Assembly: GCA_016786585.1 (NCBI GenBank) | Contig: JAEUUI010000008.1 | Location: 62,001-126,000, forward strand | Direction of reading: 5' to 3' | Source of the DNA: Cyclobacteriaceae bacterium | GTDB taxonomy: Bacteria; Bacteroidota; Bacteroidia; Cytophagales; Cyclobacteriaceae | Length of the DNA stretch: 64,000 nucleotides | Shown: one piece after another, positions 1 through 64,000 of the stretch | Numbering within the stretch: position 1 is the stretch's first letter | Layout: each line of letters starts with the position of its first letter | The notes under the pieces: generated by a model | The model's database searches: none | What the model was told of the DNA's origin: nothing | Seen by the model: the letters and a program-made list of their open reading frames with translations, nothing else | Program-made: the position numbers and the translations under genes

Positions 1-87
1 CATATTTGTGCTTTGAGTTTCAACCGAAATGGCGAGGGCTAAAACCTTTGCGGATTATTTTCGTATTCCTCTTAAAATCCATTTTCG

Positions 88-291
88 ATGAGAAAAATTG
101 ATATCCTGAACTTTATCACCGATTTCAGAAAAGCCCCGAACGATATTAAAACCTATGCACAGGTTCTCGCGCATCTTGGCGTGGCCCATGAACAGTCGAT
201 CAGCCAGATGCTTTCCGAACTTCAGGAAGCTAAAGTAATCCGCCAGACCGAAGTTGCCGGCGAAAGAGCTTACCAGGTTATCGCGCGTTAA
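88..291 (+). CDS. small winged-helix-like hypothetical protein
   Basis: A 67-residue protein beginning MRKIDILNFI. Its alternating helices and basic, Gly-containing C-terminus look like a minimal winged helix-turn-helix fold: helices around residues 4-30, a possible recognition helix around 35-48 (ISQMLSELQEA), then a wing-like strand pair (VIRQTEVAGERAYQV). I do not recognise a named family. A Rho-independent terminator in the same orientation follows 25 bases downstream, which favours this strand over the overlapping antisense frame. Function is unknown; DNA binding is an inference from the fold-like pattern only. Confidence 0.6.
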   Translation: MRKIDILNFITDFRKAPNDIKTYAQVLAHLGVAHEQSISQMLSELQEAKVIRQTEVAGERAYQVIAR

Positions 292-315
292 CAAAATTAT
301 AATCCACTGATAATC

Positions 316-339
316 AGCCTTCTTCGGAAGGCTTTTTTA
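316..339 (+). terminator. Rho-independent terminator
   Basis: A 7-bp perfect stem AGCCTTC/GAAGGCT with a TTCG tetraloop, followed by a run of T. It closes the small upstream gene and separates it from the PadR operon. Confidence 0.8.
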
Positions 340-357
340 TTGCCAGAAGAATTTGTT

Positions 358-393
358 ACTAAATAGTAGAACAAATATTTCATACGCTCGTAT
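358..393 (+). promoter_or_regulatory. putative PadR operator/promoter region
   Basis: Two short dyads sit just upstream of the PadR start: ACTAAATAGT (358-367) and ATACGCTCGTAT (382-393), the latter running into a TATATTTC -7-like box. PadR repressors commonly autoregulate through dyads next to their own promoter. The assignment is an inference from position and symmetry. Confidence 0.45.
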
Positions 394-417
394 ATTTCCT
401 ATACAATCTAGTATCAA

Positions 418-768
418 ATGATCGAAACACGATTAGGAGAATTTGAAGAAGTGATCCTGCTTCTGACAGGCATCCTGGGGGAGGAGGCCTACTCTTTTAA
501 GATTGCCGAAGAGTTCGAATCTCAAACAAAACGCTCCGTATCCATTGGGGCGGTTCACTCAACATTGAACCGGCTTGAAGAGAAAGGGTTTCTCACATCA
601 AAAGTTGGTAATGCCACGGCCGAACGGGGAGGAAGACGAAAACGGATTTACACCATCACAGCATACGGTAAACGTGCCCTTGAAAGCGCACGCGACCTGC
701 GCATGTCGTTGTACAATCAGTTTCCGGCATTTGCGGGGAAGGTTGATTTTGGGTTCGGAGGATTATGA
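418..768 (+). CDS. PadR family transcriptional regulator
   Basis: A 116-residue winged-helix repressor. It opens with the typical LGEFEEVILLLTGIL segment, followed by the VSIGAVHSTLNRLEEKGFL recognition helix and the GRRKRIYTIT wing, and ends with a long C-terminal dimerisation helix. This is the usual PadR length. Its stop codon overlaps the next start (ATGA), so it is translationally coupled to a second PadR-like gene and then two permeases. PadR proteins next to permease-prefix transporters are a recurring arrangement in Bacteroidota. It probably represses the whole 418-6368 operon in response to an unknown compound or envelope signal. Confidence 0.9.
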   Translation: MIETRLGEFEEVILLLTGILGEEAYSFKIAEEFESQTKRSVSIGAVHSTLNRLEEKGFLTSKVGNATAERGGRRKRIYTITAYGKRALESARDLRMSLYNQFPAFAGKVDFGFGGL

Positions 769-1067
769 AGGAAATACCTAAACTTCCGATGACCGACCTT
801 GAGGAGGACATCCTGTTTTTATTAACCCGACAATGTGGAGCCCTTTCTGTTATCCGCATGACCGATCTGCTTGCGAAGAATTCGGGAATGAGTATTCCGC
901 TGGCCGATATTCACCGGACGTTGCTTCAACTCGAGCGCGTAAACTTCATTGAAGTATCACTCGTCAAACTGAAGCGGCATTATCGCATTACCAAAGAAGG
1001 GTTGGAGGCACTGCAACACGATTGGAACTATCATCGCGAACATTTGCACAATCATGCGGAAGCATAA
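765..1067 (+). CDS. second PadR-like winged-helix protein
   Basis: A 100-residue protein with the same plan as its upstream neighbour: LEEDILFLLTRQ, then IHRTLLQLERVNFIEV as the recognition helix, then HYRITKEGLEAL. It is shorter and more divergent and lacks the GRR(K/P)R wing signature. The start codon overlaps the PadR stop by four bases and its own end overlaps the permease start by 14 bases, so all are one transcript. It may heterodimerise with the first PadR protein or act as a partner lacking full DNA contacts. Both ideas are inference. Confidence 0.8.
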   Translation: MKEIPKLPMTDLEEDILFLLTRQCGALSVIRMTDLLAKNSGMSIPLADIHRTLLQLERVNFIEVSLVKLKRHYRITKEGLEALQHDWNYHREHLHNHAEA

Positions 1068-3717
1068 CAACCAACCACCGCGGGCTGCTCAAAAACTGCT
1101 TACGTTGTTTTTGCGGAATGATCTTGCCGAAGAAGTTACAGGCGATTTGGGTGAACGATTCAATACAATGCTTACGAAACGGTCGCCACTGCGTGCAAGA
1201 TTTGATTACTGGATGCAGGTTATCAATTATTTAAGGCCCTTTGCAATTCGCAAAGGTCGTGTTCAACAAATCATGCACTACGCTATGATGCAAAATTACT
1301 TTAAAGTCAGCTGGCGAAACCTTGTTAAGTACAAAGCGTTTTCGGCTATCAATGTTTTCGGACTTGCGCTCGCCATGTCGGTATGCATGCTCATCATTCT
1401 GATGGTTGCCGACCAACGCAGGTATGACGCTTTTCATGAAAAGGGCGACCGGATTTACCGGATCACGCTTTCGACAAATTACGCAACTACTCCTCATCCG
1501 CTGGCAGCTGCCGTAAAAACTGAATACACCGTTGCGGAAGAAACCACCGTATTGGTTCCTGGGCCGGCCGGTGATGCCGTGTATCAAAACAAGCTCGCGG
1601 AAATGAGAGGCTATTTTGCGGAGCCTTCGTTCTTTTCGGTTTTCAGCTTTGCGCTGGAAAAAGGTGACGCCACCACAGCAATGCAACAACCGTATTCGGC
1701 AGTGATCTCGCAGGAGTTAGCTTCTCAATTATATGGTGACGATGACCCGATTGGCAAAACATTCGACTTCTCTGATCGCCAGCTTTCGTTTCCGCAGGAA
1801 ATGGATGGTATCGGTGCACCACCGGTTTCCTGGGGAACCTTCACCGTGACGGGTGTATTGGATGAATCGAAATACAAATCTCACTTGAAGTTTGATGTGC
1901 TGATGTCGGCCTCAACGCAAGGGCCATTGCTGACCTCGAAGAAGATAGAAGACCATACCAACGCGTGGGATTGGTTCTATCGCCCATACACGTTTGTGTT
2001 GTTGAAGGAGGCTAAAACATTAGCCGATTTGCAGAATTCCCTGGACGATCTCGCGGCACGAACTTATACCGACAAAAAAAACGAACAGACGAAAGATCTG
2101 AAGTTTATCCCGCAAAAACTTAGCGAAGTTCAGTTAAACCTGCTCGGTAACGATACCAACAACCGCTTGCCGCGGGTCGGGTATTACTTTCTGATTATTC
2201 TTGCCTCTGTGATCATGCTCACAGCATGTTTCAACTATACAAATTTGTCGGTTGCACGTGCGTTAACCCGGGCGAAGGAAATTGGTGTGCGTAAAGTTAC
2301 CGGTGCGCAACGCAAATCAATCATTGTTCAGTTTCTGAGCGAATCGGTTTTAACTTCTGTTATGGCATTGATTGTCGCCATTGGTTTTCTCTTCCTCCTT
2401 GCACCGGCATTTAAAGATTTGTGGCTTAATAAATTTTTAAAATTCGAACTGCCCACGACACCGGGTGTGTATGTAATCTTTCTTGGATTTGCGCTGATAA
2501 TCGGCCTGGTGGCGGGAATCTATCCTGCGTTTTACCTCTCGAAGTACAATCCGATTAAAGCACTGAAGAACCTGGGCAATTCACAACGCGGTAAGCTCGG
2601 CCTTCGCAAAATGCTGAGCGTGTCGCAGTTTGTTATTTCGTTGTTCTTCATCACCACAGCCATTCTGGTTTACAGGCAGTTCAGCTACTATATGCAGTTC
2701 GATTATGGGTTTAAAACTGAAAACATCGTGAATGTTGAACTGCAGGGAATGGATTATGAAAAACTGAAGCACGAATTGAGTTCAATCCCAGAGGTAACAA
2801 ACATCTCAGCAACCGACATTATCCCGGCAACGGGAACGAACAATGGCATGGAGATAAAAAAATCAGGAACACAAGACGAGTACATCCAAACCTCCATCCT
2901 GCAAACCGATGAGCACTTCCTCGACAATCTCGAAGTAAAAATCATTGCGGGTAAAAATCTTCCGCCCCGTGAGCAGGGATCGAACTCTATTGTTATCAGT
3001 CAAAAGGCTGTGCAGAAGCTGGGCTTTCAGCGCGCACAGGATGCTGTTGGGCAGATCGTGGAAGCCCGGTGGAGTAACGAACAGCTTGTGATAACGGGCG
3101 TGTTTGAAGATTTTACCTACCGAATGCTGATCAATACCCGCGAAATACATCCAATCACGCTTCGCAATCAGCCCGCTGCGTTTCAGTATGCTAATGTGAA
3201 GATTGCTTCACGCGATTTGATGGGCACCGTGAAAAAACTTGAAGCACAGTGGAAAAAAATTGACCCGGTGCATCCGTTTAAATATGAGTTCTTCGATCAG
3301 CAGATGGCTTCGATGCAACAAGGCATCTTCGACCTGGTAACTATTCTCGGTTTCATTGCCTTCCTGGCGATTGTAATCTCATGCCTTGGCTTGCTGGGTA
3401 TGGCAACGTACACAACGGAGAGAAGAACGAAAGAGATTGGTATTCGAAAAGTTTTAGGCGCGGCTGATTTTACGATCGCACGTTTGCTGTCGCGTGAATT
3501 TATGGTAATGCTTCTGCTGGCGATTTGCATTGGTGTTCCGCTGAGTTATTTCATCAATAACATGTGGCTTCGCCAACTCACAAACCGGGTTGAGTTTGAT
3601 GTAACTACTGCGCTGGCAGGTGTTTTTGTTTTGCTTGCTTTTGGTATTCTTACGGTAGGATCACAGACATTCCGCGCATCCCGGATCAATCCTGTCAAGA
3701 GCCTGAAGAGCGAATAG
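1054..3717 (+). CDS. ABC transporter permease (MacB/FtsX-like) with permease prefix domain
   Basis: An 887-residue membrane protein. Residues 1-80 form the cytoplasmic permease prefix domain (PPRAAQKLLTLFLRNDLAEE, then the RPFAIRK motif). The first membrane helix is near 97-119, followed by a MacB-type periplasmic domain, an FtsX unit containing RAKEIGVRKVTGA, a second periplasmic domain, and a C-terminal FtsX unit with TKEIGIRKVLGAA. Such double-FtsX permeases need a separate ATPase, and none is encoded here. The gene overlaps the preceding regulator and shares one base with the next permease, a paralogue with the same architecture. Likely role: export or mechanotransmission at the inner membrane, substrate unknown. 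Confidence 0.92.
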   Translation: MRKHNNQPPRAAQKLLTLFLRNDLAEEVTGDLGERFNTMLTKRSPLRARFDYWMQVINYLRPFAIRKGRVQQIMHYAMMQNYFKVSWRNLVKYKAFSAINVFGLALAMSVCMLIILMVADQRRYDAFHEKGDRIYRITLSTNYATTPHPLAAAVKTEYTVAEETTVLVPGPAGDAVYQNKLAEMRGYFAEPSFFSVFSFALEKGDATTAMQQPYSAVISQELASQLYGDDDPIGKTFDFSDRQLSFPQEMDGIGAPPVSWGTFTVTGVLDESKYKSHLKFDVLMSASTQGPLLTSKKIEDHTNAWDWFYRPYTFVLLKEAKTLADLQNSLDDLAARTYTDKKNEQTKDLKFIPQKLSEVQLNLLGNDTNNRLPRVGYYFLIILASVIMLTACFNYTNLSVARALTRAKEIGVRKVTGAQRKSIIVQFLSESVLTSVMALIVAIGFLFLLAPAFKDLWLNKFLKFELPTTPGVYVIFLGFALIIGLVAGIYPAFYLSKYNPIKALKNLGNSQRGKLGLRKMLSVSQFVISLFFITTAILVYRQFSYYMQFDYGFKTENIVNVELQGMDYEKLKHELSSIPEVTNISATDIIPATGTNNGMEIKKSGTQDEYIQTSILQTDEHFLDNLEVKIIAGKNLPPREQGSNSIVISQKAVQKLGFQRAQDAVGQIVEARWSNEQLVITGVFEDFTYRMLINTREIHPITLRNQPAAFQYANVKIASRDLMGTVKKLEAQWKKIDPVHPFKYEFFDQQMASMQQGIFDLVTILGFIAFLAIVISCLGLLGMATYTTERRTKEIGIRKVLGAADFTIARLLSREFMVMLLLAICIGVPLSYFINNMWLRQLTNRVEFDVTTALAGVFVLLAFGILTVGSQTFRASRINPVKSLKSE

Positions 3718-6368
3718 TGAACCGCAAGCATACCATACCTCCGCGTGCTGCCCGCTGGCTGTTGCTCAGATTTCTGCGTAATGATCTCGCAGAAGAAGTG
3801 GAGGGCGACCTGGAAGAAAAGTTTTTTGCAGAACTCAAACATCAGTCTTCCTTTAAAGCAAAGATCAACTATTGGTATCAGGTGTTTCATTACCTCCGGC
3901 CTTTTGCCATCCGAAAAAATAAATTCACTGCAATCTATTACGACATGTATCAGAACTACTTCCGCATCAGCTGGCGCGGCCTGCTTCGGCAAAAAATGTA
4001 TTCGGCCATTAAAATCGGTGGACTCGCCATTGGTGTAGCGGCATGTTTCCTCATTTCCTTGTACGTGAACGATGAATTGAGTTACGACAAGAACTTCACG
4101 GGAGAGAATGGTCCGTATCGATTGGTGGTGGAGGCGGAAATCGATAACGGCAAAACGGGTCGTACGGTTGATTTTCCGGCTCCTGCTACTGCAGCTTTAA
4201 AAAATGATTTTCCGGAGGTCGAGCAGGCAGGGCGGTACCTCTCCAGTGCCCTGTTTGGTGCCGATGAAAATGAAATCCGCAGAAGCGACCGAAATGAAAA
4301 CCAGCATGAATCGGGTTTTGTGTACTTCGACCAGGAGTTGCTGGAACTGTTAAACCTTCCGGTGATTGCCGGCAACGCGAAGTATGCGCTAACAGAACCT
4401 AATTCAATCGTGATAACGAAACGAAAGGCTGAGAAATACTTTCCGGGCGAAGATGCGGTAGGTAAAACATTTATCATCAACAACAATAAGAAGCTTTTTA
4501 AAGTAGGTGCCGTGATTGATGACTTCCCGGCAAACTCACATTTGCAGTTTGATTTTTTGATGACGCTAAGCGGAGTTGAATTCTGGCCGGGTGAGCAAAG
4601 CTGGTGGATGGCCAGCAATTATCAGATTTACTTAACCCTGAAGCCCGGAACAGATATTCAGAAAACGGCCGATAAAATCAAGTGGGGCTTTATTGAAAAA
4701 TATTATAAACCCGCATTAGTGGCATCAGGCGCTGTCGGGTTCGAGAAAATTCTGAACACGGCCAAATTCGAACTGCAGCCAATGAATGAAATTTATCTGG
4801 ATGGTTCTGTTTACGATGGGCTTCCGCATAGCGACATCCGGTTCATCTGGCTTTTTGGTGCGATTGCGGTTTTCATCGTCATCATTGCCGGTATCAACTT
4901 CGTTAACTTGTCGACTGCACGTTCGGCTAACCGCGCGAAAGAGGTGGGGCTTCGAAAGGCAATCGGGTCGCACACCAGTCATCTGATCAAACAGTTCCTT
5001 ACCGAATCATTTCTGTTTAGTCTGCTGGCTATTGTTGCCGGTATTATTATGGCGTGGTTGTTATTGCCGTACTTTAATATGCTGGCTTCCAAGTCACTTA
5101 CCTTTCCGTGGACAGTTTGGTGGCTGGTGCCGGGAATGCTTGCTTCAGCACTGATCATCGGAATTCTGGCCGGGCTATATCCCGCTTTTTATCTCTCATC
5201 ATTCAAGCCGGTAAATGTTTTAAAAGGATCGGTTAGTAAAGGCAGCAAGAGTTCGGCAACCCGAAGCGCACTGGTGGTGTTTCAGTTTACCACGTCTATC
5301 GTTCTTATTATCAGCACGGTGGTGATCTACCGGCAGATGAATTACATGCTGAATAAAAAACTTGGGTTTGAAAAAGATCAGGTTTTGTTGTTACAGGGCG
5401 CGAACACGCTCGGTGATAAAATACCGGCCTTTAAAAGCGAGTTGTTAAAATTATCGCAGGTTCAATCGGTGAGTGTAAGCGATTACCTGCCGGTTCGCGG
5501 GTCCAAGCGTGACGGTAACACGTTTTACAACGAGGGCATGGAGAAAATTGAGCGCGGGGTGGCGGCTCAGAAGTGGGTGGTTGATGCTGATTACATTAAA
5601 ACGCTTGGTATGAAACTCGTAAGCGGGCGTGATTTTAATCCTGATATGACGAGCGATTCAGCATCGATTATCATCAATCAAACGATGGCTGGGCAATTGA
5701 ACCTGGAAAACCCTGTCGGTAAGGTTATTCAGAACTGGCAGAAGTACACGATCATTGGTGTGGTGGAGGATTTTCATTTTGAATCAATGAAAGAAAACAT
5801 CACTCCGGTTTGTTTTGTCGTGGGGATGAGTCCGTCTATGATCCTGGTAAAACTAAGAAGTGAAAACATGCGCGAAGCGATTGCAGGTATCTCTAACGTG
5901 TGGAATAAGTTTTCACCCAACCAGGCAGTGCGGTTTAATTTCCTTGACGAACGGTATAAAGCAACCTATGCCGATGTCGAACGAACCGGTGGCATCTTCA
6001 CAACCTTTGCCATCCTGGCGATTATCGTGGCGTGTCTGGGTTTGCTTGGCTTGTCGGCCTTTATGGTTGAACAACGCAGCAAGGAAATCAGCATTCGCAT
6101 GATACTGGGTGCATCCGTAAGAAATGTCTTTCGGTTATTAACGCAGAACTTTGTATTGCTTGTGCTGATCTCGTTTGTGATTGCGGCCCCCATCGCCTGG
6201 ATGCTGATGAGTAAATGGCTGCAGGATTTTATCTACAAGACTGACATCACCTGGGACATTTTTGTGATTTCAGGAAGTTGTGCGTTGATGGTTGCGCTGA
6301 TCACGGTAAGTTACCAGGCGATTCGCGCCGCGCTGGCAAACCCGGTTACAAATCTCCGCTCAGAGTAA
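3717..6368 (+). CDS. ABC transporter permease (MacB/FtsX-like) with permease prefix domain
   Basis: An 883-residue paralogue of the upstream permease. The GTG start overlaps the previous stop (TAGTG) and gives an N-terminus IPPRAARWLLLRFLRNDLAE that aligns with its partner, which decides the start. It has the prefix domain (about 1-80), a membrane helix near 97-117, a MacB-like periplasmic region, RAKEVGLRKAIGSH in the first FtsX unit and SKEISIRMILGAS in the last. The two proteins probably form a heterodimeric permease that recruits a stand-alone ATPase from elsewhere. Its stop codon touches the stop codon of the convergent small gene with no base between. Confidence 0.92.
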   Translation: MNRKHTIPPRAARWLLLRFLRNDLAEEVEGDLEEKFFAELKHQSSFKAKINYWYQVFHYLRPFAIRKNKFTAIYYDMYQNYFRISWRGLLRQKMYSAIKIGGLAIGVAACFLISLYVNDELSYDKNFTGENGPYRLVVEAEIDNGKTGRTVDFPAPATAALKNDFPEVEQAGRYLSSALFGADENEIRRSDRNENQHESGFVYFDQELLELLNLPVIAGNAKYALTEPNSIVITKRKAEKYFPGEDAVGKTFIINNNKKLFKVGAVIDDFPANSHLQFDFLMTLSGVEFWPGEQSWWMASNYQIYLTLKPGTDIQKTADKIKWGFIEKYYKPALVASGAVGFEKILNTAKFELQPMNEIYLDGSVYDGLPHSDIRFIWLFGAIAVFIVIIAGINFVNLSTARSANRAKEVGLRKAIGSHTSHLIKQFLTESFLFSLLAIVAGIIMAWLLLPYFNMLASKSLTFPWTVWWLVPGMLASALIIGILAGLYPAFYLSSFKPVNVLKGSVSKGSKSSATRSALVVFQFTTSIVLIISTVVIYRQMNYMLNKKLGFEKDQVLLLQGANTLGDKIPAFKSELLKLSQVQSVSVSDYLPVRGSKRDGNTFYNEGMEKIERGVAAQKWVVDADYIKTLGMKLVSGRDFNPDMTSDSASIIINQTMAGQLNLENPVGKVIQNWQKYTIIGVVEDFHFESMKENITPVCFVVGMSPSMILVKLRSENMREAIAGISNVWNKFSPNQAVRFNFLDERYKATYADVERTGGIFTTFAILAIIVACLGLLGLSAFMVEQRSKEISIRMILGASVRNVFRLLTQNFVLLVLISFVIAAPIAWMLMSKWLQDFIYKTDITWDIFVISGSCALMVALITVSYQAIRAALANPVTNLRSE

Positions 6369-6635
6369 TCAGGACGCGGAAACGATAATCTGGTTGCCGA
6401 TAAAGGGTGGAATTTCATCTTCCAGTACCGCTGCATCGAAACCGTTTTGCTGCAGGAAATCAGGAATGGAGTTTTCGCGGATCAATTCGGCAGACTTAAT
6501 GCGGAGGATGCGATCGCAATCATCAAGGTCGAAGTTTGCTGTAAACTGCGGAAAATTTTCGTGAATAAGCTCAATGAGTCTGCCGGCCTGTTCGGCTGTT
6601 TCAACATTGGTTTTAAAAACTTCAATCACTTCCAT
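6369..6635 (-). CDS. small hypothetical protein, HMA-like size, no CxxC
   Basis: An 88-residue acidic protein starting MEVIEVFKTNVETAEQAG. It could take a ferredoxin-like fold (beta strand, helix at AEQAGRLIELIHENF, strand, then DLDDCDRILRI and a second helix), the size and layout of heavy-metal-associated domains. It lacks the CxxC copper motif, so metal transport is not supported. A longer version using an upstream TTG exists, but ATG at 6635 matches the protein start better. It converges on the permease operon with zero spacing. Confidence 0.7.
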   Translation of the reverse strand: MEVIEVFKTNVETAEQAGRLIELIHENFPQFTANFDLDDCDRILRIKSAELIRENSIPDFLQQNGFDAAVLEDEIPPFIGNQIIVSAS

Positions 6636-6832
6636 AGCACTGATTTGCAATTCAAACTTACGGTTGTTCGCCTGATTCGCGGCAGCCAATTACGACATTC
6701 AGAAGGGTTATTCACGACATTTTCTCTTTTAGCTCACATTTTTTGAGCATTAACTGTCGCGTCATCGCGCTGAATGCATCGCGATCACGTAAATCGCGGG
6801 AGGGCTCACGTGAACCCTGCCCGCAACGTATG

Positions 6833-7204
6833 TTATGGCTGGGTAACGTTCATTTTTTTGTGATAGAAAACGTACGATGCGATACCTAAGCCAAAGAAGA
6901 TCAGCATGATCCATGAATCCGCATTCAGCATACCAACCGCGTAAAAGGAATACGTAGCACTGACCATATCGAAAAACAGCCCGGCATAGGCCCATTCTTT
7001 CACACGCGGGAAACCCGGGATTAAAATTCCGATAACGCCGAGTACTTTGAACACAGCAATGTAATTCACAAAGTAACCAGGATAGCCGAGAAGGCCTGTG
7101 ATGAACTTGTATCCTTCTTCATTCGGGATGCAGGTCGACAGGATCGCGAGTGCGAACAATACGGTGAATACCCAGTAGAGGATAGTGATGGTTTTTGGTT
7201 TCAT
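6833..7204 (-). CDS. DoxX-like family membrane protein
   Basis: A 123-residue protein with four predicted membrane helices (starting near residues 8, 42, 73 and 98) and the DoxX-like pattern FKVLGVIGILIPGFPRVKEWAYAGL. It is the last gene of the ArsR-led minus-strand operon, 30 bases after the SRPBCC gene. DoxX-like proteins often accompany SRPBCC and ArsR genes in Bacteroidota, but their biochemical role is poorly defined. Confidence 0.88.
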   Translation of the reverse strand: MKPKTITILYWVFTVLFALAILSTCIPNEEGYKFITGLLGYPGYFVNYIAVFKVLGVIGILIPGFPRVKEWAYAGLFFDMVSATYSFYAVGMLNADSWIMLIFFGLGIASYVFYHKKMNVTQP

Positions 7205-7233
7205 ATAAAAGGGAATTAGGGTTAGTTAAGGGT

Positions 7234-7692
7234 TTACATAGTTAATAAATACTGCTCAAGTTTATTGAGTGTCTGGTTGCCGCCTTCGATTGCGCCATAT
7301 TTTGTTACAACCATGTCACGCGTGGCTTTGTCGCGAAACACCATCCGCATGGTAATCTCAGTAGAGTTTCCTTTTGCCTTAAAGTTGACCGTTACATCGA
7401 ATTGAGCCGGATCATTTTCTTTGTCGGAGTCGTGCAGGTACGTTAACAACTTCGGCTTCACAACTTCTTTATACGTGATGCGGTTCGGGAAATCAGTTCC
7501 GTCCGGCCCGTGCATCATGTATCGCCATACGCCACCCGGTGTAACATTCATTTCATGGATGGTGTTGGTAAACCCGTTGGGTCCCCACCAGTGTATAATA
7601 TGAGCAGGGTTAGTCCACGCTTCCCACACCAGTTCCGCAGGAGCCTTCACTTCCCGCGTTATCAGCAATTCGCGATCAGCAGTTGAACTCAT
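7234..7692 (-). CDS. SRPBCC (AHSA1-type) domain protein
   Basis: A 152-residue START-like single-domain protein. The family signature is clear: ITREVKAPAELVWEAWTNPA, IIHWWGPNGFT, then GGVWRYMMHGPDG, with the C-terminal helix QTLNKLEQYLL. These proteins bind hydrophobic ligands in a deep cavity. It lies two bases downstream of the DHFR-like gene in an ArsR-controlled operon that contains a second, distinct SRPBCC gene. Confidence 0.92.
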   Translation of the reverse strand: MSSTADRELLITREVKAPAELVWEAWTNPAHIIHWWGPNGFTNTIHEMNVTPGGVWRYMMHGPDGTDFPNRITYKEVVKPKLLTYLHDSDKENDPAQFDVTVNFKAKGNSTEITMRMVFRDKATRDMVVTKYGAIEGGNQTLNKLEQYLLTM

Positions 7693-7694
7693 GA

Positions 7695-8267
7695 TTATTT
7701 CTTAATTCGTTCGTAATGCATGCACACAACTCCGTTTTTAAATGCGTGAGTCTTCAGCAGTTTCAGCTGTACACGATCGTTGAGACCGGTGAACAACGGA
7801 ATGCCTTTTCCGATCAACACCGGATTCACAAAAATCCAGATGTCATCAATCAATCCGGCCTGCATCAGCGTATGCGAAGCAGATGGGCTTCCGAAAATAA
7901 TAATTTCTTTCCCCGGTGCTTCTTTGAGTTTTTTAACTTCGGCAGCAACGTTGTCGCTGATGATGTTGGTGTTCTTCAGACTTTTCCCTTTCAGGGTTCT
8001 GGAAAGCACAACCTTGTGAACATGCTTGTACCATTCGGAATGTTCAATATCGTGTCGCGAAGCATTGGGTTGATCAGCCGCAGTAGGCCAGTAGCCCTCC
8101 ATCATGTCGAACGTTACACGGCCATATAAGCCCGTGTCTGATTCGCTGGTACGCTGGCCGGCGTAATCGAATATTTCTTCGTCCACACGGATCCAGTCCA
8201 TTTCACCGTTGGGTCCGGCCACAAATCCGTCAAGCGATACGTGCATGAATTGAACAAGCTTTCTCAT
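7695..8267 (-). CDS. dihydrofolate reductase family protein (RibD C-terminal type)
   Basis: A 190-residue protein of the RibD C-terminal/DHFR-like NADPH-reductase fold. It starts MRKLVQFMHVSLDGFVAGP, has LYGRVTFDMMEGYWP around residues 47-61, a conserved EIIIFGSPSASHTLMQAGLID near 121-141 (nucleotide-binding loop) and IFVNPVLIGKGIPLF. True substrate is unknown; members are usually not folate enzymes. It sits between two SRPBCC genes in one operon. Confidence 0.92.
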   Translation of the reverse strand: MRKLVQFMHVSLDGFVAGPNGEMDWIRVDEEIFDYAGQRTSESDTGLYGRVTFDMMEGYWPTAADQPNASRHDIEHSEWYKHVHKVVLSRTLKGKSLKNTNIISDNVAAEVKKLKEAPGKEIIIFGSPSASHTLMQAGLIDDIWIFVNPVLIGKGIPLFTGLNDRVQLKLLKTHAFKNGVVCMHYERIKK

Positions 8268-8276
8268 AGATAGATA

Positions 8277-8777
8277 TTAAGATGATTTAAGATTTTTGTA
8301 TACGAAGCTTTCCAGCTTGTCGAAGTTTTGTTCATTGGCCGGGACAACATATTGCTGGATTCTCTCCACTTCACCGTGTGCCTCGAACACCATCGTGAAG
8401 CTGAATTTGGTTTGATTGCCAACCGGTTCGAAGCCAAGCGTCATGGTAAAAACATGAACCGGCAAGTGGTGAATGAAAATTACTTTCCGGTTTTCAACAA
8501 TGTCAACAAACTCACACCGGTTTGGATAGTTGGCTCCATCCGGGCCGTGCATCGTGAACGTCCACGTACCCGAAGGTTTAAAGTCAAACTGATCAATGGT
8601 ATTGGTAAAGCCAGCCGGACCCCACCAGTGTTTTAAATTTTCCGGATTGGAAAAAGCCTCGAACACCTGGTTGACTGGCGCATCGATCATGCGTGTGCTG
8701 ATAATAGTGCGGTTTGAAGGATCTACAACTGCTTCCATTACTTGACCTGCTTGAGATAATTCATTTTTTGCGGCCAT
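8277..8777 (-). CDS. SRPBCC (AHSA1-type) domain protein
   Basis: A 166-residue SRPBCC protein with ISTRMIDAPVNQVFEAFSN, LKHWWGPAGFTNTIDQFDF and GTWTFTMHGPDG motifs. The start at 8777 overlaps the end of the ArsR gene by 17 bases, fitting translational coupling. An in-frame start further upstream lies deep in the ArsR gene and is unlikely. Homologous to, but clearly diverged from, the second SRPBCC gene of the same operon. Confidence 0.9.
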   Translation of the reverse strand: MAAKNELSQAGQVMEAVVDPSNRTIISTRMIDAPVNQVFEAFSNPENLKHWWGPAGFTNTIDQFDFKPSGTWTFTMHGPDGANYPNRCEFVDIVENRKVIFIHHLPVHVFTMTLGFEPVGNQTKFSFTMVFEAHGEVERIQQYVVPANEQNFDKLESFVYKNLKSS

Positions 8778-9117
8778 GCTTTTTCGGTTTGGAGGTTTTC
8801 TTTTGTTCTGCCTGAATTTTCTCCAGGTAAGTATCAAGTGCATCAAAACGGCTCATCCAGATTTTCCGATACTGTTCCACCCAGTCTGAAACTTCATTCA
8901 GCTTCTCAAGTTTGGCTTCGCAGTATCGTTCCCGTCCCTGTTGCTGAAGTACAACCAGGCCGCACTCCGATAGTATTTTCAGGTGTTTGTAAATCGCAGT
9001 GCGGCTTACATCAAAGTTGCTCGCCACCGAGTTTACGTTCAGCGATTTGTGCGCGATCATATTCAGGATTTCCCTGCGGGTAGGATCGGCAATGCCCTGA
9101 AAAACGTCCCGTGTCAT
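8761..9117 (-). CDS. ArsR family winged-helix transcriptional regulator
   Basis: A 118-residue ArsR/SmtB-type repressor beginning MTRDVFQGIADPTRREILN, with the recognition helix in FDVSRTAIYKHLKILSECGL and the wing GRERYCEAKLEKLNEVSDW. This sub-type, without metal-site cysteines, routinely precedes SRPBCC genes. The C-terminus is Lys-rich (KKTSKPKKHGRKK). It is the first gene of the operon 9117-6833 and two 17-bp operator-like repeats lie just upstream, so autoregulation is likely. Confidence 0.93.
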   Translation of the reverse strand: MTRDVFQGIADPTRREILNMIAHKSLNVNSVASNFDVSRTAIYKHLKILSECGLVVLQQQGRERYCEAKLEKLNEVSDWVEQYRKIWMSRFDALDTYLEKIQAEQKKTSKPKKHGRKK

Positions 9118-9121
9118 AAAT

Positions 9122-9168
9122 GAAACCTTTTGGTTGCACGAATATAGATAGGAAACCTTTGGGTTGCA
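9122..9168 (-). promoter_or_regulatory. double operator of the ArsR/SRPBCC operon
   Basis: Two near-identical 17-bp repeats, GAAACCTTTTGGTTGCA (9122-9138) and GAAACCTTTGGGTTGCA (9152-9168), 30 bp apart start to start. Each contains the dyad AACC-N4-GGTT. A TATATTCG -7-like box (minus strand) lies between them. The placement directly upstream of the repressor start indicates autorepression by a protein bound on one face of the helix. Confidence 0.75.
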
Positions 9169-9204
9169 TAACTTTTAAGAAAATATTTTCAGGAATCCGG
9201 ATGA

Positions 9205-9612
9205 TTACCCTTGCGGGATCGCTTTTTCATCCATGTACAGAATTTCCCACTGGTGGCCATCCAGGTCGGCAAAGCTGTGTCCGTACATCCAGCCATGATC
9301 CTGCGGATCGGCATACACCGAGCCACCGGCTTTCACGGCTTTTTTAATCATCGTATCAACCGCTTCGCGGCTTTCAGCATCCAGCGCCAGCAGCACCTCG
9401 GTACTGTTTCGTGCATCGGAGATGGGCTTCTTGGTGAAGTCTTTGAACCGATCTTCCACCAGCAGCATGGCAAAAATATTTTCACCAATTACCATGCAGG
9501 TAGCCTGCTCATCGGTAAACTGTGGGTTGAAGCTGAAGCCGAGTTGAGTAAAGAAGCCAATCGATTTCCTCAGATCTTTCACCGGAAGGTTTACAAAAAT
9601 TTTTGTTGCCAT
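9205..9612 (-). CDS. VOC family (glyoxalase/dioxygenase superfamily) protein
   Basis: A 135-residue VOC protein starting MATKIFVNLPVKDLRKSIGF, with paired beta-alpha-beta-beta-beta modules and a C-terminal GHSFADLDGHQWEILYMDE metal-site strand. An alternative ATG at 9642 would add ten residues and overlap the upstream stop as ATGA, so coupled initiation there is also possible. I prefer 9612 because it gives the family-like N-terminus. Such proteins bind divalent metals and act on small electrophiles or in resistance. Confidence 0.88.
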   Translation of the reverse strand: MATKIFVNLPVKDLRKSIGFFTQLGFSFNPQFTDEQATCMVIGENIFAMLLVEDRFKDFTKKPISDARNSTEVLLALDAESREAVDTMIKKAVKAGGSVYADPQDHGWMYGHSFADLDGHQWEILYMDEKAIPQG

Positions 9613-9638
9613 GATTTCCATGTTAAGGGTTAGTTCTT

Positions 9639-10103
9639 TCATTGTCCGTTGAAGGCCGCTTTTAGTTTGGCGATATCAAGCTTGCGCATTTTCATCATCG
9701 CCTGCATGGCGCGGTCGGCCTTTTCGCGGTCCGGACTTCCGAACAACTCACCAATAATAGCGGGAGCGATCTGCCACGATAACCCGTACTTGTCTTTCAG
9801 CCAGCCGCACATCGATTCCTCACCGCCATTGGCTATAAGCTTGTCCCAGAAGTAATCGATCTCTTCCTGTGTTTCGCAGGTCACAAACATCGATACGGAT
9901 TCATTGAACTGAAAGTGCGGGCCGCCATTGAGTCCATGAAACTCAGACCCGTCCAGAATAAAGCTTACCAGGATCGGAGTACCATCCGGCCCGGGCATTG
10001 TCTTCGTGATCTTCGAATTCTTGAAAACCGACACATAAAATTTTGCAGCCTCTTCGCCATTCTTGTCGAACCAGAGACACGTTGAGATTTTTTGTTTTAT
10101 CAT
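9639..10103 (-). CDS. VOC family protein, PhnB-like
   Basis: A 154-residue PhnB-type VOC protein: ISTCLWFDKNGEEAAKFYVS, then MPGPDGTPILVSFILDG, FNESVSMFVTCETQEEIDYF and CGWLKDKYGLSWQIAPA. This set of motifs is the one often mis-annotated as 3-demethylubiquinone methyltransferase. The C-terminal helix ends RKLDIAKLKAAFNGQ. It overlaps the following VOC gene region by four bases, so the two are co-translated. Confidence 0.9.
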   Translation of the reverse strand: MIKQKISTCLWFDKNGEEAAKFYVSVFKNSKITKTMPGPDGTPILVSFILDGSEFHGLNGGPHFQFNESVSMFVTCETQEEIDYFWDKLIANGGEESMCGWLKDKYGLSWQIAPAIIGELFGSPDREKADRAMQAMMKMRKLDIAKLKAAFNGQ

Positions 10104-10240
10104 GATCGTTAGTTTTTAATTTTGACGTAAGACTTGAGACGTAAGTCTTAAGACATAGGATGGAAAATTTAAGACTTGATTGTCTATGACCTGGATATTG
10201 AACCCGGAACGTTAAATTTTGAACCTCCACAAACTCAGTG

Positions 10241-10303
10241 CTCAATACTCAATACTCAATACTCACTACTTATTACTTACTACTTACTACTTACTACTTC
10301 TTG
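10241..10303. repeat. degenerate heptamer tandem tract
   Basis: Nine consecutive 7-bp units: CTCAATA three times, CTCACTA, CTTATTA, CTTACTA three times, CTTCTTG. The tract supplies the stop codon of the minus-strand DUF1801 gene. A shorter rc-type stretch of 7-mers (ACGTAAG-like) lies at about 10124-10152. Together they occupy most of the spacer between the two minus-strand genes. Confidence 0.85.
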
Positions 10304-10683
10304 CTTTTCTTCGATTGCCGAATCAAGTCCCGCGTTTCATTTTCCTTTATTCGCTCTTTTACAATCCGTTTGATCAGTGCTGCGGGGAGGGGCTTTTCCG
10401 GTGTGAATTGAATTGTTCCCTTTGCCACCGTGAATCCTTTCAGATTTTTTTCGTTTTGCAGGATAGACGAGCTTCCCGGAAAGAAACTGCAATGTTTCTT
10501 GAATGCCCCGAAGTACACCAGTGGCCCTTTGTATTTATAAGCTGGCATTCCATAACTAATGCTTTCTTCAGCCTTAGGAGCTGCGGCTTTAATCTGAGCC
10601 CTGAGTGTTTCAAGTGCTTTGCGGAACGCTGGCGGTTGAGCCTCCAGGTATGCTTCTACCGATTCGAATTGCTGCATTCTCAT
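10294..10683 (-). CDS. DUF1801 (YdhG-like) family protein
   Basis: A 129-residue protein with the DUF1801 layout: QFESVEAYLEAQPP, ISYGMPAYKYKGPLVYFGAF, and KGTIQFTPEKPLPAALIKRI near residues 88-107. The C-terminus is basic (RQSKKSKK). Structure-based relatives resemble a frataxin-like/iron-chaperone fold, but a role is unproven. It follows the SRPBCC gene by one base, so the two form an operon. Confidence 0.9.
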   Translation of the reverse strand: MRMQQFESVEAYLEAQPPAFRKALETLRAQIKAAAPKAEESISYGMPAYKYKGPLVYFGAFKKHCSFFPGSSSILQNEKNLKGFTVAKGTIQFTPEKPLPAALIKRIVKERIKENETRDLIRQSKKSKK

Positions 10684-10684
10684 A

Positions 10685-11221
10685 TCAAATGGTGTTTTCG
10701 AGGATGTTTCTCATATTCTGTAAACTTATCTGCATATCGCGGTGAAGCATCTTTCCCATAAACAGGTTCATAATGTTCATCGGGTATTTGCTTTTGCCTG
10801 CCATGCTCCACGTTACGCGTGTATCCTCACTGCCTGACGGTTCAGCTTTCATGGTTACGTATGACGTTCCCTGGAACGGTCGGATGAACCGGATCTCGGT
10901 ATTCAAAGTATTGTCGCGCAATGCCGTGATCTCCTGTGCACCGGCACCCACTTTGTTATCGGTACTGTCCCATGCGTAAATAAATCCGGGTGTGCCGTCA
11001 GTTCCGGTGAGAGTCTTTTTCATGTTCGGATCGGCCATCACCCACTTACTATAGTGTTCCTGGTTTCTAACCAGTTTAATGTAATTGAAAACCTCCGGTA
11101 CACGTTTGCTGATTGTCACCTGTTCTTCAATGTGATAATCCTTCTTCACAAACAAGGCAAGAATCAGTGGTAATGCGATAATCGCAGTAATAACAAGCAG
11201 AATAATGAATAACGTGTTCAT
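10685..11221 (-). CDS. membrane-anchored SRPBCC (polyketide cyclase-like) protein
   Basis: A 178-residue protein with an N-terminal membrane helix (about residues 3-25) followed by a polyketide-cyclase/SRPBCC domain (HIEEQVTISKRVPEVFNYI, then YSKWVMADPNM and FIYAWDSTDNKVGAGAQEI). Members are small ligand-binding proteins; the membrane anchor is usual for this subgroup. It is the first gene of a two-gene operon with DUF1801. Confidence 0.9.
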   Translation of the reverse strand: MNTLFIILLVITAIIALPLILALFVKKDYHIEEQVTISKRVPEVFNYIKLVRNQEHYSKWVMADPNMKKTLTGTDGTPGFIYAWDSTDNKVGAGAQEITALRDNTLNTEIRFIRPFQGTSYVTMKAEPSGSEDTRVTWSMAGKSKYPMNIMNLFMGKMLHRDMQISLQNMRNILENTI

Positions 11222-11327
11222 AATAGTTACTTCGGTGTGAGTTGTGTTCTTTTACTGATACAAAATTATCGTGCCCTGTTAACTTCGGGCGGGTGTGTAT
11301 GCGCCAACGAGTGGGGGCAACGCGACT

Positions 11328-11735
11328 TTATTCCGTCAGCCGCACCATGCATAATACTTCATCGCCCGGTTTGTACCATTCAATACATTCGCCCTGTGGG
11401 TCCAGTTTCGGATGCTTCAGCAGTTCCTCAAATGTTTTTGCTATGCGCGATTCGTTGCCGGTTATGTTGAGCAGCGTTTCAGTAGCGTATACTCCTTTCC
11501 TGATCGTATATTGATCAAGCCCGAACGTATAGCCCTCTCCTTTAAAGCCTTCTTCCACTGCGGCCCAATACACAATACCATTCGTGCTGCCATGTGATAT
11601 GCCATAACGCGTTCGGCTTGTAAATGACCGGTCTGTCTCGAGTAGTGTTTTGAACGCATCCTGAATTCCATCCGGGAAGATGCGGGCACGAACACAAACC
11701 AAATGAATGTCTTTATCGAGTGTGTAGTTTTCCAT
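11328..11735 (-). CDS. hypothetical protein, GyrI/effector-binding-like
   Basis: A 135-residue protein beginning MENYTLDKDIHLVCVRAR. The alternation of strands, a helix at GIQDAFKTLLE, WAAVEEGFKGEGYTFGL, and a C-terminal ECIEWYKPGDEVLCMVRL resembles the effector-binding (GyrI-like) fold without a DNA-binding part. This is a fold-level guess. A start 15 residues upstream (11780) is possible. It stands alone between operons. Confidence 0.6.
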   Translation of the reverse strand: MENYTLDKDIHLVCVRARIFPDGIQDAFKTLLETDRSFTSRTRYGISHGSTNGIVYWAAVEEGFKGEGYTFGLDQYTIRKGVYATETLLNITGNESRIAKTFEELLKHPKLDPQGECIEWYKPGDEVLCMVRLTE

Positions 11736-11950
11736 GGCAATTGAATTATACTTCAAACTTAAACAGTCATAATTTTCCATGAAGGTGCAAATCCGGCATT
11801 CAAACGGGTTGATTGCGACAAACTGATGCGTTAGCTTTGGATTAGCGGTTTTGCATGCTTATGCTTGCCGTGCAATTAAATTTTATGGATTTGAAGTCGC
11901 CCCTTCTTGTAATCAGGCTTCACGTCCGCTAAACAATAATTGTAAAAACC

Positions 11951-12931
11951 ATGAAACACATTTCTATTCTCCTCCCGCAGCGTGCAATCCTCGGGAGCAT
12001 TGAGGGGCCGCGACAGTTGCTGGCCCAGGTTAATCAGTTTTTTCAATCAAAAGGCGAGCAGCCGATCTTCAACATTCAGCTGGTGGGTTTTCGAAAGGAT
12101 GTCCCGTTGAGTGGCGGTGCGTTTACGGCACATGCAGCAGTGTTGATCGATGACGTTCAGAAAACAGATCTCATCATCATTCCTGCCGTGGATGGCGATC
12201 CGGCCGAAGGCATCGAACGCAACAAGGAATTTCTTCCGTGGATTAAAAAACAGTACGAACAAGGTGCGGAAGTAGCCAGCCTGTGCATTGGGGCATTTCT
12301 GCTCGCAGCAACAGGCCTGGGCGATGGCAAAAAGATGGCCACACACTGGCTGGCTGAAAACCAGTTCCGCAAAATGTTTCCGCAGATTACGCTTATCGCA
12401 GAAAAGATTGTGACCGATGAAGACGGTATCTACTCAAGCGGAGGAGCGTATTCGTATCTCAACCTCATTCTTTACCTGATCGAAAAATACGTTAACCGTG
12501 AAACCGCGGTACTGTGTGCAAAAGTGTTTGCGCTTGAAATTGATCGCGAAAACCAGTCTGCCTTTATGATGTTCACCGGCACGAAAGAGCATGGCGATGA
12601 ACCGATCAAGGAAGCGCAGACGTTTATCGAGAACAATTACAAAGAGAAGATTACGGTTGATCAGCTGGCTTCCATGTTTGCACTCGGCAGACGCAATCTT
12701 GAGCGCAGGTTCAAGAAAGCTACCGCGAACACGGTTGTCGAATACATTCAGCGCGTGAAAATCGAAGCTGCGAAAATGAGCCTGGAATCGTCAAGCGAGA
12801 ATGTCAATGAAGTAATGTACAAGGTCGGCTATAACGACATCAAGGCATTCCGCACCACATTCAAGAAGATTACCGGGCTTTCACCCGTTGAGTACCGTAA
12901 CAAGTACAATGTATTGAGCGCGGTTGCGTAA
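11951..12931 (+). CDS. GlxA family transcriptional regulator (DJ-1/PfpI + AraC)
   Basis: A 326-residue two-domain regulator. Residues 1-190 are a class I amidotransferase-like DJ-1/PfpI domain with the nucleophile-elbow Cys112 (EVASLCIGAFLLAATG) and MATHW, followed by an AraC-type double helix-turn-helix at about 220-320 (ITVDQLASMFALGRRNLERR; VNEVMYKVGYNDIKAFRTTF). GlxA-like regulators usually sense small metabolites through the first domain. It diverges from the minus-strand hypothetical gene and is likely monocistronic. Confidence 0.93.
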   Translation: MKHISILLPQRAILGSIEGPRQLLAQVNQFFQSKGEQPIFNIQLVGFRKDVPLSGGAFTAHAAVLIDDVQKTDLIIIPAVDGDPAEGIERNKEFLPWIKKQYEQGAEVASLCIGAFLLAATGLGDGKKMATHWLAENQFRKMFPQITLIAEKIVTDEDGIYSSGGAYSYLNLILYLIEKYVNRETAVLCAKVFALEIDRENQSAFMMFTGTKEHGDEPIKEAQTFIENNYKEKITVDQLASMFALGRRNLERRFKKATANTVVEYIQRVKIEAAKMSLESSSENVNEVMYKVGYNDIKAFRTTFKKITGLSPVEYRNKYNVLSAVA

Positions 12932-12935
12932 ACAA

Positions 12936-12995
12936 ATTCAAGCTTTTAAGTTCAGGGGTTTCGCTCATTGAACGTTTGAACGTAAAAGCTTGAAT
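12936..12995. terminator. long inverted repeat between convergent genes
   Basis: A perfect 13-bp inverted repeat, ATTCAAGCTTTTA (12936-12948) and TAAAAGCTTGAAT (12983-12995), with GTTCA/TGAAC arms nested inside. Its place between two convergent stops suggests a bidirectional terminator or mRNA-end stem, though no long T-run follows. Confidence 0.5.
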
Positions 12996-13003
12996 CATAC
13001 CGT

Positions 13004-13414
13004 TTACTTCTTCTGACCGAGCGAAAACCAGTTGCCCGAGTCGTCCGCAAACAACGCCTCATAACCGTAAAACTCCTTGGTAGGCGGCTTGTGAAACACA
13101 ACGCCTTTTGCTTTTAACTCCTCGTAGGTTGCCTGCAGATCGTTGCACTCGAACACTCCGAAGCCGAACGTACCCTTCTTAACCAAGTCGCGCATTTTTT
13201 CTGCCGCACCATCTTTGAACAGCATTCCGTCAGCGATCGCCATCAGCGAAATCTCGAGCTCGGGTTGCTCAGGCGGACAAACCGTAAGCCACCGCATGCC
13301 GGGACCCATCGGGGCATCGGTGTGAACGGTAAAGCCAAGTTTGTTTACATAAAAATCGTAAGCACTGTCCTGATCCAGAACGAAAATGCTTACATGATTC
13401 ATTCGTGTGATCAT
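13004..13414 (-). CDS. VOC family protein
   Basis: A 136-residue VOC protein: MNHVSIFVLDQDSAYDFYVN, LGFTVHTDAPMGPGMRWLTV, then GVVFHKPPTKEFYGYEALFA and DDSGNWFSLGQKK. The length and two-module architecture match the glyoxalase/bleomycin-resistance family. It is the distal gene of an operon with an AraC-type protein and a TIG lipoprotein. Confidence 0.9.
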   Translation of the reverse strand: MITRMNHVSIFVLDQDSAYDFYVNKLGFTVHTDAPMGPGMRWLTVCPPEQPELEISLMAIADGMLFKDGAAEKMRDLVKKGTFGFGVFECNDLQATYEELKAKGVVFHKPPTKEFYGYEALFADDSGNWFSLGQKK

Positions 13415-13480
13415 GTTTTAGTAATTGTTTTTGTAAAGATGCAGCAAGGATAACCCAGCGGCTTCTCGAAAATTGCTTTT

Positions 13481-13891
13481 TTAATTCCAGCCGTATTGGC
13501 TGGCAAAGCAGGCCGGGATAAACTCCAGCGGAGCGGTGCGGATTTGTTCTTCGCGCGCCAGGTAGATGCGCTGATATTCGGAAGGAGAGAGGCGAACGTA
13601 TTTTTTGAATAGCGCAGTGAACGATGTAAGACTTTCAAACCCTACTTCCGTGCAGCTTTGCGTAACCGTCAAACCCTTCTGAAGCAGAAGCTTGGATTGC
13701 TCAACGCGCACGCTGATCAGGTATTGATGCGGGGTTTTACCGTAAATGGATTTGAACAGGCGGATGAAATGGAATTTCGAAAAGTACGCTTCATCGGCAA
13801 TGTTATCCAGGTCGATGGCTTCGCTATAATGCGCATCAATAAACAGTTTGCTCTGAACAACTCGTTTGTATATGTAAACTTTACTTGTCAT
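13481..13891 (-). CDS. stand-alone AraC-type DNA-binding protein
   Basis: A 136-residue protein that is essentially only the AraC C-terminal DNA-binding domain: IDLDNIADEAYFSKFHFIRL (first HTH), KTPHQYLISVRVEQSKLLL linker helix, and VTQSCTEVGFESLTSFTALF (second HTH), ending SPSEYQRIYL. No effector domain is present. The start overlaps the stop of the upstream lipoprotein gene by four bases, implying coupled translation. It probably regulates the operon that includes the downstream VOC gene. Confidence 0.9.
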   Translation of the reverse strand: MTSKVYIYKRVVQSKLFIDAHYSEAIDLDNIADEAYFSKFHFIRLFKSIYGKTPHQYLISVRVEQSKLLLQKGLTVTQSCTEVGFESLTSFTALFKKYVRLSPSEYQRIYLAREEQIRTAPLEFIPACFASQYGWN

Positions 13892-15141
13892 TGGCTGATA
13901 GCCATGCCCTTCACATTCGTGTCTGGTTGATCATTAAGCGTTTGTAGGGTGTTATTAACTGAATAAAAAGGTATGAGGTGGTTTTCTATATTCAGGTATC
14001 CCGTCATAATGATGTCTTCATTGATAACAACAATTTTCCTGATAAAGCCAGGAGTCCCCGCATTAAACGGTCCTTCCTGTACCACTTCGTTTTTCCAAAA
14101 CCTCGGAAAAAATGTTCCGGAGATTTTCTCATAGCCGGCTACATAAATATCCGTTCCCGCTATATCCATTGAGTATGCCTGGGCCTGGTTCGAACCGGAG
14201 ACATTTTTAATTACCCCGTTCTTCCAATACTTGATCGAAAAGATTGGGGCGGAGCCAACGGCAAATGCTAAAACATATACATCATCGCCATTCGTTTTAA
14301 TGTCTTCCGCAAAGGCTTCGTCATCGATAGCAAGGGGATTTTCAATACCATTTTTCCAGTACCGGGGCACGTATTTCGAGCCATCAGAAACGCTACCTGA
14401 GAAATATACATCAGGACCCGCAAACGCAATATTACTTGCATATCCATCGGCCTCTTCATTAAGATAGGTTAATGCTCCATTTTTCCAGTAGGCTGCATAC
14501 GAATTACTGCCCGAGTTACCTGCCACATAAATGTCGCCTTCATGAATAGCAATCGCATGTGTAGCTCCTGTAATGCCGGGCGACAATTCGTTCAATTCTT
14601 TATTCTTCCAATATACCGGACCGTTACTTGTGTTACCTGTGATGTACGTATCAGTTCCGGAGATGGCGATTGAGGTGCATGAAATCGATACGGAACCGTC
14701 AGTTATATCGTCAACCACGTTGTTTCGCCAAAGTTTAACTTGGTTTTTCCCATCAACTAACGCTTCAAGCGCAAGGGCTATATCGTAGTAGCGGAAAGAT
14801 TCTGGAGAAATAGCGTTGTCTGAATTTTTGACTTTCACCGATATTGGTCCCGGGCTGGCATTGCCTGGAACGATCGCAACGAGGTTGTCAGCGGTGGCGG
14901 CTGTAACCATCGCCTCAACACCATTGAAATAGACTTTGTTGTTCGAGAGATTATTACTGAAGTTCATCCCCACAATCGTCACTTCCATACCCGCGGCACC
15001 AGCGTCAGGCGTTATGCTGCTGATGATTGGTGTTGCAGCCTTTGGTTCCGGATCATTATTACCGCAGGAAACAAGTAATCCGGCAACCAGGGCCGGGATC
15101 AAGTTATAAATGGATAAACACCGTTTCAATGTAATGTTCAT
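13888..15141 (-). CDS. IPT/TIG-domain lipoprotein with propeller-like repeats
   Basis: A 417-residue lipoprotein with a signal peptide ending in the lipobox LLVSC. An IPT/TIG domain follows (TPIISSITPDAGAAGMEVTI, about residues 40-115). The rest is a repeated YWKNG module (for example PVYWKNKELNELS, AAYWKNGALTYLN, PRYWKNGIENPL, IKYWKNGVIKNVS), spaced about 45 residues and likely forming a beta-propeller. It faces the periplasm or outer surface. Genetic coupling to an AraC-type regulator (ATGA overlap) is unusual for such a surface protein. Confidence 0.85.
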   Translation of the reverse strand: MNITLKRCLSIYNLIPALVAGLLVSCGNNDPEPKAATPIISSITPDAGAAGMEVTIVGMNFSNNLSNNKVYFNGVEAMVTAATADNLVAIVPGNASPGPISVKVKNSDNAISPESFRYYDIALALEALVDGKNQVKLWRNNVVDDITDGSVSISCTSIAISGTDTYITGNTSNGPVYWKNKELNELSPGITGATHAIAIHEGDIYVAGNSGSNSYAAYWKNGALTYLNEEADGYASNIAFAGPDVYFSGSVSDGSKYVPRYWKNGIENPLAIDDEAFAEDIKTNGDDVYVLAFAVGSAPIFSIKYWKNGVIKNVSGSNQAQAYSMDIAGTDIYVAGYEKISGTFFPRFWKNEVVQEGPFNAGTPGFIRKIVVINEDIIMTGYLNIENHLIPFYSVNNTLQTLNDQPDTNVKGMAISQ

Positions 15142-15197
15142 AAATTGGGATAAAATCAAATGTAACTGATTTTACTAACTCCAATTAATGAATTTTC

Positions 15198-15668
15198 ATG
15201 AGTTCAATCAAATACACTATCCGGCAAGCAACACCATCCGACAAACCAATCCTCCTTCAATTCGAGCAGGGGGTAATTGAAGCTGAACGTCCGTACGACC
15301 CAACCCTCACGCGCGAAAACACAATCTATTACGATATCGATGAAATGATTCGCGCTCCGCACATCGAATTGCTGGTAGCGGAAGTGAATGGCAAGCTCGC
15401 AGGATGTGGCTACGCGCGCATCGAATCATCAAAGCAGTATCTCCAACACCGGCAACACGCATACTTGGGCTTCATGTATGTTACACCCGAACACCGGGGC
15501 AAAGGCATCAATCAAAAAATCATAGAAGCGTTAAAAGACTGGGCAGTGGGGCAGGGCGTTCACGAGCTTCGGCTGGAAGTTTATGTGCAAAACGAATCAG
15601 CCATCAAAGCCTACGAGAAGATCGGCTTCGTCCGGCACATGTATGAGATGCGGAAATCCGCTTTATAG
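15198..15668 (+). CDS. GNAT family N-acetyltransferase
   Basis: A 156-residue GNAT enzyme: N-terminal YTIRQATPSDKPILLQFEQG, the acetyl-CoA loop at LGFMYVTPEHRGKGINQKII (R/QxxGxG/A-type P-loop), then LRLEVYVQNESAIKAYEKIG. The acyl acceptor is unknown. The heptamer tract that follows starts inside its stop codon. Confidence 0.92.
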   Translation: MSSIKYTIRQATPSDKPILLQFEQGVIEAERPYDPTLTRENTIYYDIDEMIRAPHIELLVAEVNGKLAGCGYARIESSKQYLQHRQHAYLGFMYVTPEHRGKGINQKIIEALKDWAVGQGVHELRLEVYVQNESAIKAYEKIGFVRHMYEMRKSAL

Positions 15669-15787
15669 TTAATAGTTATTTGCTATTTCAAATTACAATT
15701 CACGGTTAACGATTAACGGTTAACGAATAACGTATAACGTATAACTAATAGCGTTTAACGTTTTGCTATTAGCCGATAACAATTAAC
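15665..15787. repeat. degenerate heptamer tandem tract
   Basis: About seventeen consecutive 7-bp units in one phase: ATAGTTA twice, TTTGCTA, TTTCAAA, TTACAAT, TCACGGT, TAACGAT, TAACGGT, TAACGAA, TAACGTA twice, TAACTAA, TAGCGTT, TAACGTT, TTGCTAT, TAGCCGA, TAACAAT. It begins in the stop codon of the GNAT gene and fills the whole spacer. Confidence 0.9.
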
Positions 15788-15814
15788 TTCCGGCTTCAAG
15801 CTCTTTAAGTACAT

Positions 15815-16468
15815 ATGAAGAATATTTTCTCACCCAAGGTGCGGTATCGCTGCATCACCCTTAACAGTTTGTTAACAATCGCATTGAGTTTGTTAACCTG
15901 CCTGGTGGCCACGGCACAAATCAACTGGCCAAAAGGCCCGATGCTCGCGAACGCAAGCGTGTCACCGCAGGGTGAGCTCATCATCACGGCTTCTAAAACT
16001 TCTTCGAAGCACGACTTTGAGTTCCTGCAAGGCAAGTGGCTGATGAAACATAAGAAACTTAAAACCCGACTGCAGAATAATAATGAGTGGATCGATTTCG
16101 AATCCACCGATGAAAACTTCGGCATGATGCTCGACGGCCTCGGCAACACCGACATTTATAAAGCCACGCTCGAAGGCAAGCCGTTCGAAGGCTTTACGCT
16201 GCGCTTGTTCAATCCGCAAACACGTTTGTGGAGTTTGTATTGGGTAGCGAGCAACACAGGCGTGCTCGATCCTCCCGTGGTTGGTTCATTCGAAGGCAAC
16301 ATCGGCCGCTTTTATTGTAAGGATGTGTACAAAGGCACCCCGGTGATCGTGATGTTTGTGTGGGACAAAACTAATCCCGATGAACCGGTATGGTACCAGG
16401 CCTTCTCGCCCGACAACGGCAAAACGTGGGAGTGGAACTGGACCAACACATCTTACCGGATTAAGTAA
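15815..16468 (+). CDS. exported DUF1579-like protein
   Basis: A 217-residue secreted protein. A signal peptide spans about residues 1-34 (hydrophobic LLTIALSLLTCLVATAQ). The mature part has HDFEFLQGKWLMKHKKLKTR and LRLFNPQTRLWSLYWV, the lipocalin-like strands of DUF1579-type proteins, ending WYQAFSPDNGKTWEWNWTN. The function is unknown; relatives are thought to bind small ligands. It is flanked by heptamer tracts on both sides. Confidence 0.8.
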   Translation: MKNIFSPKVRYRCITLNSLLTIALSLLTCLVATAQINWPKGPMLANASVSPQGELIITASKTSSKHDFEFLQGKWLMKHKKLKTRLQNNNEWIDFESTDENFGMMLDGLGNTDIYKATLEGKPFEGFTLRLFNPQTRLWSLYWVASNTGVLDPPVVGSFEGNIGRFYCKDVYKGTPVIVMFVWDKTNPDEPVWYQAFSPDNGKTWEWNWTNTSYRIK

Positions 16469-16472
16469 TACA

Positions 16473-16563
16473 AATCCCTAATCCCTAATCCCTAATCCCT
16501 AATGCCTAATGCCTGATACCTGATACTTGATACTTGATACCTAATGCCCAATCCCTAATCTCC
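16473..16563. repeat. degenerate heptamer tract abutting a start codon
   Basis: Exactly thirteen 7-bp units: AATCCCT four times, AATGCCT twice, GATACCT, GATACTT twice, GATACCT, AATGCCC, AATCCCT, AATCTCC. The ATG of the next gene follows with no spacer, so the whole 5' untranslated region, including the ribosome-binding position, is repeat DNA. Confidence 0.92.
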
Positions 16564-17448
16564 ATGAAATACCTGATCCCTGTTTTGTTTGTATGCACAG
16601 CAGCCGCATTGTTTTGCTGCAATGCCGAAAAAGAAAAGCTGAGCATTCCGTATCCGCAGCCATTGCCGGATACAGCTGCGATAACATTTCTGCCTAAACT
16701 GGTGTCGAGCGACTCGTTCGATTTCAACGCCTGCTTTTCACCCGATGGCAAGTCGTATTATTTCACGCGCAACGAAAACAACAAAACACTAATCTATGTG
16801 ATTCGTTATGACGGCACGCAGTGGGGAAGTCCGCAGCTTACTTCGTTTACCGATACGGCATGGTCGCAGGCCGATCCGGCTTTTGCACCCGATGGCAAAA
16901 TGTATTTTATCTCCAACCGGCCAAAAGATGAAACTGACACCCTCAAAGACTTCGACATCTGGTTCAGCATTCCGCTGGAGAATGGTTCTTGGTCGGCACC
17001 CGAGAATTTCAAAGCCATCAACTCCGACAGCAACGAATACTATGTTTCATTTACCGCAAAGGGTAATGTGTATTTCGGGTCGTCACGCGCGGGCAGTATC
17101 GGGCAGGAAGATGTTTATGTAAGCCGGCTGGAAAATGGTACGTACACAACGCCCGAAAACCTGGGTGCAGCCGTGAACACCGACAAAGCCGAGTTCGATT
17201 CGTTTATCTCGCACGATGAGAAGCTGCTCATCTTTGCATCGTCCAAACGCGCAGATGGTCTGGGCGGGGCCGACTTATATTTCTCAAAATTCGAAGATGG
17301 TAAATGGACGCAGGCCGCCAACCTGGGCAATCACATCAACACACCCACGCGCGATTTCTGCCCGTACATCTCCCGTGACGGGAAATACTTCTTCTTCAGC
17401 AGCAATGGCGATGTGAAGTGGATTGAATTTGAAGCGCTTAACCATTAA
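16564..17448 (+). CDS. PD40 (WD40-like) beta-propeller lipoprotein
   Basis: A 294-residue protein from ATG 16564; a longer frame would start at a TTG inside the repeat tract. The signal peptide ends near CC (LFCCNAEKE), a plausible lipobox. PD40 blades follow: FNACFSPDGKSYYFTRNEN, DPAFAPDGKMYFISNRPKD, VSFTAKGNVYFGSSRAG, FISHDEKLLIFASSKRADG and CPYISRDGKYFFFSSNGDV. Such propellers occur as periplasmic or outer-membrane-associated proteins. A paralogue lies at 44088-44966. Confidence 0.9.
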   Translation: MKYLIPVLFVCTAAALFCCNAEKEKLSIPYPQPLPDTAAITFLPKLVSSDSFDFNACFSPDGKSYYFTRNENNKTLIYVIRYDGTQWGSPQLTSFTDTAWSQADPAFAPDGKMYFISNRPKDETDTLKDFDIWFSIPLENGSWSAPENFKAINSDSNEYYVSFTAKGNVYFGSSRAGSIGQEDVYVSRLENGTYTTPENLGAAVNTDKAEFDSFISHDEKLLIFASSKRADGLGGADLYFSKFEDGKWTQAANLGNHINTPTRDFCPYISRDGKYFFFSSNGDVKWIEFEALNH

Positions 17449-17536
17449 AATTATTCAACATTCAAAGTTCAAAATTGCTCGCGACTTTAAATGACGAACT
17501 TGAAACTCACTCAACTCTTAACGGTGAACTTTAAGC

Positions 17537-17585
17537 CTTAAACGTTGAATCTTCCCTAACCATTAACGTTTAACGATTAACGCTC
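17537..17585. repeat. degenerate heptamer tract
   Basis: Seven phased units (CTTAAAC, GTTGAAT, CTTCCCT, AACCATT, AACGTTT, AACGATT, AACGCTC), preceded at 17457-17480 by TTCAACA/TTCAAAG-type units. The tract enters the next minus-strand gene and encodes its last residues and stop (VNR plus stop). Confidence 0.85.
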
Positions 17586-17953
17586 CGGTTAACCGCATAA
17601 ATCAATCCCGCTGAAATCAGGCACATTACAATGGCCGTGATGATCATTGAGTTTTCGTGTTGATGGATGCCAATGAGCAAATCGCCCACAAACATCACCA
17701 GGAAGAAAATGTAGCTGAGCGACAGCATCGGCACCGAGCGTTTGAATGTTGAAAAGGCAAGAATGAATCCCAGCGCGAATTGGCGTGCGGCCCACATGTA
17801 TACCAGGTACATGACACCCTTTGCCGAAAGGTCTACCGTTTCCAATACCGATTCCGGTGCGAAGCACAGCGAGAGACTCACGCCAAGTTCCATAACGGCA
17901 AAAAGTCCGGAAACAATCAGTATCCAGACGGGGAGAGGTTTTGATTGGTTCAT
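17570..17953 (-). CDS. small integral membrane protein
   Basis: A 127-residue membrane protein starting MNQSKPLPVWILIVSGLFA, with four predicted helices (about 8-28, 45-65, 73-93, 100-120). No catalytic motif is evident. The C-terminus NRSVNR is encoded by heptamer repeat DNA. An upstream in-frame start exists but yields an unlikely extension through repeat sequence. Function unknown. Confidence 0.78.
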   Translation of the reverse strand: MNQSKPLPVWILIVSGLFAVMELGVSLSLCFAPESVLETVDLSAKGVMYLVYMWAARQFALGFILAFSTFKRSVPMLSLSYIFFLVMFVGDLLIGIHQHENSMIITAIVMCLISAGLIYAVNRSVNR

Positions 17954-18013
17954 GGTGTAGGTTTTAGCAGATTTAAAGATAGCGATTGAATTTAAAACTG
18001 TGAATCTCTTCAA

Positions 18014-18104
18014 GTTCAAAATCCAACGTTCAAAATTCACCTCAAACCTTAAACGTTGAACCTTAAATCTGGAATCTCACATCTTACATCTCACGTCTTA
18101 ATTT
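18014..18104. repeat. degenerate heptamer tract
   Basis: Thirteen phased 7-bp units, from GTTCAAA, ATCCAAC, GTTCAAA, ATTCACC through TTAAACG, TTGAACC, TTAAATC to TCACATC, TTACATC, TCACGTC, TTAATTT. It lies between two minus-strand genes and supplies the stop codon of the downstream-located gene (18098). Confidence 0.88.
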
Positions 18105-19060
18105 TTATTTTCAACTTCCACCTTCTTGACTTTGATCCACTGAAACCTCTTTTCTTCAGTGATGGTGTCCAACCTGTCAAACAACCGATCCATGTCTTCC
18201 GTTGGCACCATCAGGCTTGAGATATGCAATTGCATGTTATCGTTTCGGATTAATGTAGTGTAATCAAAATCACCCCATGGTGCGTTAGTTCTGTTCGTGG
18301 TTACAACTCTTTTTACAAAATCTGATTTGTTAAATATTTGCTTACCTCCCGGAAAGGTGACGATAAAGGTATTGTCATGTTTGCGGAAATAGATCTTCCA
18401 GCCTTTATTTTTGTTTATGTGATTAACGGTTAAGATTACGGCCGGTGCGGCCAGTGCTAAGAATATGGATTGAAGAAGAAGTAACACCGGTAGGTTTGCG
18501 TTCGGTGGAAAGCGCAGAAACAAGAATGCCATGATTCCAATAATGCCTATGGACATAAAAAGCTTCTTGAAAACTTTCCAGAACGTTATTGTGTATACAT
18601 ACTCTTCCCGGACAACCTCTCGTGAATTTCTGGTTTTCAGTCTCACAAAATAGTTCATTAAGTCAAGATGCCATCCTGTTTTGTAATACTGTTCGGCAGT
18701 CTTCATCAATGCGTGCAGCGAATCCCGTTCACCGCGGTCAAATAACCGTATTAACTCGTATACCCCTTCATAACCTTTAACAATAGACGTCCGTGACGAC
18801 CGCCATACTTTGCGCTCCATGAGATACACCACAAACTGGCCATCTTCCGCCCAAAAAATTGAAAGGATGTCGTTTTTGAAATTTCTCAGGTTAATCGATG
18901 GATTGGCATGCTCCTCAATTATTTTAGAACCCTTGAGCGTTTCATTTACCCAGTCGAACTGTTTAACTTCCTCAATCGCTTCCGAAAGTGTCACACTTTG
19001 TTCGTCCGTGTATTCATTTATTTCAAATTCCGGAAACTGTTTTCGTAATGCTAAGCCCAT
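18098..19060 (-). CDS. hypothetical protein with two central membrane helices
   Basis: A 320-residue protein of no family I recognise. Residues 1-165 are soluble and include an acidic N-terminus (FPEFEINEYTDEQ). Two adjacent membrane helices lie about 167-215 (IGIIGIMAFLFLRF and LLLLQSIFLALAAPAVILTV), followed by a soluble C-terminal domain with FRKHDNTFIVTFPGGKQIF, reminiscent of bPH-like strands. The shape suggests an inner-membrane protein with cytoplasmic ends. Confidence 0.75.
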   Translation of the reverse strand: MGLALRKQFPEFEINEYTDEQSVTLSEAIEEVKQFDWVNETLKGSKIIEEHANPSINLRNFKNDILSIFWAEDGQFVVYLMERKVWRSSRTSIVKGYEGVYELIRLFDRGERDSLHALMKTAEQYYKTGWHLDLMNYFVRLKTRNSREVVREEYVYTITFWKVFKKLFMSIGIIGIMAFLFLRFPPNANLPVLLLLQSIFLALAAPAVILTVNHINKNKGWKIYFRKHDNTFIVTFPGGKQIFNKSDFVKRVVTTNRTNAPWGDFDYTTLIRNDNMQLHISSLMVPTEDMDRLFDRLDTITEEKRFQWIKVKKVEVENKN

Positions 19061-19082
19061 AGATGTTTAAAGCTAATCCGAA

Positions 19083-19138
19083 AATCTGAATTCGAAATCT
19101 CAAATCTTAAATCTCCCGTCTTAAGTCTAACGTCTCAC
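19083..19138. repeat. degenerate heptamer tract
   Basis: Eight phased units: AATCTGA, ATTCGAA, ATCTCAA, ATCTTAA, ATCTCCC, GTCTTAA, GTCTAAC, GTCTCAC. The tract runs into the DUF4386 gene and encodes its terminal RR and stop. Confidence 0.88.
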
Positions 19139-19813
19139 AAAAACTACCCCCACAATCACAAGCCATACCAGCCACAGCGTGCTGCCAATAAATCCAGCCA
19201 TGTTCCAAGCTGGTACCGAGGGCATCACCGTGGCGAAAAGCTCCAATTGTGCTGCGAGGTAGATTGCGCTTGCAGCATACCCGAAGTACATAACCCACCG
19301 GGCAATCAATTGCGAGCGATACAGCGCATACGAGATCATCACCGTCCAGGCAATCGTGAACAGCTGACCCAAATGCTCGCCCAGAATTACGCCACCAAAC
19401 TGGTGAATTGTTTTAAACGCCATGATAGCAGCTGTGCGTGTCGGTTCATCCGTGGCATGCACAAAACTGTCGGCCAGTACTGGTACCACAAATGTCCAGC
19501 GCAGCAGGCCGATCATCTGCACGATCAGTCCGACTACACCGAGCGTGGTTGCCATCCCTGCGAGGGAAGTTTGGCGTTCGAGTTTTTGGCCGAGCATGAT
19601 GTATGCAGGAAGTAACGGCAGCCCGGTTACAGCAAAGGCAAACCACGTCCAGATCAGCGCATCACCACCTTCATAAAACTTTGTGAGTACAGTAGCCGTG
19701 CTTTGGCGCAGAATGTCCGGGTATTCGAAAATCACAATCAGCATGTTGTAGGGGATAAGCAGCGCAACCGCGCCAGCAATCAATAAGCCGCCAATAATTT
19801 TATGTGCGTTCAT
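19127..19813 (-). CDS. DUF4386 family integral membrane protein
   Basis: A 228-residue protein with six predicted membrane helices. It starts MNAHKIIGGLLIAGAVALLI and contains the family-like pattern LLRWTFVVPVLADSFV near residues 103-118 and a conserved HQFGGVILGEHLGQLFTIAW. DUF4386 proteins are common in Bacteroidota and Actinobacteria and have no established function. It is the second gene, 26 bases downstream, of a unit led by the outer-membrane-like protein at 19840-20304, next to Crp/Fnr-type sites. Confidence 0.88.
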   Translation of the reverse strand: MNAHKIIGGLLIAGAVALLIPYNMLIVIFEYPDILRQSTATVLTKFYEGGDALIWTWFAFAVTGLPLLPAYIMLGQKLERQTSLAGMATTLGVVGLIVQMIGLLRWTFVVPVLADSFVHATDEPTRTAAIMAFKTIHQFGGVILGEHLGQLFTIAWTVMISYALYRSQLIARWVMYFGYAASAIYLAAQLELFATVMPSVPAWNMAGFIGSTLWLVWLVIVGVVFVRR

Positions 19814-19839
19814 GGTAGTAACGGTTAACAGGTTGTTGA

Positions 19840-20304
19840 CTAAAAGAAGAATGAATAACTGATGCCCGGTGTCGGATTGATTTTTACACTTTCACCTTTT
19901 GCCCCCAGCGCAGCGACACCAATCCGCAGGTTTAAGCCCTTCCACACCATCCAGCGGAAGCCGACTTCACCAATCAGGGCATTTTTGTCTTCATAGGCAC
20001 GCGATAGTCCCCGGGCAAACGCAACTGTTGAATAAAACGATGACGGGTTTTCCTTTTTGCCTACCGGCAGAAACCAGTACGTAACACCTGCCTTGGCAAA
20101 CTTGGTGGTGATGCCCGACTTAAAGCGGGTAGGGTAGTAGCCGCCATGCACCGAGAAACTTTTGTACCGGTATTCCGCACCTACCGATGGGTTGCGAAAG
20201 CCATTGATGCTGAACTCGTGGTCTGATAATTTTTGGGCCGTAGCAAAAGAAGACGCGAGTGCCACCAGAGCAGCTGCTGCAAGAAGTTGAATCGTGTTTT
20301 TCAT
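19840..20304 (-). CDS. putative outer-membrane beta-barrel protein
   Basis: A 154-residue exported protein starting MKNTIQLLAAAALVALASSF with a cleavage site near AQK. The mature part alternates polar and aromatic residues (RNPSVGAEYRYKSFSVHGGYYP) and ends in Phe (TPGISYSFFF), a typical outer-membrane insertion signal. A small eight-stranded barrel would fit. It is followed by DUF4386, and two Crp/Fnr-type operators lie 58-110 bases upstream. Confidence 0.78.
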   Translation of the reverse strand: MKNTIQLLAAAALVALASSFATAQKLSDHEFSINGFRNPSVGAEYRYKSFSVHGGYYPTRFKSGITTKFAKAGVTYWFLPVGKKENPSSFYSTVAFARGLSRAYEDKNALIGEVGFRWMVWKGLNLRIGVAALGAKGESVKINPTPGISYSFFF

Positions 20305-20361
20305 AAGGGTTTTGTTTTTGTTTTTCGTTGCACAAAAGTGCAGCGCAGCCGGGGCGTGCGA

Positions 20362-20414
20362 CTTGATCGTAATCAAGAAGGCCGCGACAGGTGTTTTTCT
20401 TGATCAGGATCAAG
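20362..20414. promoter_or_regulatory. two FNR-type operator sites
   Basis: CTTGAT-CGTA-ATCAAG (20362-20377) and CTTGAT-CAGG-ATCAAG (20399-20414) both match the FNR consensus TTGAT-N4-ATCAA, with centres 37 bp apart. An extra half-site ATCAAG lies at 20418-20423. They sit in the divergent spacer between the barrel/DUF4386 unit and the Crp/Fnr-family gene, so they are the likely targets of that regulator. Confidence 0.85.
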
Positions 20415-20474
20415 AGAATCAAGACATGCCCATAGGATTCCAGCCGAATTCCATTTATTTAGAGGTATTGTATT

Positions 20475-21059
20475 ATGGAAACCGCAGGACTTTACCAGGT
20501 TGTAAACCGCATGGTGCCGCTTGACGCGGAAGCTTTCAGCGCATTTACCGACAAGCTTACCGTTCGCAGGCTGAAGAAGAACGAAGTACTGTGGAACATT
20601 GGGGAAGTGTGCAAAGAAGTCGGGTTCATCACAAAAGGCGGCATGCACTACTTCTTCTATCGCGATGGCGAAGAAGTTACCGGGCAGTTCTTTTTCGAGA
20701 ACACCTTCATTACCATTTACGCAAGCTTGCTCACCGAAAAAGTTACCGAGATTGCCTTCCAGGCACTCGAAGAAACGGAAGTACTGCTGATCAGCAAAGC
20801 ATCGCTGCACAAGCTGTTTGACGAATACAAAGCGTGGGAGCGTTTCGGGCGACTGATGGCCGAGCACAACATCGTGCAGATGGTAACCGTGCGCGCAAGC
20901 TTAACATCCGCAACCCCAAAAGAAAAATACCTGCAGTTATTGAACGACCGGCCCAAAGTAATCGAGCGCGTGCCGCTGAACATCATCGCCTCTTACCTCG
21001 ATATCACCCCCGAACACCTAAGCCGCGTAAGGCGGGAAGTTGCCGAGAAGAATCTGTGA
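20475..21059 (+). CDS. Crp/Fnr family transcriptional regulator
   Basis: A 194-residue protein with a cyclic-nucleotide-binding-like beta roll (about 20-115) and a C-terminal helix-turn-helix (LNIIASYLDITPEHLSRVRR). The recognition helix keeps E180-xx-S183-R184, the FNR-type contact set for TTGAT half-sites, which match the upstream DNA. It has no FNR-like Cys cluster (one Cys only) and no canonical cAMP phosphate-binding Arg motif (FFFENTFITIYAS instead), so neither oxygen sensing by [4Fe-4S] nor cAMP binding is supported. Probably autoregulated. Confidence 0.92.
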   Translation: METAGLYQVVNRMVPLDAEAFSAFTDKLTVRRLKKNEVLWNIGEVCKEVGFITKGGMHYFFYRDGEEVTGQFFFENTFITIYASLLTEKVTEIAFQALEETEVLLISKASLHKLFDEYKAWERFGRLMAEHNIVQMVTVRASLTSATPKEKYLQLLNDRPKVIERVPLNIIASYLDITPEHLSRVRREVAEKNL

Positions 21060-21073
21060 ATAGACGTTAGTAG

Positions 21074-21171
21074 CAAGTATCAAGTAATTCATTATTCAGA
21101 ATTCTAACTTCTAACTTCTGAGTTCTGAATTCTCACGTCTTACTACTTACGTCTAACGTCTAGCTACTTAA
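21074..21171. repeat. degenerate heptamer tract between convergent genes
   Basis: Fourteen phased units: CAAGTAT, CAAGTAA, TTCATTA, TTCAGAA, TTCTAAC twice, TTCTGAG, TTCTGAA, TTCTCAC, GTCTTAC, TACTTAC, GTCTAAC, GTCTAGC, TACTTAA. It encodes the last residues (LSS) and stop codon of the minus-strand cyclase. Confidence 0.9.
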
Positions 21172-22257
21172 GGCAACCGAGAACAACTCCATCCTTTTAT
21201 CCCTTCCCTTAAGTTCTGCTTCCCCGAGCGATTTAAGTATAAAACCTTCATCCGGAGTAAGTTTCTTGACCAGGTCGACCGAAAGGAGAATGTCCACTTC
21301 GTACCGGTTGCATAGCGATTGAATTCTGGCTGTAGTGTTCAGCACATCGCCCGTGAAAATGATCTCCCGTTTAATCACCCCAATTTCACCCGTAGTAACG
21401 GTGCCCGCGTGCAAGCCCGCTTTAAACGTTGGTGCTACACCGAAGCGCGACAGGTATTCGGCACGGTGTGCGTTCAGCGTTTCCTGTAAGGCAAAGAAAC
21501 ATTTGATGCAGGCATTGTTTTGCAGGCCTGCTTTGAGCGTCCAGGTGATCACCACCTCATCGCCCACGTATTGGTATACGTCACCAGAGTGGTTAATGAT
21601 GGGCGTGGCGAGGTGCGCAAAGTATTGTTGCAGCATTTCGAAATAGCGGCCGTGGCCCATCTGTTCCGCATGCGTGGTTGATGAACGCATATCGAGGAAC
21701 ATAAAAATGCGTTCTTCTTCTTTGGGCGTATGGTAGCGGCCCGAAAAGAAATTCGTGATTACGCCATGGCCGAGGTTTTCATACACTTCGTGAAAGAACA
21801 GCGAGATGCCGATAATGCAGGCGATGTAGAATACCACGCTCCAGAAGGCAAAGTTGTTGAAAAAGATAAATGTATTGTTCACCACCATACTGTCGAATAT
21901 GCTTGCCTGAAGCGCGAAGGCATTGAAGAACAGCGAAACCAGCAGCAGAAAACCGATGATGAAGCCCAGGTAAATAGCAGTTTTAAAAACCACCTTTTGA
22001 GTAAAGCTGCGCTTGCGGAAAATTTTGTTCAGGTACAGAACCTCAATCGTGCCGATGATCAGTCCGCACACCAGCGCCATAAAAGCAGTGATGAAAACCG
22101 TGCCCGTAAAATTATATGGGTTTCCGGTGGCAGGGTAGTAGGTAAATGTACCCAGCAGGCCGCGCTCCAGCAGTGAGTAAATGAAACTAAACAACAGCCA
22201 GATGAGCCCGAACGGGGCGATGCGTGCAAGATTGCGTTTCGTTTGCCGGGAGAGCAT
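21160..22257 (-). CDS. membrane-bound class III adenylate/guanylate cyclase
   Basis: A 365-residue protein. Residues 1-165 contain four predicted membrane helices. The C-terminal half is a class III cyclase domain with metal-binding Asp in IFMFLDMRSSTTHAE, the second Asp in QYVGDEVVITW, the GLHAGTVTTGEIG loop and the transition-state residues in FTGDVLNTTARIQ (Asn and Arg present). All catalytic positions I can check are intact, so it is probably active. The ATG at 22257 is preferred to an upstream TTG. It converges on the Crp/Fnr gene. Confidence 0.92.
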   Translation of the reverse strand: MLSRQTKRNLARIAPFGLIWLLFSFIYSLLERGLLGTFTYYPATGNPYNFTGTVFITAFMALVCGLIIGTIEVLYLNKIFRKRSFTQKVVFKTAIYLGFIIGFLLLVSLFFNAFALQASIFDSMVVNNTFIFFNNFAFWSVVFYIACIIGISLFFHEVYENLGHGVITNFFSGRYHTPKEEERIFMFLDMRSSTTHAEQMGHGRYFEMLQQYFAHLATPIINHSGDVYQYVGDEVVITWTLKAGLQNNACIKCFFALQETLNAHRAEYLSRFGVAPTFKAGLHAGTVTTGEIGVIKREIIFTGDVLNTTARIQSLCNRYEVDILLSVDLVKKLTPDEGFILKSLGEAELKGRDKRMELFSVALSS

Positions 22258-22382
22258 GAAGGAAAGATACAACAGCGCACGAACGCGCAAAAATTAACCC
22301 CTCGAAAAAACTTTCAGTCTTTTCATCCGTTTTCATCCGCTCGTTTGTCAAAACAACATTATTCAAACAAAAATAATGTACC

Positions 22383-22505
22383 ATGACAAAATCAACGAAG
22401 CAGGCGCTGCTCAGCCGGCATGGCCCACCCGATACGGTAAAACATGCTGACACAAATATCCCGCAACCGAAAGCGGATGAGAAAGTAGTAATCATAAAAA
22501 ACTAA
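22383..22505 (+). CDS. 40-residue small protein
   Basis: An ATG-started frame of 40 codons, four bases upstream of the next gene's start. The product is basic and Pro-rich in the middle (RHGPPDTV ... NIPQPKADEK) and ends VVIIKN. It lies in the same orientation with no gap, so it could be the leader of the downstream exported protein. There is no homology evidence. Confidence 0.4.
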   Translation: MTKSTKQALLSRHGPPDTVKHADTNIPQPKADEKVVIIKN

Positions 22506-22509
22506 AACC

Positions 22510-23103
22510 ATGAGAATATCAATTACCTTTTTCGCAATCATTGCCGTTGCACTGATGGCCTTCGCATTCAAATCAAACTCGACTGAAGAGCTGAAAACCA
22601 AATTGGAAAACCTCTCCGGCACGTATGCCGATCCTGCGCCTTATAACTACGGAACCGCCTGGGGCAAACGCGTATTCACGTTCGACAAGGGAAAATGGAC
22701 CCTCGACTTTACCCTTGCACTCGACCCGGAACTGAAAATGCAGGTTTTCAAATTCAGAACGTTCGGCACATACAAACTCCAGGAGAAGTCGGGCAAGTTA
22801 GCCGACACGTATAACGCCGTGTTTTATGAAAAAAAGAAGTTCCTGACGCTCAAAACAAACGATGAAAATCTAATAAAGGCCTTTGGCTTTGCACCCTGCG
22901 GCTTAACGCTTGATGTGGAGCAGGATGTCTCAGTTAACGGTTGCAGCGCATGGAAATCGGTGAAGGAGTGTCCGGGCGACTATGATTTACTTTCGTTAGA
23001 CAAAGATGGTAAATTGTATTTTGGTGCCAGGCCCCGCGACAACGATATGTGCAGTGCCGAAAAGCGACCCGTTGCGTTAACCCCGCCCGTGGTAAAGATG
23101 TAG
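22510..23103 (+). CDS. exported hypothetical protein
   Basis: A 197-residue protein with a signal peptide (MRISITFFAIIAVALMAFAF). The mature region has strand-rich segments such as AWGKRVFTFDKGKWTLDFTL and MQVFKFRTFGTYKLQEKSGK, and a C-terminal half with paired cysteines (APCGL, NGCSAW, KECPGDYD, DMCSAEK) that may form disulfides. A lipocalin-like fold is possible. No family recognised. Confidence 0.78.
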   Translation: MRISITFFAIIAVALMAFAFKSNSTEELKTKLENLSGTYADPAPYNYGTAWGKRVFTFDKGKWTLDFTLALDPELKMQVFKFRTFGTYKLQEKSGKLADTYNAVFYEKKKFLTLKTNDENLIKAFGFAPCGLTLDVEQDVSVNGCSAWKSVKECPGDYDLLSLDKDGKLYFGARPRDNDMCSAEKRPVALTPPVVKM

Positions 23104-23276
23104 ACCCACCCGCCGTGCAGGGTAACGATGCAAGCCGGCAGGCACGGGAACAAAGCCGTACGAACAACAACACGTTCGTGCGGCTGTTGAAGTAACAGGC
23201 GATAATTAATAGTAACGTTGAAACATGCTGGAGTCATCGGCAAACGAGCCGACAACCCCATCAAATCAAAAACACC

Positions 23277-24104
23277 ATGAACGAACAAGAGAGTTTAAAG
23301 AACGCATTGAGTGGCGATATCAACGCCTTCCAGTCATTGTTTTCCGCATTTCAGAACCAGTTGAAATCATACCTGTACCGGCTTTTGGCGAACCGCAACG
23401 ATGCAGAAGACTTGACCCACGATACATTCATTAAAGCATATGAAAAACTTTCCACGTTCAAAGGCGAGTCGTCCTTAAAAACCTGGGTATTTCAAATTGC
23501 AACCAACCTGTCATACAACTATTTGAAACGCCAAAAACGGTGGACACCCGATGTAAGTGAGCAGGCTAAAAAGTTGGTGCTTGAAAGTGAGCAACTGCGA
23601 AACAGCATCGTCCGGGTACACGAGACTTCCGCAGCAACCACGTATGATATGAAAGAGCATATCGACACCTGCTTTACGTGCATTGCTAAAAACTTACCCA
23701 TCGAAAACCAGATCGCGTTAGTGCTGAAAGATGTGTATGATTTTTCCGTGTCCGAAATCTGCCTGATTCTCGACCGCACCGAGGGTACTGTTAAATACCT
23801 GTTGCAGGATGGTCGAAAAACCATGACCGACATTTTTGATAATCGGTGCGCGTTGGTAAATAAAAACGGAGTTTGCCATCAATGTTCCGAGTTGAATGGT
23901 TGGTTCAATCCGAAAGAAAATCAGCAGCAGGCCCTGATGAAATTAGACCTGGTTAAAGGCTCCGCCAAATACGACCGTGAAGAATTATATCAAATCCGAA
24001 CAGCCCTTGTCAAAGCCATTGATCCGTTGCGTTCGAAGGGCGCTGACTTGCAGGAAATTTTACTGAAGTGTAACAGCATGGCGATGGGGGAGGCCACTGC
24101 CTGA
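23277..24104 (+). CDS. ECF-type RNA polymerase sigma factor with Cys-rich C-terminal extension
   Basis: A 275-residue sigma-70 family factor. Region 2 is clear (LANRNDAEDLTHDTFIKAYE; STFKGESSLKTWVFQIATN) and region 4 lies near 145-190 (FSVSEICLILDRTEGTVKYL). The extra 80-residue tail starts CALVNKNGVCHQCSELNGWF, which with TCFTC (residues 136-140) gives several closely spaced Cys. A zinc or redox function is possible. No anti-sigma factor lies next to it. Confidence 0.9.
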   Translation: MNEQESLKNALSGDINAFQSLFSAFQNQLKSYLYRLLANRNDAEDLTHDTFIKAYEKLSTFKGESSLKTWVFQIATNLSYNYLKRQKRWTPDVSEQAKKLVLESEQLRNSIVRVHETSAATTYDMKEHIDTCFTCIAKNLPIENQIALVLKDVYDFSVSEICLILDRTEGTVKYLLQDGRKTMTDIFDNRCALVNKNGVCHQCSELNGWFNPKENQQQALMKLDLVKGSAKYDREELYQIRTALVKAIDPLRSKGADLQEILLKCNSMAMGEATA

Positions 24105-24217
24105 TTCGAAACTCAAAATTCTAAATTCGTAATTCGTAATTCGAAACTCGAAATTCCTGAAGCTCACATCTCACGTCTCACTACTTACGTCTTACTACTT
24201 ACGTCTAGTGTCTAAAG
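24104..24217. repeat. degenerate heptamer tract
   Basis: Mostly phased 7-bp units: ATTCGAA, ACTCAAA, ATTCTAA, ATTCGTA twice, ATTCGAA, ACTCGAA, then after a short break TCACATC, TCACGTC, TCACTAC, TTACGTC, TTACTAC, TTACGTC, TAGTGTC. It fills the spacer between convergent genes and reaches the stop of the minus-strand membrane gene. Confidence 0.88.
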
Positions 24218-24772
24218 AAACTCCAGCACCGTAACGTTGGCAAAAATCTGTATTGCTAAGCAGATCACGGCAAGCGCCACCTGAACTTTTTCGGATTTGA
24301 TAAAAAACAACGCAATCGAAATTGGGAGATTGATCAGGTATAGCAGCATTCTCGGACTTAAGTCGTAATGCCCCGTGAGCGGATAGAGCAGCAACTCGTA
24401 CGACCACAGAACAATCAGGATACCATAGAATTTCTTTGCCACCTGCGAAAAGTGACCTCTGAAATCAACAACATCCGTTCCGTCAGGCGTCAGCGTCTCC
24501 ACCGCAAAGTAAATAATCAGCAAGCGGATGATGATAAAGTATAGCGAAGAGGGCGAATTCAGGTAATCCAGGTTACTGCTGAAACCCCTGAACGCCCAAA
24601 GCCAGATAAACAAAAGATAAAAGAACATCGACAGCGACCAGCAGAGGTATAGCACAGAAAACACCTTTGCATCAAAGCGTTTAATCAATTTACCCCATCC
24701 GCCCATCGCCACCGTCACAATGTAGCCAACAAGGATAGAGATGAACACCAGCGAATACTCAGCAAACGACAT
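24212..24772 (-). CDS. integral membrane protein
   Basis: A 186-residue protein starting MSFAEYSLVFISILVGYIVT with about six predicted membrane helices, including SLYFIIIRLLIIYFAVETL and LLYLINLPISIALFFI. No transport or enzyme motif is visible. It is flanked on both sides by heptamer tracts. Function unknown. Confidence 0.78.
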   Translation of the reverse strand: MSFAEYSLVFISILVGYIVTVAMGGWGKLIKRFDAKVFSVLYLCWSLSMFFYLLFIWLWAFRGFSSNLDYLNSPSSLYFIIIRLLIIYFAVETLTPDGTDVVDFRGHFSQVAKKFYGILIVLWSYELLLYPLTGHYDLSPRMLLYLINLPISIALFFIKSEKVQVALAVICLAIQIFANVTVLEFL

Positions 24773-24798
24773 GGGGAGGGATTTTTACGAAGATACAA

Positions 24799-24861
24799 AA
24801 GTCTGAATTCTAAATCCGAAATCTTATATCTCACATCTCATGTCTCACGTCTCACGTCTAA
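24799..24861. repeat. degenerate heptamer tract
   Basis: Nine phased units: AAGTCTG, AATTCTA, AATCCGA, AATCTTA, TATCTCA, CATCTCA, TGTCTCA, CGTCTCA, CGTCTAA. It lies in the spacer between divergent genes, upstream of a plus-strand immunity-like gene. Confidence 0.88.
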
Positions 24862-24905
24862 CCCGCTCATTTGCGAATAAGGGTTTTGAGCGTATATTAG
24901 ATTAA

Positions 24906-25583
24906 ATGACCGAGAAAAAACTAAAAGACTATTTCGATAACAAAATAACGGCTGACGAACTGGCAATCGATCTTGCGGACAGTCAGAAACGGACAAGTTA
25001 TGACGTCACTACAGTCTATGTTGAAAGATTGGAAGAGGATGAATTCAATGTTACGATCGAACAATTAATCAAGTTATGTGACGATGCCTTGGCCGGAAAA
25101 TTATCAAGTACCGACTTGAACACAATTTCATTCGCATTAATGGCGTCCGACTATTTTACGTGGGATAGTGATTCAGCAGGAGAGCGAATCTCAAATACGA
25201 TTTTTGAGTGGAACAGCCCCGAGATCGGATTTGATATCTCAATCAAGAACCTGGCGCTTTGGCGGGAGTATCTCCTGACGGGAGAGTATAGACTTGATAA
25301 GAATGAACTAAAGGAGAAGTTCAGAAGAAAGGGAAAGTATTTAAAGTTATATCAGGCAATTGATGAGATTCTTTGGACAGAGTGGGACCCGATTGGAGTA
25401 AACGGCTATGGTTTGCGCGATGAATATCAAAGCTACACTCCTGCAATATTAAGGTTGAAAATTTCAGGAGCAGATGCTGAAACAATCGCAACCAAACTTT
25501 ATGACCTTGAAACCACTACCATGGGTATGCCGGGCAATCTTGATAAATGCCGGGAAGTGGCAAAAAGCATTTTAAAGTTGTAA
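24906..25583 (+). CDS. hypothetical, immunity-protein-like
   Basis: A 225-residue acidic, soluble, helical protein. The C-terminal third has EILWTEWDPIGVNGYGLRDE, then YQSYTPAILRLKISGADAET, a WDPIGV...DEY pattern I associate with immunity-like proteins around polymorphic toxin loci. No cognate toxin is adjacent. It is flanked by repeat tracts and is more A/T-rich than its neighbours, suggesting acquisition. The immunity role is inference. Confidence 0.65.
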   Translation: MTEKKLKDYFDNKITADELAIDLADSQKRTSYDVTTVYVERLEEDEFNVTIEQLIKLCDDALAGKLSSTDLNTISFALMASDYFTWDSDSAGERISNTIFEWNSPEIGFDISIKNLALWREYLLTGEYRLDKNELKEKFRRKGKYLKLYQAIDEILWTEWDPIGVNGYGLRDEYQSYTPAILRLKISGADAETIATKLYDLETTTMGMPGNLDKCREVAKSILKL

Positions 25584-25599
25584 TCAACTAATCACCTCC

Positions 25600-25803
25600 A
25601 TGCCCTAATGCCCCCAATGCCCAATCCCTAATCCTTAAACCTTAAACCTTAAACCGGAAACTGGCCACCGGAACCCGGCAGCCTCGAACCTTAAACCATA
25701 AATCTTGATTCGTCATTCGAAATTCTGAATTCGAAATTTTCTCATCTCCCGTCTCACTACTTACTACTTACGTCTAACGTCTTACGACTAACTACTAATC
25801 CTG
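25600..25803. repeat. long composite heptamer tract
   Basis: About 200 bp of concatenated 7-mer families: CCCTAAT/CCCAATG types, then AACCTTA three times, a less regular CCGGAAC-like part, AACCTTA/AACCATA, ATTCGTC/ATTCGAA/ATTCTGA, then TCTCACTA, ACTTACT, ACGTCTA, ACGTCTT and ACTAACT types. It fills the entire intergenic spacer. Confidence 0.82.
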
Positions 25804-25838
25804 TAACCGGGCAGACAAAATCCGCGTCTAACCTGCAA

Positions 25839-26921
25839 ATGAAAGTCCCTGCAATCATTCGATTCGTTTGTATTGTAACGTGGCTCGCGCTCAGCGGATG
25901 CTCCGACAATGAGCCTCGTCAGAAAAGCGGATTGGTAGGCATCGCACTGCAATCACATCAAAATTCTCCGCCCGGACTTGAAGGCTACCTTCAGTCCGTA
26001 GACTATGTAACCTCAAACGGAATTAACCTGTTTGGAATGGCTCCCGAATGGGCTGAACTAGAGCCGTCTCCCGGCACATACGCATTACAAGAGTTTGTAG
26101 TAAATCCACTCACCTTGCTTGATCCAGATAAAACAAAATTCAAAAGCTATATCCTGGTGCTGAAAACGATCGACACCAATCGTAAAACCGTCCCTGCGGA
26201 TTTAATGTCAGCGTCATTTGATGATCCCGCGGTGATTAATCGCTTCCAGAGCCTGATTGATAATCTCGCATCGGCAGCGTCCATCGATCGCGTTTCCCAT
26301 ATCCTCATCGGCAACGAAGTAGATGGCTACCTCGCGGCCAACCCGACTTCATTAAGCTCGTTTTCGTCTTTTTATCAGCAAGCTGTTAATCGCATCCATC
26401 AGAAGATGCCCTGGGTAAGAGTCGGCACCATTATCACCTTTAATTCCTTAACTACCAACGCTGAAATTTTTAATACCCTTACCCCGCACAGCGATTTTGT
26501 CTGCTACACCTATTACCCGACCGATAACACCAACCCCAATTGGCAGATGCGCGCACCGGCCGATGTTTACAGCGATGTAGCATTTATGGCCGGTCAGGCA
26601 CAAGGCAAGCCATTCGCGTTTACGGAAATCGGCTACCCGTCATCGCCCGACAACCATTCATCAGAAAGCCTCCAGGTGCAATTCGTTGAAAACATGTTTG
26701 ATGCACTTCGTTCATACAAAGAGCGTGGCGAATTGGAGTTTATTTATTATCACGGGTTATACGATTACCCGCCCGACTTCTGCACGCCCTATGCCGCTGC
26801 CCAGGGTATCGACCCGACTTACCTATGTGGCTTTATGAATTCACTCGGATTAAATCAGTACGCCACCAGCGAACCGAAACAAGCATGGCCCGCCTTCGTG
26901 GCCAAACTAAAGAATTGGTGA
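25839..26921 (+). CDS. lipoprotein with glycoside-hydrolase clan A-like TIM barrel
   Basis: A 360-residue lipoprotein (lipobox LSGC, Cys21). The body is a barrel-like sequence with ILIGNEVDGYL carrying an Asn159-Glu160 pair at the end of one strand (typical acid/base) and AFTEIGYPSS with Glu263 as the likely nucleophile, about 100 residues later, as in clan A hydrolases. GIALQSHQNSPPGLEGYLQS and VCYTYYPTDN support the fold. The substrate is unknown; it probably acts at the cell surface on a glycan. Confidence 0.82.
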   Translation: MKVPAIIRFVCIVTWLALSGCSDNEPRQKSGLVGIALQSHQNSPPGLEGYLQSVDYVTSNGINLFGMAPEWAELEPSPGTYALQEFVVNPLTLLDPDKTKFKSYILVLKTIDTNRKTVPADLMSASFDDPAVINRFQSLIDNLASAASIDRVSHILIGNEVDGYLAANPTSLSSFSSFYQQAVNRIHQKMPWVRVGTIITFNSLTTNAEIFNTLTPHSDFVCYTYYPTDNTNPNWQMRAPADVYSDVAFMAGQAQGKPFAFTEIGYPSSPDNHSSESLQVQFVENMFDALRSYKERGELEFIYYHGLYDYPPDFCTPYAAAQGIDPTYLCGFMNSLGLNQYATSEPKQAWPAFVAKLKNW

Positions 26922-26959
26922 CGTCTTTCGTACCCCCTCTAAATTCTGAGATTGACTAC

Positions 26960-27029
26960 TCTCAAATCTCACATCTCAAGTCTAATGTCTTACTTCTAAA
27001 TTCTTCATTCTAATTTTTACATTCTTTTT
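26960..27029. repeat. degenerate heptamer tract
   Basis: Ten phased units: TCTCAAA, TCTCACA, TCTCAAG, TCTAATG, TCTTACT, TCTAAAT, TCTTCAT, TCTAATT, TTTACAT, TCTTTTT. It lies directly downstream of the TIM-barrel lipoprotein. Confidence 0.85.
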
Positions 27030-27098
27030 ACAATCTCATTACCATAGTCCTGCACAAGCCCTCGTTTCTTTGTTGGAAATCACTGCAAGAGATAACGG

Positions 27099-27779
27099 AT
27101 GAACTGCATGCATAAATTCACTTTCTTTCTGATGCTCGTTGGCTGCATCTCCTGTGGCGGACAAACCACCCGCGACTTTTCACACGAAACGCTTGAGTCC
27201 GTAACCAGCGATACAATCACTGTTCCCGGGTCGGCCGGGAGCTACTACACACAGTTTCAATACAACTATGCCGGCGGCAAGCGCCTCACCATCCAAAACA
27301 GTTTCCCTCGGGGCGAACAATATTTTGATCCGCAGGGAAACCGGTATGCCAAAACCATATTCTGGACGCGCATCATCAACCAAACCGATAACCCGTTGCA
27401 CGTTACCATCGATTTTTCAGGAGATACCTATGCATTTCCGAATTACATACGATCGCCACAGCTTGCCCAACATCACATCCTGATTCCGCCTGACACCCTG
27501 ATGGCCGGTGCCGAGCGCTTGGGCAACTATGGCTTTCACGATGCAGAATCGTTTCTGGCGGAGCGCTTGCATAAACCCTCTTCATTAAAAAGAACTATTA
27601 ACCCCAACCAGTCAACAGGCTTTTATGTCGTGCGACTTTTGTTAGTCACACCCGAAGTTGTGCCGCCCCGCGTAAAAGGTGGTCCCAAACTGCACACCCG
27701 GGCAGGCTTCACACTCAAAGGTCAGGATCTTTTCTACACCTTTAACGGTAAAGAGATTCAATGCGGAACAATTAAGTAA
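27099..27779 (+). CDS. lipoprotein of unknown function, intact paralogue of the next pseudogene
   Basis: A 226-residue lipoprotein (signal MNCMHKFTFFLMLVGCISC). The mature region contains RLTIQNSFPRGEQYFDPQGN, PLHVTIDFSGDTYAFPNY, ILIPPDTLMAGAERLGNYGF and FTLKGQDLFYTFNGKE. All four segments align with the downstream broken gene, so the pair is a tandem duplication. Family not recognised; strand-rich, probably a surface or periplasmic protein. A second ATG three codons in (MHKF) is an equally plausible start. Confidence 0.78.
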   Translation: MNCMHKFTFFLMLVGCISCGGQTTRDFSHETLESVTSDTITVPGSAGSYYTQFQYNYAGGKRLTIQNSFPRGEQYFDPQGNRYAKTIFWTRIINQTDNPLHVTIDFSGDTYAFPNYIRSPQLAQHHILIPPDTLMAGAERLGNYGFHDAESFLAERLHKPSSLKRTINPNQSTGFYVVRLLLVTPEVVPPRVKGGPKLHTRAGFTLKGQDLFYTFNGKEIQCGTIK

Positions 27780-27828
27780 TAGACATCCGGAACGCTAACC
27801 GTTGCCAACATCATCGTGCCTAAAGTCT

Positions 27829-27884
27829 AATGCCCAATCCCCAATCCCCAATGCCTAATACCTAATCCCCAATCCCTAATGCCC
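27829..27884. repeat. heptamer tract abutting a start codon
   Basis: Eight exact 7-bp units: AATGCCC, AATCCCC twice, AATGCCT, AATACCT, AATCCCC, AATCCCT, AATGCCC. The ATG of the following gene begins at the next base, as at 16473-16563. Confidence 0.92.
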
Positions 27885-28470
27885 ATGAAGCCCCTCATCA
27901 TATCAACACTCTTCTTATTATTCTCCATCCACGCCTCATCGCAGACCACCGCAAAAAAGCCCGAGTGGTACAGCGAGTCCAACACCAATGGCATCATCAT
28001 ACAAAACAGCTATCCGAAAGGCGGGCCGTACCTCGGACCTGTAAAGAAGAATTATAACTACAGTCGCCTCGTATTCGTTACGCGCGTAGTAAATGAAACC
28101 AGCACACCGGTAGAACTAACTTAGCATTAGCTTCTCCGCTGATTCCATTGCCATCCCCGGTTCGCCCAACACATTCGTGAAACTGTTTCTCCCGTCCGAC
28201 ACCATGACACTCGATAAGCTCCCCTTATTTAACTATGGCGTAACAAACCTCAAAACCCTTGATAAACCCACCCGGTTTCACCGGACTATCAAACCAAAGG
28301 AAGATTGTCTTTTCTATGTTGCCGGCATCTTTTATCAGACAGTCGCCACAGCGCAAAATCAGAGCAGGGGCGGCAACCGGGCCGAACTTGTGCTGCAAGG
28401 GCAGAAGCTTTTCTACCGAATGCCCCCGCAGATTGCTTTACTTCCCTGCGGAGAAATCATTTTTAAGTGA
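27885..28470 (+). pseudogene. frameshifted paralogue of the 27099-27779 lipoprotein
   Basis: The first frame encodes a signal peptide (MKPLIISTLFLLFSIHASSQ) and NGIIIQNSYPKGGPYLGPVK, ending at a TAG at 28122-28124. The rest continues in another frame as ISFSADSIAIPGSPNTFVKL, then FLPSDTMTLDKLPLFNYGV and LVLQGQKLFYRMPP to 28470. Removing the four bases TTAG at 28121-28124 restores VELTISFSADS, which aligns with VTIDFSGDTYAF of the intact paralogue. TTAGC is locally duplicated (TTAGCATTAGC), so slippage is the likely cause. Both parts may still be translated as fragments. Confidence 0.82.
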
Positions 28471-28485
28471 GGAGTCCCCGGCCTC

Positions 28486-28665
28486 AGCCCTGAAGGGGCG
28501 TAATATCCGAGCGATGGATGAAGTCCATCGGGCGAAGGGGCGCAATATCATAAACGATGGGCATCGCCCATCGCATGGGAAGCACCAAACCCTAAGCCCT
28601 GAAGGGGCGCAATACTTGCTCTTCTTGCCCCTAAATTGATAAACCATTACCTTCAGCAAGTATAT
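28486..28665. repeat. palindromic REP-like element (CCCTGAAGGGGCG type)
   Basis: AGCCCTGAAGGGGCG occurs at 28486-28500 and again, followed by CAATA, at 28597-28616. GAAGGGGCGCAATATC is near 28533-28549. Hairpins CGATGGA/TCCATCG and CGATGGGC-ATC-GCCCATCG (28555-28573) lie between. The tail AAACCATTACCTTCAGCAAG (28641-28660) is shared with a second copy at 30660-30728. Frames across this DNA are repeat artefacts. Confidence 0.82.
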
Positions 28666-28691
28666 ACAAACACAACCTGTCATAACACCCG

Positions 28692-29213
28692 GTGAGGATA
28701 CTCATTACCATACTAACGTTCACAATTATTTGTTCGCAAAGTTCCGGACAGTCCAATCAAGCCGGCTTCATCGACTCTTCCGTTAATAAAATTAAACTCC
28801 GAACTCCCGAGTCGGTAGAGAATGTATTTGGCCGGGGAAAGAACTACGTTGATCAGGCCGATGATGAGACCGATGTTATTACCAGCGATGGCAAACAATT
28901 GCTTACGATGGTTTTCCATCCCGGTGGCACGAGCAACGACTTTTACGAATTTCGTGTAGCCTACAATACAAAAGATATAAGGCCAGAACTCAGGATTTCA
29001 TCAAACCAGTTTGTGACCGGGAAAAACATCTCACTGGGGCTTACTAAACGTCAGGTGAAAAAGATACTCGGCCGACCAGCAAGAATCAAAACAGAGAACG
29101 GGGTAACAATCTGGACTTTTGAGACCAGTAATAAAGACAACCGCTATTTTGGCCGGTATGACTTTATAGACGGAAAACTAATTCAGTTTTGGTTTGGTGA
29201 AGAGTATCCATGA
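28692..29213 (+). CDS. exported hypothetical protein with BamE/OmlA-like motif
   Basis: A 173-residue secreted protein with a GTG start and a signal peptide (MRILITILTFTIICSQSSGQ). Near residues 115-130 it has ISLGLTKRQVKKILGRPARI, a SmpA/OmlA (BamE)-like motif in which a short helix precedes a G-x-P turn, and ends with YDFIDGKLIQFWFGEEYP. Probably periplasmic. The function is not known. Its end overlaps an upstream extension of the next gene but not its likely start. Confidence 0.72.
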   Translation: MRILITILTFTIICSQSSGQSNQAGFIDSSVNKIKLRTPESVENVFGRGKNYVDQADDETDVITSDGKQLLTMVFHPGGTSNDFYEFRVAYNTKDIRPELRISSNQFVTGKNISLGLTKRQVKKILGRPARIKTENGVTIWTFETSNKDNRYFGRYDFIDGKLIQFWFGEEYP

Positions 29214-29277
29214 TGGCCGCAAGCCGTCTGATCGTAAAGCTTATTTTATTATTAAACTTCCGGTATTAAGTATCCCA

Positions 29278-30060
29278 ATGATGTCGAAACGAGCAGCAAT
29301 AATACTTTTGATACTTTGTGCAGGCTGCACCAGCAAAACAACCGATAAAGAAATCAAAGCCAGCGTAGAGGCGAGAAAGGCAATCGCAGAAAAACTGCAT
29401 GGATATTGGCTCTCCAACAGCTATTTGGAAAAGATTTCAAGCACTAAGTCAATCTATGAAAGCCGCGAGTACAGCACCCGGTTCTGGGGCTTCACCCTTG
29501 ATAAGCATAACTTGATGACAGACTCAGCCACGATAGGCGGATTTATGGAACATGAGGGAGGTTACACTTGTTCCATAACGTTCGATTCAACAAAAAACTG
29601 TTTTATTAATAACCTCAAAGACCCCACAGGCCACTCGTTTGTCGACGAACCCTTCACCATGACGGTGCTTGACAACGGATTATTGCAACTTGACTTTGGT
29701 AGCATCAAAGAAGAATACCGGAAAGTGGTTGACGACCAGACAGCGCTACGGAAACTTCTGTTTGAGGGGCGATTCAAACAATTAGCAACAGACATAACGA
29801 TTGAATTTTCGGATGATGGGAAAGTAAAAGGCTTCGGCAACGATACATATTTCGAGCTGGTGAATGACTTTGTGGAAGGCGTATTTTATGATGTTGCTAT
29901 TTTCTATCCGGCTCAGGACTCCTCAGGAAATTGGACACGCGGTAAGCTTTTTCATTACAAAATAAATGGCGACACCCTGAAGCTGTACCCGATCACTCCA
30001 GACTGGCAAGAATTAGCGCATAAGATTGAGGACCTTAAATACCTTTTGGTTAAAATGTAA
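29278..30060 (+). CDS. lipoprotein of unknown function
   Basis: A 260-residue lipoprotein starting MMSKRAAIILLILCAGC (start 29278 or 29281), lipobox CAGC. The mature region is acidic with Trp/Tyr-rich strands (STRFWGFTLDKHNL, MEHEGGYTCSITFDS) and a repeated second half (TDITIEFSDDGKVKGFG). A lipocalin-like build is possible. No family recognised. Confidence 0.72.
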   Translation: MMSKRAAIILLILCAGCTSKTTDKEIKASVEARKAIAEKLHGYWLSNSYLEKISSTKSIYESREYSTRFWGFTLDKHNLMTDSATIGGFMEHEGGYTCSITFDSTKNCFINNLKDPTGHSFVDEPFTMTVLDNGLLQLDFGSIKEEYRKVVDDQTALRKLLFEGRFKQLATDITIEFSDDGKVKGFGNDTYFELVNDFVEGVFYDVAIFYPAQDSSGNWTRGKLFHYKINGDTLKLYPITPDWQELAHKIEDLKYLLVKM

Positions 30061-30142
30061 TGCCAGAGTTTTATTCCTCCAAGCCCATCGTGCAAGGCAG
30101 CAGCAAAGTCTTCCTTTTTAAAATTATTAAACGAAAAACAGC

Positions 30143-30553
30143 GTGCAAGAAGGAGATCCTATAACTGTCGGCCAACTAAAAAACGAATGGTCAAACGTTC
30201 TGTCAAAATATGACCAGTTCATACAGGCAGGCAATAAACTTAGGCCAATTAGATTCATCGTGCGGCATATAATAGATAGAGGATACGATAGTGTTCTATT
30301 TCCAGGAACATCCATGTATTCGTTACTCATTTCAATTCCATCAGATGATCGCGTCAACTTCAGCAAAACCTTGAAAATCGAGTTTGATCATCTTACGGAG
30401 AAAGTAAAGTTCCGCTATAACGACGGAACCGATCCGCAAAGTAAATGGGAAGAGACTTGCCAGGCTACCGAAGGAGTCGACCTTCTCGAGAACTTTTTAG
30501 CAGCCAACACGCACTTTAGTCTGGTTACAAAGAAGCCAAGCGGGGAAAGGTAA
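30143..30553 (+). CDS. hypothetical protein
   Basis: A 136-residue soluble protein from a GTG start (MQEGDPITVGQLKNEWSNVL). It has mixed helix and strand and no signal peptide. ISIPSDDRVNFSKTLKIEFD and KWEETCQATEGVDLLENFLA are the most conserved-looking parts. It is surrounded by immunity-like and repeat loci, so an effector-immunity connection is possible but unproven. Confidence 0.6.
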   Translation: MQEGDPITVGQLKNEWSNVLSKYDQFIQAGNKLRPIRFIVRHIIDRGYDSVLFPGTSMYSLLISIPSDDRVNFSKTLKIEFDHLTEKVKFRYNDGTDPQSKWEETCQATEGVDLLENFLAANTHFSLVTKKPSGER

Positions 30554-30587
30554 AGTATTTCCCAATCTCAGGCGTCTAATCCAAAAA

Positions 30588-30728
30588 CCTGTCAGGCTGA
30601 GTTTTACCTGCCGCAGGCAGGCCTGTCGAAGACTGAGTCCTGAGGTAATCCAACAATGAAGCCCTGAAGGGGCGCAATACCAACTCTTATTGCGGCACAT
30701 TCAGCAAACCATTACCTTCATGAAGTAA
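30588..30728. repeat. intergenic repeat cluster with second REP-like copy
   Basis: 30588-30645 has the arms TGTCAGGCTGAG and CCTGTCGAAGACTGAG, related to the common CTTCGACAGGCTCAG type of intergenic palindrome. 30660-30679 reads AGCCCTGAAGGGGCGCAATA followed by CTCTTATTGC and AAACCATTACCTTCA (30706-30720), matching the element at 28597-28665 over about 70 bp. Confidence 0.78.
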
Positions 30729-30788
30729 TAAGAGATATAGATATTATATATCATAGTATGCCGATGTTGGTGGTAACCCTTCTCCACA

Positions 30789-31613
30789 ATGAATAGAATA
30801 GTGATTTTAATTTTATGTAGCGGATTATTACTTGGCTGCAGGCAAGAAGTTGAAAAAATTACCGAGTCATTTCCCGATGGTAAACCGAAAGTAATCCTCA
30901 TCTATGCCAACGAAAAGGACACCCTAAACTATCAGAAAAAAGTACTCTATAATTCCGGTAAGCTTGATTACCTGGGTCAAATTAGGAATCAGAAGAAAGA
31001 TGGCGTGTGGATTTGGTGGTATGAAAACGGAAAGAAGAAAGATCAATGCAAATACAGCGCAGGGTTATATGTTGATACAGTTTACCATTGGTATGAAAGT
31101 GGACAACTAAAGCAACTTGAAATTCTTCCGATAACAAATACAGCCGGTGCTAAATGTGATGTGTGCAACGGAACAATAATTAGATTTTTCGAGAACGGGA
31201 AGTTGAAAGAAAGATTCACCTCAAACAATGGTGTTATTGAAGGGGAGTATCTTACAATTGAGGAGAATGGTGCATGGAACAAAAAGACTTATAGAAACGA
31301 TTCTCTTAACGGCCCCACATTAGAACACAATATTGATTCCCTTGGGAACGTCATAATTGTGACTGGGCAATATAAGAACGATAAAGAAACTGGTTATTGG
31401 CGGTGGTTTGATAAAGACAGTGTTTTAGTCCAAACAACGCATTACGACAACGGTATTGAGTCCGGTCTTCTTAGAACATATCATAAAAATGGCAAAGTTG
31501 AATCAGAAGGCGCTAGAAAAAATGGACAATACCAGGGGCTTGTCATCTACTATAACGATCAGGGTAAAGTGATTGACAAAGAACGCTACAATAATGGCGT
31601 TCTGATAGAATAA
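30789..31613 (+). CDS. MORN-repeat lipoprotein (YwqK-type)
   Basis: A 274-residue lipoprotein (MNRIVILILCSGLLLGC, Cys17) with MORN-like repeats, each giving YxNGK and GxWxWW/YY: DGVWIWWYENGKKKDQCKY, YHWYESGQLKQLE, IIRFFENGKLKERF, TGYWRWFDKDSVLVQTTHYD, LRTYHKNGKVESEGARK and IYYNDQGKVIDKERYNNG. This architecture is usually annotated as a YwqK-family antitoxin/immunity protein. It is 13 bases upstream of a CdiI-like immunity gene. Confidence 0.85.
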   Translation: MNRIVILILCSGLLLGCRQEVEKITESFPDGKPKVILIYANEKDTLNYQKKVLYNSGKLDYLGQIRNQKKDGVWIWWYENGKKKDQCKYSAGLYVDTVYHWYESGQLKQLEILPITNTAGAKCDVCNGTIIRFFENGKLKERFTSNNGVIEGEYLTIEENGAWNKKTYRNDSLNGPTLEHNIDSLGNVIIVTGQYKNDKETGYWRWFDKDSVLVQTTHYDNGIESGLLRTYHKNGKVESEGARKNGQYQGLVIYYNDQGKVIDKERYNNGVLIE

Positions 31614-31625
31614 CCTGTCGCTTAA

Positions 31626-32030
31626 ATGAAAACTGTCGACTATTCGAAATCGCTGGAGGAATTGGAGAACGACTATTGGGGGAAGCCGGAGTTTGAATCT
31701 CATGTGGTCAAAACTTGTCATTCCATGAGGAAAAAGCCCCTTAAAGAAATAACAGTCGAAGAATTGCGCCTCGTAATCGGGCAAGGTTTTAGTCTCCAGT
31801 ATTTGATTCCTATGGCAATTGAATTACTAAAGAGCAACATACTCGCGGAAGGAGATCTCTACGAAGGCGATCTGCTGACAAGCGTAATCTCAACACCAAC
31901 GTTCGACTACTGGAAAAATAACAAGCATCACTGGTTAACAGTTAAACAACTGATCGATCAAAACAGCAATAGGATCACCGATAAAATCATTCTTTCAAAA
32001 ATTCCCGCCTTCGAGAAAATTCACAACTAA
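31626..32030 (+). CDS. contact-dependent growth inhibition immunity-like protein (CdiI type)
   Basis: A 134-residue protein matching the CdiI-type immunity family: SLEELENDYWGKPEFESHVV, then CHSMRKKPLKEITVEELRLV, GQGFSLQYLIPMAIELLKSN, and EGDLYEGDLLTSVI. Relatives neutralise CDI toxin domains. No CdiA- or Rhs-like toxin gene is nearby, so it appears to be an orphan. It follows the MORN lipoprotein by 13 bases and probably shares its transcript. Confidence 0.85.
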   Translation: MKTVDYSKSLEELENDYWGKPEFESHVVKTCHSMRKKPLKEITVEELRLVIGQGFSLQYLIPMAIELLKSNILAEGDLYEGDLLTSVISTPTFDYWKNNKHHWLTVKQLIDQNSNRITDKIILSKIPAFEKIHN

Positions 32031-32052
32031 TCCGCCTTGTTCATAACAGACA

Positions 32053-32490
32053 CCCGGCAACCTTGAACCTTAAACCTTAAACCTTAAACCGTAATTCGTA
32101 ATTCGTAATTCGAAATTCGTCATTCTAAAATCTCCCGTCTCACTACTTACTACTTCCTACTTACGTCTACCTCCAACCTTAAACCCGGAACCTTAAACCT
32201 TGAATTTGAAACAAGAGCGGTAGGAGAAACTCCCATGTCAAACTGACGCGGAGAAATTTCTACAACTCACTCCGGGCGCAGAAATAGAAATTGTATATTC
32301 GATTACCCCGAACAGAGAACCAACAACCTTGAACTGTAACTCAAACCGGAAACCGGCAACTGGCAAACCGGAAACCGTAACTCGTCATTCTAAATTCGTC
32401 ATTCGTAATTCTAAAATCTCAAATCTCACATCTTACTACTTACGTCTAACGTCTAATCCCTAATGCCCAATCCCTAATCCCCAATACCCA
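32053..32490. repeat. two composite heptamer tracts around a unique core
   Basis: The left tract (about 32053-32203) has AACCTTA, AATTCGT, ATTCGTC and ACTTACT units. A non-repeat core follows (about 32204-32330) with no convincing gene. The right tract (about 32330-32490) has AACCGGA, ATTCGTC, ATCTCAA, ACGTCTA and finally AATCCCT/AATGCCC units. The ATG of the next gene lies inside the last AATGCCA unit. Confidence 0.8.
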
Positions 32491-33078
32491 ATGCCAACAC
32501 TAACCCTGCCTCCCTCCAAACCAAAACTCACCTCCGAACGACTCCGGAAAGAAATCGCACCCTTCAACATCGACCCCGTAAAATATCCCCTCATCCTTGT
32601 CGGCATCAGGGGCTACTACCGCAACACCATGGGCGAGAAAGGCAAGAACGACCGCGGCATATACGACGATGCCCTCTTCATCATTACCCCCAACGCCACC
32701 GTGGCCTTCAACGCCAACACCGATCCTTCAGTTACCAAAGCCGGCCGCGCAGTGTTGCAGCCAGGCGTGTACTACGCCCATAAGTTCGATACCCACTACG
32801 GCACCGCCTCGCAATACCCCGCCATCTGCCAGCGGTTGGGTAACGTAACTATTCTACGCGATGGCCAGCAGCACACCGAGCAGGGCAGCAAGTACGGCAT
32901 CAACATCCATAAAGGCGGCAACACCACCACCAGCAGCAGAGGCTGCCAAACAATTCCGCCCGCACAGTGGGAAGCCTTCTACCAGTTGGCCAAAAGCGAA
33001 GCCCAGCGACTGTACAACAGCGAGTGGAACAAGCACGTCATTCCCTATGTGCTGATTGTCAACACAGGGCAGTTTTAA
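32491..33078 (+). CDS. putative L,D-transpeptidase/YkuD-like cell-wall protein
   Basis: A 195-residue protein, Pro-rich at the N-terminus. Toward the C-terminus [20 protein letters not shown] resembles the H-xn-SxGC active-site motif of L,D-transpeptidase-type (YkuD-like) domains, with His and Cys placed to act together. It also has [20 protein letters not shown] and [20 protein letters not shown]. No signal peptide is visible, so export may be atypical. The family is uncertain; the catalytic idea rests on the single motif. Confidence 0.6.
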
Positions 33079-33170
33079 ACTTCAGCAACGGTAATAAGTT
33101 ATACATGCCGAACATCAAAACTCACAGCGCCCCAACGGCCGAAACATTTTTATCATTCTTTTGGCGTGCC

Positions 33171-33350
33171 TCCTTCCGGCCTGTCCTGATGCCGGCAGGT
33201 CCTCAGGGTTTTAATCCTGATGCCGAAGGCCGTAAGGATTTTAATCCTGATGCCGAAGGCCGTCAGGAGGCCGGGCTTTCCGCTGCAAGTCCTCGCTTCG
33301 CTGCGGGCTTTCCGCTGCAATCCCTCACGCGGTTGAAGATTTCGATAAAG
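33171..33350. repeat. composite intergenic repeat with 30-bp tandem unit
   Basis: TTAATCCTGATGCCGAAGGC starts at 33211 and again at 33241, a 30-bp period; CCTGATGCCGGCAGG precedes it. GGGCTTTCCGCTGCAA occurs at about 33273 and 33305, and the block ends CTCACGCGGTTGAAG. The 403-base stretch 33079-33481 holds only this repeat DNA plus a boundary motif (ACGTTAGCAGC, about 33453). I see no gene in it. Confidence 0.75.
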
Positions 33351-33481
33351 GTAACTTGGTTACAAGTTGCGCTCATTGTATCAGAGTCTACAAACCACTA
33401 AATTCATAAAGCAATAAACGGATATAAGACATAATCTGTCCTGTATGTAGACGTTAGCAGCAATCCATTCAATAATTCGAT

Positions 33482-33991
33482 ATGACAAACTCAGACATCA
33501 CCGACCTTCGGGACAGTTTAAGCCTGAGTCGGCTTGACATTGATTTAACGAGAAGGATAATAACTCGTAAGCCTTCAGACGAGTTAGAAACAGGCCTTCT
33601 TGCGATGATTGAAATACTAAAAAGATATTATCTCGCAAAAAAAGAAGAAGATTTTAATTCATTTATAAAGAAAAGGACAACGAATAAGGTGGTGCTGCAA
33701 CTCCTAATCCGACTGCTTCCAGAGTTCTCAGCTGACGAGATACCAGATGAATTAATACTCAAAATTGTTACCACTACAAACGGTCTGCCAGATACTGACA
33801 AATTCATCAATTTAATTTCAAATGAGCGGAAAGCAAGATTAAAATTAAGACAGATAGAAGAGAAAATTGTTCAGGAGTATTTAACAATGACGCCAAGTGA
33901 ATTTGACTTGACAATTAAGAGCTGGGAGGACAATGAGCGAAACTCTTTAGATTTATATCTAAAAACTTTAGACTTTATAATGAAGAAATGA
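33482..33991 (+). CDS. hypothetical protein, A/T-rich accessory gene
   Basis: A 169-residue highly charged helical protein (ITDLRDSLSLSRLDIDLTRR; ERKARLKLRQIEEKIVQEYL). No domain recognised. The gene is markedly A/T-rich compared with flanking genes and is the first of three genes separated by related boundary spacers. Its helical, soluble nature is compatible with a regulatory or defence accessory protein. That is speculation. Confidence 0.62.
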   Translation: MTNSDITDLRDSLSLSRLDIDLTRRIITRKPSDELETGLLAMIEILKRYYLAKKEEDFNSFIKKRTTNKVVLQLLIRLLPEFSADEIPDELILKIVTTTNGLPDTDKFINLISNERKARLKLRQIEEKIVQEYLTMTPSEFDLTIKSWEDNERNSLDLYLKTLDFIMKK

Positions 33992-33994
33992 CAA

Positions 33995-34100
33995 TGTGCT
34001 ACTGCCAACAAAGTATTTATGTCATTTTGGTATCGATATGACGTTATTATTTTTTTTAGCAACACAACGTCATAAACAAGAACGTTGCTGGTCATATTTT
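33995..34100 (+). other. boundary spacer with inverted repeats (cassette-like)
   Basis: It starts with CTACTGCCAACAAAG after one stop codon and ends with AAGAACGTTGCTGG before the next start. In between, TATGACGTT (34037-34045) pairs perfectly with AACGTCATA (34066-34074). The same type of left (GCYAACA) and right (AACGTTRGC or close) ends recur at the other boundaries of this gene group. Confidence 0.55.
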
Positions 34101-34108
34101 TTTGAACA

Positions 34109-35107
34109 ATGGACAATAAAATTCTAGACGGACTAATCGATAATAGTAGATCTGCAATGTATGCAGCGATTGAGGTGCATAATAAGCCGATCTTTCCATA
34201 TCGCTATGAGGTTTGTTCAATTTTAGTTATCAATAGCTGGGAACTGATCCTTAAAGCCTACATACAGATTAATCATCCAGAAATAAAGATTATCGATAAA
34301 GATGGACTAAGTAAACCGTTTGACGACTGTATTGATTTCGTGTTATCCAAAATCGGACCTGACTTCAGGACCACATACGAGAATCTAAAGCATCTTTATG
34401 AGTATCGTTGCAGGATTATTCACTATTACGAAGCAAGAATTGACATAATTCTATTTTCGCTACTAAGCAAAAATGCAGTTTTATTCTATGAATTCCTGCT
34501 TAAGCATTTTAAGATTGATATTTCAGAAGACACGAACTTACATTTGATGCCAATCGGTTTTCGAAGACCTGTTTCACCAATTGACTTTATTAGCAACACA
34601 TCTGAAGTCGCGAAAACGTCAGAGCATGTCCAAGCATTTATAAAAAGTATGGTAGACTCAATACATAGCATGGACAAGGAGGGTATAGAGGACTCTTTTC
34701 TCTTGACTTATAAGATGTCTGTTCTCAATGAGAATAGGATCAAAAACGCTGACATTGTAGCGGCAATCACAAAGAATTCATCTGACGCAACAATTAGTGT
34801 CGACAATGTGCTTGGAAAAATTGAACTGACAGATGATGAAGGCGTAAAAAAGGTGAAAGTGGAAGAAGAATCACTTTACGAGAAATTATATACTGAGACT
34901 TATAACGATGTCATCAAGAAATGTCGAGTGATGTTTTCTGACTTCAGTAAAAATGCTAAGTTCAACAAGATAATGAAAGGACTAAAAGGCAACCCGAATT
35001 TTCATAAATACAGATTTTTGGATGTTAAGAGACAATCTGGCGGGACAAAGGACTATTATACAATTAATGTCTATGACGAGCTCTCTAAGCATTTTAAAGC
35101 GCAGTAG
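34109..35107 (+). CDS. DUF3644 family protein, HEPN-like
   Basis: A 332-residue protein. The N-terminal 150 residues match DUF3644: NSRSAMYAAIEVHNKPIFPY, then SILVINSWELILKAYIQ and a helix pair ending YEYRCRIIHYYEARID. Arg100-xxxx-His105 fits the R-x4-6-H motif of HEPN ribonucleases. The C-terminal half (240-332) is basic and may bind nucleic acid. DUF3644 proteins are frequently seen in defence-rich regions. No methylase or nuclease partner is adjacent. An RNA-cleaving abortive response is a reasonable hypothesis. Confidence 0.82.
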   Translation: MDNKILDGLIDNSRSAMYAAIEVHNKPIFPYRYEVCSILVINSWELILKAYIQINHPEIKIIDKDGLSKPFDDCIDFVLSKIGPDFRTTYENLKHLYEYRCRIIHYYEARIDIILFSLLSKNAVLFYEFLLKHFKIDISEDTNLHLMPIGFRRPVSPIDFISNTSEVAKTSEHVQAFIKSMVDSIHSMDKEGIEDSFLLTYKMSVLNENRIKNADIVAAITKNSSDATISVDNVLGKIELTDDEGVKKVKVEEESLYEKLYTETYNDVIKKCRVMFSDFSKNAKFNKIMKGLKGNPNFHKYRFLDVKRQSGGTKDYYTINVYDELSKHFKAQ

Positions 35108-35112
35108 AAAAA

Positions 35113-35335
35113 AAGGCCACCAACAAAATGTGTAATCCATGGCGCTGATTAGGGGGAGATTTTTATTGTTGCTAATCGCTACAATGGTTTGGTATTAACT
35201 TAAAGCTTTATGTTTTAAGACTAGCTTGGTGATTGCAGTGAGTTCGGAACTGGTCAGCTTAGGCATTCCAGTGCGATGCATCGCCAAGGCCTCTTGATCC
35301 GGTAACCGCATAAAATCGAACGTTAGCCAAGGCTT
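35113..35335 (+). other. boundary spacer with related ends (cassette-like)
   Basis: About 220 bases without a gene. The left end is GGCCACCAACAAAATGTG and the right end CGAACGTTAGCCAAGGC just before the next ATG. The middle is less A/T-rich than the genes on either side, with short GC-rich inverted segments. Comparable ends flank the neighbouring genes. Confidence 0.5.
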
Positions 35336-36184
35336 ATGACACGAGATACTCAAATAATAGATAGAATGTCAGAACACGTTATAGACACTTTAAACAGAGC
35401 CCAACAAGTTATACCCGTCAAAATTATTTCCGACACAGATAAAATTGATTGGGAACCATATGTTTTAATTGTTGCTACTCTTTCTCTTCTGGCAGCTGTG
35501 ATAATCCCATTTGCCCAAAAATGGTATGAGGAATATAGAACCAAAAGGAGTTTTAAATTTTATTTCAAAAAGCAGTTGGGGCTTGTTTTGAATTTATTGA
35601 CTAGTAATAAAATTGAGTATATAAAGCCAAGTGTAAAGGACAATCCAGAAAAGCACCTGTATACTCCAACAGAATTTTCAAGCAAATTAGAAGCTGACTT
35701 TAAAGAGTTTAAAGAGGCAGTTCAGCCACGAACTATTTTTACTCTTCTATTGAACCTTCAACAGTTTATGCAATTCGTCTTTCAGCTTCGTCACTCGCTA
35801 ATGCAGATAGATTTTGATAAACTAACGGAAAGAACTTTGGAACATGGGAAGGAATTATCGAAGGATGAATTGAAAAAGACCTATGGAATAATATTAATTT
35901 ATGAGAGTTTCATAAGTATTTCACTCTTTCATGATAGGTTTGGAGAGATGAAGACAATTAAAAGAGAGATGAAGGAAAAGGTTTGGGTCGGTTTGAAATT
36001 GGACAAAGACATTTTACAGAGTCAAACTTTGCTCAATCAAGACTTATTACATCTAAATAATAATGAGCGAAGTATTTTTGAGATTACGCAAATGATGAGA
36101 ATAGTTGAGGAAAAGACAAAGGAATACTTTGACTACGATAATCTGCAAAAGAAACGCAGACCATTGCCGGTAATCAACAAATGA
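35336..36184 (+). CDS. membrane-anchored hypothetical protein
   Basis: A 282-residue protein with one membrane helix at about 40-62 (WEPYVLIVATLSLLAAVIIP) and a long cytoplasmic helical domain (QRFxRSFKFYFKKQLGLVLN-like region; KTKEYFDYDNLQKKRRPLP at the end). It is A/T-rich, the third gene of the spacer-bounded group. No catalytic motif. A sensor or effector anchoring role is conceivable, not shown. Confidence 0.7.
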   Translation: MTRDTQIIDRMSEHVIDTLNRAQQVIPVKIISDTDKIDWEPYVLIVATLSLLAAVIIPFAQKWYEEYRTKRSFKFYFKKQLGLVLNLLTSNKIEYIKPSVKDNPEKHLYTPTEFSSKLEADFKEFKEAVQPRTIFTLLLNLQQFMQFVFQLRHSLMQIDFDKLTERTLEHGKELSKDELKKTYGIILIYESFISISLFHDRFGEMKTIKREMKEKVWVGLKLDKDILQSQTLLNQDLLHLNNNERSIFEITQMMRIVEEKTKEYFDYDNLQKKRRPLPVINK

Positions 36185-36290
36185 TGACTCAAGAGCCAGC
36201 AGCTAACACAATGTTATACAAAACGGACATCTTGCCAACGAAAGGGTTGCAATCGGAATGTATTATTTCTTCCAAACTCACAAAAATTTC

Positions 36291-36298
36291 TATCTTTG
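36291..36298 (+). promoter_or_regulatory. Bacteroidota -7 promoter box
   Basis: TATCTTTG is an exact match to TAnnTTTG. It would start transcription near 36303-36306 and make a leader of about 140 bases before the SymE-like gene. Confidence 0.7.
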
Positions 36299-36300
36299 AA

Positions 36301-36462
36301 ATGCGAAACGATTAACGATTGAACATTTCATCAACTTTAAAAATCAAAGATAAAGCCTGGCAGAGAGCGGGTGTAAGTCCCGTATCTACAAACTTCGTTT
36401 GTCGTTTCGCAGCACTGTCAGGCCCTTTCTTAAAAACAAAAAAGTCATGCGAAACGACAAAC
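36301..36462 (+). promoter_or_regulatory. switch-like leader of the SymE-type gene
   Basis: Three elements: A, TGCGAAACGA (36302-36311) at the RNA 5' end; B, 36397-36411 (GTTTGTCGTTTCGCA); C, 36448-36462 (TGCGAAACGACAAAC), which includes two bases of the start codon. B and C are perfectly complementary over 15 bp and would hide the start. A can pair with B over 10 bp. A small hairpin ACAAAC-TTC-GTTTGT (36388-36402) also takes up part of B. A-B or the small hairpin would free the start. Seen directly in sequence; regulation is inference. Confidence 0.65.
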
Positions 36463-36659
36463 AAAAATCATCCATCAGGCGCCCGAATGTGCGCAGCCTG
36501 AAAATCCAACCCAAAACCCGGTTCAACAAATACAGCCAGAAGAACGTGCCGGAAATTAAACTCTGTGGCGATTGGCTGCAGCATCTTGGCTTCCAGCTTG
36601 GCGCACGCGTAACCGTAACGTCAATGCCCAATCTGCTGATCATCCGCACAACAGAATAG
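36447..36659 (+). CDS. SymE-like type I toxin family protein
   Basis: A 70-residue basic protein (start ATG 36447). KYSQKNVPEIKLCGDWLQHL followed by GFQLGARVTVTSMPNLLII matches the SymE toxin pattern (PEI.L.G.WL...GF..G..V.V). SymE proteins in Escherichia coli are SOS-induced and controlled by an antisense RNA. Here the start codon is embedded in a 15-bp stem with its own leader, suggesting cis control. A longer reading from upstream starts inside the leader and is unlikely. Next is a small exported protein. Confidence 0.82.
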   Translation: MRNDKQKSSIRRPNVRSLKIQPKTRFNKYSQKNVPEIKLCGDWLQHLGFQLGARVTVTSMPNLLIIRTTE

Positions 36660-36700
36660 ATAAAAAGGGAAGGGCCGTTGGCAATAATGATATACGAACA

Positions 36701-37102
36701 ATGAATAAACTTATGATAGTACGGGCTCTGATAACCTTTGCGCTCCTCACGTGTTGTTTCAATGCTTGGGGGCAAGACTCACTTACAGTACGTGGGCAAA
36801 CTTATGTTATTCGAGACCTCCCTTCAAACGCCAAAACGGACCTTCCCTTATATATAATAAAGGCGGATGGCAGAACATGTCAGGTTCCGGCATCAGGCCG
36901 GTTCAAGCGCACCCGACAGTTAAAAAGGGCATTCGAAAAATTCAATGCCGATTTGGTTCAATCCATTGAAGTTATTAAAGGAAAGGACGCAACCGACAAA
37001 TATGGAGCTCTTGGGAAGTACGGAGTTATCGTTTTTAACATGAAGGAAGGTACATACGAAGCACTGCCACGAAAATTGAAAAAAGGGTGTAGCTACCATT
37101 AA
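36701..37102 (+). CDS. small exported protein with a TonB-plug-like motif
   Basis: A 133-residue secreted protein (signal MNKLMIVRALITFALLTCCF, cleavage near AWGQ). The C-terminal half reads LVQSIEVIKGKDATDKYGAL followed by GKYGVIVFNMKEG, matching the plug-domain signature IxxIEVLKGxxAxxxYG..GxxGVI of TonB-dependent receptors. It is far too short to be a barrel. Such orphan plug peptides accompany TonB systems or peptidases in Bacteroidota. Role unknown. Confidence 0.75.
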   Translation: MNKLMIVRALITFALLTCCFNAWGQDSLTVRGQTYVIRDLPSNAKTDLPLYIIKADGRTCQVPASGRFKRTRQLKRAFEKFNADLVQSIEVIKGKDATDKYGALGKYGVIVFNMKEGTYEALPRKLKKGCSYH

Positions 37103-37193
37103 CTATCAACGATTACTAATAACGATTAACTATTAACGACTACCGATTAACGATTAACAATTAACAATTAACGAATAACGGCTACCGATTAAC
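37099..37193. repeat. degenerate heptamer tract
   Basis: About fourteen units of the ATTAACG family (ATTAACT, ATCAACG, ATTACTA, ATAACG with one base missing, ATTAACT, ATTAACG, ACTACCG, ATTAACG, ATTAACA twice, ATTAACG, AATAACG, GCTACCG, ATTAACG). It begins in the stop codon of the plug-like gene. Confidence 0.88.
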
Positions 37194-37330
37194 GAAATAT
37201 CGGAAACCCACTCACGACATCTCGTAACTTCTTCCAAAACAACCGCTAAGTCAACCTCAATTCAGCCATAAATGCCCCGGCACAATGTCTGCGTAAGCGG
37301 AGAGAAAACTCCAGTTAACCAGATAAAACA

Positions 37331-38077
37331 ATGGCATCAAACACAGAAACCGGGCACGCTAAAAACGTAGCCACCTTCGAAGACCTTATTAGTTTTTGCA
37401 CGGCATACGGTGCAACGTACAACCCAACAAAAGCGGCATTAAAAATTCCGGCCCTCACAGCCCAGCTTGTCGCAGCCAACGCAGCCTTGCAAGCGGTGAA
37501 GGTTGCAAAAACCACGTACGACAATGCAACCAACGCCCGCGAAATTGCTTTCAAACCGCTCAAGTCGCTCGCAACAAAAATCGTAAACAGTATTGCAGCA
37601 ACAGAAGCCACTCCCCAAACGGTCGATGATGTGAAGTCAGTCAACAACAAAATCCAGGGCAGGCGCGCAAAGGCTATTGAAAAACCCGGTGCTGAAACAA
37701 TAGCTGCCGATGCCGAACCGGTAAAGATCATCTCCGTTGCACAGCAGAGCTACAACAAAATGGTCGATCACTTCGCGCAGCTTGTGGCAACACTCACAGC
37801 CGAACCAAAATACTTCCCCAACGAACCCGAGTTGAAAGTCGCAGCCCTCAACACCTTGGTGGCCGACCTGCGCGCAAAGAACACAGCCGTTATCAACGCC
37901 ACCACCGCGTTAAGCAACGCGCGCATCGCCCGTAATAAAGTTCTGTATGCTGAAGTCACCGGTTTGCAGCCTGTAGCACAAGCCGTGAAAGTATACGTTA
38001 AGTCCCTGTTTGGTGCGAGAAGCCCCCAGTACAATCAGGTGAGCAAGTTGAAATTCGCAAAACGCCTGGGCGACTAA
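37331..38077 (+). CDS. Ala-rich helical protein of unknown function
   Basis: A 248-residue soluble protein with no signal peptide. It is Ala/Lys/Thr-rich and almost wholly helical (TAQLVAANAALQAVKVAKTT; NTAVINATTALSNARIARNK), with a repeated pattern in the two halves, so it probably forms helical bundles. Bacteroidota genomes often encode one or more proteins of this size and composition, starting AKNVANFE-like. No known function. Confidence 0.78.
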   Translation: MASNTETGHAKNVATFEDLISFCTAYGATYNPTKAALKIPALTAQLVAANAALQAVKVAKTTYDNATNAREIAFKPLKSLATKIVNSIAATEATPQTVDDVKSVNNKIQGRRAKAIEKPGAETIAADAEPVKIISVAQQSYNKMVDHFAQLVATLTAEPKYFPNEPELKVAALNTLVADLRAKNTAVINATTALSNARIARNKVLYAEVTGLQPVAQAVKVYVKSLFGARSPQYNQVSKLKFAKRLGD

Positions 38078-38129
38078 ATATTTCCCCCCTCCGCGGAGGG
38101 GGCAAGGGGGAGGCCCTCTAAAACGAGCA

Positions 38130-38160
38130 GGGTGTTCTGTAGTGAGAGCACCCTTTTTTA
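38130..38160 (+). terminator. Rho-independent terminator
   Basis: GGGTGTTCT (38130-38138) pairs with AGAGCACCC (38145-38153) with one G-T wobble, followed by six T. A CCCCTCC-GC-GGAGGGG palindrome lies just upstream at about 38086-38101. Terminates the helical-protein gene. Confidence 0.8.
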
Positions 38161-38189
38161 TTGTTAGAGCAAGATGTTTTATATAATGA

Positions 38190-38460
38190 GCGATGTTACC
38201 CACGGAACCCGCGATGTTATCCATGGAATTCGCGATGTTACCCATGGAACCCGCGATGTCATCCATGGAATTCGCGATGTTACCCATGGAACTCACGATG
38301 TTATCCATGGAATTCGCGATGTTACCCATGGAATTCACGATGTTATCCATGGAATTAGCGATGTCATCCACGGAATTCGCGATGTCATCCACGGAATTCG
38401 CAATGTTACCCAAGGAATTCACGATGTTATCCATGAAATTGATGATGTTGCGCAGAATTC
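38190..38460. repeat. 21-bp minisatellite, 12 units plus a partial
   Basis: Twelve 21-bp units of the type GCGATGTTAYCCATGGAAYTC and a truncated thirteenth. The first eight alternate ACC and ATC at one position, giving a 42-bp higher-order period. The unit contains CCATGG and GAATTC palindromes. Because 21 is a multiple of three and there are no stops, at least four frames stay open; the minus strand reads as a coiled-coil-like heptad (NIANSMD). Which frame, if any, is translated is unknown. Confidence 0.88.
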
Positions 38461-38590
38461 ATGCTCCTGTGGCATTAGAACCCCCGGCCACTGTGTCAAA
38501 TATTTTTACGAGTTGTTTAGCTTTTTTGCCCTTTCGCTCGGTACGCGCCTTTTAGCTAAATTTGGTAATAGTCCTGACTTCCATTCTTCC

Positions 38591-39331
38591 ATGAAGCGTT
38601 TTCTGATTGGCGTGCTCGCCTTAACCATTAGCTGTTCAAAACCTAAACCTGCGGGAGAAGGCTCGGTATCCGACACCACACGTGCAGATCAACCGGTAGC
38701 CGTCAGGACACCTGAAAACTACTATCCGTCAACCGTGCTGAGAGATACCGTACTAAATGGGCATACCCTGAAATTTCAGCAGATAAGTGAAGAGAGTTTC
38801 AATTCGTTTCTGAAAGTAGCGCACTACACCTCCGAAGTACGCCTGGCCAAAGCCGATACCTATGTCAACAAAGTCGACAGTTGTTTCATTGTCAAACTTC
38901 AGAATCAATCAACCGACTCGCTCTGTAACCAGGATGATGGGGAGTATTTCGAAAAGTATGCGATAAAAGGACTATGGGAAAAACACAGGGTGCTTTGGAT
39001 CAGCTTCGAAAACTGGGAAGAAAATCATGACTTCCTGCTGAGTCTAAAGGATGGTTCTTACCTGATTCTCGGCTCGGACTATGAAATAAATCCCGGAGAA
39101 GACAAAGTGCTCCTCTACTCGGATCTTATAGAAGTCCCCATTTATCCGGGTGGATTAGAGATAAAGAAGATTATAGACGGCACCTTCAGAACTATTTATG
39201 ATCAGCAAATCGACTGGTTAACCATCTCTGATGCCAAATGGCTTTCAGATTCTGAATTTATGATCGCTGCCGGATTCGTTGACGAGTCAGGCATTAAAAA
39301 CAAGGAATGGTTCCGTGTTACAATTGATTAG
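38591..39331 (+). CDS. lipoprotein of unknown function
   Basis: A 246-residue lipoprotein starting MKRFLIGVLALTISCSKPKP (Cys15 in TISC). The mature protein has mixed strand content with RLAKADTYVNKVDSCFIVKL and YLILGSDYEINPGEDKVLLY. The frame is open upstream through the 21-bp minisatellite, but the signal peptide fixes the start at 38591. No family recognised. Confidence 0.75.
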   Translation: MKRFLIGVLALTISCSKPKPAGEGSVSDTTRADQPVAVRTPENYYPSTVLRDTVLNGHTLKFQQISEESFNSFLKVAHYTSEVRLAKADTYVNKVDSCFIVKLQNQSTDSLCNQDDGEYFEKYAIKGLWEKHRVLWISFENWEENHDFLLSLKDGSYLILGSDYEINPGEDKVLLYSDLIEVPIYPGGLEIKKIIDGTFRTIYDQQIDWLTISDAKWLSDSEFMIAAGFVDESGIKNKEWFRVTID

Positions 39332-39397
39332 ATTAAAACGTACTAGCGGTAGGCCAGATTAAAGCGCAAAAGAATTTCTATTTTTCTAATACCCGTA

Positions 39398-39835
39398 ATG
39401 AATACCTATCCAAAACAAAAGCTGAATATCACACCCGACTGGCAGATAGTCAGAAATGAATTTTATGATATCGACCCGTCTGACAAAGCTCCGCATGAAG
39501 ACAAGTACTTGTTAATCTATACCGAGCAAACTTTATTATGGATTAAGAAAGGCGACTATCATATCGATCTGGGATGGTATGGGTATGAGGCAAAGGAGGC
39601 CGGATATCAGGCTTATCTGTACCGGGGTGAAGAATGGCGTAAGTGCCAGTTATTGGAAGCACATCGAAGTACCAAAAAAAATGACATTGTAGAAAAGCTG
39701 AATAATTGGATCACTACGGTAGACAATCTTGATTATGATAATCTAAAAGGATATGTAATTGATCACGAAGACGAGAATAATAACAACGAAATGGGAGACC
39801 ATAGTTTCTACTCTGTATTAGAATCTCAAAAGTAA
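39398..39835 (+). CDS. hypothetical, immunity-like
   Basis: A 145-residue acidic soluble protein (DWQIVRNEFYDIDPSDKAPH; LLIYTEQTLLWIKKGDYHID; WYGYEAKEAGYQAYLY) ending in a very acidic DHEDENNNNE stretch. Size, acidity and locus resemble immunity proteins, but no family match was recognised. It is followed three bases later by an exported protein gene. Confidence 0.62.
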   Translation: MNTYPKQKLNITPDWQIVRNEFYDIDPSDKAPHEDKYLLIYTEQTLLWIKKGDYHIDLGWYGYEAKEAGYQAYLYRGEEWRKCQLLEAHRSTKKNDIVEKLNNWITTVDNLDYDNLKGYVIDHEDENNNNEMGDHSFYSVLESQK

Positions 39836-39838
39836 ACT

Positions 39839-40180
39839 ATGAAGTATCTATTGCTGTTTCTTCTCGCAACCACCGAGGCATTCGCTCAACAGCCTGCCCC
39901 GGCAAAATCAAACGCCATGACCCTTCAACAAACAACATCCACAACCTGGCAGATCAACGGCAAAAAAGTAAGTCAGCGTACATTCAAGAAACTTCTCAAC
40001 AAACTAAAAGAAGTAGACGGCACATGGACCTGCATGGAAACCCGCAGAGGCGGAATAACCCGGTATCAGGCAAAAGATAAAAACGGAGTCGTGTACCAGT
40101 ACGAAGGCCGGCAGGAGAAAAACGAAAACGGCCAGCACGAAGACGAACAATCGCTCACATTGATTTCAAACATTCCATAA
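39839..40180 (+). CDS. small exported hypothetical protein
   Basis: A 113-residue secreted protein (signal MKYLLLFLLATTEAFAQ). The mature region contains WQINGKKVSQRTFKKLLNKL, then KEVDGTWTCMETRRGGITRY and YQYEGRQEKNENGQHEDEQ. Function unknown. It overlaps nothing and probably shares a transcript with the preceding gene. Confidence 0.7.
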   Translation: MKYLLLFLLATTEAFAQQPAPAKSNAMTLQQTTSTTWQINGKKVSQRTFKKLLNKLKEVDGTWTCMETRRGGITRYQAKDKNGVVYQYEGRQEKNENGQHEDEQSLTLISNIP

Positions 40181-40217
40181 GTACACGTAAATCAACCTTG
40201 CAATAACCCACTTCACC

Positions 40218-41381
40218 ATGAACTACCGCCTTTGCTTGCTGCTTGTTCTCGCAACCATCATTACAACATCCGCACAAAAACCCCGTGCCCGCGACCTCGG
40301 CATTCCATTCGAAGGCACACCCGGCACAAACAACGCCATCACCGATGTGGCAGGCGTAGAGGTCGGCTACAGCACCATCATTTCAGGCGAAGGTAAAAAC
40401 GTGCGCGGCAAAGGTCCGGTGCGCACGGGCGTTACCGCCATCCTGCCGCGCGGCAGAGCCAACAACCCGGTGTATGCAAACTGGTACAGTCTCAATGGCA
40501 ATGGCGAGATGACCGGCACCACGTGGATCACCGAATCAGGCTTCCTCGAAACACCCATCATGATCACCAACACCAACAGCGTAGGCGTAGTGCGCGATGC
40601 TGTACTCAAATGGTTTGTCGATAAAAGCTGGTACCGCGATGACTTCTGGTACACCTATCCCGTAGTAGCCGAAACCTACGATGGCTTCCTCAACGACATC
40701 TACGGCTTCCAGGTAAAAGAAGAACACGCATTCGAAGCACTCAACAAAGCAGCACGCGGTCCCATCAAAGAAGGCAACGTAGGCGGAGGCACCGGCATGA
40801 TGTGCCTCGGCTTTAAAGGCGGTACCGGCACCGCTTCACGCGTATTTAAAATTCAGGACTCCACCTACACCCTGGGCGTACTTGTGCAAGCCAACTTTGG
40901 CGCCAAGCGCAACCTTACCATTGCGGGCGTTCCCGTAGGGCAGGAGTTGAAAGATACATTGAACTCTGTATTCAAATCCGCACCGAGCTATCAGAAAGAA
41001 GGCGATGGCTCCATCATTGTAGTCGTAGCCACCGATGCACCCTTATTGCCGCATCAGCTCAAACGCATTGCACAGCGCGTAGCGATAGGCGTGGGCAAAG
41101 TAGGCGGCAGGGGCGAGAACGGCTCCGGCGACATCTTCCTGGCGTTCTCCACCGCAAACCCCAAAGCATTTAACCGCAGCAGAACCGTACAGGTGCAGCA
41201 ACTTTCCAACGATCAGATCAACCCCTTGTTTGAAGCCACCGTTCAGTCCGTAGAAGAAGCCATCATCAACGCCATGGTCGCAGCCGAAACCATGGAAGGC
41301 ATCAACGGCAACAAAGCCTACGCCTTACCACACAAAAAAGTGATCAGCATTTTAAAGAAATACAACCGACTTAAGCAGTAG
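40218..41381 (+). CDS. P1 family peptidase (DmpA-like N-terminal nucleophile aminopeptidase)
   Basis: A 387-residue exported enzyme with a signal peptide to about residue 19. It follows DmpA/P1 architecture: NAITDVAGVEVGYSTIISGE at the start of the mature chain, GNVGGGTGMMCLGFKGGTGT near 186-205, and the autoprocessing Gly264-Ser265 in EGDGSIIVVVATDAPLLP, where Ser265 becomes the nucleophile. KVGGRGENGSGDIFLAFST supports the family. It cleaves N-terminal residues of small peptides, likely in the periplasm. Confidence 0.93.
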   Translation: MNYRLCLLLVLATIITTSAQKPRARDLGIPFEGTPGTNNAITDVAGVEVGYSTIISGEGKNVRGKGPVRTGVTAILPRGRANNPVYANWYSLNGNGEMTGTTWITESGFLETPIMITNTNSVGVVRDAVLKWFVDKSWYRDDFWYTYPVVAETYDGFLNDIYGFQVKEEHAFEALNKAARGPIKEGNVGGGTGMMCLGFKGGTGTASRVFKIQDSTYTLGVLVQANFGAKRNLTIAGVPVGQELKDTLNSVFKSAPSYQKEGDGSIIVVVATDAPLLPHQLKRIAQRVAIGVGKVGGRGENGSGDIFLAFSTANPKAFNRSRTVQVQQLSNDQINPLFEATVQSVEEAIINAMVAAETMEGINGNKAYALPHKKVISILKKYNRLKQ

Positions 41382-41383
41382 CC

Positions 41384-41560
41384 AGACGTAAGAATTAAGA
41401 CATTAGACGTAAGATTTGAGATATGGGATATGAGAAGAGAGATTTCAGCAATTAGACGATGCATTCTGCATTCTAAATTCTACTATTCTACATTCTAAAC
41501 TCGTAATCCCTAATGCCCAACGCCTAATCCCTAATGCCCAATCCCTAATCCCCAAATTCT
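41384..41560. repeat. composite heptamer tract with both orientations, abutting a start codon
   Basis: The first half has 7-mers of the reverse type (AGACGTA, AGAATTA, AGACATT, AGACGTA, AGATTTG, AGATATG, GGATATG). Then come GCATTCT twice, AAATTCT and ACATTCT, then AATCCCT/AATGCCC/AACGCCT units to AATCCCC and AAATTCT. The TTG start of the next gene begins with the final T. Two units have an extra base. Confidence 0.85.
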
Positions 41561-42156
41561 TGGAAGTATACGACAACATAAAAGCATACCATGCTAAAAC
41601 GCAGAAGGAGTGGCGGGCTTGGCTGAAGAAAAATCATCAGTCAGAAAAGTCTGTTTGGCTAATCATTTACAGGAAGGAAAGTGAAACACCCAGCGTGTAC
41701 TATCCCGAAGCGGTAGACGAAGCCTTGTGTTTTGGCTGGATCGACAGCAAGCCAAACAAACGCGATGCGGAGAGTTACTACCTCTTCTTCGCGAAGCGAA
41801 ATCCTAAAAGCAATTGGAGCAAGATTAACAAAGATAAAGTAACACGACTGATCAAAGCGGGTAAGATGCAACCCGCAGGCCTCGAAATGATTCGCATCGC
41901 AAAAGAAAAAGGAACGTGGACTGCGTTAGACCAAGTAGAAAGTATTACCCTCCCGGACGATCTCAGGATACTCTTTACCCGGAACAAAACAGCGTTTAAG
42001 AATTGGGAGAACTTTCCGAAATCCGCGAAGAGCGGTATCCTCCAATGGATTTTAAATGCTAAGAAACCCGAGACACGCCAGAAGCGAATCGAAGAAACCG
42101 TTGCGCTAGCCGCGAAGAACATCCGGGCAAATAGCTATCCAAAACCTACTCCCTAA
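41560..42156 (+). CDS. YdeI/OmpD-associated family protein
   Basis: A 198-residue protein with the YdeI-like plan: KAYHAKTQKEWRAWLKKNHQ, then EAVDEALCFGWIDSKPNKRD, YYLFFAKRNPKSNWSKINKD, and a C-terminal LQWILNAKKPETRQKRIEET. It starts at a TTG; no ATG is available near the conserved N-terminus. The C-terminal KPTP and the stop are encoded by heptamer repeat DNA. Function not established; relatives are annotated as bacteriocin-protection or OmpD-associated proteins. Confidence 0.9.
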   Translation: MEVYDNIKAYHAKTQKEWRAWLKKNHQSEKSVWLIIYRKESETPSVYYPEAVDEALCFGWIDSKPNKRDAESYYLFFAKRNPKSNWSKINKDKVTRLIKAGKMQPAGLEMIRIAKEKGTWTALDQVESITLPDDLRILFTRNKTAFKNWENFPKSAKSGILQWILNAKKPETRQKRIEETVALAAKNIRANSYPKPTP

Positions 42157-42256
42157 TGCCTACTCCCTAATGCCTAATCCCTAATCCCTAATCCCTAATC
42201 CCTAATCCCCTAATCCCTACTACCTACTAACTACTAACTACTAACGACTAACAATT
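42144..42256. repeat. heptamer tract supplying both convergent stop codons
   Basis: Sixteen units: ACCTACT-like, CCCTAAT, GCCTACT, CCCTAAT, GCCTAAT, CCCTAAT four times, one 8-mer, CCCTACT, ACCTACT, AACTACT twice, AACGACT, AACAATT. The plus-strand gene ends inside it (KPTP, TAA) and the minus-strand gene ends inside it (VSR, TAG). Confidence 0.92.
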
Positions 42257-43686
42257 CCCTTCGCCATAAATGGAAAGATTAACCCGTGGAATGGCAGCAC
42301 GAGGTACCAGTAGAGGCGGCCCCACAACCCGAGAGGCCTGAACGTAGCCGTTTGATACAACACCTGCGTGCCATTAACCTCTTTAATCTTGAACTCCAGC
42401 CACGCTTCACCCGGCAGTTTCATTTCGGCAAACAACAACAGCCGTCCGTTTTCTTTGTCAGCCACCAGCACACGCCAGAAGTCGAGGGCATCGCCAGGTT
42501 TTAGATCCGTTTCACTTCTGCGGCCCCTGCGCAGTCCCACACCGCCAACCATCTTGTCCATCAATCCGCGAATGCGCCACATCCAGTTGCCGAAATACCA
42601 GCCACGTTTGCCCCCGATCGACCAGATGTTGTTGATCACATCCTCGCGGTTGCGGGTAAAGGCAACATTTCGTTTGTCGGTAAACACCGCATGTTCGGGT
42701 ACATGCACATTGTCGAGAAAGTTTTTATCGAGCGTACCGAGTGAGATAGAATCCTTCCAGCTGGAGATCACACTCTTCTGGCTGATCTTGTCGAACGCCA
42801 GGCGTACGGCTTCCTCGTAGCTGAGCAGTTTTGTGGGAACAATTTTCTGAATGCGGTTATCGCGGCAGATCACTTCATTCTTCATGCTGTTCACCAGGTT
42901 GCGCGCCAGCGAGAAGGTGGTTGAGGTTACAAACACAAGCCACAGCGAAGATAGTTTGGGTGTGAGCACAGGAACCGTAACAATCATCCGGTTCAGTTTT
43001 CGTACGCGGGCAAACCCGTAGAGCATTTGTTTATACGTGACCACCTCTGTTCCGCCAATGTCGAACGTTTGGTTATAGGTTTCTGGAATCAAGATTACAC
43101 CATGCAGGTATTCGATCACATTGCGGATGCCAATCGGCTGACAGCGCGTCTTCAGCCATTTGGGAGCAATCATCATAGGAAGTTTTTCCACCAGGTCGCG
43201 GATGATTTCAAACGAAGCACTTCCCGATCCGATGATGATCGCGGCCCGCAGCACCGTGAGCGGAGCGTTGGCTTGCGCCAGGATATCTTCTACATTCTTC
43301 CGCGACAGCAGATGATCCGACAGGTCAGCATCATTCACAATGCCGCTCAGGTAAATGATCTGTTGCGCGCGCGTAGCATTCACGATTGTTACAAAGTTCT
43401 GTGCCGACTGCGATTCAGCCGAGCTGAAATCGGGATTCGAAGAACTCATCGAATGCACGAGGTAGTATGCCGCATCAATGTCGGCGGGGATCGTGGAGGG
43501 TAATTGATCACCGTTCAGATCAGCTTCAATAACCGTAACCTGTGCCAGGAATTCGGGTGTAAAATCCTCCCAGTCGAACCTGCGCTTGTCGCGTACGAGA
43601 CACACTACCTGGTGGCCGGCTTCTACCAGAACAGGTAACAATCTTCGGCCGATGTAACCGGTAGAGCCGGTGAGCAGGATTTTCAT
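42241..43686 (-). CDS. NmrA/SDR-type NAD-binding protein with DUF2867 C-terminal domain
   Basis: A 481-residue protein. Residues 1-~300 are an atypical short-chain dehydrogenase/NmrA-like Rossmann domain (MKILLTGSTGYIGRRLLPVL with a GxxGxxG motif). The C-terminal part is DUF2867-like (WSIGGKRGWYFGNWMWRIRG; KPGDALDFWRVLVADKENG). The start at 43686 puts the Rossmann motif at the extreme N-terminus. Substrate unknown; some relatives bind NADPH and act in lipid or polyketide handling. Confidence 0.9.
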   Translation of the reverse strand: MKILLTGSTGYIGRRLLPVLVEAGHQVVCLVRDKRRFDWEDFTPEFLAQVTVIEADLNGDQLPSTIPADIDAAYYLVHSMSSSNPDFSSAESQSAQNFVTIVNATRAQQIIYLSGIVNDADLSDHLLSRKNVEDILAQANAPLTVLRAAIIIGSGSASFEIIRDLVEKLPMMIAPKWLKTRCQPIGIRNVIEYLHGVILIPETYNQTFDIGGTEVVTYKQMLYGFARVRKLNRMIVTVPVLTPKLSSLWLVFVTSTTFSLARNLVNSMKNEVICRDNRIQKIVPTKLLSYEEAVRLAFDKISQKSVISSWKDSISLGTLDKNFLDNVHVPEHAVFTDKRNVAFTRNREDVINNIWSIGGKRGWYFGNWMWRIRGLMDKMVGGVGLRRGRRSETDLKPGDALDFWRVLVADKENGRLLLFAEMKLPGEAWLEFKIKEVNGTQVLYQTATFRPLGLWGRLYWYLVLPFHGLIFPFMAKGIVSR

Positions 43687-43763
43687 GGGGATCAGGTTCG
43701 TAGGCATAAAACAACCCGCACGGCAGAATGTTATGCAGATACCGTGACTCTTCATTTCTGAGT

Positions 43764-43990
43764 ACGACCGAAGCGTCATTGCGAACCGTCATGCGCTTGC
43801 CCGCCTCTGGCGGGAGCGTAGCGAACGTCATTGCGAGGGAGTAACCCGAAAGATTCGATGACCGAGTCCAACACGACCGAAGCGTCATTGCGAGGGAGGT
43901 ACCCAAATGAATCACTGGTTGGATACTTTCCCGACCGAAGCAATCTCTTTCACACCGTCATCCTGATCCCGACTTGTCGGGAGAAGGATC
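43764..43990. repeat. widespread CGTCATTGCGAGG-type intergenic repeat
   Basis: CGACCGAAGCGTCATTGCGA occurs at about 43765-43784 and again at 43874-43893; GTCATTGCGAGGGAG occurs twice. CGACCGAAGCAATCTC (about 43944) is the opposite arm, and TCCTGATCCCGACTTGTCGGG follows. The reading RHCEERSDEAI-type peptides in many genomes come from such elements. The spacer 43687-44087 holds this element and no gene that I can support. Confidence 0.78.
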
Positions 43991-44087
43991 CCCTTGTAGC
44001 ATAACGCCCCGTCAATTGATAAATTTTTAACAAATCATCCCCGAACATTAAAAGTATCCGTCCGTTACTCCGGGAAACCCTTCGTTA

Positions 44088-44966
44088 ATGAACCGTAACC
44101 TTCCATTCTTCTGCCTGCTCATGTTCGCAACAGGCATCACATTCGCACAACAAACTCCCGAACTGTTTCAGCCGGGCATCATCTCCAACGGAGGCGTGTT
44201 CGGATTCACACTCTCGCCCGACTCCCGCGTGGCACTGTGGGTACTATCCAACGGCAAACGCGACACACTTAAAATAATGGAGTCGCGGAAAACGAAAGGT
44301 AAATGGTCGGCCCCGCAGGTGGCATCCTTCTCAACAGCAACAGGGGCCTGGAAAGACATCGACCCGGTATTTAGCCCCGATGGAAAAAAGGTATTATTCC
44401 AGTCGACCCGCAACACCCATCGCACAGCCGACCGTAAAGACTTTGATATCTGGGCTGTGGAGGTTACGTCAACCGGATGGAGCGAACCGTACCCGCTGGC
44501 AGGTGAGATTAACTCCGAAGTGTCGGAATCATACGCATCCATTACCAAAGACGGCACTGTGTACTTCATGAAAGAGAACGACAACAACACCGGCCGTTCC
44601 GACATTTACTTTTCAGAATTGAAAGCTGGCAAATACCAGAAGCCTCAGAACATTGGGACGCCTATTAACACAACCGAGCGCGAGTCAAACCCATTCATTG
44701 CCGCGGATGGAAGCTATATCATCTACTTCTCCTCCGACACCACCGGGTTAGGAGACGTTGATCTTTTTATCTCTTTTAAAAACAACAATAAGTGGACTGC
44801 ACCCAAAAACCTCGGTGCGCCAATCAACTCCGAACGTGCCGAGTTCTGTCCGTTTGTTCACACAAAAGAGAAGCGCTTGTATTTCGCCCGCCAGCGCAAG
44901 ACCGAAAGCGGCAGGATGGAGGAGAACATATATTCGGTTAATTTTGATGTAAGCCGGTATCGGTGA
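44088..44966 (+). CDS. PD40 (WD40-like) exported protein
   Basis: A 292-residue secreted protein (signal to AQQ, about residue 21). PD40 blades are visible as FTLSPDSRVALWVLSNGKRD, DPVFSPDGKKVLFQSTRN, YASITKDGTVYFMKENDN, NPFIAADGSYIIYFSSDTTG and CPFVHTKEKRLYFARQRK. A paralogue of the lipoprotein at 16564-17448, but without a lipobox. Probably periplasmic; often associated with outer-membrane or peptidoglycan-binding partners. Confidence 0.88.
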   Translation: MNRNLPFFCLLMFATGITFAQQTPELFQPGIISNGGVFGFTLSPDSRVALWVLSNGKRDTLKIMESRKTKGKWSAPQVASFSTATGAWKDIDPVFSPDGKKVLFQSTRNTHRTADRKDFDIWAVEVTSTGWSEPYPLAGEINSEVSESYASITKDGTVYFMKENDNNTGRSDIYFSELKAGKYQKPQNIGTPINTTERESNPFIAADGSYIIYFSSDTTGLGDVDLFISFKNNNKWTAPKNLGAPINSERAEFCPFVHTKEKRLYFARQRKTESGRMEENIYSVNFDVSRYR

Positions 44967-45036
44967 ACCCGGCAATAAACAAGTGCTGCCATGGAACAAT
45001 GCCCTGTTTGTTACAGTGAACTTAAAAGCGAAACCA

Positions 45037-45432
45037 ATGAACCCAAACCGTGATTCAACTTTTCGCATTGAAAATATAGCACCCATCCTGTACGTGACCG
45101 ACATGGAAAGAAGCCTTGCCTTCTACGTGGATATCCTTGGCTTCAAAAAAGCCGAATGGGGAGATGATACGTTCACCAGCATCAACCGGGATAATTCAGG
45201 CTTGTATTTATGTAAAGGCGCGCAGGGTGTACCGGGTACCTGGGTTTGGTTCGGGTTTGATGGCGATATCATTGCGTTACATGAACAACTTAAGTTGAAA
45301 GGCGTGACAATTAAACTCCCCCCGACAAACTTCTCGTGGGCTTATGAAATGCAAATCCAGGACCCTGACGGTCACGTACTGCGGTTTGGAACAGACCCGA
45401 ATGATCAAGAGCCATTTGCCGATCTTATATAG
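45037..45432 (+). CDS. VOC family (glyoxalase-like) protein
   Basis: A 131-residue VOC protein: IAPILYVTDMERSLAFYVDI, LGFKKAEWGDDTFTSINR, then GTWVWFGFDGDIIALHEQ and IQDPDGHVLRFGTDP. It is close in type to bleomycin-resistance-like VOC proteins. Start 45037 (MNPNRDS) is preferred over an upstream TTG that adds a poorly conserved stretch. Confidence 0.88.
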   Translation: MNPNRDSTFRIENIAPILYVTDMERSLAFYVDILGFKKAEWGDDTFTSINRDNSGLYLCKGAQGVPGTWVWFGFDGDIIALHEQLKLKGVTIKLPPTNFSWAYEMQIQDPDGHVLRFGTDPNDQEPFADLI

Positions 45433-45483
45433 AGTAATGAAAATAGAGTGAAATGAAGTTCCGTTATAACATTTTGATTCTTA

Positions 45484-45981
45484 TTGGAAGACTGCTTTTT
45501 ACTAAGCCTGCTTCTTATTCCCTTAATTGCCTTGTCGATATTTATAATACAGGGACGAAGGCCTGAAAACCTGTTTACGATGATTTTCATTTTTGTGATC
45601 ATCTGTGTTGTCGTTATTTCATTGATCAAAGCAACGGTAGCTGAAACCTATCATATTCAGGTTGATAATAAACAGATCGTTTTGATCAGGCCCTTTTTTG
45701 AATCACAAAAGCCAGTCAATCTGAACCGTGCAAAAGGATACAGTATATCGAAGGTGAAATATGGTTGGTACCTGGGAATGACTCTTCAGCAAAGCAGGTC
45801 CTTGATAGTTTACACTGCAGAACATGGTCCGGTTGAGCTCGTCAGCTATAATTACCGCTCGTTCGATGAATTGGAGAGCGCAATTCGCAAATCCGGATTA
45901 GTGCACCTTGGGCATGAAGCTTACAAAGCAACATGGTCGGGAAGACGTTATCAGTTTGAAGAAAAGCCCGAGCGGCAATAA
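45484..45981 (+). CDS. membrane protein of unknown function
   Basis: A 165-residue protein with two N-terminal membrane helices (about 3-22 and 31-50) and a soluble tail containing IQVDNKQIVLIRPFFESQKP and RAKGYSISKVKYGWYLGM, reminiscent of a PH-like strand pair. The start is a TTG. An ATG at 45453 opens a different frame (MKFRYNILILIGRLLF), so a frameshift near 45490 cannot be excluded. Function unknown. Confidence 0.6.
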   Translation: MEDCFLLSLLLIPLIALSIFIIQGRRPENLFTMIFIFVIICVVVISLIKATVAETYHIQVDNKQIVLIRPFFESQKPVNLNRAKGYSISKVKYGWYLGMTLQQSRSLIVYTAEHGPVELVSYNYRSFDELESAIRKSGLVHLGHEAYKATWSGRRYQFEEKPERQ

Positions 45982-46167
45982 TGTTTATAACGCATATCGG
46001 CATGAGCTGGCATTAGCGATTAGCAGGCCCGGGGGTTCTCTACTTCAACTTTCTATTGTGCTACTGGTATTCCGGGATCCTGGCTCATTTGTCAGTTGTA
46101 GCGGCTGTAGCCGAAGATAGTTGCATACTATTAAATCCCGTCAGCCGTTAGAAAGCAAACCCCGTTT

Positions 46168-47316
46168 ATGAACATCCGCGCCCGGTTACTTCCGGTACCA
46201 ATTCTATTGCTGGTTCTAAGTTGTAAGAAGCCGATTGAAACATTGCCAGTACTCGACATTCCTCCGCCTGATCCATGCAGGACCCATGTTTGGGAACCGC
46301 TGGACTCAGTCGAAGTCGATACTGTATTCGCCATACATGGAAACTACCGCGATTTGCTGGTCACCCGAAGAGGAGTTATTGCATTGAGTAATGACGGAAA
46401 ATTGTTTCTCTGGAAACCGGGAAGTAAAAGTGTGAGGCGGTTAACAGACCGATCGCACATTTCTGCTATTGCGCTGGATAAAGATGAGAACATCTATTTC
46501 GTGGAGCGCGACAAAATGATCTATCGATACCATGCAACCGGAAAGCTTAAACTCATTGGACGACTAGATAGTGTAATCCATCGACTTGCTGTAAACTCTA
46601 AAAAGGAAGTGTTTGCTATCACCTCATATGGGATATATGACATGGATAATCTGGAAAAGTTCTTTCCCGATTCACTTCCCAACAATCCCTTTGTCATTTC
46701 CAAATTTTGGTATAAACCATCCTGCACGTTGGTGGATTCTGCCGATAACCTTTGGGTTGGCTTTGCGTATGGCGAATGGGGCGGGAACTTGATAAGTTTC
46801 AATACGATTACACGGAAATTCAACCCGATATTATTTGACAGCATGCAACTGTCACTGATGCCGGTGATGAGCATATTCGAGGGTGATAATAAAACAGTTT
46901 ATGCCACCAGCGGATTGATGCATTTTGTGGTAAGCGGCGACATTGTGGCAATAAAGAACTCCACTGCACGCGTAATCTATGACAGGTGTGCAGAACCGGA
47001 ACACTACTATGAGTCTACGGATCCCAGAACTGACCTGGGCGAATACATCGGTCCCGGAGCATTCGATCATGTCAGCGATCAGTTGCTGTACTATTCAAAC
47101 GAAGGTTTTTTCTATGCAACGTTCTCCGGCAACCTTTTTTGTAAAGGTCTTTATTATAAGCCAAAATTGCTGTGGCGGCAAGGTCAGCAAATGGCGGTGG
47201 GAGCAGGGATGAATGTTGAAAAGATTCAAGTGCTGGGGGATCGTGAATTTTTATTCCTGACTTCTGAAAGCGGAATAGGTTACCTTAACCACGACAAGCT
47301 GACATTTTTTAAATGA
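46168..47316 (+). CDS. propeller-like lipoprotein
   Basis: A 382-residue lipoprotein (signal ending LVLSC, Cys19). The mature protein has short repeats typical of beta-propellers: GVIALSNDGKLFLWKPGSKS, SAIALDKDENIYFVERDKMI, RLAVNSKKEVFAITSYGIYD, and TLVDSADNLWVGFAYGEWG. No catalytic site is evident; ligand binding at the cell surface is likely but unproven. Confidence 0.8.
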   Translation: MNIRARLLPVPILLLVLSCKKPIETLPVLDIPPPDPCRTHVWEPLDSVEVDTVFAIHGNYRDLLVTRRGVIALSNDGKLFLWKPGSKSVRRLTDRSHISAIALDKDENIYFVERDKMIYRYHATGKLKLIGRLDSVIHRLAVNSKKEVFAITSYGIYDMDNLEKFFPDSLPNNPFVISKFWYKPSCTLVDSADNLWVGFAYGEWGGNLISFNTITRKFNPILFDSMQLSLMPVMSIFEGDNKTVYATSGLMHFVVSGDIVAIKNSTARVIYDRCAEPEHYYESTDPRTDLGEYIGPGAFDHVSDQLLYYSNEGFFYATFSGNLFCKGLYYKPKLLWRQGQQMAVGAGMNVEKIQVLGDREFLFLTSESGIGYLNHDKLTFFK

Positions 47317-47348
47317 CAGCCTATCGGGTGTGCAGATTAAGTGTGTTT

Positions 47349-47852
47349 TTACTTCAATGTTGCCAGCAACTCATCAAGTGAGCCGAGCGTCATCGTAAAT
47401 CCTTCCTTGAAGCCCATCTTAATCGTTGCCTCCATGTCTTCAAGCGTTTTGCACTGGATGAGAATGTCTACGGTTGTCACGCCATTCTTCTCGCTGAAGC
47501 TCAGGTTCCACTCCGAGCCCGGGTCTGTCGGGTTGATGTTTCCTTCCTTATCAGAAAATGCATCAAAATATTTGTACCCTGAAATAGGAGAGATGTCTCG
47601 GTAATCCTGGATCGCCCAGCCTTCCTGGCTTCCATCCGGGCTAACCATCGCATAAAGTCTGCGGCCGCCCTTCTTGAATTCCATACTCTTCGTTCGTGAA
47701 ATCCAGGGCTTGGGTGCCCACCACTGGTCAAGCAAGTAAGCCTTGGTAAACGTATCCCACACCAGCTTTTGCGGAGCAGCAAATTCTTTGCGTACAGTTA
47801 CGGTTAAATCTTCTTTGTTGATAATAAAGTCAAATAATAATCCGGGTTTCAT
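47349..47852 (-). CDS. SRPBCC (AHSA1-type) domain protein
   Basis: A 167-residue SRPBCC protein (VTVRKEFAAPQKLVWDTFTK, LLDQWWAPKPWISRTKSMEF, GGRRLYAMVSPDG). The C-terminus is a long helix LGSLDELLATLK. Last gene of the second ArsR operon, 40 bases after another SRPBCC gene. Confidence 0.92.
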   Translation of the reverse strand: MKPGLLFDFIINKEDLTVTVRKEFAAPQKLVWDTFTKAYLLDQWWAPKPWISRTKSMEFKKGGRRLYAMVSPDGSQEGWAIQDYRDISPISGYKYFDAFSDKEGNINPTDPGSEWNLSFSEKNGVTTVDILIQCKTLEDMEATIKMGFKEGFTMTLGSLDELLATLK

Positions 47853-47892
47853 AGCGTGTAGTGTTTAGTGTGGTAAATCGTGTTTCAGTTGA

Positions 47893-48384
47893 TTAAAGTT
47901 TTGTGAGCAGCTCATCGAGCTTATCGTAGCCATCGTTAATTCCGCTTTCCATTCCGCTGGCCATCATGGCATCACGGTCGGCCTGCGAGCGGCATACAGA
48001 ATGAACCGTTACGCGCGTGCGATTGCCCGGCAGCGATTCAAACGTGGTGCAATCGAGCGTTACATGACCGCGTTCCGGCAAACCTTCAAACTCAAACGTC
48101 TGGATGATCCGTTCGGGAGCCGTTACTTCATGAATTGCGCCGTTGAAGCTTGCAACAGTCTTCCCGTTTTTATCCACCACGCTGTAGCGATACGAGCCCC
48201 CTGATTTGGAATTGTAATGGTGAATGTTCACATCATATTTTTTCGGACCGAGCCACTGCCTGATCAGTTCCGGATCGGCATGAGCGTTAAACACAAGCTC
48301 ACGCGGTGCATGAAATTCGCGCACAATCGAAACATCCATGCGGCCCGGCTCAGCAATAATTTTGGTTTCAAGTTTCGTCTTCAT
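47893..48384 (-). CDS. SRPBCC (AHSA1-type) domain protein
   Basis: A 163-residue SRPBCC protein: DVSIVREFHAPRELVFNAHA, LIRQWLGPKKYDVNIHHYN, GGSYRYSVVDKNGKTVASFN and a C-terminal GYDKLDELLTKL helix. Its start overlaps the ArsR stop by four bases (ATGA), so the two are co-translated. Middle gene of a three-gene operon. Confidence 0.93.
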   Translation of the reverse strand: MKTKLETKIIAEPGRMDVSIVREFHAPRELVFNAHADPELIRQWLGPKKYDVNIHHYNSKSGGSYRYSVVDKNGKTVASFNGAIHEVTAPERIIQTFEFEGLPERGHVTLDCTTFESLPGNRTRVTVHSVCRSQADRDAMMASGMESGINDGYDKLDELLTKL

Positions 48385-48734
48385 GATTTCTTCTTTTTTG
48401 ATTTTTTGGTTTTCCCTTCAACCTGCATGCGATCCAGTAAAGCATCGAGTTGCGTGTAGCGTTCTTCCCACAACTTGCGGAAAGGTTCAAGCCAGTCGTT
48501 CACTTCACTCATCTTCTTCGGTTGCAGATAGCAGTACCGTTCCCGTCCCTGCTGACTGATCACCACCAGTCCGCATTCGGTTAATATTTTAATGTGCTGC
48601 GAGATTGCAGGCCGGCTGATATCAAAGTTTCCGGCAATCGAATTAAGATTCAATTGCTGGTGCTTGAGCATATTTAAAATGTCGCGCCTCACCGGGTCGG
48701 CAATCGCCTGGAATACATCTCTTCGGGTTTCCAT
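48381..48734 (-). CDS. ArsR family winged-helix transcriptional regulator
   Basis: A 117-residue paralogue of the regulator at 8761-9117: RRDVFQAIADPVRRDILN, FDISRPAISQHIKILTECGL as recognition helix, GRERYCYLQPKKMSEVNDWL wing, Lys-rich C-terminus (KTKKSKKKKS). It controls two downstream SRPBCC genes. Operator-like repeats differ in sequence from those of the first operon, so the two repressors have probably diverged in DNA specificity. Confidence 0.93.
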   Translation of the reverse strand: METRRDVFQAIADPVRRDILNMLKHQQLNLNSIAGNFDISRPAISQHIKILTECGLVVISQQGRERYCYLQPKKMSEVNDWLEPFRKLWEERYTQLDALLDRMQVEGKTKKSKKKKS

Positions 48735-48781
48735 TATATGTAAGTATCTGGTTACAAATTTATATGTAAGTATTTACTTAC
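48734..48781 (-). promoter_or_regulatory. double operator of the second ArsR/SRPBCC operon
   Basis: TTATATGTAAGTAT occurs at 48734-48747 and 48760-48773, 26 bp apart. The second copy runs into the dyad GTAAGT-ATTT-ACTTAC (48766-48781). The first copy begins three bases from the ATG. Confidence 0.75.
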
Positions 48782-48995
48782 GCAATGGTTTGGTGAAAAT
48801 TTTCTGAGTTTTTAGTGCTGAGCAGGGTGGCCCTGTCGAAAGCCGGGTGTCAGCCGAGCGTAGCCGAAGGCTAACGAGGCACTAGGGGGCATGCAAAAGA
48901 AAAGGAAGATGTTTTTTGAGTTTACCTGTTGTATACGGATGGCATACCTGATTCCGTAACCTGTAGAAAGCATAAAGCCAACGAGGCAATGACGG

Positions 48996-50198
48996 TTACA
49001 AATAACTCAACCACCATTTCTCCGGGTGATTGCGCTTGTATTGCTCGTAGCGCTTGCAAAGCGGGTACAATCCCACTACTAGCAATATCCACACGAGGTA
49101 CACAATACCGAGTCCATAGCCTTCGCCCGGAGCGACAAACATAAACGGGAATTGCTGCCCGACATTCGATGCGTCAGCAAAGCTGTGTCCGCGGGCGAAG
49201 AAACAGATCATCGCAGCAACGTGAATAACATAAATATGCAGGATATAATAAAAGAATGCCGTGCGCCCGAACACAACCATCGCATCGCTGAATGCATTCT
49301 TGATCTTCTCGACATACGCCAGCAGCAACAGGGCTGGCCCGAGCGTCATGCAAAGAAACAGCAGCGAGGGCGGATACTTGGTTGTATTCACAAACGACAG
49401 GATTGTAAAGAACACACTCGGTTGTGCCGACCAGTCAGATGGGTCGCCATACGCATTTGTGAATCGTACAATAATAAAGAGTGCAATCAATCCGAGCCCA
49501 AGGCGTATAAGTATTTTCTTGCGCGCTTCCGCGGAATAAGCTGAGGTGAACAATAAACCAGCGCAATATCCCAGCATCATCACGCCCATCCACGCAGGGA
49601 AGGGGTATACGAGCAACGCAACATGACCAGGTGCATATTGATACGGTACAAACACGCCATGATGGAAAAGATCCCACCAGAAGTTCGATTGGAAACCCGC
49701 GGCCGCTTCCGGAAAGTCGAGCAGGTTATGACCGGCCACCAGTACCACACCCATCACAAGAATTAGTTTATACGGGATGTTGATCAGGATCAGTAATCCA
49801 AACAGCAGCATGCTGATACCGATGGCCCAGATCACCTGAAAAGGGATGATATTATAGTGTACGTTGAACGTCCAGCCGAAGCTTACGATCAGCCATTCAA
49901 CCACAACAAGCCAAAGCCCGCGCTTTAAAAGGAAAACCCCCAGTTCTTGTTTGGTTTTCCGCTGACTTTGTAAAAAGATTGACGTTCCCGAAAGGAAAAT
50001 AAAAACCGGAGCGCAAAAATGCGTTATCCACCGGGTGAAAAACAACAGGCCGGTTGTGGTAGTAAGATCGAGCGGGTTGCCGGTATTTGCACCGATATGA
50101 AAGTAATCGCGTACGTGGTCGAGTGCCATGATAACCATGGCGATTCCGCGTACAACATCAATGGATTCAATCCGGGATTTGGCAAGTGGGGAGGTCAT
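48996..50198 (-). CDS. HGSNAT-like (DUF1624/heparan-alpha-glucosaminide N-acetyltransferase type) membrane protein
   Basis: A 400-residue protein with about ten membrane helices. The N-terminal signature RIESIDVVRGIAMVIMALDH followed by VRDYFHIGANTGN and later WITHFCAPVFIFLSGTSIFL defines the acyltransferase-like family, with His and Asp of the first loop as candidates for acyl transfer. The C-terminal FFYYILHIYVIHVAAMI is also conserved. Probably acetylates a glycan or lipid at the inner membrane; the substrate is unknown. Confidence 0.9.
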   Translation of the reverse strand: MTSPLAKSRIESIDVVRGIAMVIMALDHVRDYFHIGANTGNPLDLTTTTGLLFFTRWITHFCAPVFIFLSGTSIFLQSQRKTKQELGVFLLKRGLWLVVVEWLIVSFGWTFNVHYNIIPFQVIWAIGISMLLFGLLILINIPYKLILVMGVVLVAGHNLLDFPEAAAGFQSNFWWDLFHHGVFVPYQYAPGHVALLVYPFPAWMGVMMLGYCAGLLFTSAYSAEARKKILIRLGLGLIALFIIVRFTNAYGDPSDWSAQPSVFFTILSFVNTTKYPPSLLFLCMTLGPALLLLAYVEKIKNAFSDAMVVFGRTAFFYYILHIYVIHVAAMICFFARGHSFADASNVGQQFPFMFVAPGEGYGLGIVYLVWILLVVGLYPLCKRYEQYKRNHPEKWWLSYL

Positions 50199-50264
50199 GG
50201 CGGCAAATAAGGTTTTTGCTATGAAGATTTCAAACCAATTCAGTGACGTAAACCGAGGTATTGT

Positions 50265-50933
50265 TTATCGTACCGCCACTTCAACGAGTTTTTCTGAGTC
50301 AAAAATTCTGGCGGGCGAAATCACCTTTTCAGTTAACGGAATATTGTCTCCGTAACGCTCCTTTAATTCCCGCTTCACCTCGCTACTGCTTAGATCAAAA
50401 TCCTGAAGCTGCTGCGGTTCTCCTAACCGGATTCCCAACCCTTCCTGATAAACTTTCCAAACTAGTTCTGAGCAGTAAATCTTGTCGTTTGTCCATCCGA
50501 AATAACTATCGTAATCTCTGTTTAAATATTTCCCGGCAGTCGCTTTCAGCTTCCGGATATCTTCTGGTGCTAAAGTGATCGGATTTTTTAATCGCTTCAC
50601 CACATAGTGACCGTCTTCACCGCGCCTGATCCACTCCGAAAGGCCGGTAATTTTAACGGGTTGCACAGCCTCATATACAAAGTACTCGCGACCTTCCCGA
50701 AAAATAATTCCCATGTGACTGTAACGCGAGTGGGTCGCTTCCTGAATCGCTTTACTTTGCGCTGATACCGAAATCTGGAAAATGATGTCGCCACTTTCGA
50801 ACCTCTGAAATCGTAGTAAGCCGCTGTCTCTGTTCGGCTCGGAGCGATGTGGTTTGAGGATAATGGCCAGCAGTAAAGCCGCTACAACAGGAACTGTTGC
50901 CGATAAAACCATTCTGGTGGTGCGGACAGCCAT
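50265..50933 (-). CDS. YiiX/YebB-like papain-fold amidase
   Basis: A 222-residue protein with a short N-terminal membrane anchor (about 8-27) and a permuted papain-fold NlpC/P60-like domain. The candidate catalytic residues are His73 (YSHMGIIF), Glu88 (VYEAV) and Cys154 (KIYCSELVWKVY), matching the YiiX-like set. FESGDIIFQISVSAQSKAIQ opens the domain. Such enzymes hydrolyse amide or thioester bonds in lipids or peptidoglycan. Divergent from the CAT-like gene. Confidence 0.88.
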   Translation of the reverse strand: MAVRTTRMVLSATVPVVAALLLAIILKPHRSEPNRDSGLLRFQRFESGDIIFQISVSAQSKAIQEATHSRYSHMGIIFREGREYFVYEAVQPVKITGLSEWIRRGEDGHYVVKRLKNPITLAPEDIRKLKATAGKYLNRDYDSYFGWTNDKIYCSELVWKVYQEGLGIRLGEPQQLQDFDLSSSEVKRELKERYGDNIPLTEKVISPARIFDSEKLVEVAVR

Positions 50934-50984
50934 ACGGGAGGGGTATCAACTTCAAATATACTGGTTTTGAACTATCTTGCTTTT

Positions 50985-51608
50985 GTGAAAAAACAGCTTG
51001 ACATAGCTCATTGGCCAAGAAAGGATCACTTCAATTTCTTCCGCAAATTTGAAGAACCTTTTTTTGGTGTAACCATTCAGGTGGATTGCACGGCTGCCTA
51101 TGCGAAAGCAAAGTCGCTCAATACTTCATTTTTTCTGTACTACCTGTATAAGTCGCTCGTAGCGGCTAATCAAACCGAACCATTCCGCTATCGCATTTCT
51201 GGAGACGATGTTTTTGTGTACGATCAGGTAAACGCTTCACCCACCATTAATCGCCCGGACGGAACCTTTGGGTTTGCGTACCTCGACTATCACGAACACT
51301 TTGAAACATTCCAAAAGAGCGCAGCAACGGTAATTGAAGAAGTGAAAAACAGCACCGGGCTTTTTCCGGCCGTATCCGGAGAAAATGTTATTCACTATTC
51401 ATCCATACCGTGGTTAAACTTCACATCACTTTCGCATGCGCGAAACTTTTCGTTCGGTGATTCAATTCCGAAAATATCGTTCGGCAAAATGACCGAAGAA
51501 AATGGAAAACGTACCATGCCGGTTTCTGTTCATGTACATCATGCGCTGATGGATGGGTATCATGTCGGGATGTTTGCGGAACTGTTTCAGCAGCTTTTGA
51601 ACGAATAA
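50985..51608 (+). CDS. CatA-like acyltransferase
   Basis: A 207-residue type A chloramphenicol-acetyltransferase-like protein. A GTG at 50985 gives KKQLDIAHWPRKDHFNFFRK, the family's usual N-terminus; a TTG at 50967 would add six residues. The HHxxxDG motif is in VSVHVHHALMDGYHVG (His186, Asp190 in this numbering), and SLNTSFFLYYLYKSLVAANQ fits the acyl-binding region. Chloramphenicol resistance cannot be inferred from sequence alone; a different acceptor is as likely. Confidence 0.88.
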   Translation: MKKQLDIAHWPRKDHFNFFRKFEEPFFGVTIQVDCTAAYAKAKSLNTSFFLYYLYKSLVAANQTEPFRYRISGDDVFVYDQVNASPTINRPDGTFGFAYLDYHEHFETFQKSAATVIEEVKNSTGLFPAVSGENVIHYSSIPWLNFTSLSHARNFSFGDSIPKISFGKMTEENGKRTMPVSVHVHHALMDGYHVGMFAELFQQLLNE

Positions 51609-51820
51609 TACGGTTAAGTCTCCGGATTCAGCATTTGTTGCCCTGCTATCGTTAATTTTCAAAAAAAAATGATTCACCTTCATTTGTGCTTAATCAGATT
51701 CATTGAGCACTTTTTATCTGATTTGTGAAGATAAAACTCCTGGCACCTGTAAAAACATTTCGATAACGCATTATATGCGCCTGATAAACACTATCTTGCC
51801 TGTTCAACTGGGGAGGAATC

Positions 51821-52270
51821 GTGTCGAAATTTATAGCATTAGCAGAAGATGATTGTGATGATCAATTACTGTTTGCAGAAGCGTTAAAACAAATCTGCAA
51901 GCAAAGCACGCTGCATGCCGTCTCCACCGGAATGGAACTTATTGAGTTGCTGAATACCACGAGAACTTCTTTGCCGGATGTGATCGTATTGGATGTAAAC
52001 ATGCCTGGCATGAATGGCATTGAGTGCCTGAAGATCATCCGGAAGACAGATTCCCTTGCGCAACTTCCTGTTGTAATCATGTCAACTTCGGGCAATGCTG
52101 AAACTATCCACGATGCATTTCTTTACGGAGCAAACAGTTATGCCGTAAAACCCGGAAAGTTCAGTGAGTTAAAAGCTGTTATTGAAGAAATCGTGATTAC
52201 CGATTGGTCTTCGGCAGGAGTTCGGAACTTTGATAATTTTATGATTCGGCCGCGCCTGGCCCGTCATTAA
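51821..52270 (+). CDS. single-domain response regulator
   Basis: A 149-residue receiver protein (GTG start with a strong GGGGAGGA Shine-Dalgarno). Acidic pocket EDDCDD (residues 9-14), phosphoacceptor Asp58 in VLDVNMPGMNG, Thr/Ser in IMSTSG and Lys110 in AVKPGK are all present. There is no output domain. Such Rcp1-like receivers work with phytochrome or other histidine kinases, usually encoded elsewhere. It converges on, and overlaps by 32 bases, another response-regulator gene. Confidence 0.92.
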   Translation: MSKFIALAEDDCDDQLLFAEALKQICKQSTLHAVSTGMELIELLNTTRTSLPDVIVLDVNMPGMNGIECLKIIRKTDSLAQLPVVIMSTSGNAETIHDAFLYGANSYAVKPGKFSELKAVIEEIVITDWSSAGVRNFDNFMIRPRLARH

Positions 52271-52682
52271 CCTGTTGCTTATTGGCTTTGACGGGCCAAA
52301 AGGTATTCACCGTTTCGCGCAACTGTTTAATGGAATCCTCCAGACTAAACAACTTGGGAATCACGGTACTCGCACCAAGTTCAGAACAGTAATCCGTTTC
52401 GCGTTTGTTGATGGATGTGCTGTACATGATAATCGGCACTTGTTGAAACGCGTGATAGCGCTTGAGCCAGGCAAGCAGTTCGATGCCACTCATTTTCGGC
52501 ATATTGATGTCAAGGAAAATCAAGTCAGGGGAAATGTTTCCTCCTGAAAGCATTTGTAAGGCGTCTTCACAATCATTCGCGGTAACGCACTGAAGCTGCG
52601 GATCAATTTGCCGGATAATGTCGCTAAACATCATCAGGTCGTCATCGTCATCGTCACAATAAAAAATAACCCCGTTGCTCAT
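52239..52682 (-). CDS. single-domain response regulator
   Basis: A 147-residue receiver protein on the opposite strand to its neighbour. It has the acidic run CDDDDDD (residues 9-15), Asp58 in IFLDINMPKMSG, Ser/Thr in MYSTS and Lys110 in VIPKLF. It also lacks an output domain. The two genes overlap tail to tail and encode homologous receivers, so they may compete for the same kinase or act in series. The kinase is not in the window. Confidence 0.92.
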   Translation of the reverse strand: MSNGVIFYCDDDDDDLMMFSDIIRQIDPQLQCVTANDCEDALQMLSGGNISPDLIFLDINMPKMSGIELLAWLKRYHAFQQVPIIMYSTSINKRETDYCSELGASTVIPKLFSLEDSIKQLRETVNTFWPVKANKQQVNDGPGAAES

Positions 52683-52968
52683 CAGCCCAAAAAATCAGAA
52701 AAAAGAACCACAGGGGGAACTGGCTCGCAGCGATTTTACGGAGAACATTCTGATTCGCGCAGTGAAAACCGTTGACTGCATTAAATACCGCGATGAAGGG
52801 GGCTTTAGGCGGATGAAATTGCATAACGTTTGGCAATTTGTTCGGCAGAGTTAATACGACCTAAACTCCGTGTTTATGGCAATTGTTACATTTAGCGATT
52901 AGGTTTCATGAATTCGTAATCTGTACCATGTCATTAAGTCAATCAGTCAATTATCCTATATTAGAGGT

Positions 52969-54144
52969 ATGAGAGAGTTGATCTTTTTATTGATGATGAT
53001 CGCATGCGCGGACCACATTTCAGCGCAGTCTACGTGGTATAAGGGTAACCTGCATACGCATTCGTACTGGAGTGATGGTGATGAGTTTCCGGAGCCGATT
53101 ATGGACTGGTATAAAACACACGGATACAATTTCGTAGGGTTATCCGATCACAACACGCTTGCTTCGGGAGAAAAGTGGAGACTTATTGCAAAGAGCAAAC
53201 TGTATGAAGAGAGCTTTGCAAAGTATCTTGAGAAATACGGCAACAACTGGGTTGTTTACAAGATCGATTCCGGCCGTACACACGTGAAGCTGAAAACGCT
53301 GGCAGAATACCGGCCTATGTTTGAAGGCAAAAACTTTCTGATCATCCAGTCGGAGGAAATTACTTCCCGCTTCGGCAACAATCCGATTCACATGAATGCC
53401 ACAAATGTTCAAACGATTATTGCACCGCAGGAAGGCAACTCGGTAACGGAAGTGATGCAACGAACGGTTGATGCGGTGGCGAAACAACGGGCGGAAACTG
53501 GCAAGCCAGTAATTGTGCATCTCAACCATCCGAACTTCGGGTATGGTGTATCACTTCAGGATATAATTGATTTAAAAGGCGAACGATTCTTTGAGGTATA
53601 CAACGGGCATCCTGCCGTGAATAACTATGGTGATTCATTGCATCCCGGTATGGAAGAAATGTGGGACAAAATAAACATAGCCTACCTGACGCGAGGGCAG
53701 CCGATGATGTACGGCCTGGCAACGGATGACAGTCACAATTATCACCAATTCGGAAAAGCCTTTGCGAACTCGGGCCGTGGCTGGGTGATGGTAAAAGCGA
53801 ATACGTTGACGCCCGCAGCGTTGATTGAGGCTTTGGAAGCGGGATCATTTTACGCGTCAACGGGTGTAACACTGGAAGATGTGTCGTATAAAAATCATAC
53901 GTTAACTGTTTCGGTCAAGCCTGAACCGGGCATTGTTTATACGATTGAGTTTATAGGTGTTCTAAAAGGAACGGGTAAATCTTCCGTGTTGAAGACCGTT
54001 AAAGAAGCAACCGCATCTTTCAAGGTAACGCAAAAGTACTTGTTCGTAAGAGCGCGGATCACGTCAACCAAAAAGAAAGAAAATCCATACCAGGAGAATG
54101 ACGTTGAAATGGCCTGGACTCAGCCGGTTGAATTTCGCGAATGA
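52969..54144 (+). CDS. exported PHP-domain phosphoesterase-like protein
   Basis: A 391-residue secreted protein (signal to about residue 19). It carries a PHP (polymerase and histidinol phosphatase) metal site: NLHTHSYWSDG (His29/His31), SDHN (Asp60/His61), SEE near 130, VHLNHPNFG and LATDDSHN. A C-terminal Ig-like strand domain (ITSTKKKENPYQENDV) follows. It likely hydrolyses phosphoesters outside the cytoplasm. A shared terminator separates it from the convergent fourfold-repeat protein. Confidence 0.85.
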   Translation: MRELIFLLMMIACADHISAQSTWYKGNLHTHSYWSDGDEFPEPIMDWYKTHGYNFVGLSDHNTLASGEKWRLIAKSKLYEESFAKYLEKYGNNWVVYKIDSGRTHVKLKTLAEYRPMFEGKNFLIIQSEEITSRFGNNPIHMNATNVQTIIAPQEGNSVTEVMQRTVDAVAKQRAETGKPVIVHLNHPNFGYGVSLQDIIDLKGERFFEVYNGHPAVNNYGDSLHPGMEEMWDKINIAYLTRGQPMMYGLATDDSHNYHQFGKAFANSGRGWVMVKANTLTPAALIEALEAGSFYASTGVTLEDVSYKNHTLTVSVKPEPGIVYTIEFIGVLKGTGKSSVLKTVKEATASFKVTQKYLFVRARITSTKKKENPYQENDVEMAWTQPVEFRE

Positions 54145-54156
54145 TTATGGTACAAT

Positions 54157-54183
54157 AAAAAAGCCCGGATGTCCGGGCTTTTG
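54157..54183. terminator. bidirectional terminator
   Basis: AAGCCCGGA and TCCGGGCTT form a perfect stem (54161-54180) with A-run and T-run on the two sides, serving the convergent PHP and repeat-protein genes. Confidence 0.9.
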
Positions 54184-54186
54184 TTT

Positions 54187-55899
54187 TTATTCGTTCACCG
54201 ATGTTTTGAACACCGAGATTCCATATTGTTCCTGGTCGTTCGGAGGTGAAGCATTCCAGTCGCGGTAGGAGTGTGAGCCGTCCGTTTGATAATGAAGCCG
54301 GTAATCTCCTTTTGGTAAAATAATGATATCGTTGAACATTCGGTTCTTGTTTGCGCCACCCGCATGGGTTGTGCTGCGATATGTCATTTCCCAAACGGTA
54401 CGACCAGTTGATGTGTCTTCAATCCAGCCGTAATCATCCATGTCTCCATCGCTGCCTTCTCCAATCGCCACAACTCTCAATCGGGTATCCTGATTAAGCT
54501 TGAAGGTCTTGTAACGGTCTTCATCATCGCGCACCTGAACAATCTCGGCTACAATGCTCGAATTCTTGTATTGATCAGGATCGAAGCTTGCCAGTTTGGC
54601 GATGTCTTCCTTCCGTTTGGCCCACACGGTAATGCCCCAGAAATCCTGCTCGTATGGCGGGCCGCTGTTCCACTGTCCATATGAATGTGAATCATCGGAC
54701 GAATAATAGATCAGGTAATCACCTTTTTCAAGATGAACAGTTCCGTCAAACATGCGGTTTTTATCTGCGCCACCGGCATGCACCGTATGCTCGCGGTTGA
54801 AATCCCAAACCATTTCGCGTGTAACGGCATTGATAATCCATCCGCCATCGGCCATGTTAGAGGAGGATGCTTCTTCACCAAGGCATAATACGCGCACGTC
54901 AACAGCCGATTTCACGGAAAGACCTTTTGCGAAGAAATCGTCATCGCCAACCTTCGTGATGGCAAGCACAGGTTTAAGTTGTTCGGGAGCTTTGAATGGA
55001 ACAATATTTTTCTGGTCAGCCGGATCGGCCCAAATCGTAATGCCTGAAAATTGCGGATCGTCAGGTGGCATCATGTTCCAGTCGTTGTAACCGTGCGAGT
55101 CGTCCGTAACGAACGTTGCCATGTAGTTACCGGCCGGTAATGTGATCTTTGTATCAATCGAAATGTTTTTATCAGCACCTCCGGCAAAATCAGAGTTATC
55201 GTAAGTCATTTCCCAAACACGTTTACCTTTATCGATGTCGGTTATCCAGGCAAAATCGAAATCTTCATCCCTGCGCGCTTCACCGATGCCATAGATTTTC
55301 AGATTCGTTTCTGCGGCAAGTGAAAAACCGACTTTTGCATTTATGTTGTGATCGGGACGCTGAATCGAGACAACTGCGCCTTCTGTTTTCTTTCGAATAA
55401 GGTCGCGGAAGTTTACGGGTGTGATGTTTTTCCCCGCAAGGGAGATCGTCATTTCTTGCTGAACCTGGCGATCCCAGCGGTTAGTCGAGAATACGTAATT
55501 GATATTATTTTTTATTGATGTCGTCCATGGTTGATCATCATTGCGTTGCGCGTAGGCCGCTGTGAAGTATAACTCATACGTTCCTTTCTGCAATGACGCA
55601 ACATCATCGATGTCGATCTTTCCAAAATCAAAATCTTCCTTGATGAATTTATCGCCCATGCGCCACACAACTTCGCGTGTTTCGCTGTTCAGAATCCAGC
55701 CATAACAGGCTACAGGCTGCCAGTCTTTGGCAAAGACTCCTGCTGTTCCGGTGATTGTTATTTTTTCAGGCTGACTAAGTGTGAATCCGGCAACCGCTAC
55801 GCGGCCGGGTGGAACATCGCTGAGTGTAACCTGGGAAAATGCAGAAATTGCTGTTGCACACACGAACAGCAACGTGGTGAGAGAGTTTAGGAGGCGCAT
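54187..55899 (-). CDS. exported protein with four copies of a conserved repeat
   Basis: A 570-residue secreted protein (signal to about residue 22). Four repeats of about 110 residues are visible. The last three each contain a Trp-Glu/Asp-Met/Phe strand, HAGGADKNRMF or FAGGADKNISI, a GDY/GNY strand, DDSHSY or DGSHSY, and W-N-x-x-P-P then GI. Examples are DDSHGYNDWNMMPPDD, DDSHSYGQWNSGPPYE and DGSHSYRDWNASPPND. The first repeat lacks the DSH motif. I do not recognise the family. It is convergent with the PHP gene and shares its terminator. Confidence 0.8.
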   Translation of the reverse strand: MRLLNSLTTLLFVCATAISAFSQVTLSDVPPGRVAVAGFTLSQPEKITITGTAGVFAKDWQPVACYGWILNSETREVVWRMGDKFIKEDFDFGKIDIDDVASLQKGTYELYFTAAYAQRNDDQPWTTSIKNNINYVFSTNRWDRQVQQEMTISLAGKNITPVNFRDLIRKKTEGAVVSIQRPDHNINAKVGFSLAAETNLKIYGIGEARRDEDFDFAWITDIDKGKRVWEMTYDNSDFAGGADKNISIDTKITLPAGNYMATFVTDDSHGYNDWNMMPPDDPQFSGITIWADPADQKNIVPFKAPEQLKPVLAITKVGDDDFFAKGLSVKSAVDVRVLCLGEEASSSNMADGGWIINAVTREMVWDFNREHTVHAGGADKNRMFDGTVHLEKGDYLIYYSSDDSHSYGQWNSGPPYEQDFWGITVWAKRKEDIAKLASFDPDQYKNSSIVAEIVQVRDDEDRYKTFKLNQDTRLRVVAIGEGSDGDMDDYGWIEDTSTGRTVWEMTYRSTTHAGGANKNRMFNDIIILPKGDYRLHYQTDGSHSYRDWNASPPNDQEQYGISVFKTSVNE

Positions 55900-56056
55900 G
55901 AATTGGGTTTGTTAACAACCGAATCGCGTAAAGATTGTGCCAACTGAAAAGCCGTTGAAATTGCGGTGATTTTTCAGGTTCAACGGTGTTTTGCGTTCAC
56001 TTGTGCGCAGTGGATGCTCGCTTTTGAACACTGTTGTACGCCACCCGGACTGAAAA

Positions 56057-56087
56057 TAAAAAAGGCGCTTCGATTCCCAAGCGCCTT
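56057..56087 (-). terminator. Rho-independent terminator
   Basis: AAGGCGCTT (56062-56070) and AAGCGCCTT (56079-56087) form a stem followed, on the minus strand, by a T-rich run. It ends the PadR/permease operon. Confidence 0.85.
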
Positions 56088-56107
56088 GAACGACCGATCC
56101 ATTTTTT

Positions 56108-58714
56108 CTATTCCGAACGTAAACTTTTGATCGGATTATTGGTTGCTGCCTTGATCGCCTGGAAACTTACGGTAATCAACGTAATGACCAATGCACCTCC
56201 GGCTGCCAGCGCAAAAATCCACCACGAAACCGAAGTGCGGTAATCATAACTTTCAAGCCAGTGTGTGAAGAAGAAATACGAGAACAGAATTGCGACAACG
56301 CTTGAGATCACTACGAGGATTACGAAGTCTTTCGACAACAACTGCCACAGGTTTTGTACCGAAGCACCCATCACTTTACGAATGCCGATCTCTTTCGTGC
56401 GCTGCTCGGCAACAAATGATGCTAGGCCGAACAATCCGAGGCAGGAGATGAATACCGCCAGCACGGCAAAGAATGCTGCAAGTGTTCCGATGCGCTTTTC
56501 ATTACCGAATTTGCTTGCAAAGTCTTCGTCAACAAACGTAGCGCTGAACGGTGATGTGGTATCGAACCTTCTAAACACCGCTTCAACTTTTGCCATCGAC
56601 TCCTGCGCATTCAGGTTTGGATTGAGTTTAATAATGAAAACATTTTCCGATTCGTCTGTCAGGTGCCACATGGCTGGCCGTACGGGCATGTAAGGTGATT
56701 GCACAAGGATGTCTTTCACTACACCGATTACTGTGTAGTCATCTCCGTTCCACTTGATTACTTTACCGATCGGATCTTTAAGGCCGATGAATCGTACGGC
56801 AGATTCATTCAGAATAAACGCTGATGAATCGGTTGCAAAGTCGCGCGAGAAGTCACGGCCTTCCGCTATCTGCCAGCCAATGGTTTTGCCGTATTCGGGC
56901 GTAACTCCGTTGTTCGGAAAATCAACCGCGAGGTTAGGGTCTTTGCCTTCCCAGTCGAAACCGCCATTTGTATTCCATACATCGGTAATCGGACTGCCCG
57001 ATTCAGTCATCTCTACAATAGCGTTTTGCGTTTTCAATTCATTCCGGATTGCTTCGAAGTGCTTATGCCGTTCAGGGTTTACACCGGTGGTAATCAAGCC
57101 GTCAACCGTGTAGCCCATCGGTCTGCCTTGTGCGTATTCCACCTGTTTGTACACAACGATCGTTCCGATGATCAGGATAATGGAGATGGTAAACTGCACG
57201 GTCACAAGTACCTGTCGCGGCAACGAAGCCATGCGCCCTTGTTTAAACGATCCTTTCAAAACTTTTACAGGCTGGAAGGATGACAGGAACAGGGCAGGGT
57301 AGATGCCTGCAAAAATTCCGGTTACGAGCGTGAAGCCAACACCGATCAGCCAGAAGAGTGGTGAACTCCACGGAATCTCCATGTGTTTGCCGGCAACACT
57401 GTTGAAGGCAGGTAATGCGAGGAAGCCAAGGCCAATAGCAAGTACAAATGCCATAAACGCGATCAGAATTGATTCACTGAAGAACTGTATAACGAGTTGC
57501 GAACGTACTGACCCGATCGATTTACGGATGCCTACTTCTTTTGAACGTTTTTCTGAACGTGCGGTGCTCAGGTTCATGAAGTTAATGCAGGCGAGCAGCA
57601 GCACGAAAATACCGGTGATGCTAAACAGCCATACATTGTCGATTTGCCCGCCCGTGTTAACACCTTCCTTGAAATCAGAATACAAATGCCATTTACTCAT
57701 CGGATGCAAGAACACTACGGCTTTATATCTTCTGTCTTCTTCTGCCTGGCGATTGAGCTTTACGTCTTTGATGCGTTTGGAAACAGTTTCTATGTCGGCA
57801 TTTTCGTTTACTTCCGCGAATGTTTGCGTAAAGTTGCTGTCCCACGGGTCTCTCATTTTTTGTACCCATGGATTCTGACTCAGGTACAGCGTCCAGGGCA
57901 TGATGATCTTCAAGTCTCGGAAATTTGTGTTCTCCGGCATGTCTTCATACACGGCCGTAACTTTCACATCAACTTCATTGTCGAGGCGCAGCATTTTGTT
58001 GATCGGGTCTTCATCTCCGAAGCAGGCTTTTGCAACTGACTCCGACAGCATGATTGAGTTCATCTCTTTCAATCCGTCTTTTGTTCCTTGCACAATGTTC
58101 AGGCTGAGCATGTCGATCACTCCCGGTTCGAAGTAGCTTCCTTCATGAGCAAAGATTTTTTCTCCGTACGTAAGAATATGACTGAAATTCCAGGATGACT
58201 GCAACACGTGCTTGAAGTCGCTGCCGTAAACATTACGGATTTCTTCTGCCATCACGGCCGGGTTGGAAACCTGTGTTCCGATCTGGCCATTGAACGTCTG
58301 GTGCTGCATCACCTGAACGATGCGGTCGTAGTTTTTAAAATGCCGGTTGAACATCAGCTCATCAAAAACCCACAGGCCGATCAGTAACGCTACTGCCATG
58401 CCGATCGCGAGGCCAGAGATGTTGATTGCCGAGTACCCTTTGCTGCGGAGCATGTTTCTCCAGCCTACTTTAAAATAGCTTTTAACCATGGCGTATTGGT
58501 TTACATTTCGTTCGAGAGTTACAGGTCTTATAATGCCCGGCCTGCAAAGCAGTATTACATCAACAATGAATTTTAAGTCCGCTGTTCTTTTTCCCGACTT
58601 CCGCACGCGTTCGGCATACAGTTCCATGATGTCGCCCTCAATGTGCGGCACCATTTCCGGGTGGCAATACCACCGGAAAAATCGCAGGAAAAATTTCGGC
58701 GGATAATGTTTCAT
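56108..58714 (-). CDS. ABC transporter permease (MacB/FtsX-like) with permease prefix domain
   Basis: An 868-residue third member of the permease-prefix family. The N-terminal prefix domain (PPKFFLRFFRWYCHPEMVPH; IEGDIMELYAERVRKSGKRT) precedes the first membrane helix near 90-112. The FtsX signature SKEVGIRKSIGSVRSQL occurs mid-protein and TKEIGIRKVMGASVQN near the C-terminus. It follows its PadR regulator by three bases. It lacks an ATPase partner in the window. Homologous to the pair at 1054-6368 but on its own. Confidence 0.92.
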   Translation of the reverse strand: MKHYPPKFFLRFFRWYCHPEMVPHIEGDIMELYAERVRKSGKRTADLKFIVDVILLCRPGIIRPVTLERNVNQYAMVKSYFKVGWRNMLRSKGYSAINISGLAIGMAVALLIGLWVFDELMFNRHFKNYDRIVQVMQHQTFNGQIGTQVSNPAVMAEEIRNVYGSDFKHVLQSSWNFSHILTYGEKIFAHEGSYFEPGVIDMLSLNIVQGTKDGLKEMNSIMLSESVAKACFGDEDPINKMLRLDNEVDVKVTAVYEDMPENTNFRDLKIIMPWTLYLSQNPWVQKMRDPWDSNFTQTFAEVNENADIETVSKRIKDVKLNRQAEEDRRYKAVVFLHPMSKWHLYSDFKEGVNTGGQIDNVWLFSITGIFVLLLACINFMNLSTARSEKRSKEVGIRKSIGSVRSQLVIQFFSESILIAFMAFVLAIGLGFLALPAFNSVAGKHMEIPWSSPLFWLIGVGFTLVTGIFAGIYPALFLSSFQPVKVLKGSFKQGRMASLPRQVLVTVQFTISIILIIGTIVVYKQVEYAQGRPMGYTVDGLITTGVNPERHKHFEAIRNELKTQNAIVEMTESGSPITDVWNTNGGFDWEGKDPNLAVDFPNNGVTPEYGKTIGWQIAEGRDFSRDFATDSSAFILNESAVRFIGLKDPIGKVIKWNGDDYTVIGVVKDILVQSPYMPVRPAMWHLTDESENVFIIKLNPNLNAQESMAKVEAVFRRFDTTSPFSATFVDEDFASKFGNEKRIGTLAAFFAVLAVFISCLGLFGLASFVAEQRTKEIGIRKVMGASVQNLWQLLSKDFVILVVISSVVAILFSYFFFTHWLESYDYRTSVSWWIFALAAGGALVITLITVSFQAIKAATNNPIKSLRSE

Positions 58715-58717
58715 TCC

Positions 58718-59059
58718 TTATCCAACCATCTTAACATCGAGCGCCACTTTCGGGATGGACTTCCATAAGTCATCACGTGTGCTGCGCGAATACTCCATTG
58801 CTTTCTTGCCCAGCGCAGTGATCTGGAAGTACTTGCGTGGCCTTCCGGCACGATCTTCCGTGATTTCACCATCAAACGACTTGATGTAGCCTTTGCTTTC
58901 CAGTCGCTTAAGTGCAGTATGCAAAGCCCCCATGCTCACATTGCGCGAAAGACGCTCTTCAATTTCTTTTTTGATCGAAACTCCGTAGGCGTCCTTATAG
59001 AGTACACCCACCGTGAGGATCACGATTTCTTCGAATTCACCAAGCTGATACTTTTTCAT
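58718..59059 (-). CDS. PadR family transcriptional regulator
   Basis: A 113-residue PadR protein (LGEFEEIVILTVGVLYKDAY; VSMGALHTALKRLESKGYIK; AGRPRKYFQITALGKKAMEY), closely similar to the regulator at 418-768. It is the first gene of a two-gene operon with the permease 56108-58714. A 29-bp dyad sits in the promoter region, so autoregulation is likely. Confidence 0.93.
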   Translation of the reverse strand: MKKYQLGEFEEIVILTVGVLYKDAYGVSIKKEIEERLSRNVSMGALHTALKRLESKGYIKSFDGEITEDRAGRPRKYFQITALGKKAMEYSRSTRDDLWKSIPKVALDVKMVG

Positions 59060-59069
59060 GGCCGCATTT

Positions 59070-59098
59070 AGTATTTTCCTAAATGTAGGAATAATACT
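59070..59098 (-). promoter_or_regulatory. PadR operator (29-bp dyad)
   Basis: A nearly symmetric 29-bp element, 11 bases from the start codon: AGTATT/AATACT outer arms and CCTA/TAGG inner arms around a central ACATT-like segment. The size and symmetry fit a PadR dimer. Confidence 0.75.
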
Positions 59099-59267
59099 CT
59101 TAAACGAGTCAAAAGGTTACAGGAGGGGAGTATTATTTTAAAAGCTGTCTCACGTAGTCACAAAGGTGGCTCGCGTTGCCGAATGAATGTTTCGCGTAGT
59201 CTCGTAAACAATGGCTTTCTGATCTCGTTTTAAAAAGAACAATGCACATTTATACAAACCCTGATTT

Positions 59268-59735
59268 ATGTCTCGCACAAAGCTACCTGCCACACTTATT
59301 TTTCTATTTATGATGTTATCCGCCAAAGCTCAAACGGGTGAGCCATTCCAGTTGCCCGACAGTTGGGCAAAGGATTTTGTAATCAGCCTGTTTTATAAGG
59401 GAAGCATGAGCGGTTCGAACACTGAGATTCGGTTTACGTATGATTCTTGCACCTACCGGAGTGGTTCAAATTCAAAAAAGACGAAGGTTTACACCTGCCG
59501 GATGAAGGAAGCTGATCGGGCTGCCATCCTGAAAAAGCTGGCTGAATTGAAGGTCGCGCAGATCAAATCAGAAAGCGGGATGCATGTGGTGTATGACGGC
59601 TGGTCGCAATCCATTTGCATCGGCACGCATTGCATCGATGGCGGGACATCGGCTGAGATGAGCGAACAGGATAAAAACGTATTCCTGGATGCGTACAGGT
59701 ACCTGGAAGAGTTTGCCATTAAAAAGACCAGATAG
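59268..59735 (+). CDS. exported hypothetical protein
   Basis: A 155-residue secreted protein with a signal peptide (LPATLIFLFMMLSAKAQ). The mature region has FYKGSMSGSNTEIRFTYDS and VVYDGWSQSICIGTHCIDG with cysteines that could pair, ending in helices DKNVFLDAYRYLEEFAIKK. No family recognised. Upstream 59100-59267 is A/T-poor repeat-free DNA with no visible gene. Confidence 0.75.
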   Translation: MSRTKLPATLIFLFMMLSAKAQTGEPFQLPDSWAKDFVISLFYKGSMSGSNTEIRFTYDSCTYRSGSNSKKTKVYTCRMKEADRAAILKKLAELKVAQIKSESGMHVVYDGWSQSICIGTHCIDGGTSAEMSEQDKNVFLDAYRYLEEFAIKKTR

Positions 59736-59779
59736 CCTTTATCGCTACTAGAAGATCACAGAACTTCTTAGCTTAGGGT

Positions 59780-60322
59780 ATGAGAAAGATTACGCTGACT
59801 ATTTTGTTATGTGCCCTATGCTATGCGCTTATCGCGCAGGACATTGAAAAAATCGCTTTACCCGAAGGTGTTGTTTACAAATATGCTGCTCCGGGCGTTT
59901 ACGAGAATGCTAAACGACTTCTTAGCAGGGAGCTATCTGATAGTACGGAGTATATATTCATTGGATCTCCCATGTTGATCATCGGCCCGGAATTGTGGAA
60001 GAGATTCAGGAAAATTAAGTCAGTTAATGATATTAAAGATGGATATACAACGCTGCTTGTCGATAATGAAAAACTGGATGCTAAATTGATTCAACGGGAT
60101 GGTGATGGAAGATTAGTCTGGAATGAGTTGAAGAAAGAAGTGGCAGGAGGACCTTACACGCTTAGGAAAGCAACGCCCTCTGAACTAAAATATTACTGGT
60201 CGGTAATTTCGTTCGATATCGAAGAGCCGTTGATTATTCTTGAAACAAGACACACCAAATACATTTTGAATTTTCTTCCGGATACTATGAAATTGTTGTG
60301 GCTGGATGAAGTTCCCAGGTAA
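59780..60322 (+). CDS. exported hypothetical protein
   Basis: A 180-residue secreted protein (signal MRKITLTILLCALCYALIAQ). The mature region contains IEKIALPEGVVYKYAAPGVY, RFRKIKSVNDIKDGYTTLLV and ATPSELKYYWSVISFDIEEP, of mixed alpha/beta character. No recognised family. It follows the previous exported gene by 44 bases in the same orientation, so the two may share a transcript. Confidence 0.75.
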   Translation: MRKITLTILLCALCYALIAQDIEKIALPEGVVYKYAAPGVYENAKRLLSRELSDSTEYIFIGSPMLIIGPELWKRFRKIKSVNDIKDGYTTLLVDNEKLDAKLIQRDGDGRLVWNELKKEVAGGPYTLRKATPSELKYYWSVISFDIEEPLIILETRHTKYILNFLPDTMKLLWLDEVPR

Positions 60323-60396
60323 GTTGAATTGCAGTCGAAGCACATGGATATTTCGTGTAGATGTCCACGAACAGCGAAGTCAGGTGTTAGCATGAA

Positions 60397-60798
60397 CTAC
60401 TTCATCTTCACACTCCACGTTCCCGGGCCGGTCATCAAAAACAAAAATCCGAATACCGCAAAAAGAAACGGATGCTGGTCGCCATACCAAAACTGACCGT
60501 TGCCCACGAAAAAGCAAATGAACAGCATGTTGATAATAATGATTACTGAGGTACTTCGAGTGAACAACCCGATCGTTAACAAAATACCGCTCGCAAGCTC
60601 AGCGCCCTTGCCGAGATAGACCATGAAATGCGGAGCGGGCAAGCCTTTGAACTGGTCCCAGTTGGCATAACCCTGCATCAGTTCGCTGTTAAAAACTTCC
60701 AGACCGTGATAGGCCATCAGTAAACCGATGATGATCCGAACAATTGCGAGGCCTTTCTCGGCCGACACCGGAGCGCTTGAAAAAATCTTGGATGCCAT
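60397..60798 (-). CDS. DoxX family membrane protein
   Basis: A 133-residue DoxX protein: four membrane helices and the signature RIIIGLLMAYHGLEVFNSEL ... GKGAELASGILLTIGLFTR. The end LFLMTGPGTWSVKMK is typical. DoxX proteins appear with redox and thiol-stress genes elsewhere. Transcribed opposite to its plus-strand neighbour and probably monocistronic. Confidence 0.9.
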   Translation of the reverse strand: MASKIFSSAPVSAEKGLAIVRIIIGLLMAYHGLEVFNSELMQGYANWDQFKGLPAPHFMVYLGKGAELASGILLTIGLFTRSTSVIIIINMLFICFFVGNGQFWYGDQHPFLFAVFGFLFLMTGPGTWSVKMK

Positions 60799-61085
60799 GG
60801 GGGTGGTGGGGTTTGGTGAAACTTAGGTTTAGAATTCCGGACAGCGAGAAGTGTTCCCGGCACTCCGGGAGACTCATACTTTCGTGAGCGGTATGTACAA
60901 TATACTAAATTCCCGGATCGTGCTTTCAGAGAAGGATTTATGATACTTGCCTTCGTAAAGCTTATAACATGCTGATCATGTTGAGAATCAGGCAAGTGGG
61001 GAGGGTAGGTGCCGGACAAAAGTTTGAATGCGATAAAAAACCGCACAATTTTCGGGCAGGGTTAAGGAAGTTTTGGCGCATCCTT

Positions 61086-61093
61086 TATATTTG
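61086..61093 (+). promoter_or_regulatory. -7 box of the tRNA operon promoter
   Basis: TATATTTG matches the TAnnTTTG consensus and lies 46 bases before the tRNA-Ser gene. The 340-base stretch 60799-61139 upstream holds no gene that I can support. Confidence 0.65.
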
Positions 61094-61139
61094 CATTCCT
61101 TTTCCAAGAGGGAAAGGGATTTTTAGCCTCAAAAACACT

Positions 61140-61229
<90 letters not shown>

Positions 61230-61317
61230 ATCTTTGCGGAAGCTGTTTGAGAGACGTTGGAAATTTGACTTGCTGAAGAGATTGACATAACGAGGTTCCG
61301 TTCGTCAAGAGTTGATT

Positions 61318-61391
61318 GGTCCGATAGCTCAACTGGATAGAGCATCAGCCTTCTAAGCTGACGGTTCGGGGTTCGAGTCCCTGTCGGATCA
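61318..61391 (+). tRNA. tRNA-Arg (anticodon TCT)
   Basis: A 74-nt tRNA. Acceptor GGTCCGA pairs with TCGGATC (one G-T pair), the anticodon loop is CTTCTAA with anticodon TCT, and the T arm is CGGGGTTCGAGTCCCTG. The CCA end is not encoded. Confidence 0.95.
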
Positions 61392-61407
61392 CTTTAAAAA
61401 TATTGTT

Positions 61408-61481
61408 CGGGGCGTAGCGCAGTCCGGTAGCGCACCTGGTTTGGGACCAGGGGGCCGCAGGTTCGAATCCTGCCGCCCCGA
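61408..61481 (+). tRNA. tRNA-Pro (anticodon TGG)
   Basis: A 74-nt tRNA with CGGGGCG/CGCCCCG acceptor stem, anticodon loop TTTGGGA giving anticodon TGG, and T arm GCAGGTTCGAATCCTGC. CCA is not encoded. Frames read on the opposite strand here are shadows. Confidence 0.95.
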
Positions 61482-61490
61482 CACACAACG

Positions 61491-61520
61491 AAGCCTTTCG
61501 CGAAAGCGAAGGGCTTTTTT
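61491..61520 (+). terminator. Rho-independent terminator of the tRNA cluster
   Basis: AAGCCTTTCGC-GAAA-GCGAAGGGCTT stem-loop followed by a T-run, 10 bases after tRNA-Pro. Confidence 0.88.
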
Positions 61521-61531
61521 ATTGAATACAC

Positions 61532-61957
61532 ATGAGCCAGTCAACGTACAGCCCTGAAATCGAACTTTTACTTTCCCAGCTTCGCGATACCTATGTGAAG
61601 TTAGCGCCATCGCCCGTTGCAGGCGTTGGTGTATTCGCAATTTGTGACATCCCCAAAGGCTGCCGATCCATGTTTACAAAAGACGAGGGTGAGTGGATCG
61701 AAGTGCCACGCGAGGCTGTGGAATCACTTCCGGCTCATGTCCGGGCCATGGTTGAAAACTGCTGCACGTTTAGCAAGGAATCGTTTTTCATTGAGCGGGG
61801 CGGCTTCAAAAAAATGGATCTTTCGTGCTATATCAACCACTCCGATACACCTAACATTGCTCCCGTTAACAATGGCGAATACTTTGAAGCCATTACCGAT
61901 ATCCGCCAAGGGGAAGAGTTGTTCATCGACTACGGTGTTATTGCCGATGAAGAATAA
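61532..61957 (+). CDS. SET domain-containing protein
   Basis: A 141-residue small SET protein. It starts near the domain boundary (VKLAPSPVAGVGVFAICDIP) and keeps the pseudoknot signatures SCYINHSDTPNIAPVNN and GEELFIDYGVIADEE. These bind S-adenosylmethionine and the target lysine. Bacterial members methylate lysines of unknown substrates, and some act outside eukaryotic-like chromatin roles. It is immediately downstream of the tRNA cluster. Confidence 0.9.
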   Translation: MSQSTYSPEIELLLSQLRDTYVKLAPSPVAGVGVFAICDIPKGCRSMFTKDEGEWIEVPREAVESLPAHVRAMVENCCTFSKESFFIERGGFKKMDLSCYINHSDTPNIAPVNNGEYFEAITDIRQGEELFIDYGVIADEE

Positions 61958-62011
61958 CGTCAGTTAAAATCTCTGCAGTACCCTGTAGGTTTCCAGAAGT
62001 TCTTTTCTTTC

Positions 62012-62062
62012 TGTACGGTATTTTTCCGTACACTATGGAACTTTGTACGGTATTTTTCCGTA
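62012..62062 (+). promoter_or_regulatory. double operator and promoter of the toxin-antitoxin pair
   Basis: TGTACGGTATTTTTCCGTA occurs twice (62012-62030 and 62044-62062), 32 bp apart. Each contains TACGG-N7-CCGTA. A TATACTTG -7-like box overlaps the end of the second copy (62061-62068), so repressor binding there would block transcription. Confidence 0.8.
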
Positions 62063-62072
62063 TACTTGCATT

Positions 62073-62354
62073 ATGGCGTTAAAAACAAAACTGACAGACA
62101 TCACGCGCTTCGATACGCGCCTGCCCAAAGAGCAAAAAGAGTTTTTTGAGGAAGCTGTGGCCCTGGGTGGCTACCGATCGCTTTCTGATTTTATTATCAG
62201 CAGTGCAATGGAAAAAGCAAAGGTTATCGTTGAAGAACGTAAGACTCTGTTAGCCACTAAGAGGGACCGTGAGATATTTTTCAATGCCTTACTTAATCCT
62301 GCCAAACCTACTGGTAAACTGAAGGCTGCGGCGAAGCGGTACAAACAGTCTTAA
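62073..62354 (+). CDS. TacA-like DUF1778 antitoxin
   Basis: A 93-residue protein with a ribbon-helix-helix N-terminus (ITRFDTRLPKEQKEFFEEAV; ALGGYRSLSDFIISSAMEKA) and a C-terminal tail that wraps the partner toxin (FFNALLNPAKPTGKLKAAAK). DUF1778 antitoxins repress their own operon and neutralise GNAT toxins. The downstream toxin starts two bases after its stop. A double operator lies directly upstream. Confidence 0.92.
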   Translation: MALKTKLTDITRFDTRLPKEQKEFFEEAVALGGYRSLSDFIISSAMEKAKVIVEERKTLLATKRDREIFFNALLNPAKPTGKLKAAAKRYKQS

Positions 62355-62355
62355 A

Positions 62356-62859
62356 ATGATTTTTAAGACAGTTCGGCTAGCCCCGATTCATAATCGGGAT
62401 GATTTTTCTTGTGGTAAAGACTTGCTGGATTCATACCTGAAAAAGCAGGTTAATCAGGACATCAAAAGAAAACTCTCGACTTGCTTTATCCTCGAAGGAG
62501 AAGATCGCACCATTAAAGGATATTACACATTGTCCAATGGCAGTGTTCCGCTGGAGATCGTCCCGGACGAACTCAAAAAGAAGATGCCAAGGTCTTATGC
62601 CGATCTTCCAACCACACTTCTGGGAAGACTCGCGGTAGACAAGAGGTTTCGGGGCCAGCGGTTTGGAGAAACTCTTCTTATCGATGCCTTGAAACGTTGT
62701 TACGCATTGTCTGAGCAGATTGGCTCCATGGCGGTAGTGGTTGATCCACTGGATGCCGAAGCGGTTTCGTTTTATGAACAGTACGGCTTTATTGCATTGG
62801 AAAGTGGCCGGATGTTCCTGTCTATGAAAACCATAGCTGAACTTTTTAAGTCGGCTTAA
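62356..62859 (+). CDS. TacT-like GNAT toxin
   Basis: A 167-residue GNAT acetyltransferase toxin. Key segments are NRDDFSCGKDLLDSYLKKQV, the acetyl-CoA site in TTLLGRLAVDKRFRGQRFGE (RGQRFG) and the C-terminal AVSFYEQYGFIALE, which holds the catalytic Tyr region of TacT-like enzymes. TacT toxins acetylate the amino acid on aminoacyl-tRNA and stop translation. Paired with the DUF1778 antitoxin; a bona fide TA module by every sequence criterion I can apply. Confidence 0.94.
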   Translation: MIFKTVRLAPIHNRDDFSCGKDLLDSYLKKQVNQDIKRKLSTCFILEGEDRTIKGYYTLSNGSVPLEIVPDELKKKMPRSYADLPTTLLGRLAVDKRFRGQRFGETLLIDALKRCYALSEQIGSMAVVVDPLDAEAVSFYEQYGFIALESGRMFLSMKTIAELFKSA

Positions 62860-62906
62860 TCACAATTAAACGGCCATTGTTTTTAGCATTGGCTTTCGTG
62901 AGAGCG

Positions 62907-64000
62907 TCACGCAAGAAACCAGTCTTCAACTACGTGTAAATTCTTTTTAGCGCGTGTAACCGCGGTATACCACCATTGATAGATTTGAGGTCTCGGTAAC
63001 CCCTGAATTTTGTTATCAAGGTATAAGTAAACATTGTTCCATTCACCGCCTTGGCATTTATGGCAAGTAAGGGCGTAGCCAAAAACCGATTTGATGGCGT
63101 TGAGGTAAGGATCAGTAAGCATTTCATCGTTAAACTGTTCATCTCCCTGCGCAATATTCTTTTCCTTCATTCGCAAATAGAAGTCGAGCATTAATTCCCG
63201 GTGTTGCTGAGATGTTAAATTAGTGTCTTTGGTGTAAAGAATATCTTCTATTAAAAATGAAGATTGGATGATTTTTGAAAATTGCTCTTGGACTTCTACC
63301 CAAAGAAAAGTTAGCCCGCATCTTTTCTCCCGATGACCAATATGTTTAACAATTACGTGATCGCCATTTACCAGGCTTGACAGATGGTTATTCTGTGTTA
63401 CCATCAGCAGGTCACCAACAGAGAGTTCGGGCGTTCTGGCAAACGCAGATCGAACAATAGTATTAATGGCATGACAGTGTCCGTTTGTTTGCGAGATCAG
63501 GGTTGCGTTTTCAAAGCCATTATTTTTCACGTCTTTAATGTATTGACTGATCAGGCTTGCGTGTGATTCGTGAAAGGTAATGTTCTCAAATCCTTTAAGA
63601 GGTAATTTCGCCCATCGCTGCGCTGGATTAAGCCTGAAAAGTTCCCGAAGTTCAAATGAAGCTTTTATAATTCCGCTATCATCGCTTTGTCGGATAATTT
63701 CCGTTAATTCAAATTCAGAAGCTGCAAAGGAGAATTTATTGGAAATATATTCTTTTGATAGTGCCGGTGAGGTAGCTTGTTCGATAGGAGGTAACTGGCA
63801 CGGATCTCCAACGAAAATGTACTTACCGAGCGGATCAAACGATAATAAGTCGGTTAGTAAGTCACCACTTCCGAAATTTGCAAACGAGCCTTTTTGCTCA
63901 GACGCATCTGAAATCATAGACGACTCATCAACGATGTAAATTGTTTCCGAAGTCGGGTTGATGGTTTTCAAGTCAAACATTAGCTTGATCTGTCCGGTAT
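62907..64000 (-). CDS. RecD-like SF1B helicase, C-terminal part (truncated by window edge)
   Basis: At least 357 residues of a RecD-type helicase. Motifs are present in order: Walker B-like IYIVDESSM, motif III GDPCQLPPI, an internal QTNGHCHAIN, and LTCHKCQGGEWNNVYLY then YTAVTRAKK (motifs V and VI). The frame stays open beyond 63980, and the Walker A motif must lie outside the window. Typical of exodeoxyribonuclease V alpha-like or UPF0758-independent RecD2 helicases in Bacteroidota. Transcribed toward the toxin-antitoxin pair. Confidence 0.9.
   Translation of the reverse strand, partial: TGQIKLMFDLKTINPTSETIYIVDESSMISDASEQKGSFANFGSGDLLTDLLSFDPLGKYIFVGDPCQLPPIEQATSPALSKEYISNKFSFAASEFELTEIIRQSDDSGIIKASFELRELFRLNPAQRWAKLPLKGFENITFHESHASLISQYIKDVKNNGFENATLISQTNGHCHAINTIVRSAFARTPELSVGDLLMVTQNNHLSSLVNGDHVIVKHIGHREKRCGLTFLWVEVQEQFSKIIQSSFLIEDILYTKDTNLTSQQHRELMLDFYLRMKEKNIAQGDEQFNDEMLTDPYLNAIKSVFGYALTCHKCQGGEWNNVYLYLDNKIQGLPRPQIYQWWYTAVTRAKKNLHVVEDWFLA

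Follow-up and report, generated by a model that had tools for sequence, protein, structure and literature searches.

How do long tracts of 7-bp tandem units come to fill spacer after spacer in one part of a Cyclobacteriaceae genome? The tracts lie in a window of 64 kb, meaning the whole stretch of DNA that was analyzed. We scanned this window, sister species and other sampled DNA of the same genome for the repeats and weighed several accounts of their origin.

Heptamer tracts and their distribution

A scan of the whole window at lag 7, with identity scored +1/−1 and a threshold of 14, returned 18 segments with scores of 15 to 71 and a total length of 1,808 bp, all within 10,109 to 42,252. The same scan of the window gave 18 segments at lag 14 and none at lags 4, 5, 6, 8, 9, 10, 11, 12, and 13. 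In 100 simulations of the window under a first-order Markov null, the mean was 0.01 segments scoring at least 14 and the maximum score was 15. Tandem Repeats Finder placed period-7 arrays at many of the segment sites. The repeats are thus confirmed as real, and with head-to-tail 7-bp units far above chance they are heptanucleotide simple sequence repeats. Each of the 17 positions given in the earlier note, which had been made from the letters alone, lies in one of the 18 segments or at most 13 bp away, and its description of intergenic tracts with drifting words and several families joined in one tract is upheld. Its ceiling of 17 units was too low, as the longest tract (25,613 to 25,798; score 71) measures 186 bp, or ~26 units, with words in the order CCCTAAT, TTAAACC, CCGG, ATTCG, CTCAC, CTTAC, CTAAC.

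The tracts are assigned to the plus strand with two exceptions: 10,109 to 10,160 (score 15), additional to the 17, has GACGTAA-type words on the minus strand, opposite in sense to most tracts, and 15,662 to 15,763 (score 45), with TAACGNT words, is left unassigned with about equal C and G. CTCAATA/CTTACTA words at 10,234 to 10,306 (score 48) lie at the 3′ end of a minus-strand gene (10,294 to 10,683), and 16,473 to 16,560 (score 61) consists of AATCCCT/AATGCCT/GATACCT words. Converging genes flank the tracts at 17,510 to 17,582 (score 16), at 21,069 to 21,162 (score 39), which ends in the TAG stop codon of 21,160 to 22,290, and at 42,145 to 42,252 (score 71), where AATCCCT words precede CTACTAA words and the genes are overlapped at both ends. 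Two minus-strand genes flank each of 18,012 to 18,125 (several families; score 33) and 19,082 to 19,138 (score 16), while 24,799 to 24,862 (score 31) sits between diverging genes. The tract at 24,106 to 24,214 (score 40) passes from AATTCGT through CTCACAT to CTTACTA words; those at 26,960 to 27,011 (score 21) and 27,820 to 27,883 (score 35; AATCCCC/AATGCCT words) are shorter. AACCTTA, AATTCGT, CTCAC, and CTTAC words make up 32,059 to 32,204 (score 65), and a similar family order recurs at 32,343 to 32,495 (score 68), with AATCCCT words at its end. TAACGAT words at 37,095 to 37,195 (score 44) start inside the end of an open reading frame (ORF; 36,572 to 37,102), and 41,384 to 41,555 (score 43) has GACGTAA-type words on its left, followed by ATTCTAC and AATCCCT words.

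We refer to 10,109 to 42,252 as an island, no strand being assigned to it; its backbone genes are common to the sister species G011 and partly to the sister species G002, and its other genes differ. Among 30 tracts in 960 kb sampled from this genome, 18 lie in the island and 12 elsewhere, a tract density in the island ~43 times that of the rest of the sample, where the rate is if anything overestimated because at least 7 of the other stretches were chosen for a search match there. Three more tracts occur beyond the island in C7:1-440000. The claim that no tract lies outside this range therefore stands for the window and nearly stands for contig C7, and it fails for the genome. The lag-7 excess extends to relatives, with 35 segments in 920 kb of G011 and 22 in 400 kb of G004, a member of the same genus. 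The unit of 7 bp dominates in all three genomes, where lags 4, 5, 8, 10, 11, and 13 give 0 to 1 segments each and lags 3, 6, 9, 12, and 15 give at most 7. By simple ORF calling the tracts are mainly intergenic (29 of 30 in this genome, 32 of 35 in G011, 20 of 22 in G004), and in a hand-made gene list 16 of 40 island gene junctions hold one.

Strand bias of the words

Nearly all island tracts have the same sense along the chromosome. Across the sampled DNA, C-rich words lie on the positive-skew strand of the contig in 25 of 27 scorable tracts and 7 of 7 clusters of this genome, and in 24 of 26 tracts and 6 of 7 clusters of G011 (the exception being cluster C1:250,674), counts that are not independent, as the island is common to both. 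Outside the island the figures are 9 of 10 and 10 of 11, respectively. At converging and diverging junctions, where transcription gives no direction, the strand ratio is 10:2 in this genome and 9:1 in G011. Non-tract spacers in the sampled DNA of this genome lean the opposite way (25 C-rich versus 53 G-rich), and both genomes have rpoB on the positive-skew strand. When the leading strand is inferred visually from skew over entire contigs or halves of contigs, the C-rich words of the two species fall on it with few exceptions, which suggests that the process behind the tracts may be asymmetric relative to the replication fork.

Local skew weakens the strand argument. With tracts masked, skew is −0.032 in the island (−0.107 in its non-tract spacers) and +0.024 in the G011 island; C9:200,001-220,000, with two tracts, has a local skew of +0.024, contrary to the assigned leading strand, and skew is ~0 at C14:265,001 and C30:495,001. 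In G004 the polarity is reversed: the C-rich strand leads in 3 of the 16 tracts that could be scored, and among 8 clusters it is lagging in 7 and tied in 1. Tract words differ there as well (AACAACT), and the bias agrees with the spacer background of that genome (14 C-rich, 25 G-rich). The strand rule is thus not general, and a universal rule placing the C-rich strand on the leading side is ruled out.

Origin of the tracts

We consider it probable, at roughly 60%, that the tracts are heptanucleotide repeats born of slippage, perhaps with a strand bias imposed by replication. One or a few 7-bp units would be duplicated during replication by slipped-strand synthesis, letting tracts grow and turn over. 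Point mutations between rounds would change the words progressively within a tract and from species to species, with the 7-bp phase preserved. We propose that expansion into genes or promoters is removed, which would leave tracts filling the spacers, with a slight overlap of gene ends, and lying mostly next to stop codons. The process may be unequal relative to the fork, and the island would be a long-lived hot spot for it.

Likeness between units decays with distance. Across 66 tracts scoring at least 16 (27 from this genome, 32 from G011, 7 from G002), unit identity is 0.724, 0.655, 0.594, 0.532, and 0.491 at lags 7, 14, 21, 28, and 35, the first value being inflated by selection of the tracts on lag-7 identity. 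It falls smoothly to 0.370 at lag 70, with an average of 0.252 at non-multiples of 7, and this smooth decay matches the expectation of local duplication plus mutation.

Tracts also turn over within orthologous spacers. G011 carries the island with tracts and G002 parts of it, and several orthologous spacers retain a tract with changed words or length in the three species. The spacer 42,156/42,241 is 84 bp here versus 181 bp in G002, and AATCCCT-type words like those here account for the extra DNA; the 97-bp difference is no exact multiple of 7, and one unit here is 8 bp long. Lengths also vary at other spacers, not always by multiples of 7, so that tract length differs at the level of sister species, where it was compared. 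At the junction 21,059/21,160 all three species have a tract, yet the one here shares no 7-mer with G011 or G002, while those two share 0.42. The junction at 10,234 to 10,306 is conserved, with a tract in G011 and G002 too, and at 19,082 to 19,138, with the spacers set side by side, the left part is alike in both and the words of the right part differ in each. G011 has different, gene-like DNA and no tract at the place of 16,473 to 16,560. By eye, the left end is alike at some spacers and the right end or both ends at others, giving no rule of growth polarity.

Some observations sit poorly with slippage. The tract density of the island is left unaccounted for, spacers making up ~18% of it versus 15% elsewhere. 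The tract at 32,343 to 32,495 matches parts of those at 32,059, 25,613, 24,106, and 21,069 across several families, with 77 to 80% identity over 72 to 91 bp and equal lengths on both sides (80% over 91 bp against 32,059 to 32,204), which is not a product of slippage alone. Generic slippage should also yield a wider spread of unit sizes than the 7 bp that dominates here.

The inter-tract matches would be explained by a composite heptamer element copied from spacer to spacer, through gene conversion or a process acting on single-stranded DNA at the fork, and then altered by slippage, a reading we hold to be unlikely. Family-to-family transitions are more directional than in randomly reversed tracts (91 versus 61.2 ± 7.9; maximum 95, n = 1,000), as copying would have it, but the families were picked after the tracts had been seen and their patterns overlap. 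Some support comes from an unrelated dispersed repeat (43,780 to 44,087), whose copies point the same way on C14, C23, and C30, with C9 as an exception. Neither an enzyme nor a terminal structure is known for such copying. We also regard as unlikely, a little more so in view of the local skew values, a dedicated process that would write and rewrite spacers at a preferred chromosomal region in fixed 7-nt steps and in one direction relative to the fork, leaving ordered, related words with lineage-specific vocabulary and polarity.

It is quite unlikely that the tracts are seams of gene insertion and removal, like the linkers of gene cassettes. The island is mosaic between species, breaks are seen in G011 at 12 of the 16 junctions with a tract, and a role in rearrangement has been suggested for long arrays (MacGregor 2015, PMC4679880, as far as the part consulted goes). 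However, breaks affect tract-free junctions just as frequently (21 of 24, Fisher P = 0.41; with gaps of at least 40 bp alone, 14 of 16), and a three-gene block missing in G011 (13,004 to 15,159) has no tract at either edge. Recombination seams and integron-like cassettes were set aside, given that tracts are not associated with breakpoints between this genome and G011. No site-specific recombinase was found among the proteins given to Pfam, which covered part of the island ORFs.

A role at the RNA level, as terminators or mRNA 3′ ends, or at the DNA level, as binding arrays, would fit the position of the tracts, which mostly adjoin stop codons and occupy 4 of the 5 island junctions with converging genes and 1 of the 5 with diverging genes. 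AATCCC tracts could in addition form G-quadruplexes on the opposite strand, as Rehm et al. (PMC4692102) observed with repeats of a similar kind. Against this, the words keep their strand beside oppositely pointing genes too (3:0 here, 2:1 in G011), and several families (CTTACTA, AATTCGT, TAACGAT, AACCTTA) lack G runs. Only 21,069 to 21,162 among 14 folded stretches forms a strong hairpin, folding far better than shuffles (z = −6.0), while the other 13 do no better than shuffles (z ≥ −1.2). Terminators or structured RNAs as a class were rejected on this count, the role as a whole being very improbable; Rfam yielded three tRNAs, outside the island, and no RNA family at the tracts. A buffer of stop codons was likewise rejected: stop triplets are enriched (1,101 versus 895 ± 35 with heptad columns permuted), but other triplets are enriched equally or more, and the predicted plus/minus stop polarity fails (positive in 23 of 46 tracts, with a mean shift of 0.034 versus a null of −0.004 ± 0.015).

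Import of the island as one block from a heptamer-rich genome, suggested by its far denser tracts and by G014, in which homologs of three island genes or neighbors lie within 3.5 kb with no island between, is most improbable and was discarded on codon usage (34 of 36 island ORFs within 2 standard deviations of the genome); backbone genes also resemble those of G011 about as closely as flanking genes do, and tract words differ among the three species.

Relation to known heptamers

The short tandemly repeated repetitive (STRR) sequences of heterocystous cyanobacteria are heptamers that lie in spacers and are spread genome-wide, whereas the heptamers here are concentrated in one island. An AATTCGT array occurs in Nostocales too. 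Beyond this seed few words are shared (5 of 39 in cyanobacteria versus 2.4 expected, 5 of 17 in other phyla versus 1.35, and 1 of 17 in Bacteroidota versus 1.2, for 80 of at least 116 loci), and a vocabulary universal across phyla was dropped. BLAST of a 461-bp stretch with two tracts, with the low-complexity filter on, found no match in phages and one weak Dolichospermum match in plasmids.

The cyanobacterial parallel drawn in the earlier note was apt, as AATCCCC complements GGGGATT, which is repeated in Nostoc. In the consulted part of Rehm et al. 2015 (PMC4692102), the GGGNATC and GGGGA(C/T)T heptamers of Xanthomonas and Nostoc are enriched in spacers and often near stop codons, as here, and those of xanthomonads show neither a leading/lagging preference nor a preferred chromosomal region. 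Unlike the G-quadruplex heptamers of GGGNATC type, tracts here have a G run in each unit only when of AATCCC type.

The same note knew of no counterpart in Bacteroidota, mistakenly, since the available part of MacGregor 2015 (PMC4679880) describes mostly intergenic TAACTGA direct repeats in Beggiatoaceae, Cyanobacteria, and five Bacteroidetes, two of which carry further heptamer repeats alongside them within the spacers. It also describes "larger assemblages of heptamer repeats" in Elizabethkingia anophelis, indels between two Cyanothece strains mostly in 7-nt steps, and eight Microcystis sets between stop codons, all in one orientation. The tracts here look like a known and widespread class of heptamer repeats at unusual density, and they share with the TAACTGA repeats the 7-bp direct repetition, the mostly intergenic position, and the mixing of different heptamers within a spacer. 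They differ from a survey of one fixed word in having many drifting families per tract; an exact doubling of TAACTGA itself occurs in a single tract of 66. The BOGUAY repeats stand just upstream of start codons, whereas tracts here are mostly beside stops, and that part of the account lacks both the dense island clustering and the possible replication strand bias of the present tracts.

Tandem heptamers are reported to be the most abundant periodic intergenic repeats of prokaryotes, of unknown function, in the part of the SPADE report consulted (PMC6344855), which is without local clustering, drift, or a strand rule, and the literature examined, available in part, gives no settled origin or function. 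An island of 18 tracts, kept in a sister species with several inherited positions and changing words, is a compact place to measure how heptamers originate. Since the one-strand bias may follow replication, the island is also suited to asking whether fork direction controls them.

Heptamer tracts in the window and the genome

Scoring the whole window for base identity at lag 7 yielded 18 segments totaling 1,808 bp, all of them within 10,109-42,252, a stretch of genes (the island) whose spacers carry tracts of drifting tandem 7-bp units. The identical scan of the whole window at lags 4 to 6 and 8 to 13 returned no segments, and a first-order Markov null gives a chance expectation of 0.01 segments per 64 kb. 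All 17 tract places listed in the earlier note were recovered among the lag-7 segments, the longest of which reaches 186 bp (~26 units). The window covers bases 62,001-126,000 of a 480-kb contig (C7) in a genome of 4.19 Mb and 30 contigs. In 960 kb sampled from this genome we found 30 tracts, 18 of them inside the 32-kb island, at a density ~43 times that of the remaining sampled DNA; this contrast is not inflated by choice, since at least seven of the non-island stretches had been picked through an earlier search match there. Three more tracts lie on C7 outside the island (bases 1-440,000 scanned). An inverted arrangement, with opposite-sense words first and then the usual sense, occurs at 10109-10306 and 41384-41555 of the window and at C7:4513-4581.

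Other elements are present in the window. A dispersed intergenic repeat of the GTCATTGCGAG type (43780-44087) has 16 more matches in the genome, eight on the minus strand of C14, five on the minus strand of C23, one on the plus strand of C30, and one on each strand of C9. A spacer at 33184-33268 contains about three near-palindromic 30-bp units of the TCCTGATGCCGAAGGCCGTCAGGA type, related pieces of which also turn up at other sites in the genome and in the genus. At 38190-38440, a 21-bp unit (3 × 7) repeated twelve times precedes a probable lipoprotein gene, whose start is probably near 38,588; a longer open reading frame (38174-39331) reads through the repeat. A 248-aa protein (37331-38077) lacks a significant Pfam match. 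Its family has members on C14 (two) and C30, and on C1, C3, and C4 of the sister species G011; those at C30:504700 and at G011 C1:27024, C4:227621, and C4:908764 adjoin heptamer tracts, while those on C14 and at G011 C3:1136213 do not. The island also encodes a DUF3644 protein (34109-35107) matching the candidate defense model PDC-S19 (E 2.8e-76) and a CdiI_3-type immunity protein (31626-32030).

The island and the repeat class in other genomes

RpoB identity is highest to Algoriphagus (82%), followed by Flavobacterium (71%), Chitinophaga (68%), and a Prevotellaceae metagenome-assembled genome, or MAG (65%), which makes the organism a bacteroidote whose closest match in the set of named genomes is Algoriphagus. 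The island is present in G011, of the same genus, where the backbone genes are common to both and the intervening genes differ. The G011 island has 18 tracts, and the stretches flanking it (775-795 and 835-855 kb) have none; stretches of G011 and of the congener G004 were partly picked by search matches, so that their tract counts are non-random samples. A second sister species, G002, has only parts of the island, scattered over separate contigs. In G014, three of the genes have homologs (70%, 62%, and 45% identity, the last possibly not an ortholog) lying within 3.5 kb, with no island between them.

We found the word AATCCCYAATSCCYAAT in 3 of the 39 genomes covered by a search of relatives and in 12 of 395 taken from the phylum, this genome counted in both. 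Arrays of more than three AATTCGT units were found at at least 116 places in the genome collection; among the 80 matches listed, many of them on MAG contigs, the hosts include cyanobacteria, Bacteroidota, Ignavibacteria, Anaerolineae, Acidobacteria, Akkermansia, Vibrio, and others. The heptamer repeat class is therefore widespread. Heptamer repeats in Bacteroidetes are described by MacGregor 2015 (PMC4679880), and the earlier note's claim that Bacteroidota have no described counterpart therefore falls. In Chitinophaga eiseniae and the Prevotellaceae MAG, AATTCGT arrays are often facing inverted pairs, tens to ~160 bp apart. Some genomes carry this pattern in very large numbers, with 583 matches in Chitinophaga solisilvae, 362 in the Prevotellaceae MAG, and 210 in an Akkermansia MAG.

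How the tracts change

The tracts do not mark synteny breakpoints in excess, as junctions are broken in 12 of 16 cases with a tract versus 21 of 24 others. Folded RNA was likewise rejected, 13 of 14 stretches being ordinary or weaker than shuffles; Rfam models matched tRNAs only. With regard to import, codon usage in the island is mostly ordinary, with genes at ~28-38 kb somewhat deviant.

Replication slippage, perhaps with some copying, is most likely the mechanism. In tracts selected on lag 7, unit identity drops steadily as units lie farther apart (0.724 at 7 bp, 0.370 at 70 bp), and mean identity at lags other than multiples of 7 is 0.252. Four conserved junctions of the island carry a tract in this genome; three of them have one in G011 as well, and the fourth is occupied there by other DNA. 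Orthologous spacers have on average 0.27 of their 7-mers in common (15 pairs from nine spacers, five with only one flanking gene common to G011), compared with 0.11 for non-orthologous spacers (72 pairs) and 0.17 to 0.43 for flanking coding DNA (seven samples). Two of eight spacers compared with G011 have no common 7-mers, though both species carry a tract there, and the spacer at 42156/42241 is longer in G002 (181 bp) than in this genome (84 bp). Several long island tracts are alike over 72 to 91 bp, across word families, and the families, which were defined after the fact, follow one another in a more directional order than when tracts are reversed at random; copying between spacers may therefore add to slippage.

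Strand bias of the tracts

We assigned leading strands by eye, using contig-wide skew. In this genome, 25 of the 27 scorable tracts (3 ambiguous ones left out) have the C-rich strand of their words on the positive-skew strand, as do 24 of 26 in G011 (9 left out). Counted by clusters >40 kb apart, the rule holds in 7 of 7 and 6 of 7 cases, respectively, and outside the island in 9 of 10 and 10 of 11 tracts. The rpoB gene, normally on the leading strand, is on the positive-skew strand in both. The bias keeps its direction at converging and diverging junctions (10:2 here, 9:1 in G011) and between lagging-strand genes (3:0 and 2:1), and is therefore not explained by transcription. Non-tract spacers lean the opposite way, with 25 C-rich versus 53 G-rich in all sampled DNA of this genome and, slightly, 37 versus 45 in G011.

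Local skew is opposite to the contig assignment at C9:200,001-220,000 and near zero in two further tract stretches of this genome. With tracts masked, its island has an excess of C on the plus strand (skew −0.032), and so do the island's non-tract spacers (−0.107), unlike spacers elsewhere; decay of tracts or a local bias in composition could account for this. In G011, the island with its tracts masked has a skew of +0.024. Of the 16 scorable tracts in G004 (6 left out), only 3 have their C-rich strand leading, and tract strand bias in that genome agrees with the background of spacers.

Two related species with a common island thus show a strong one-strand bias, which is not general; its tie to replication is likely, though not proven. 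Rehm 2015 (PMC4692102) reports that leading/lagging preference is absent in xanthomonads, and the SPADE paper (PMC6344855) reports heptamers to be the most abundant repeats between genes, with nothing to indicate their function. Among titles and abstract openings, with few subscription journals represented, we found no paper that deals with a replication strand bias or an island-like clustering of heptamer tracts. The island tracts are genuine and pronounced, and they represent a known kind of feature in a form that is here unusually dense, multi-family, and one-strand.
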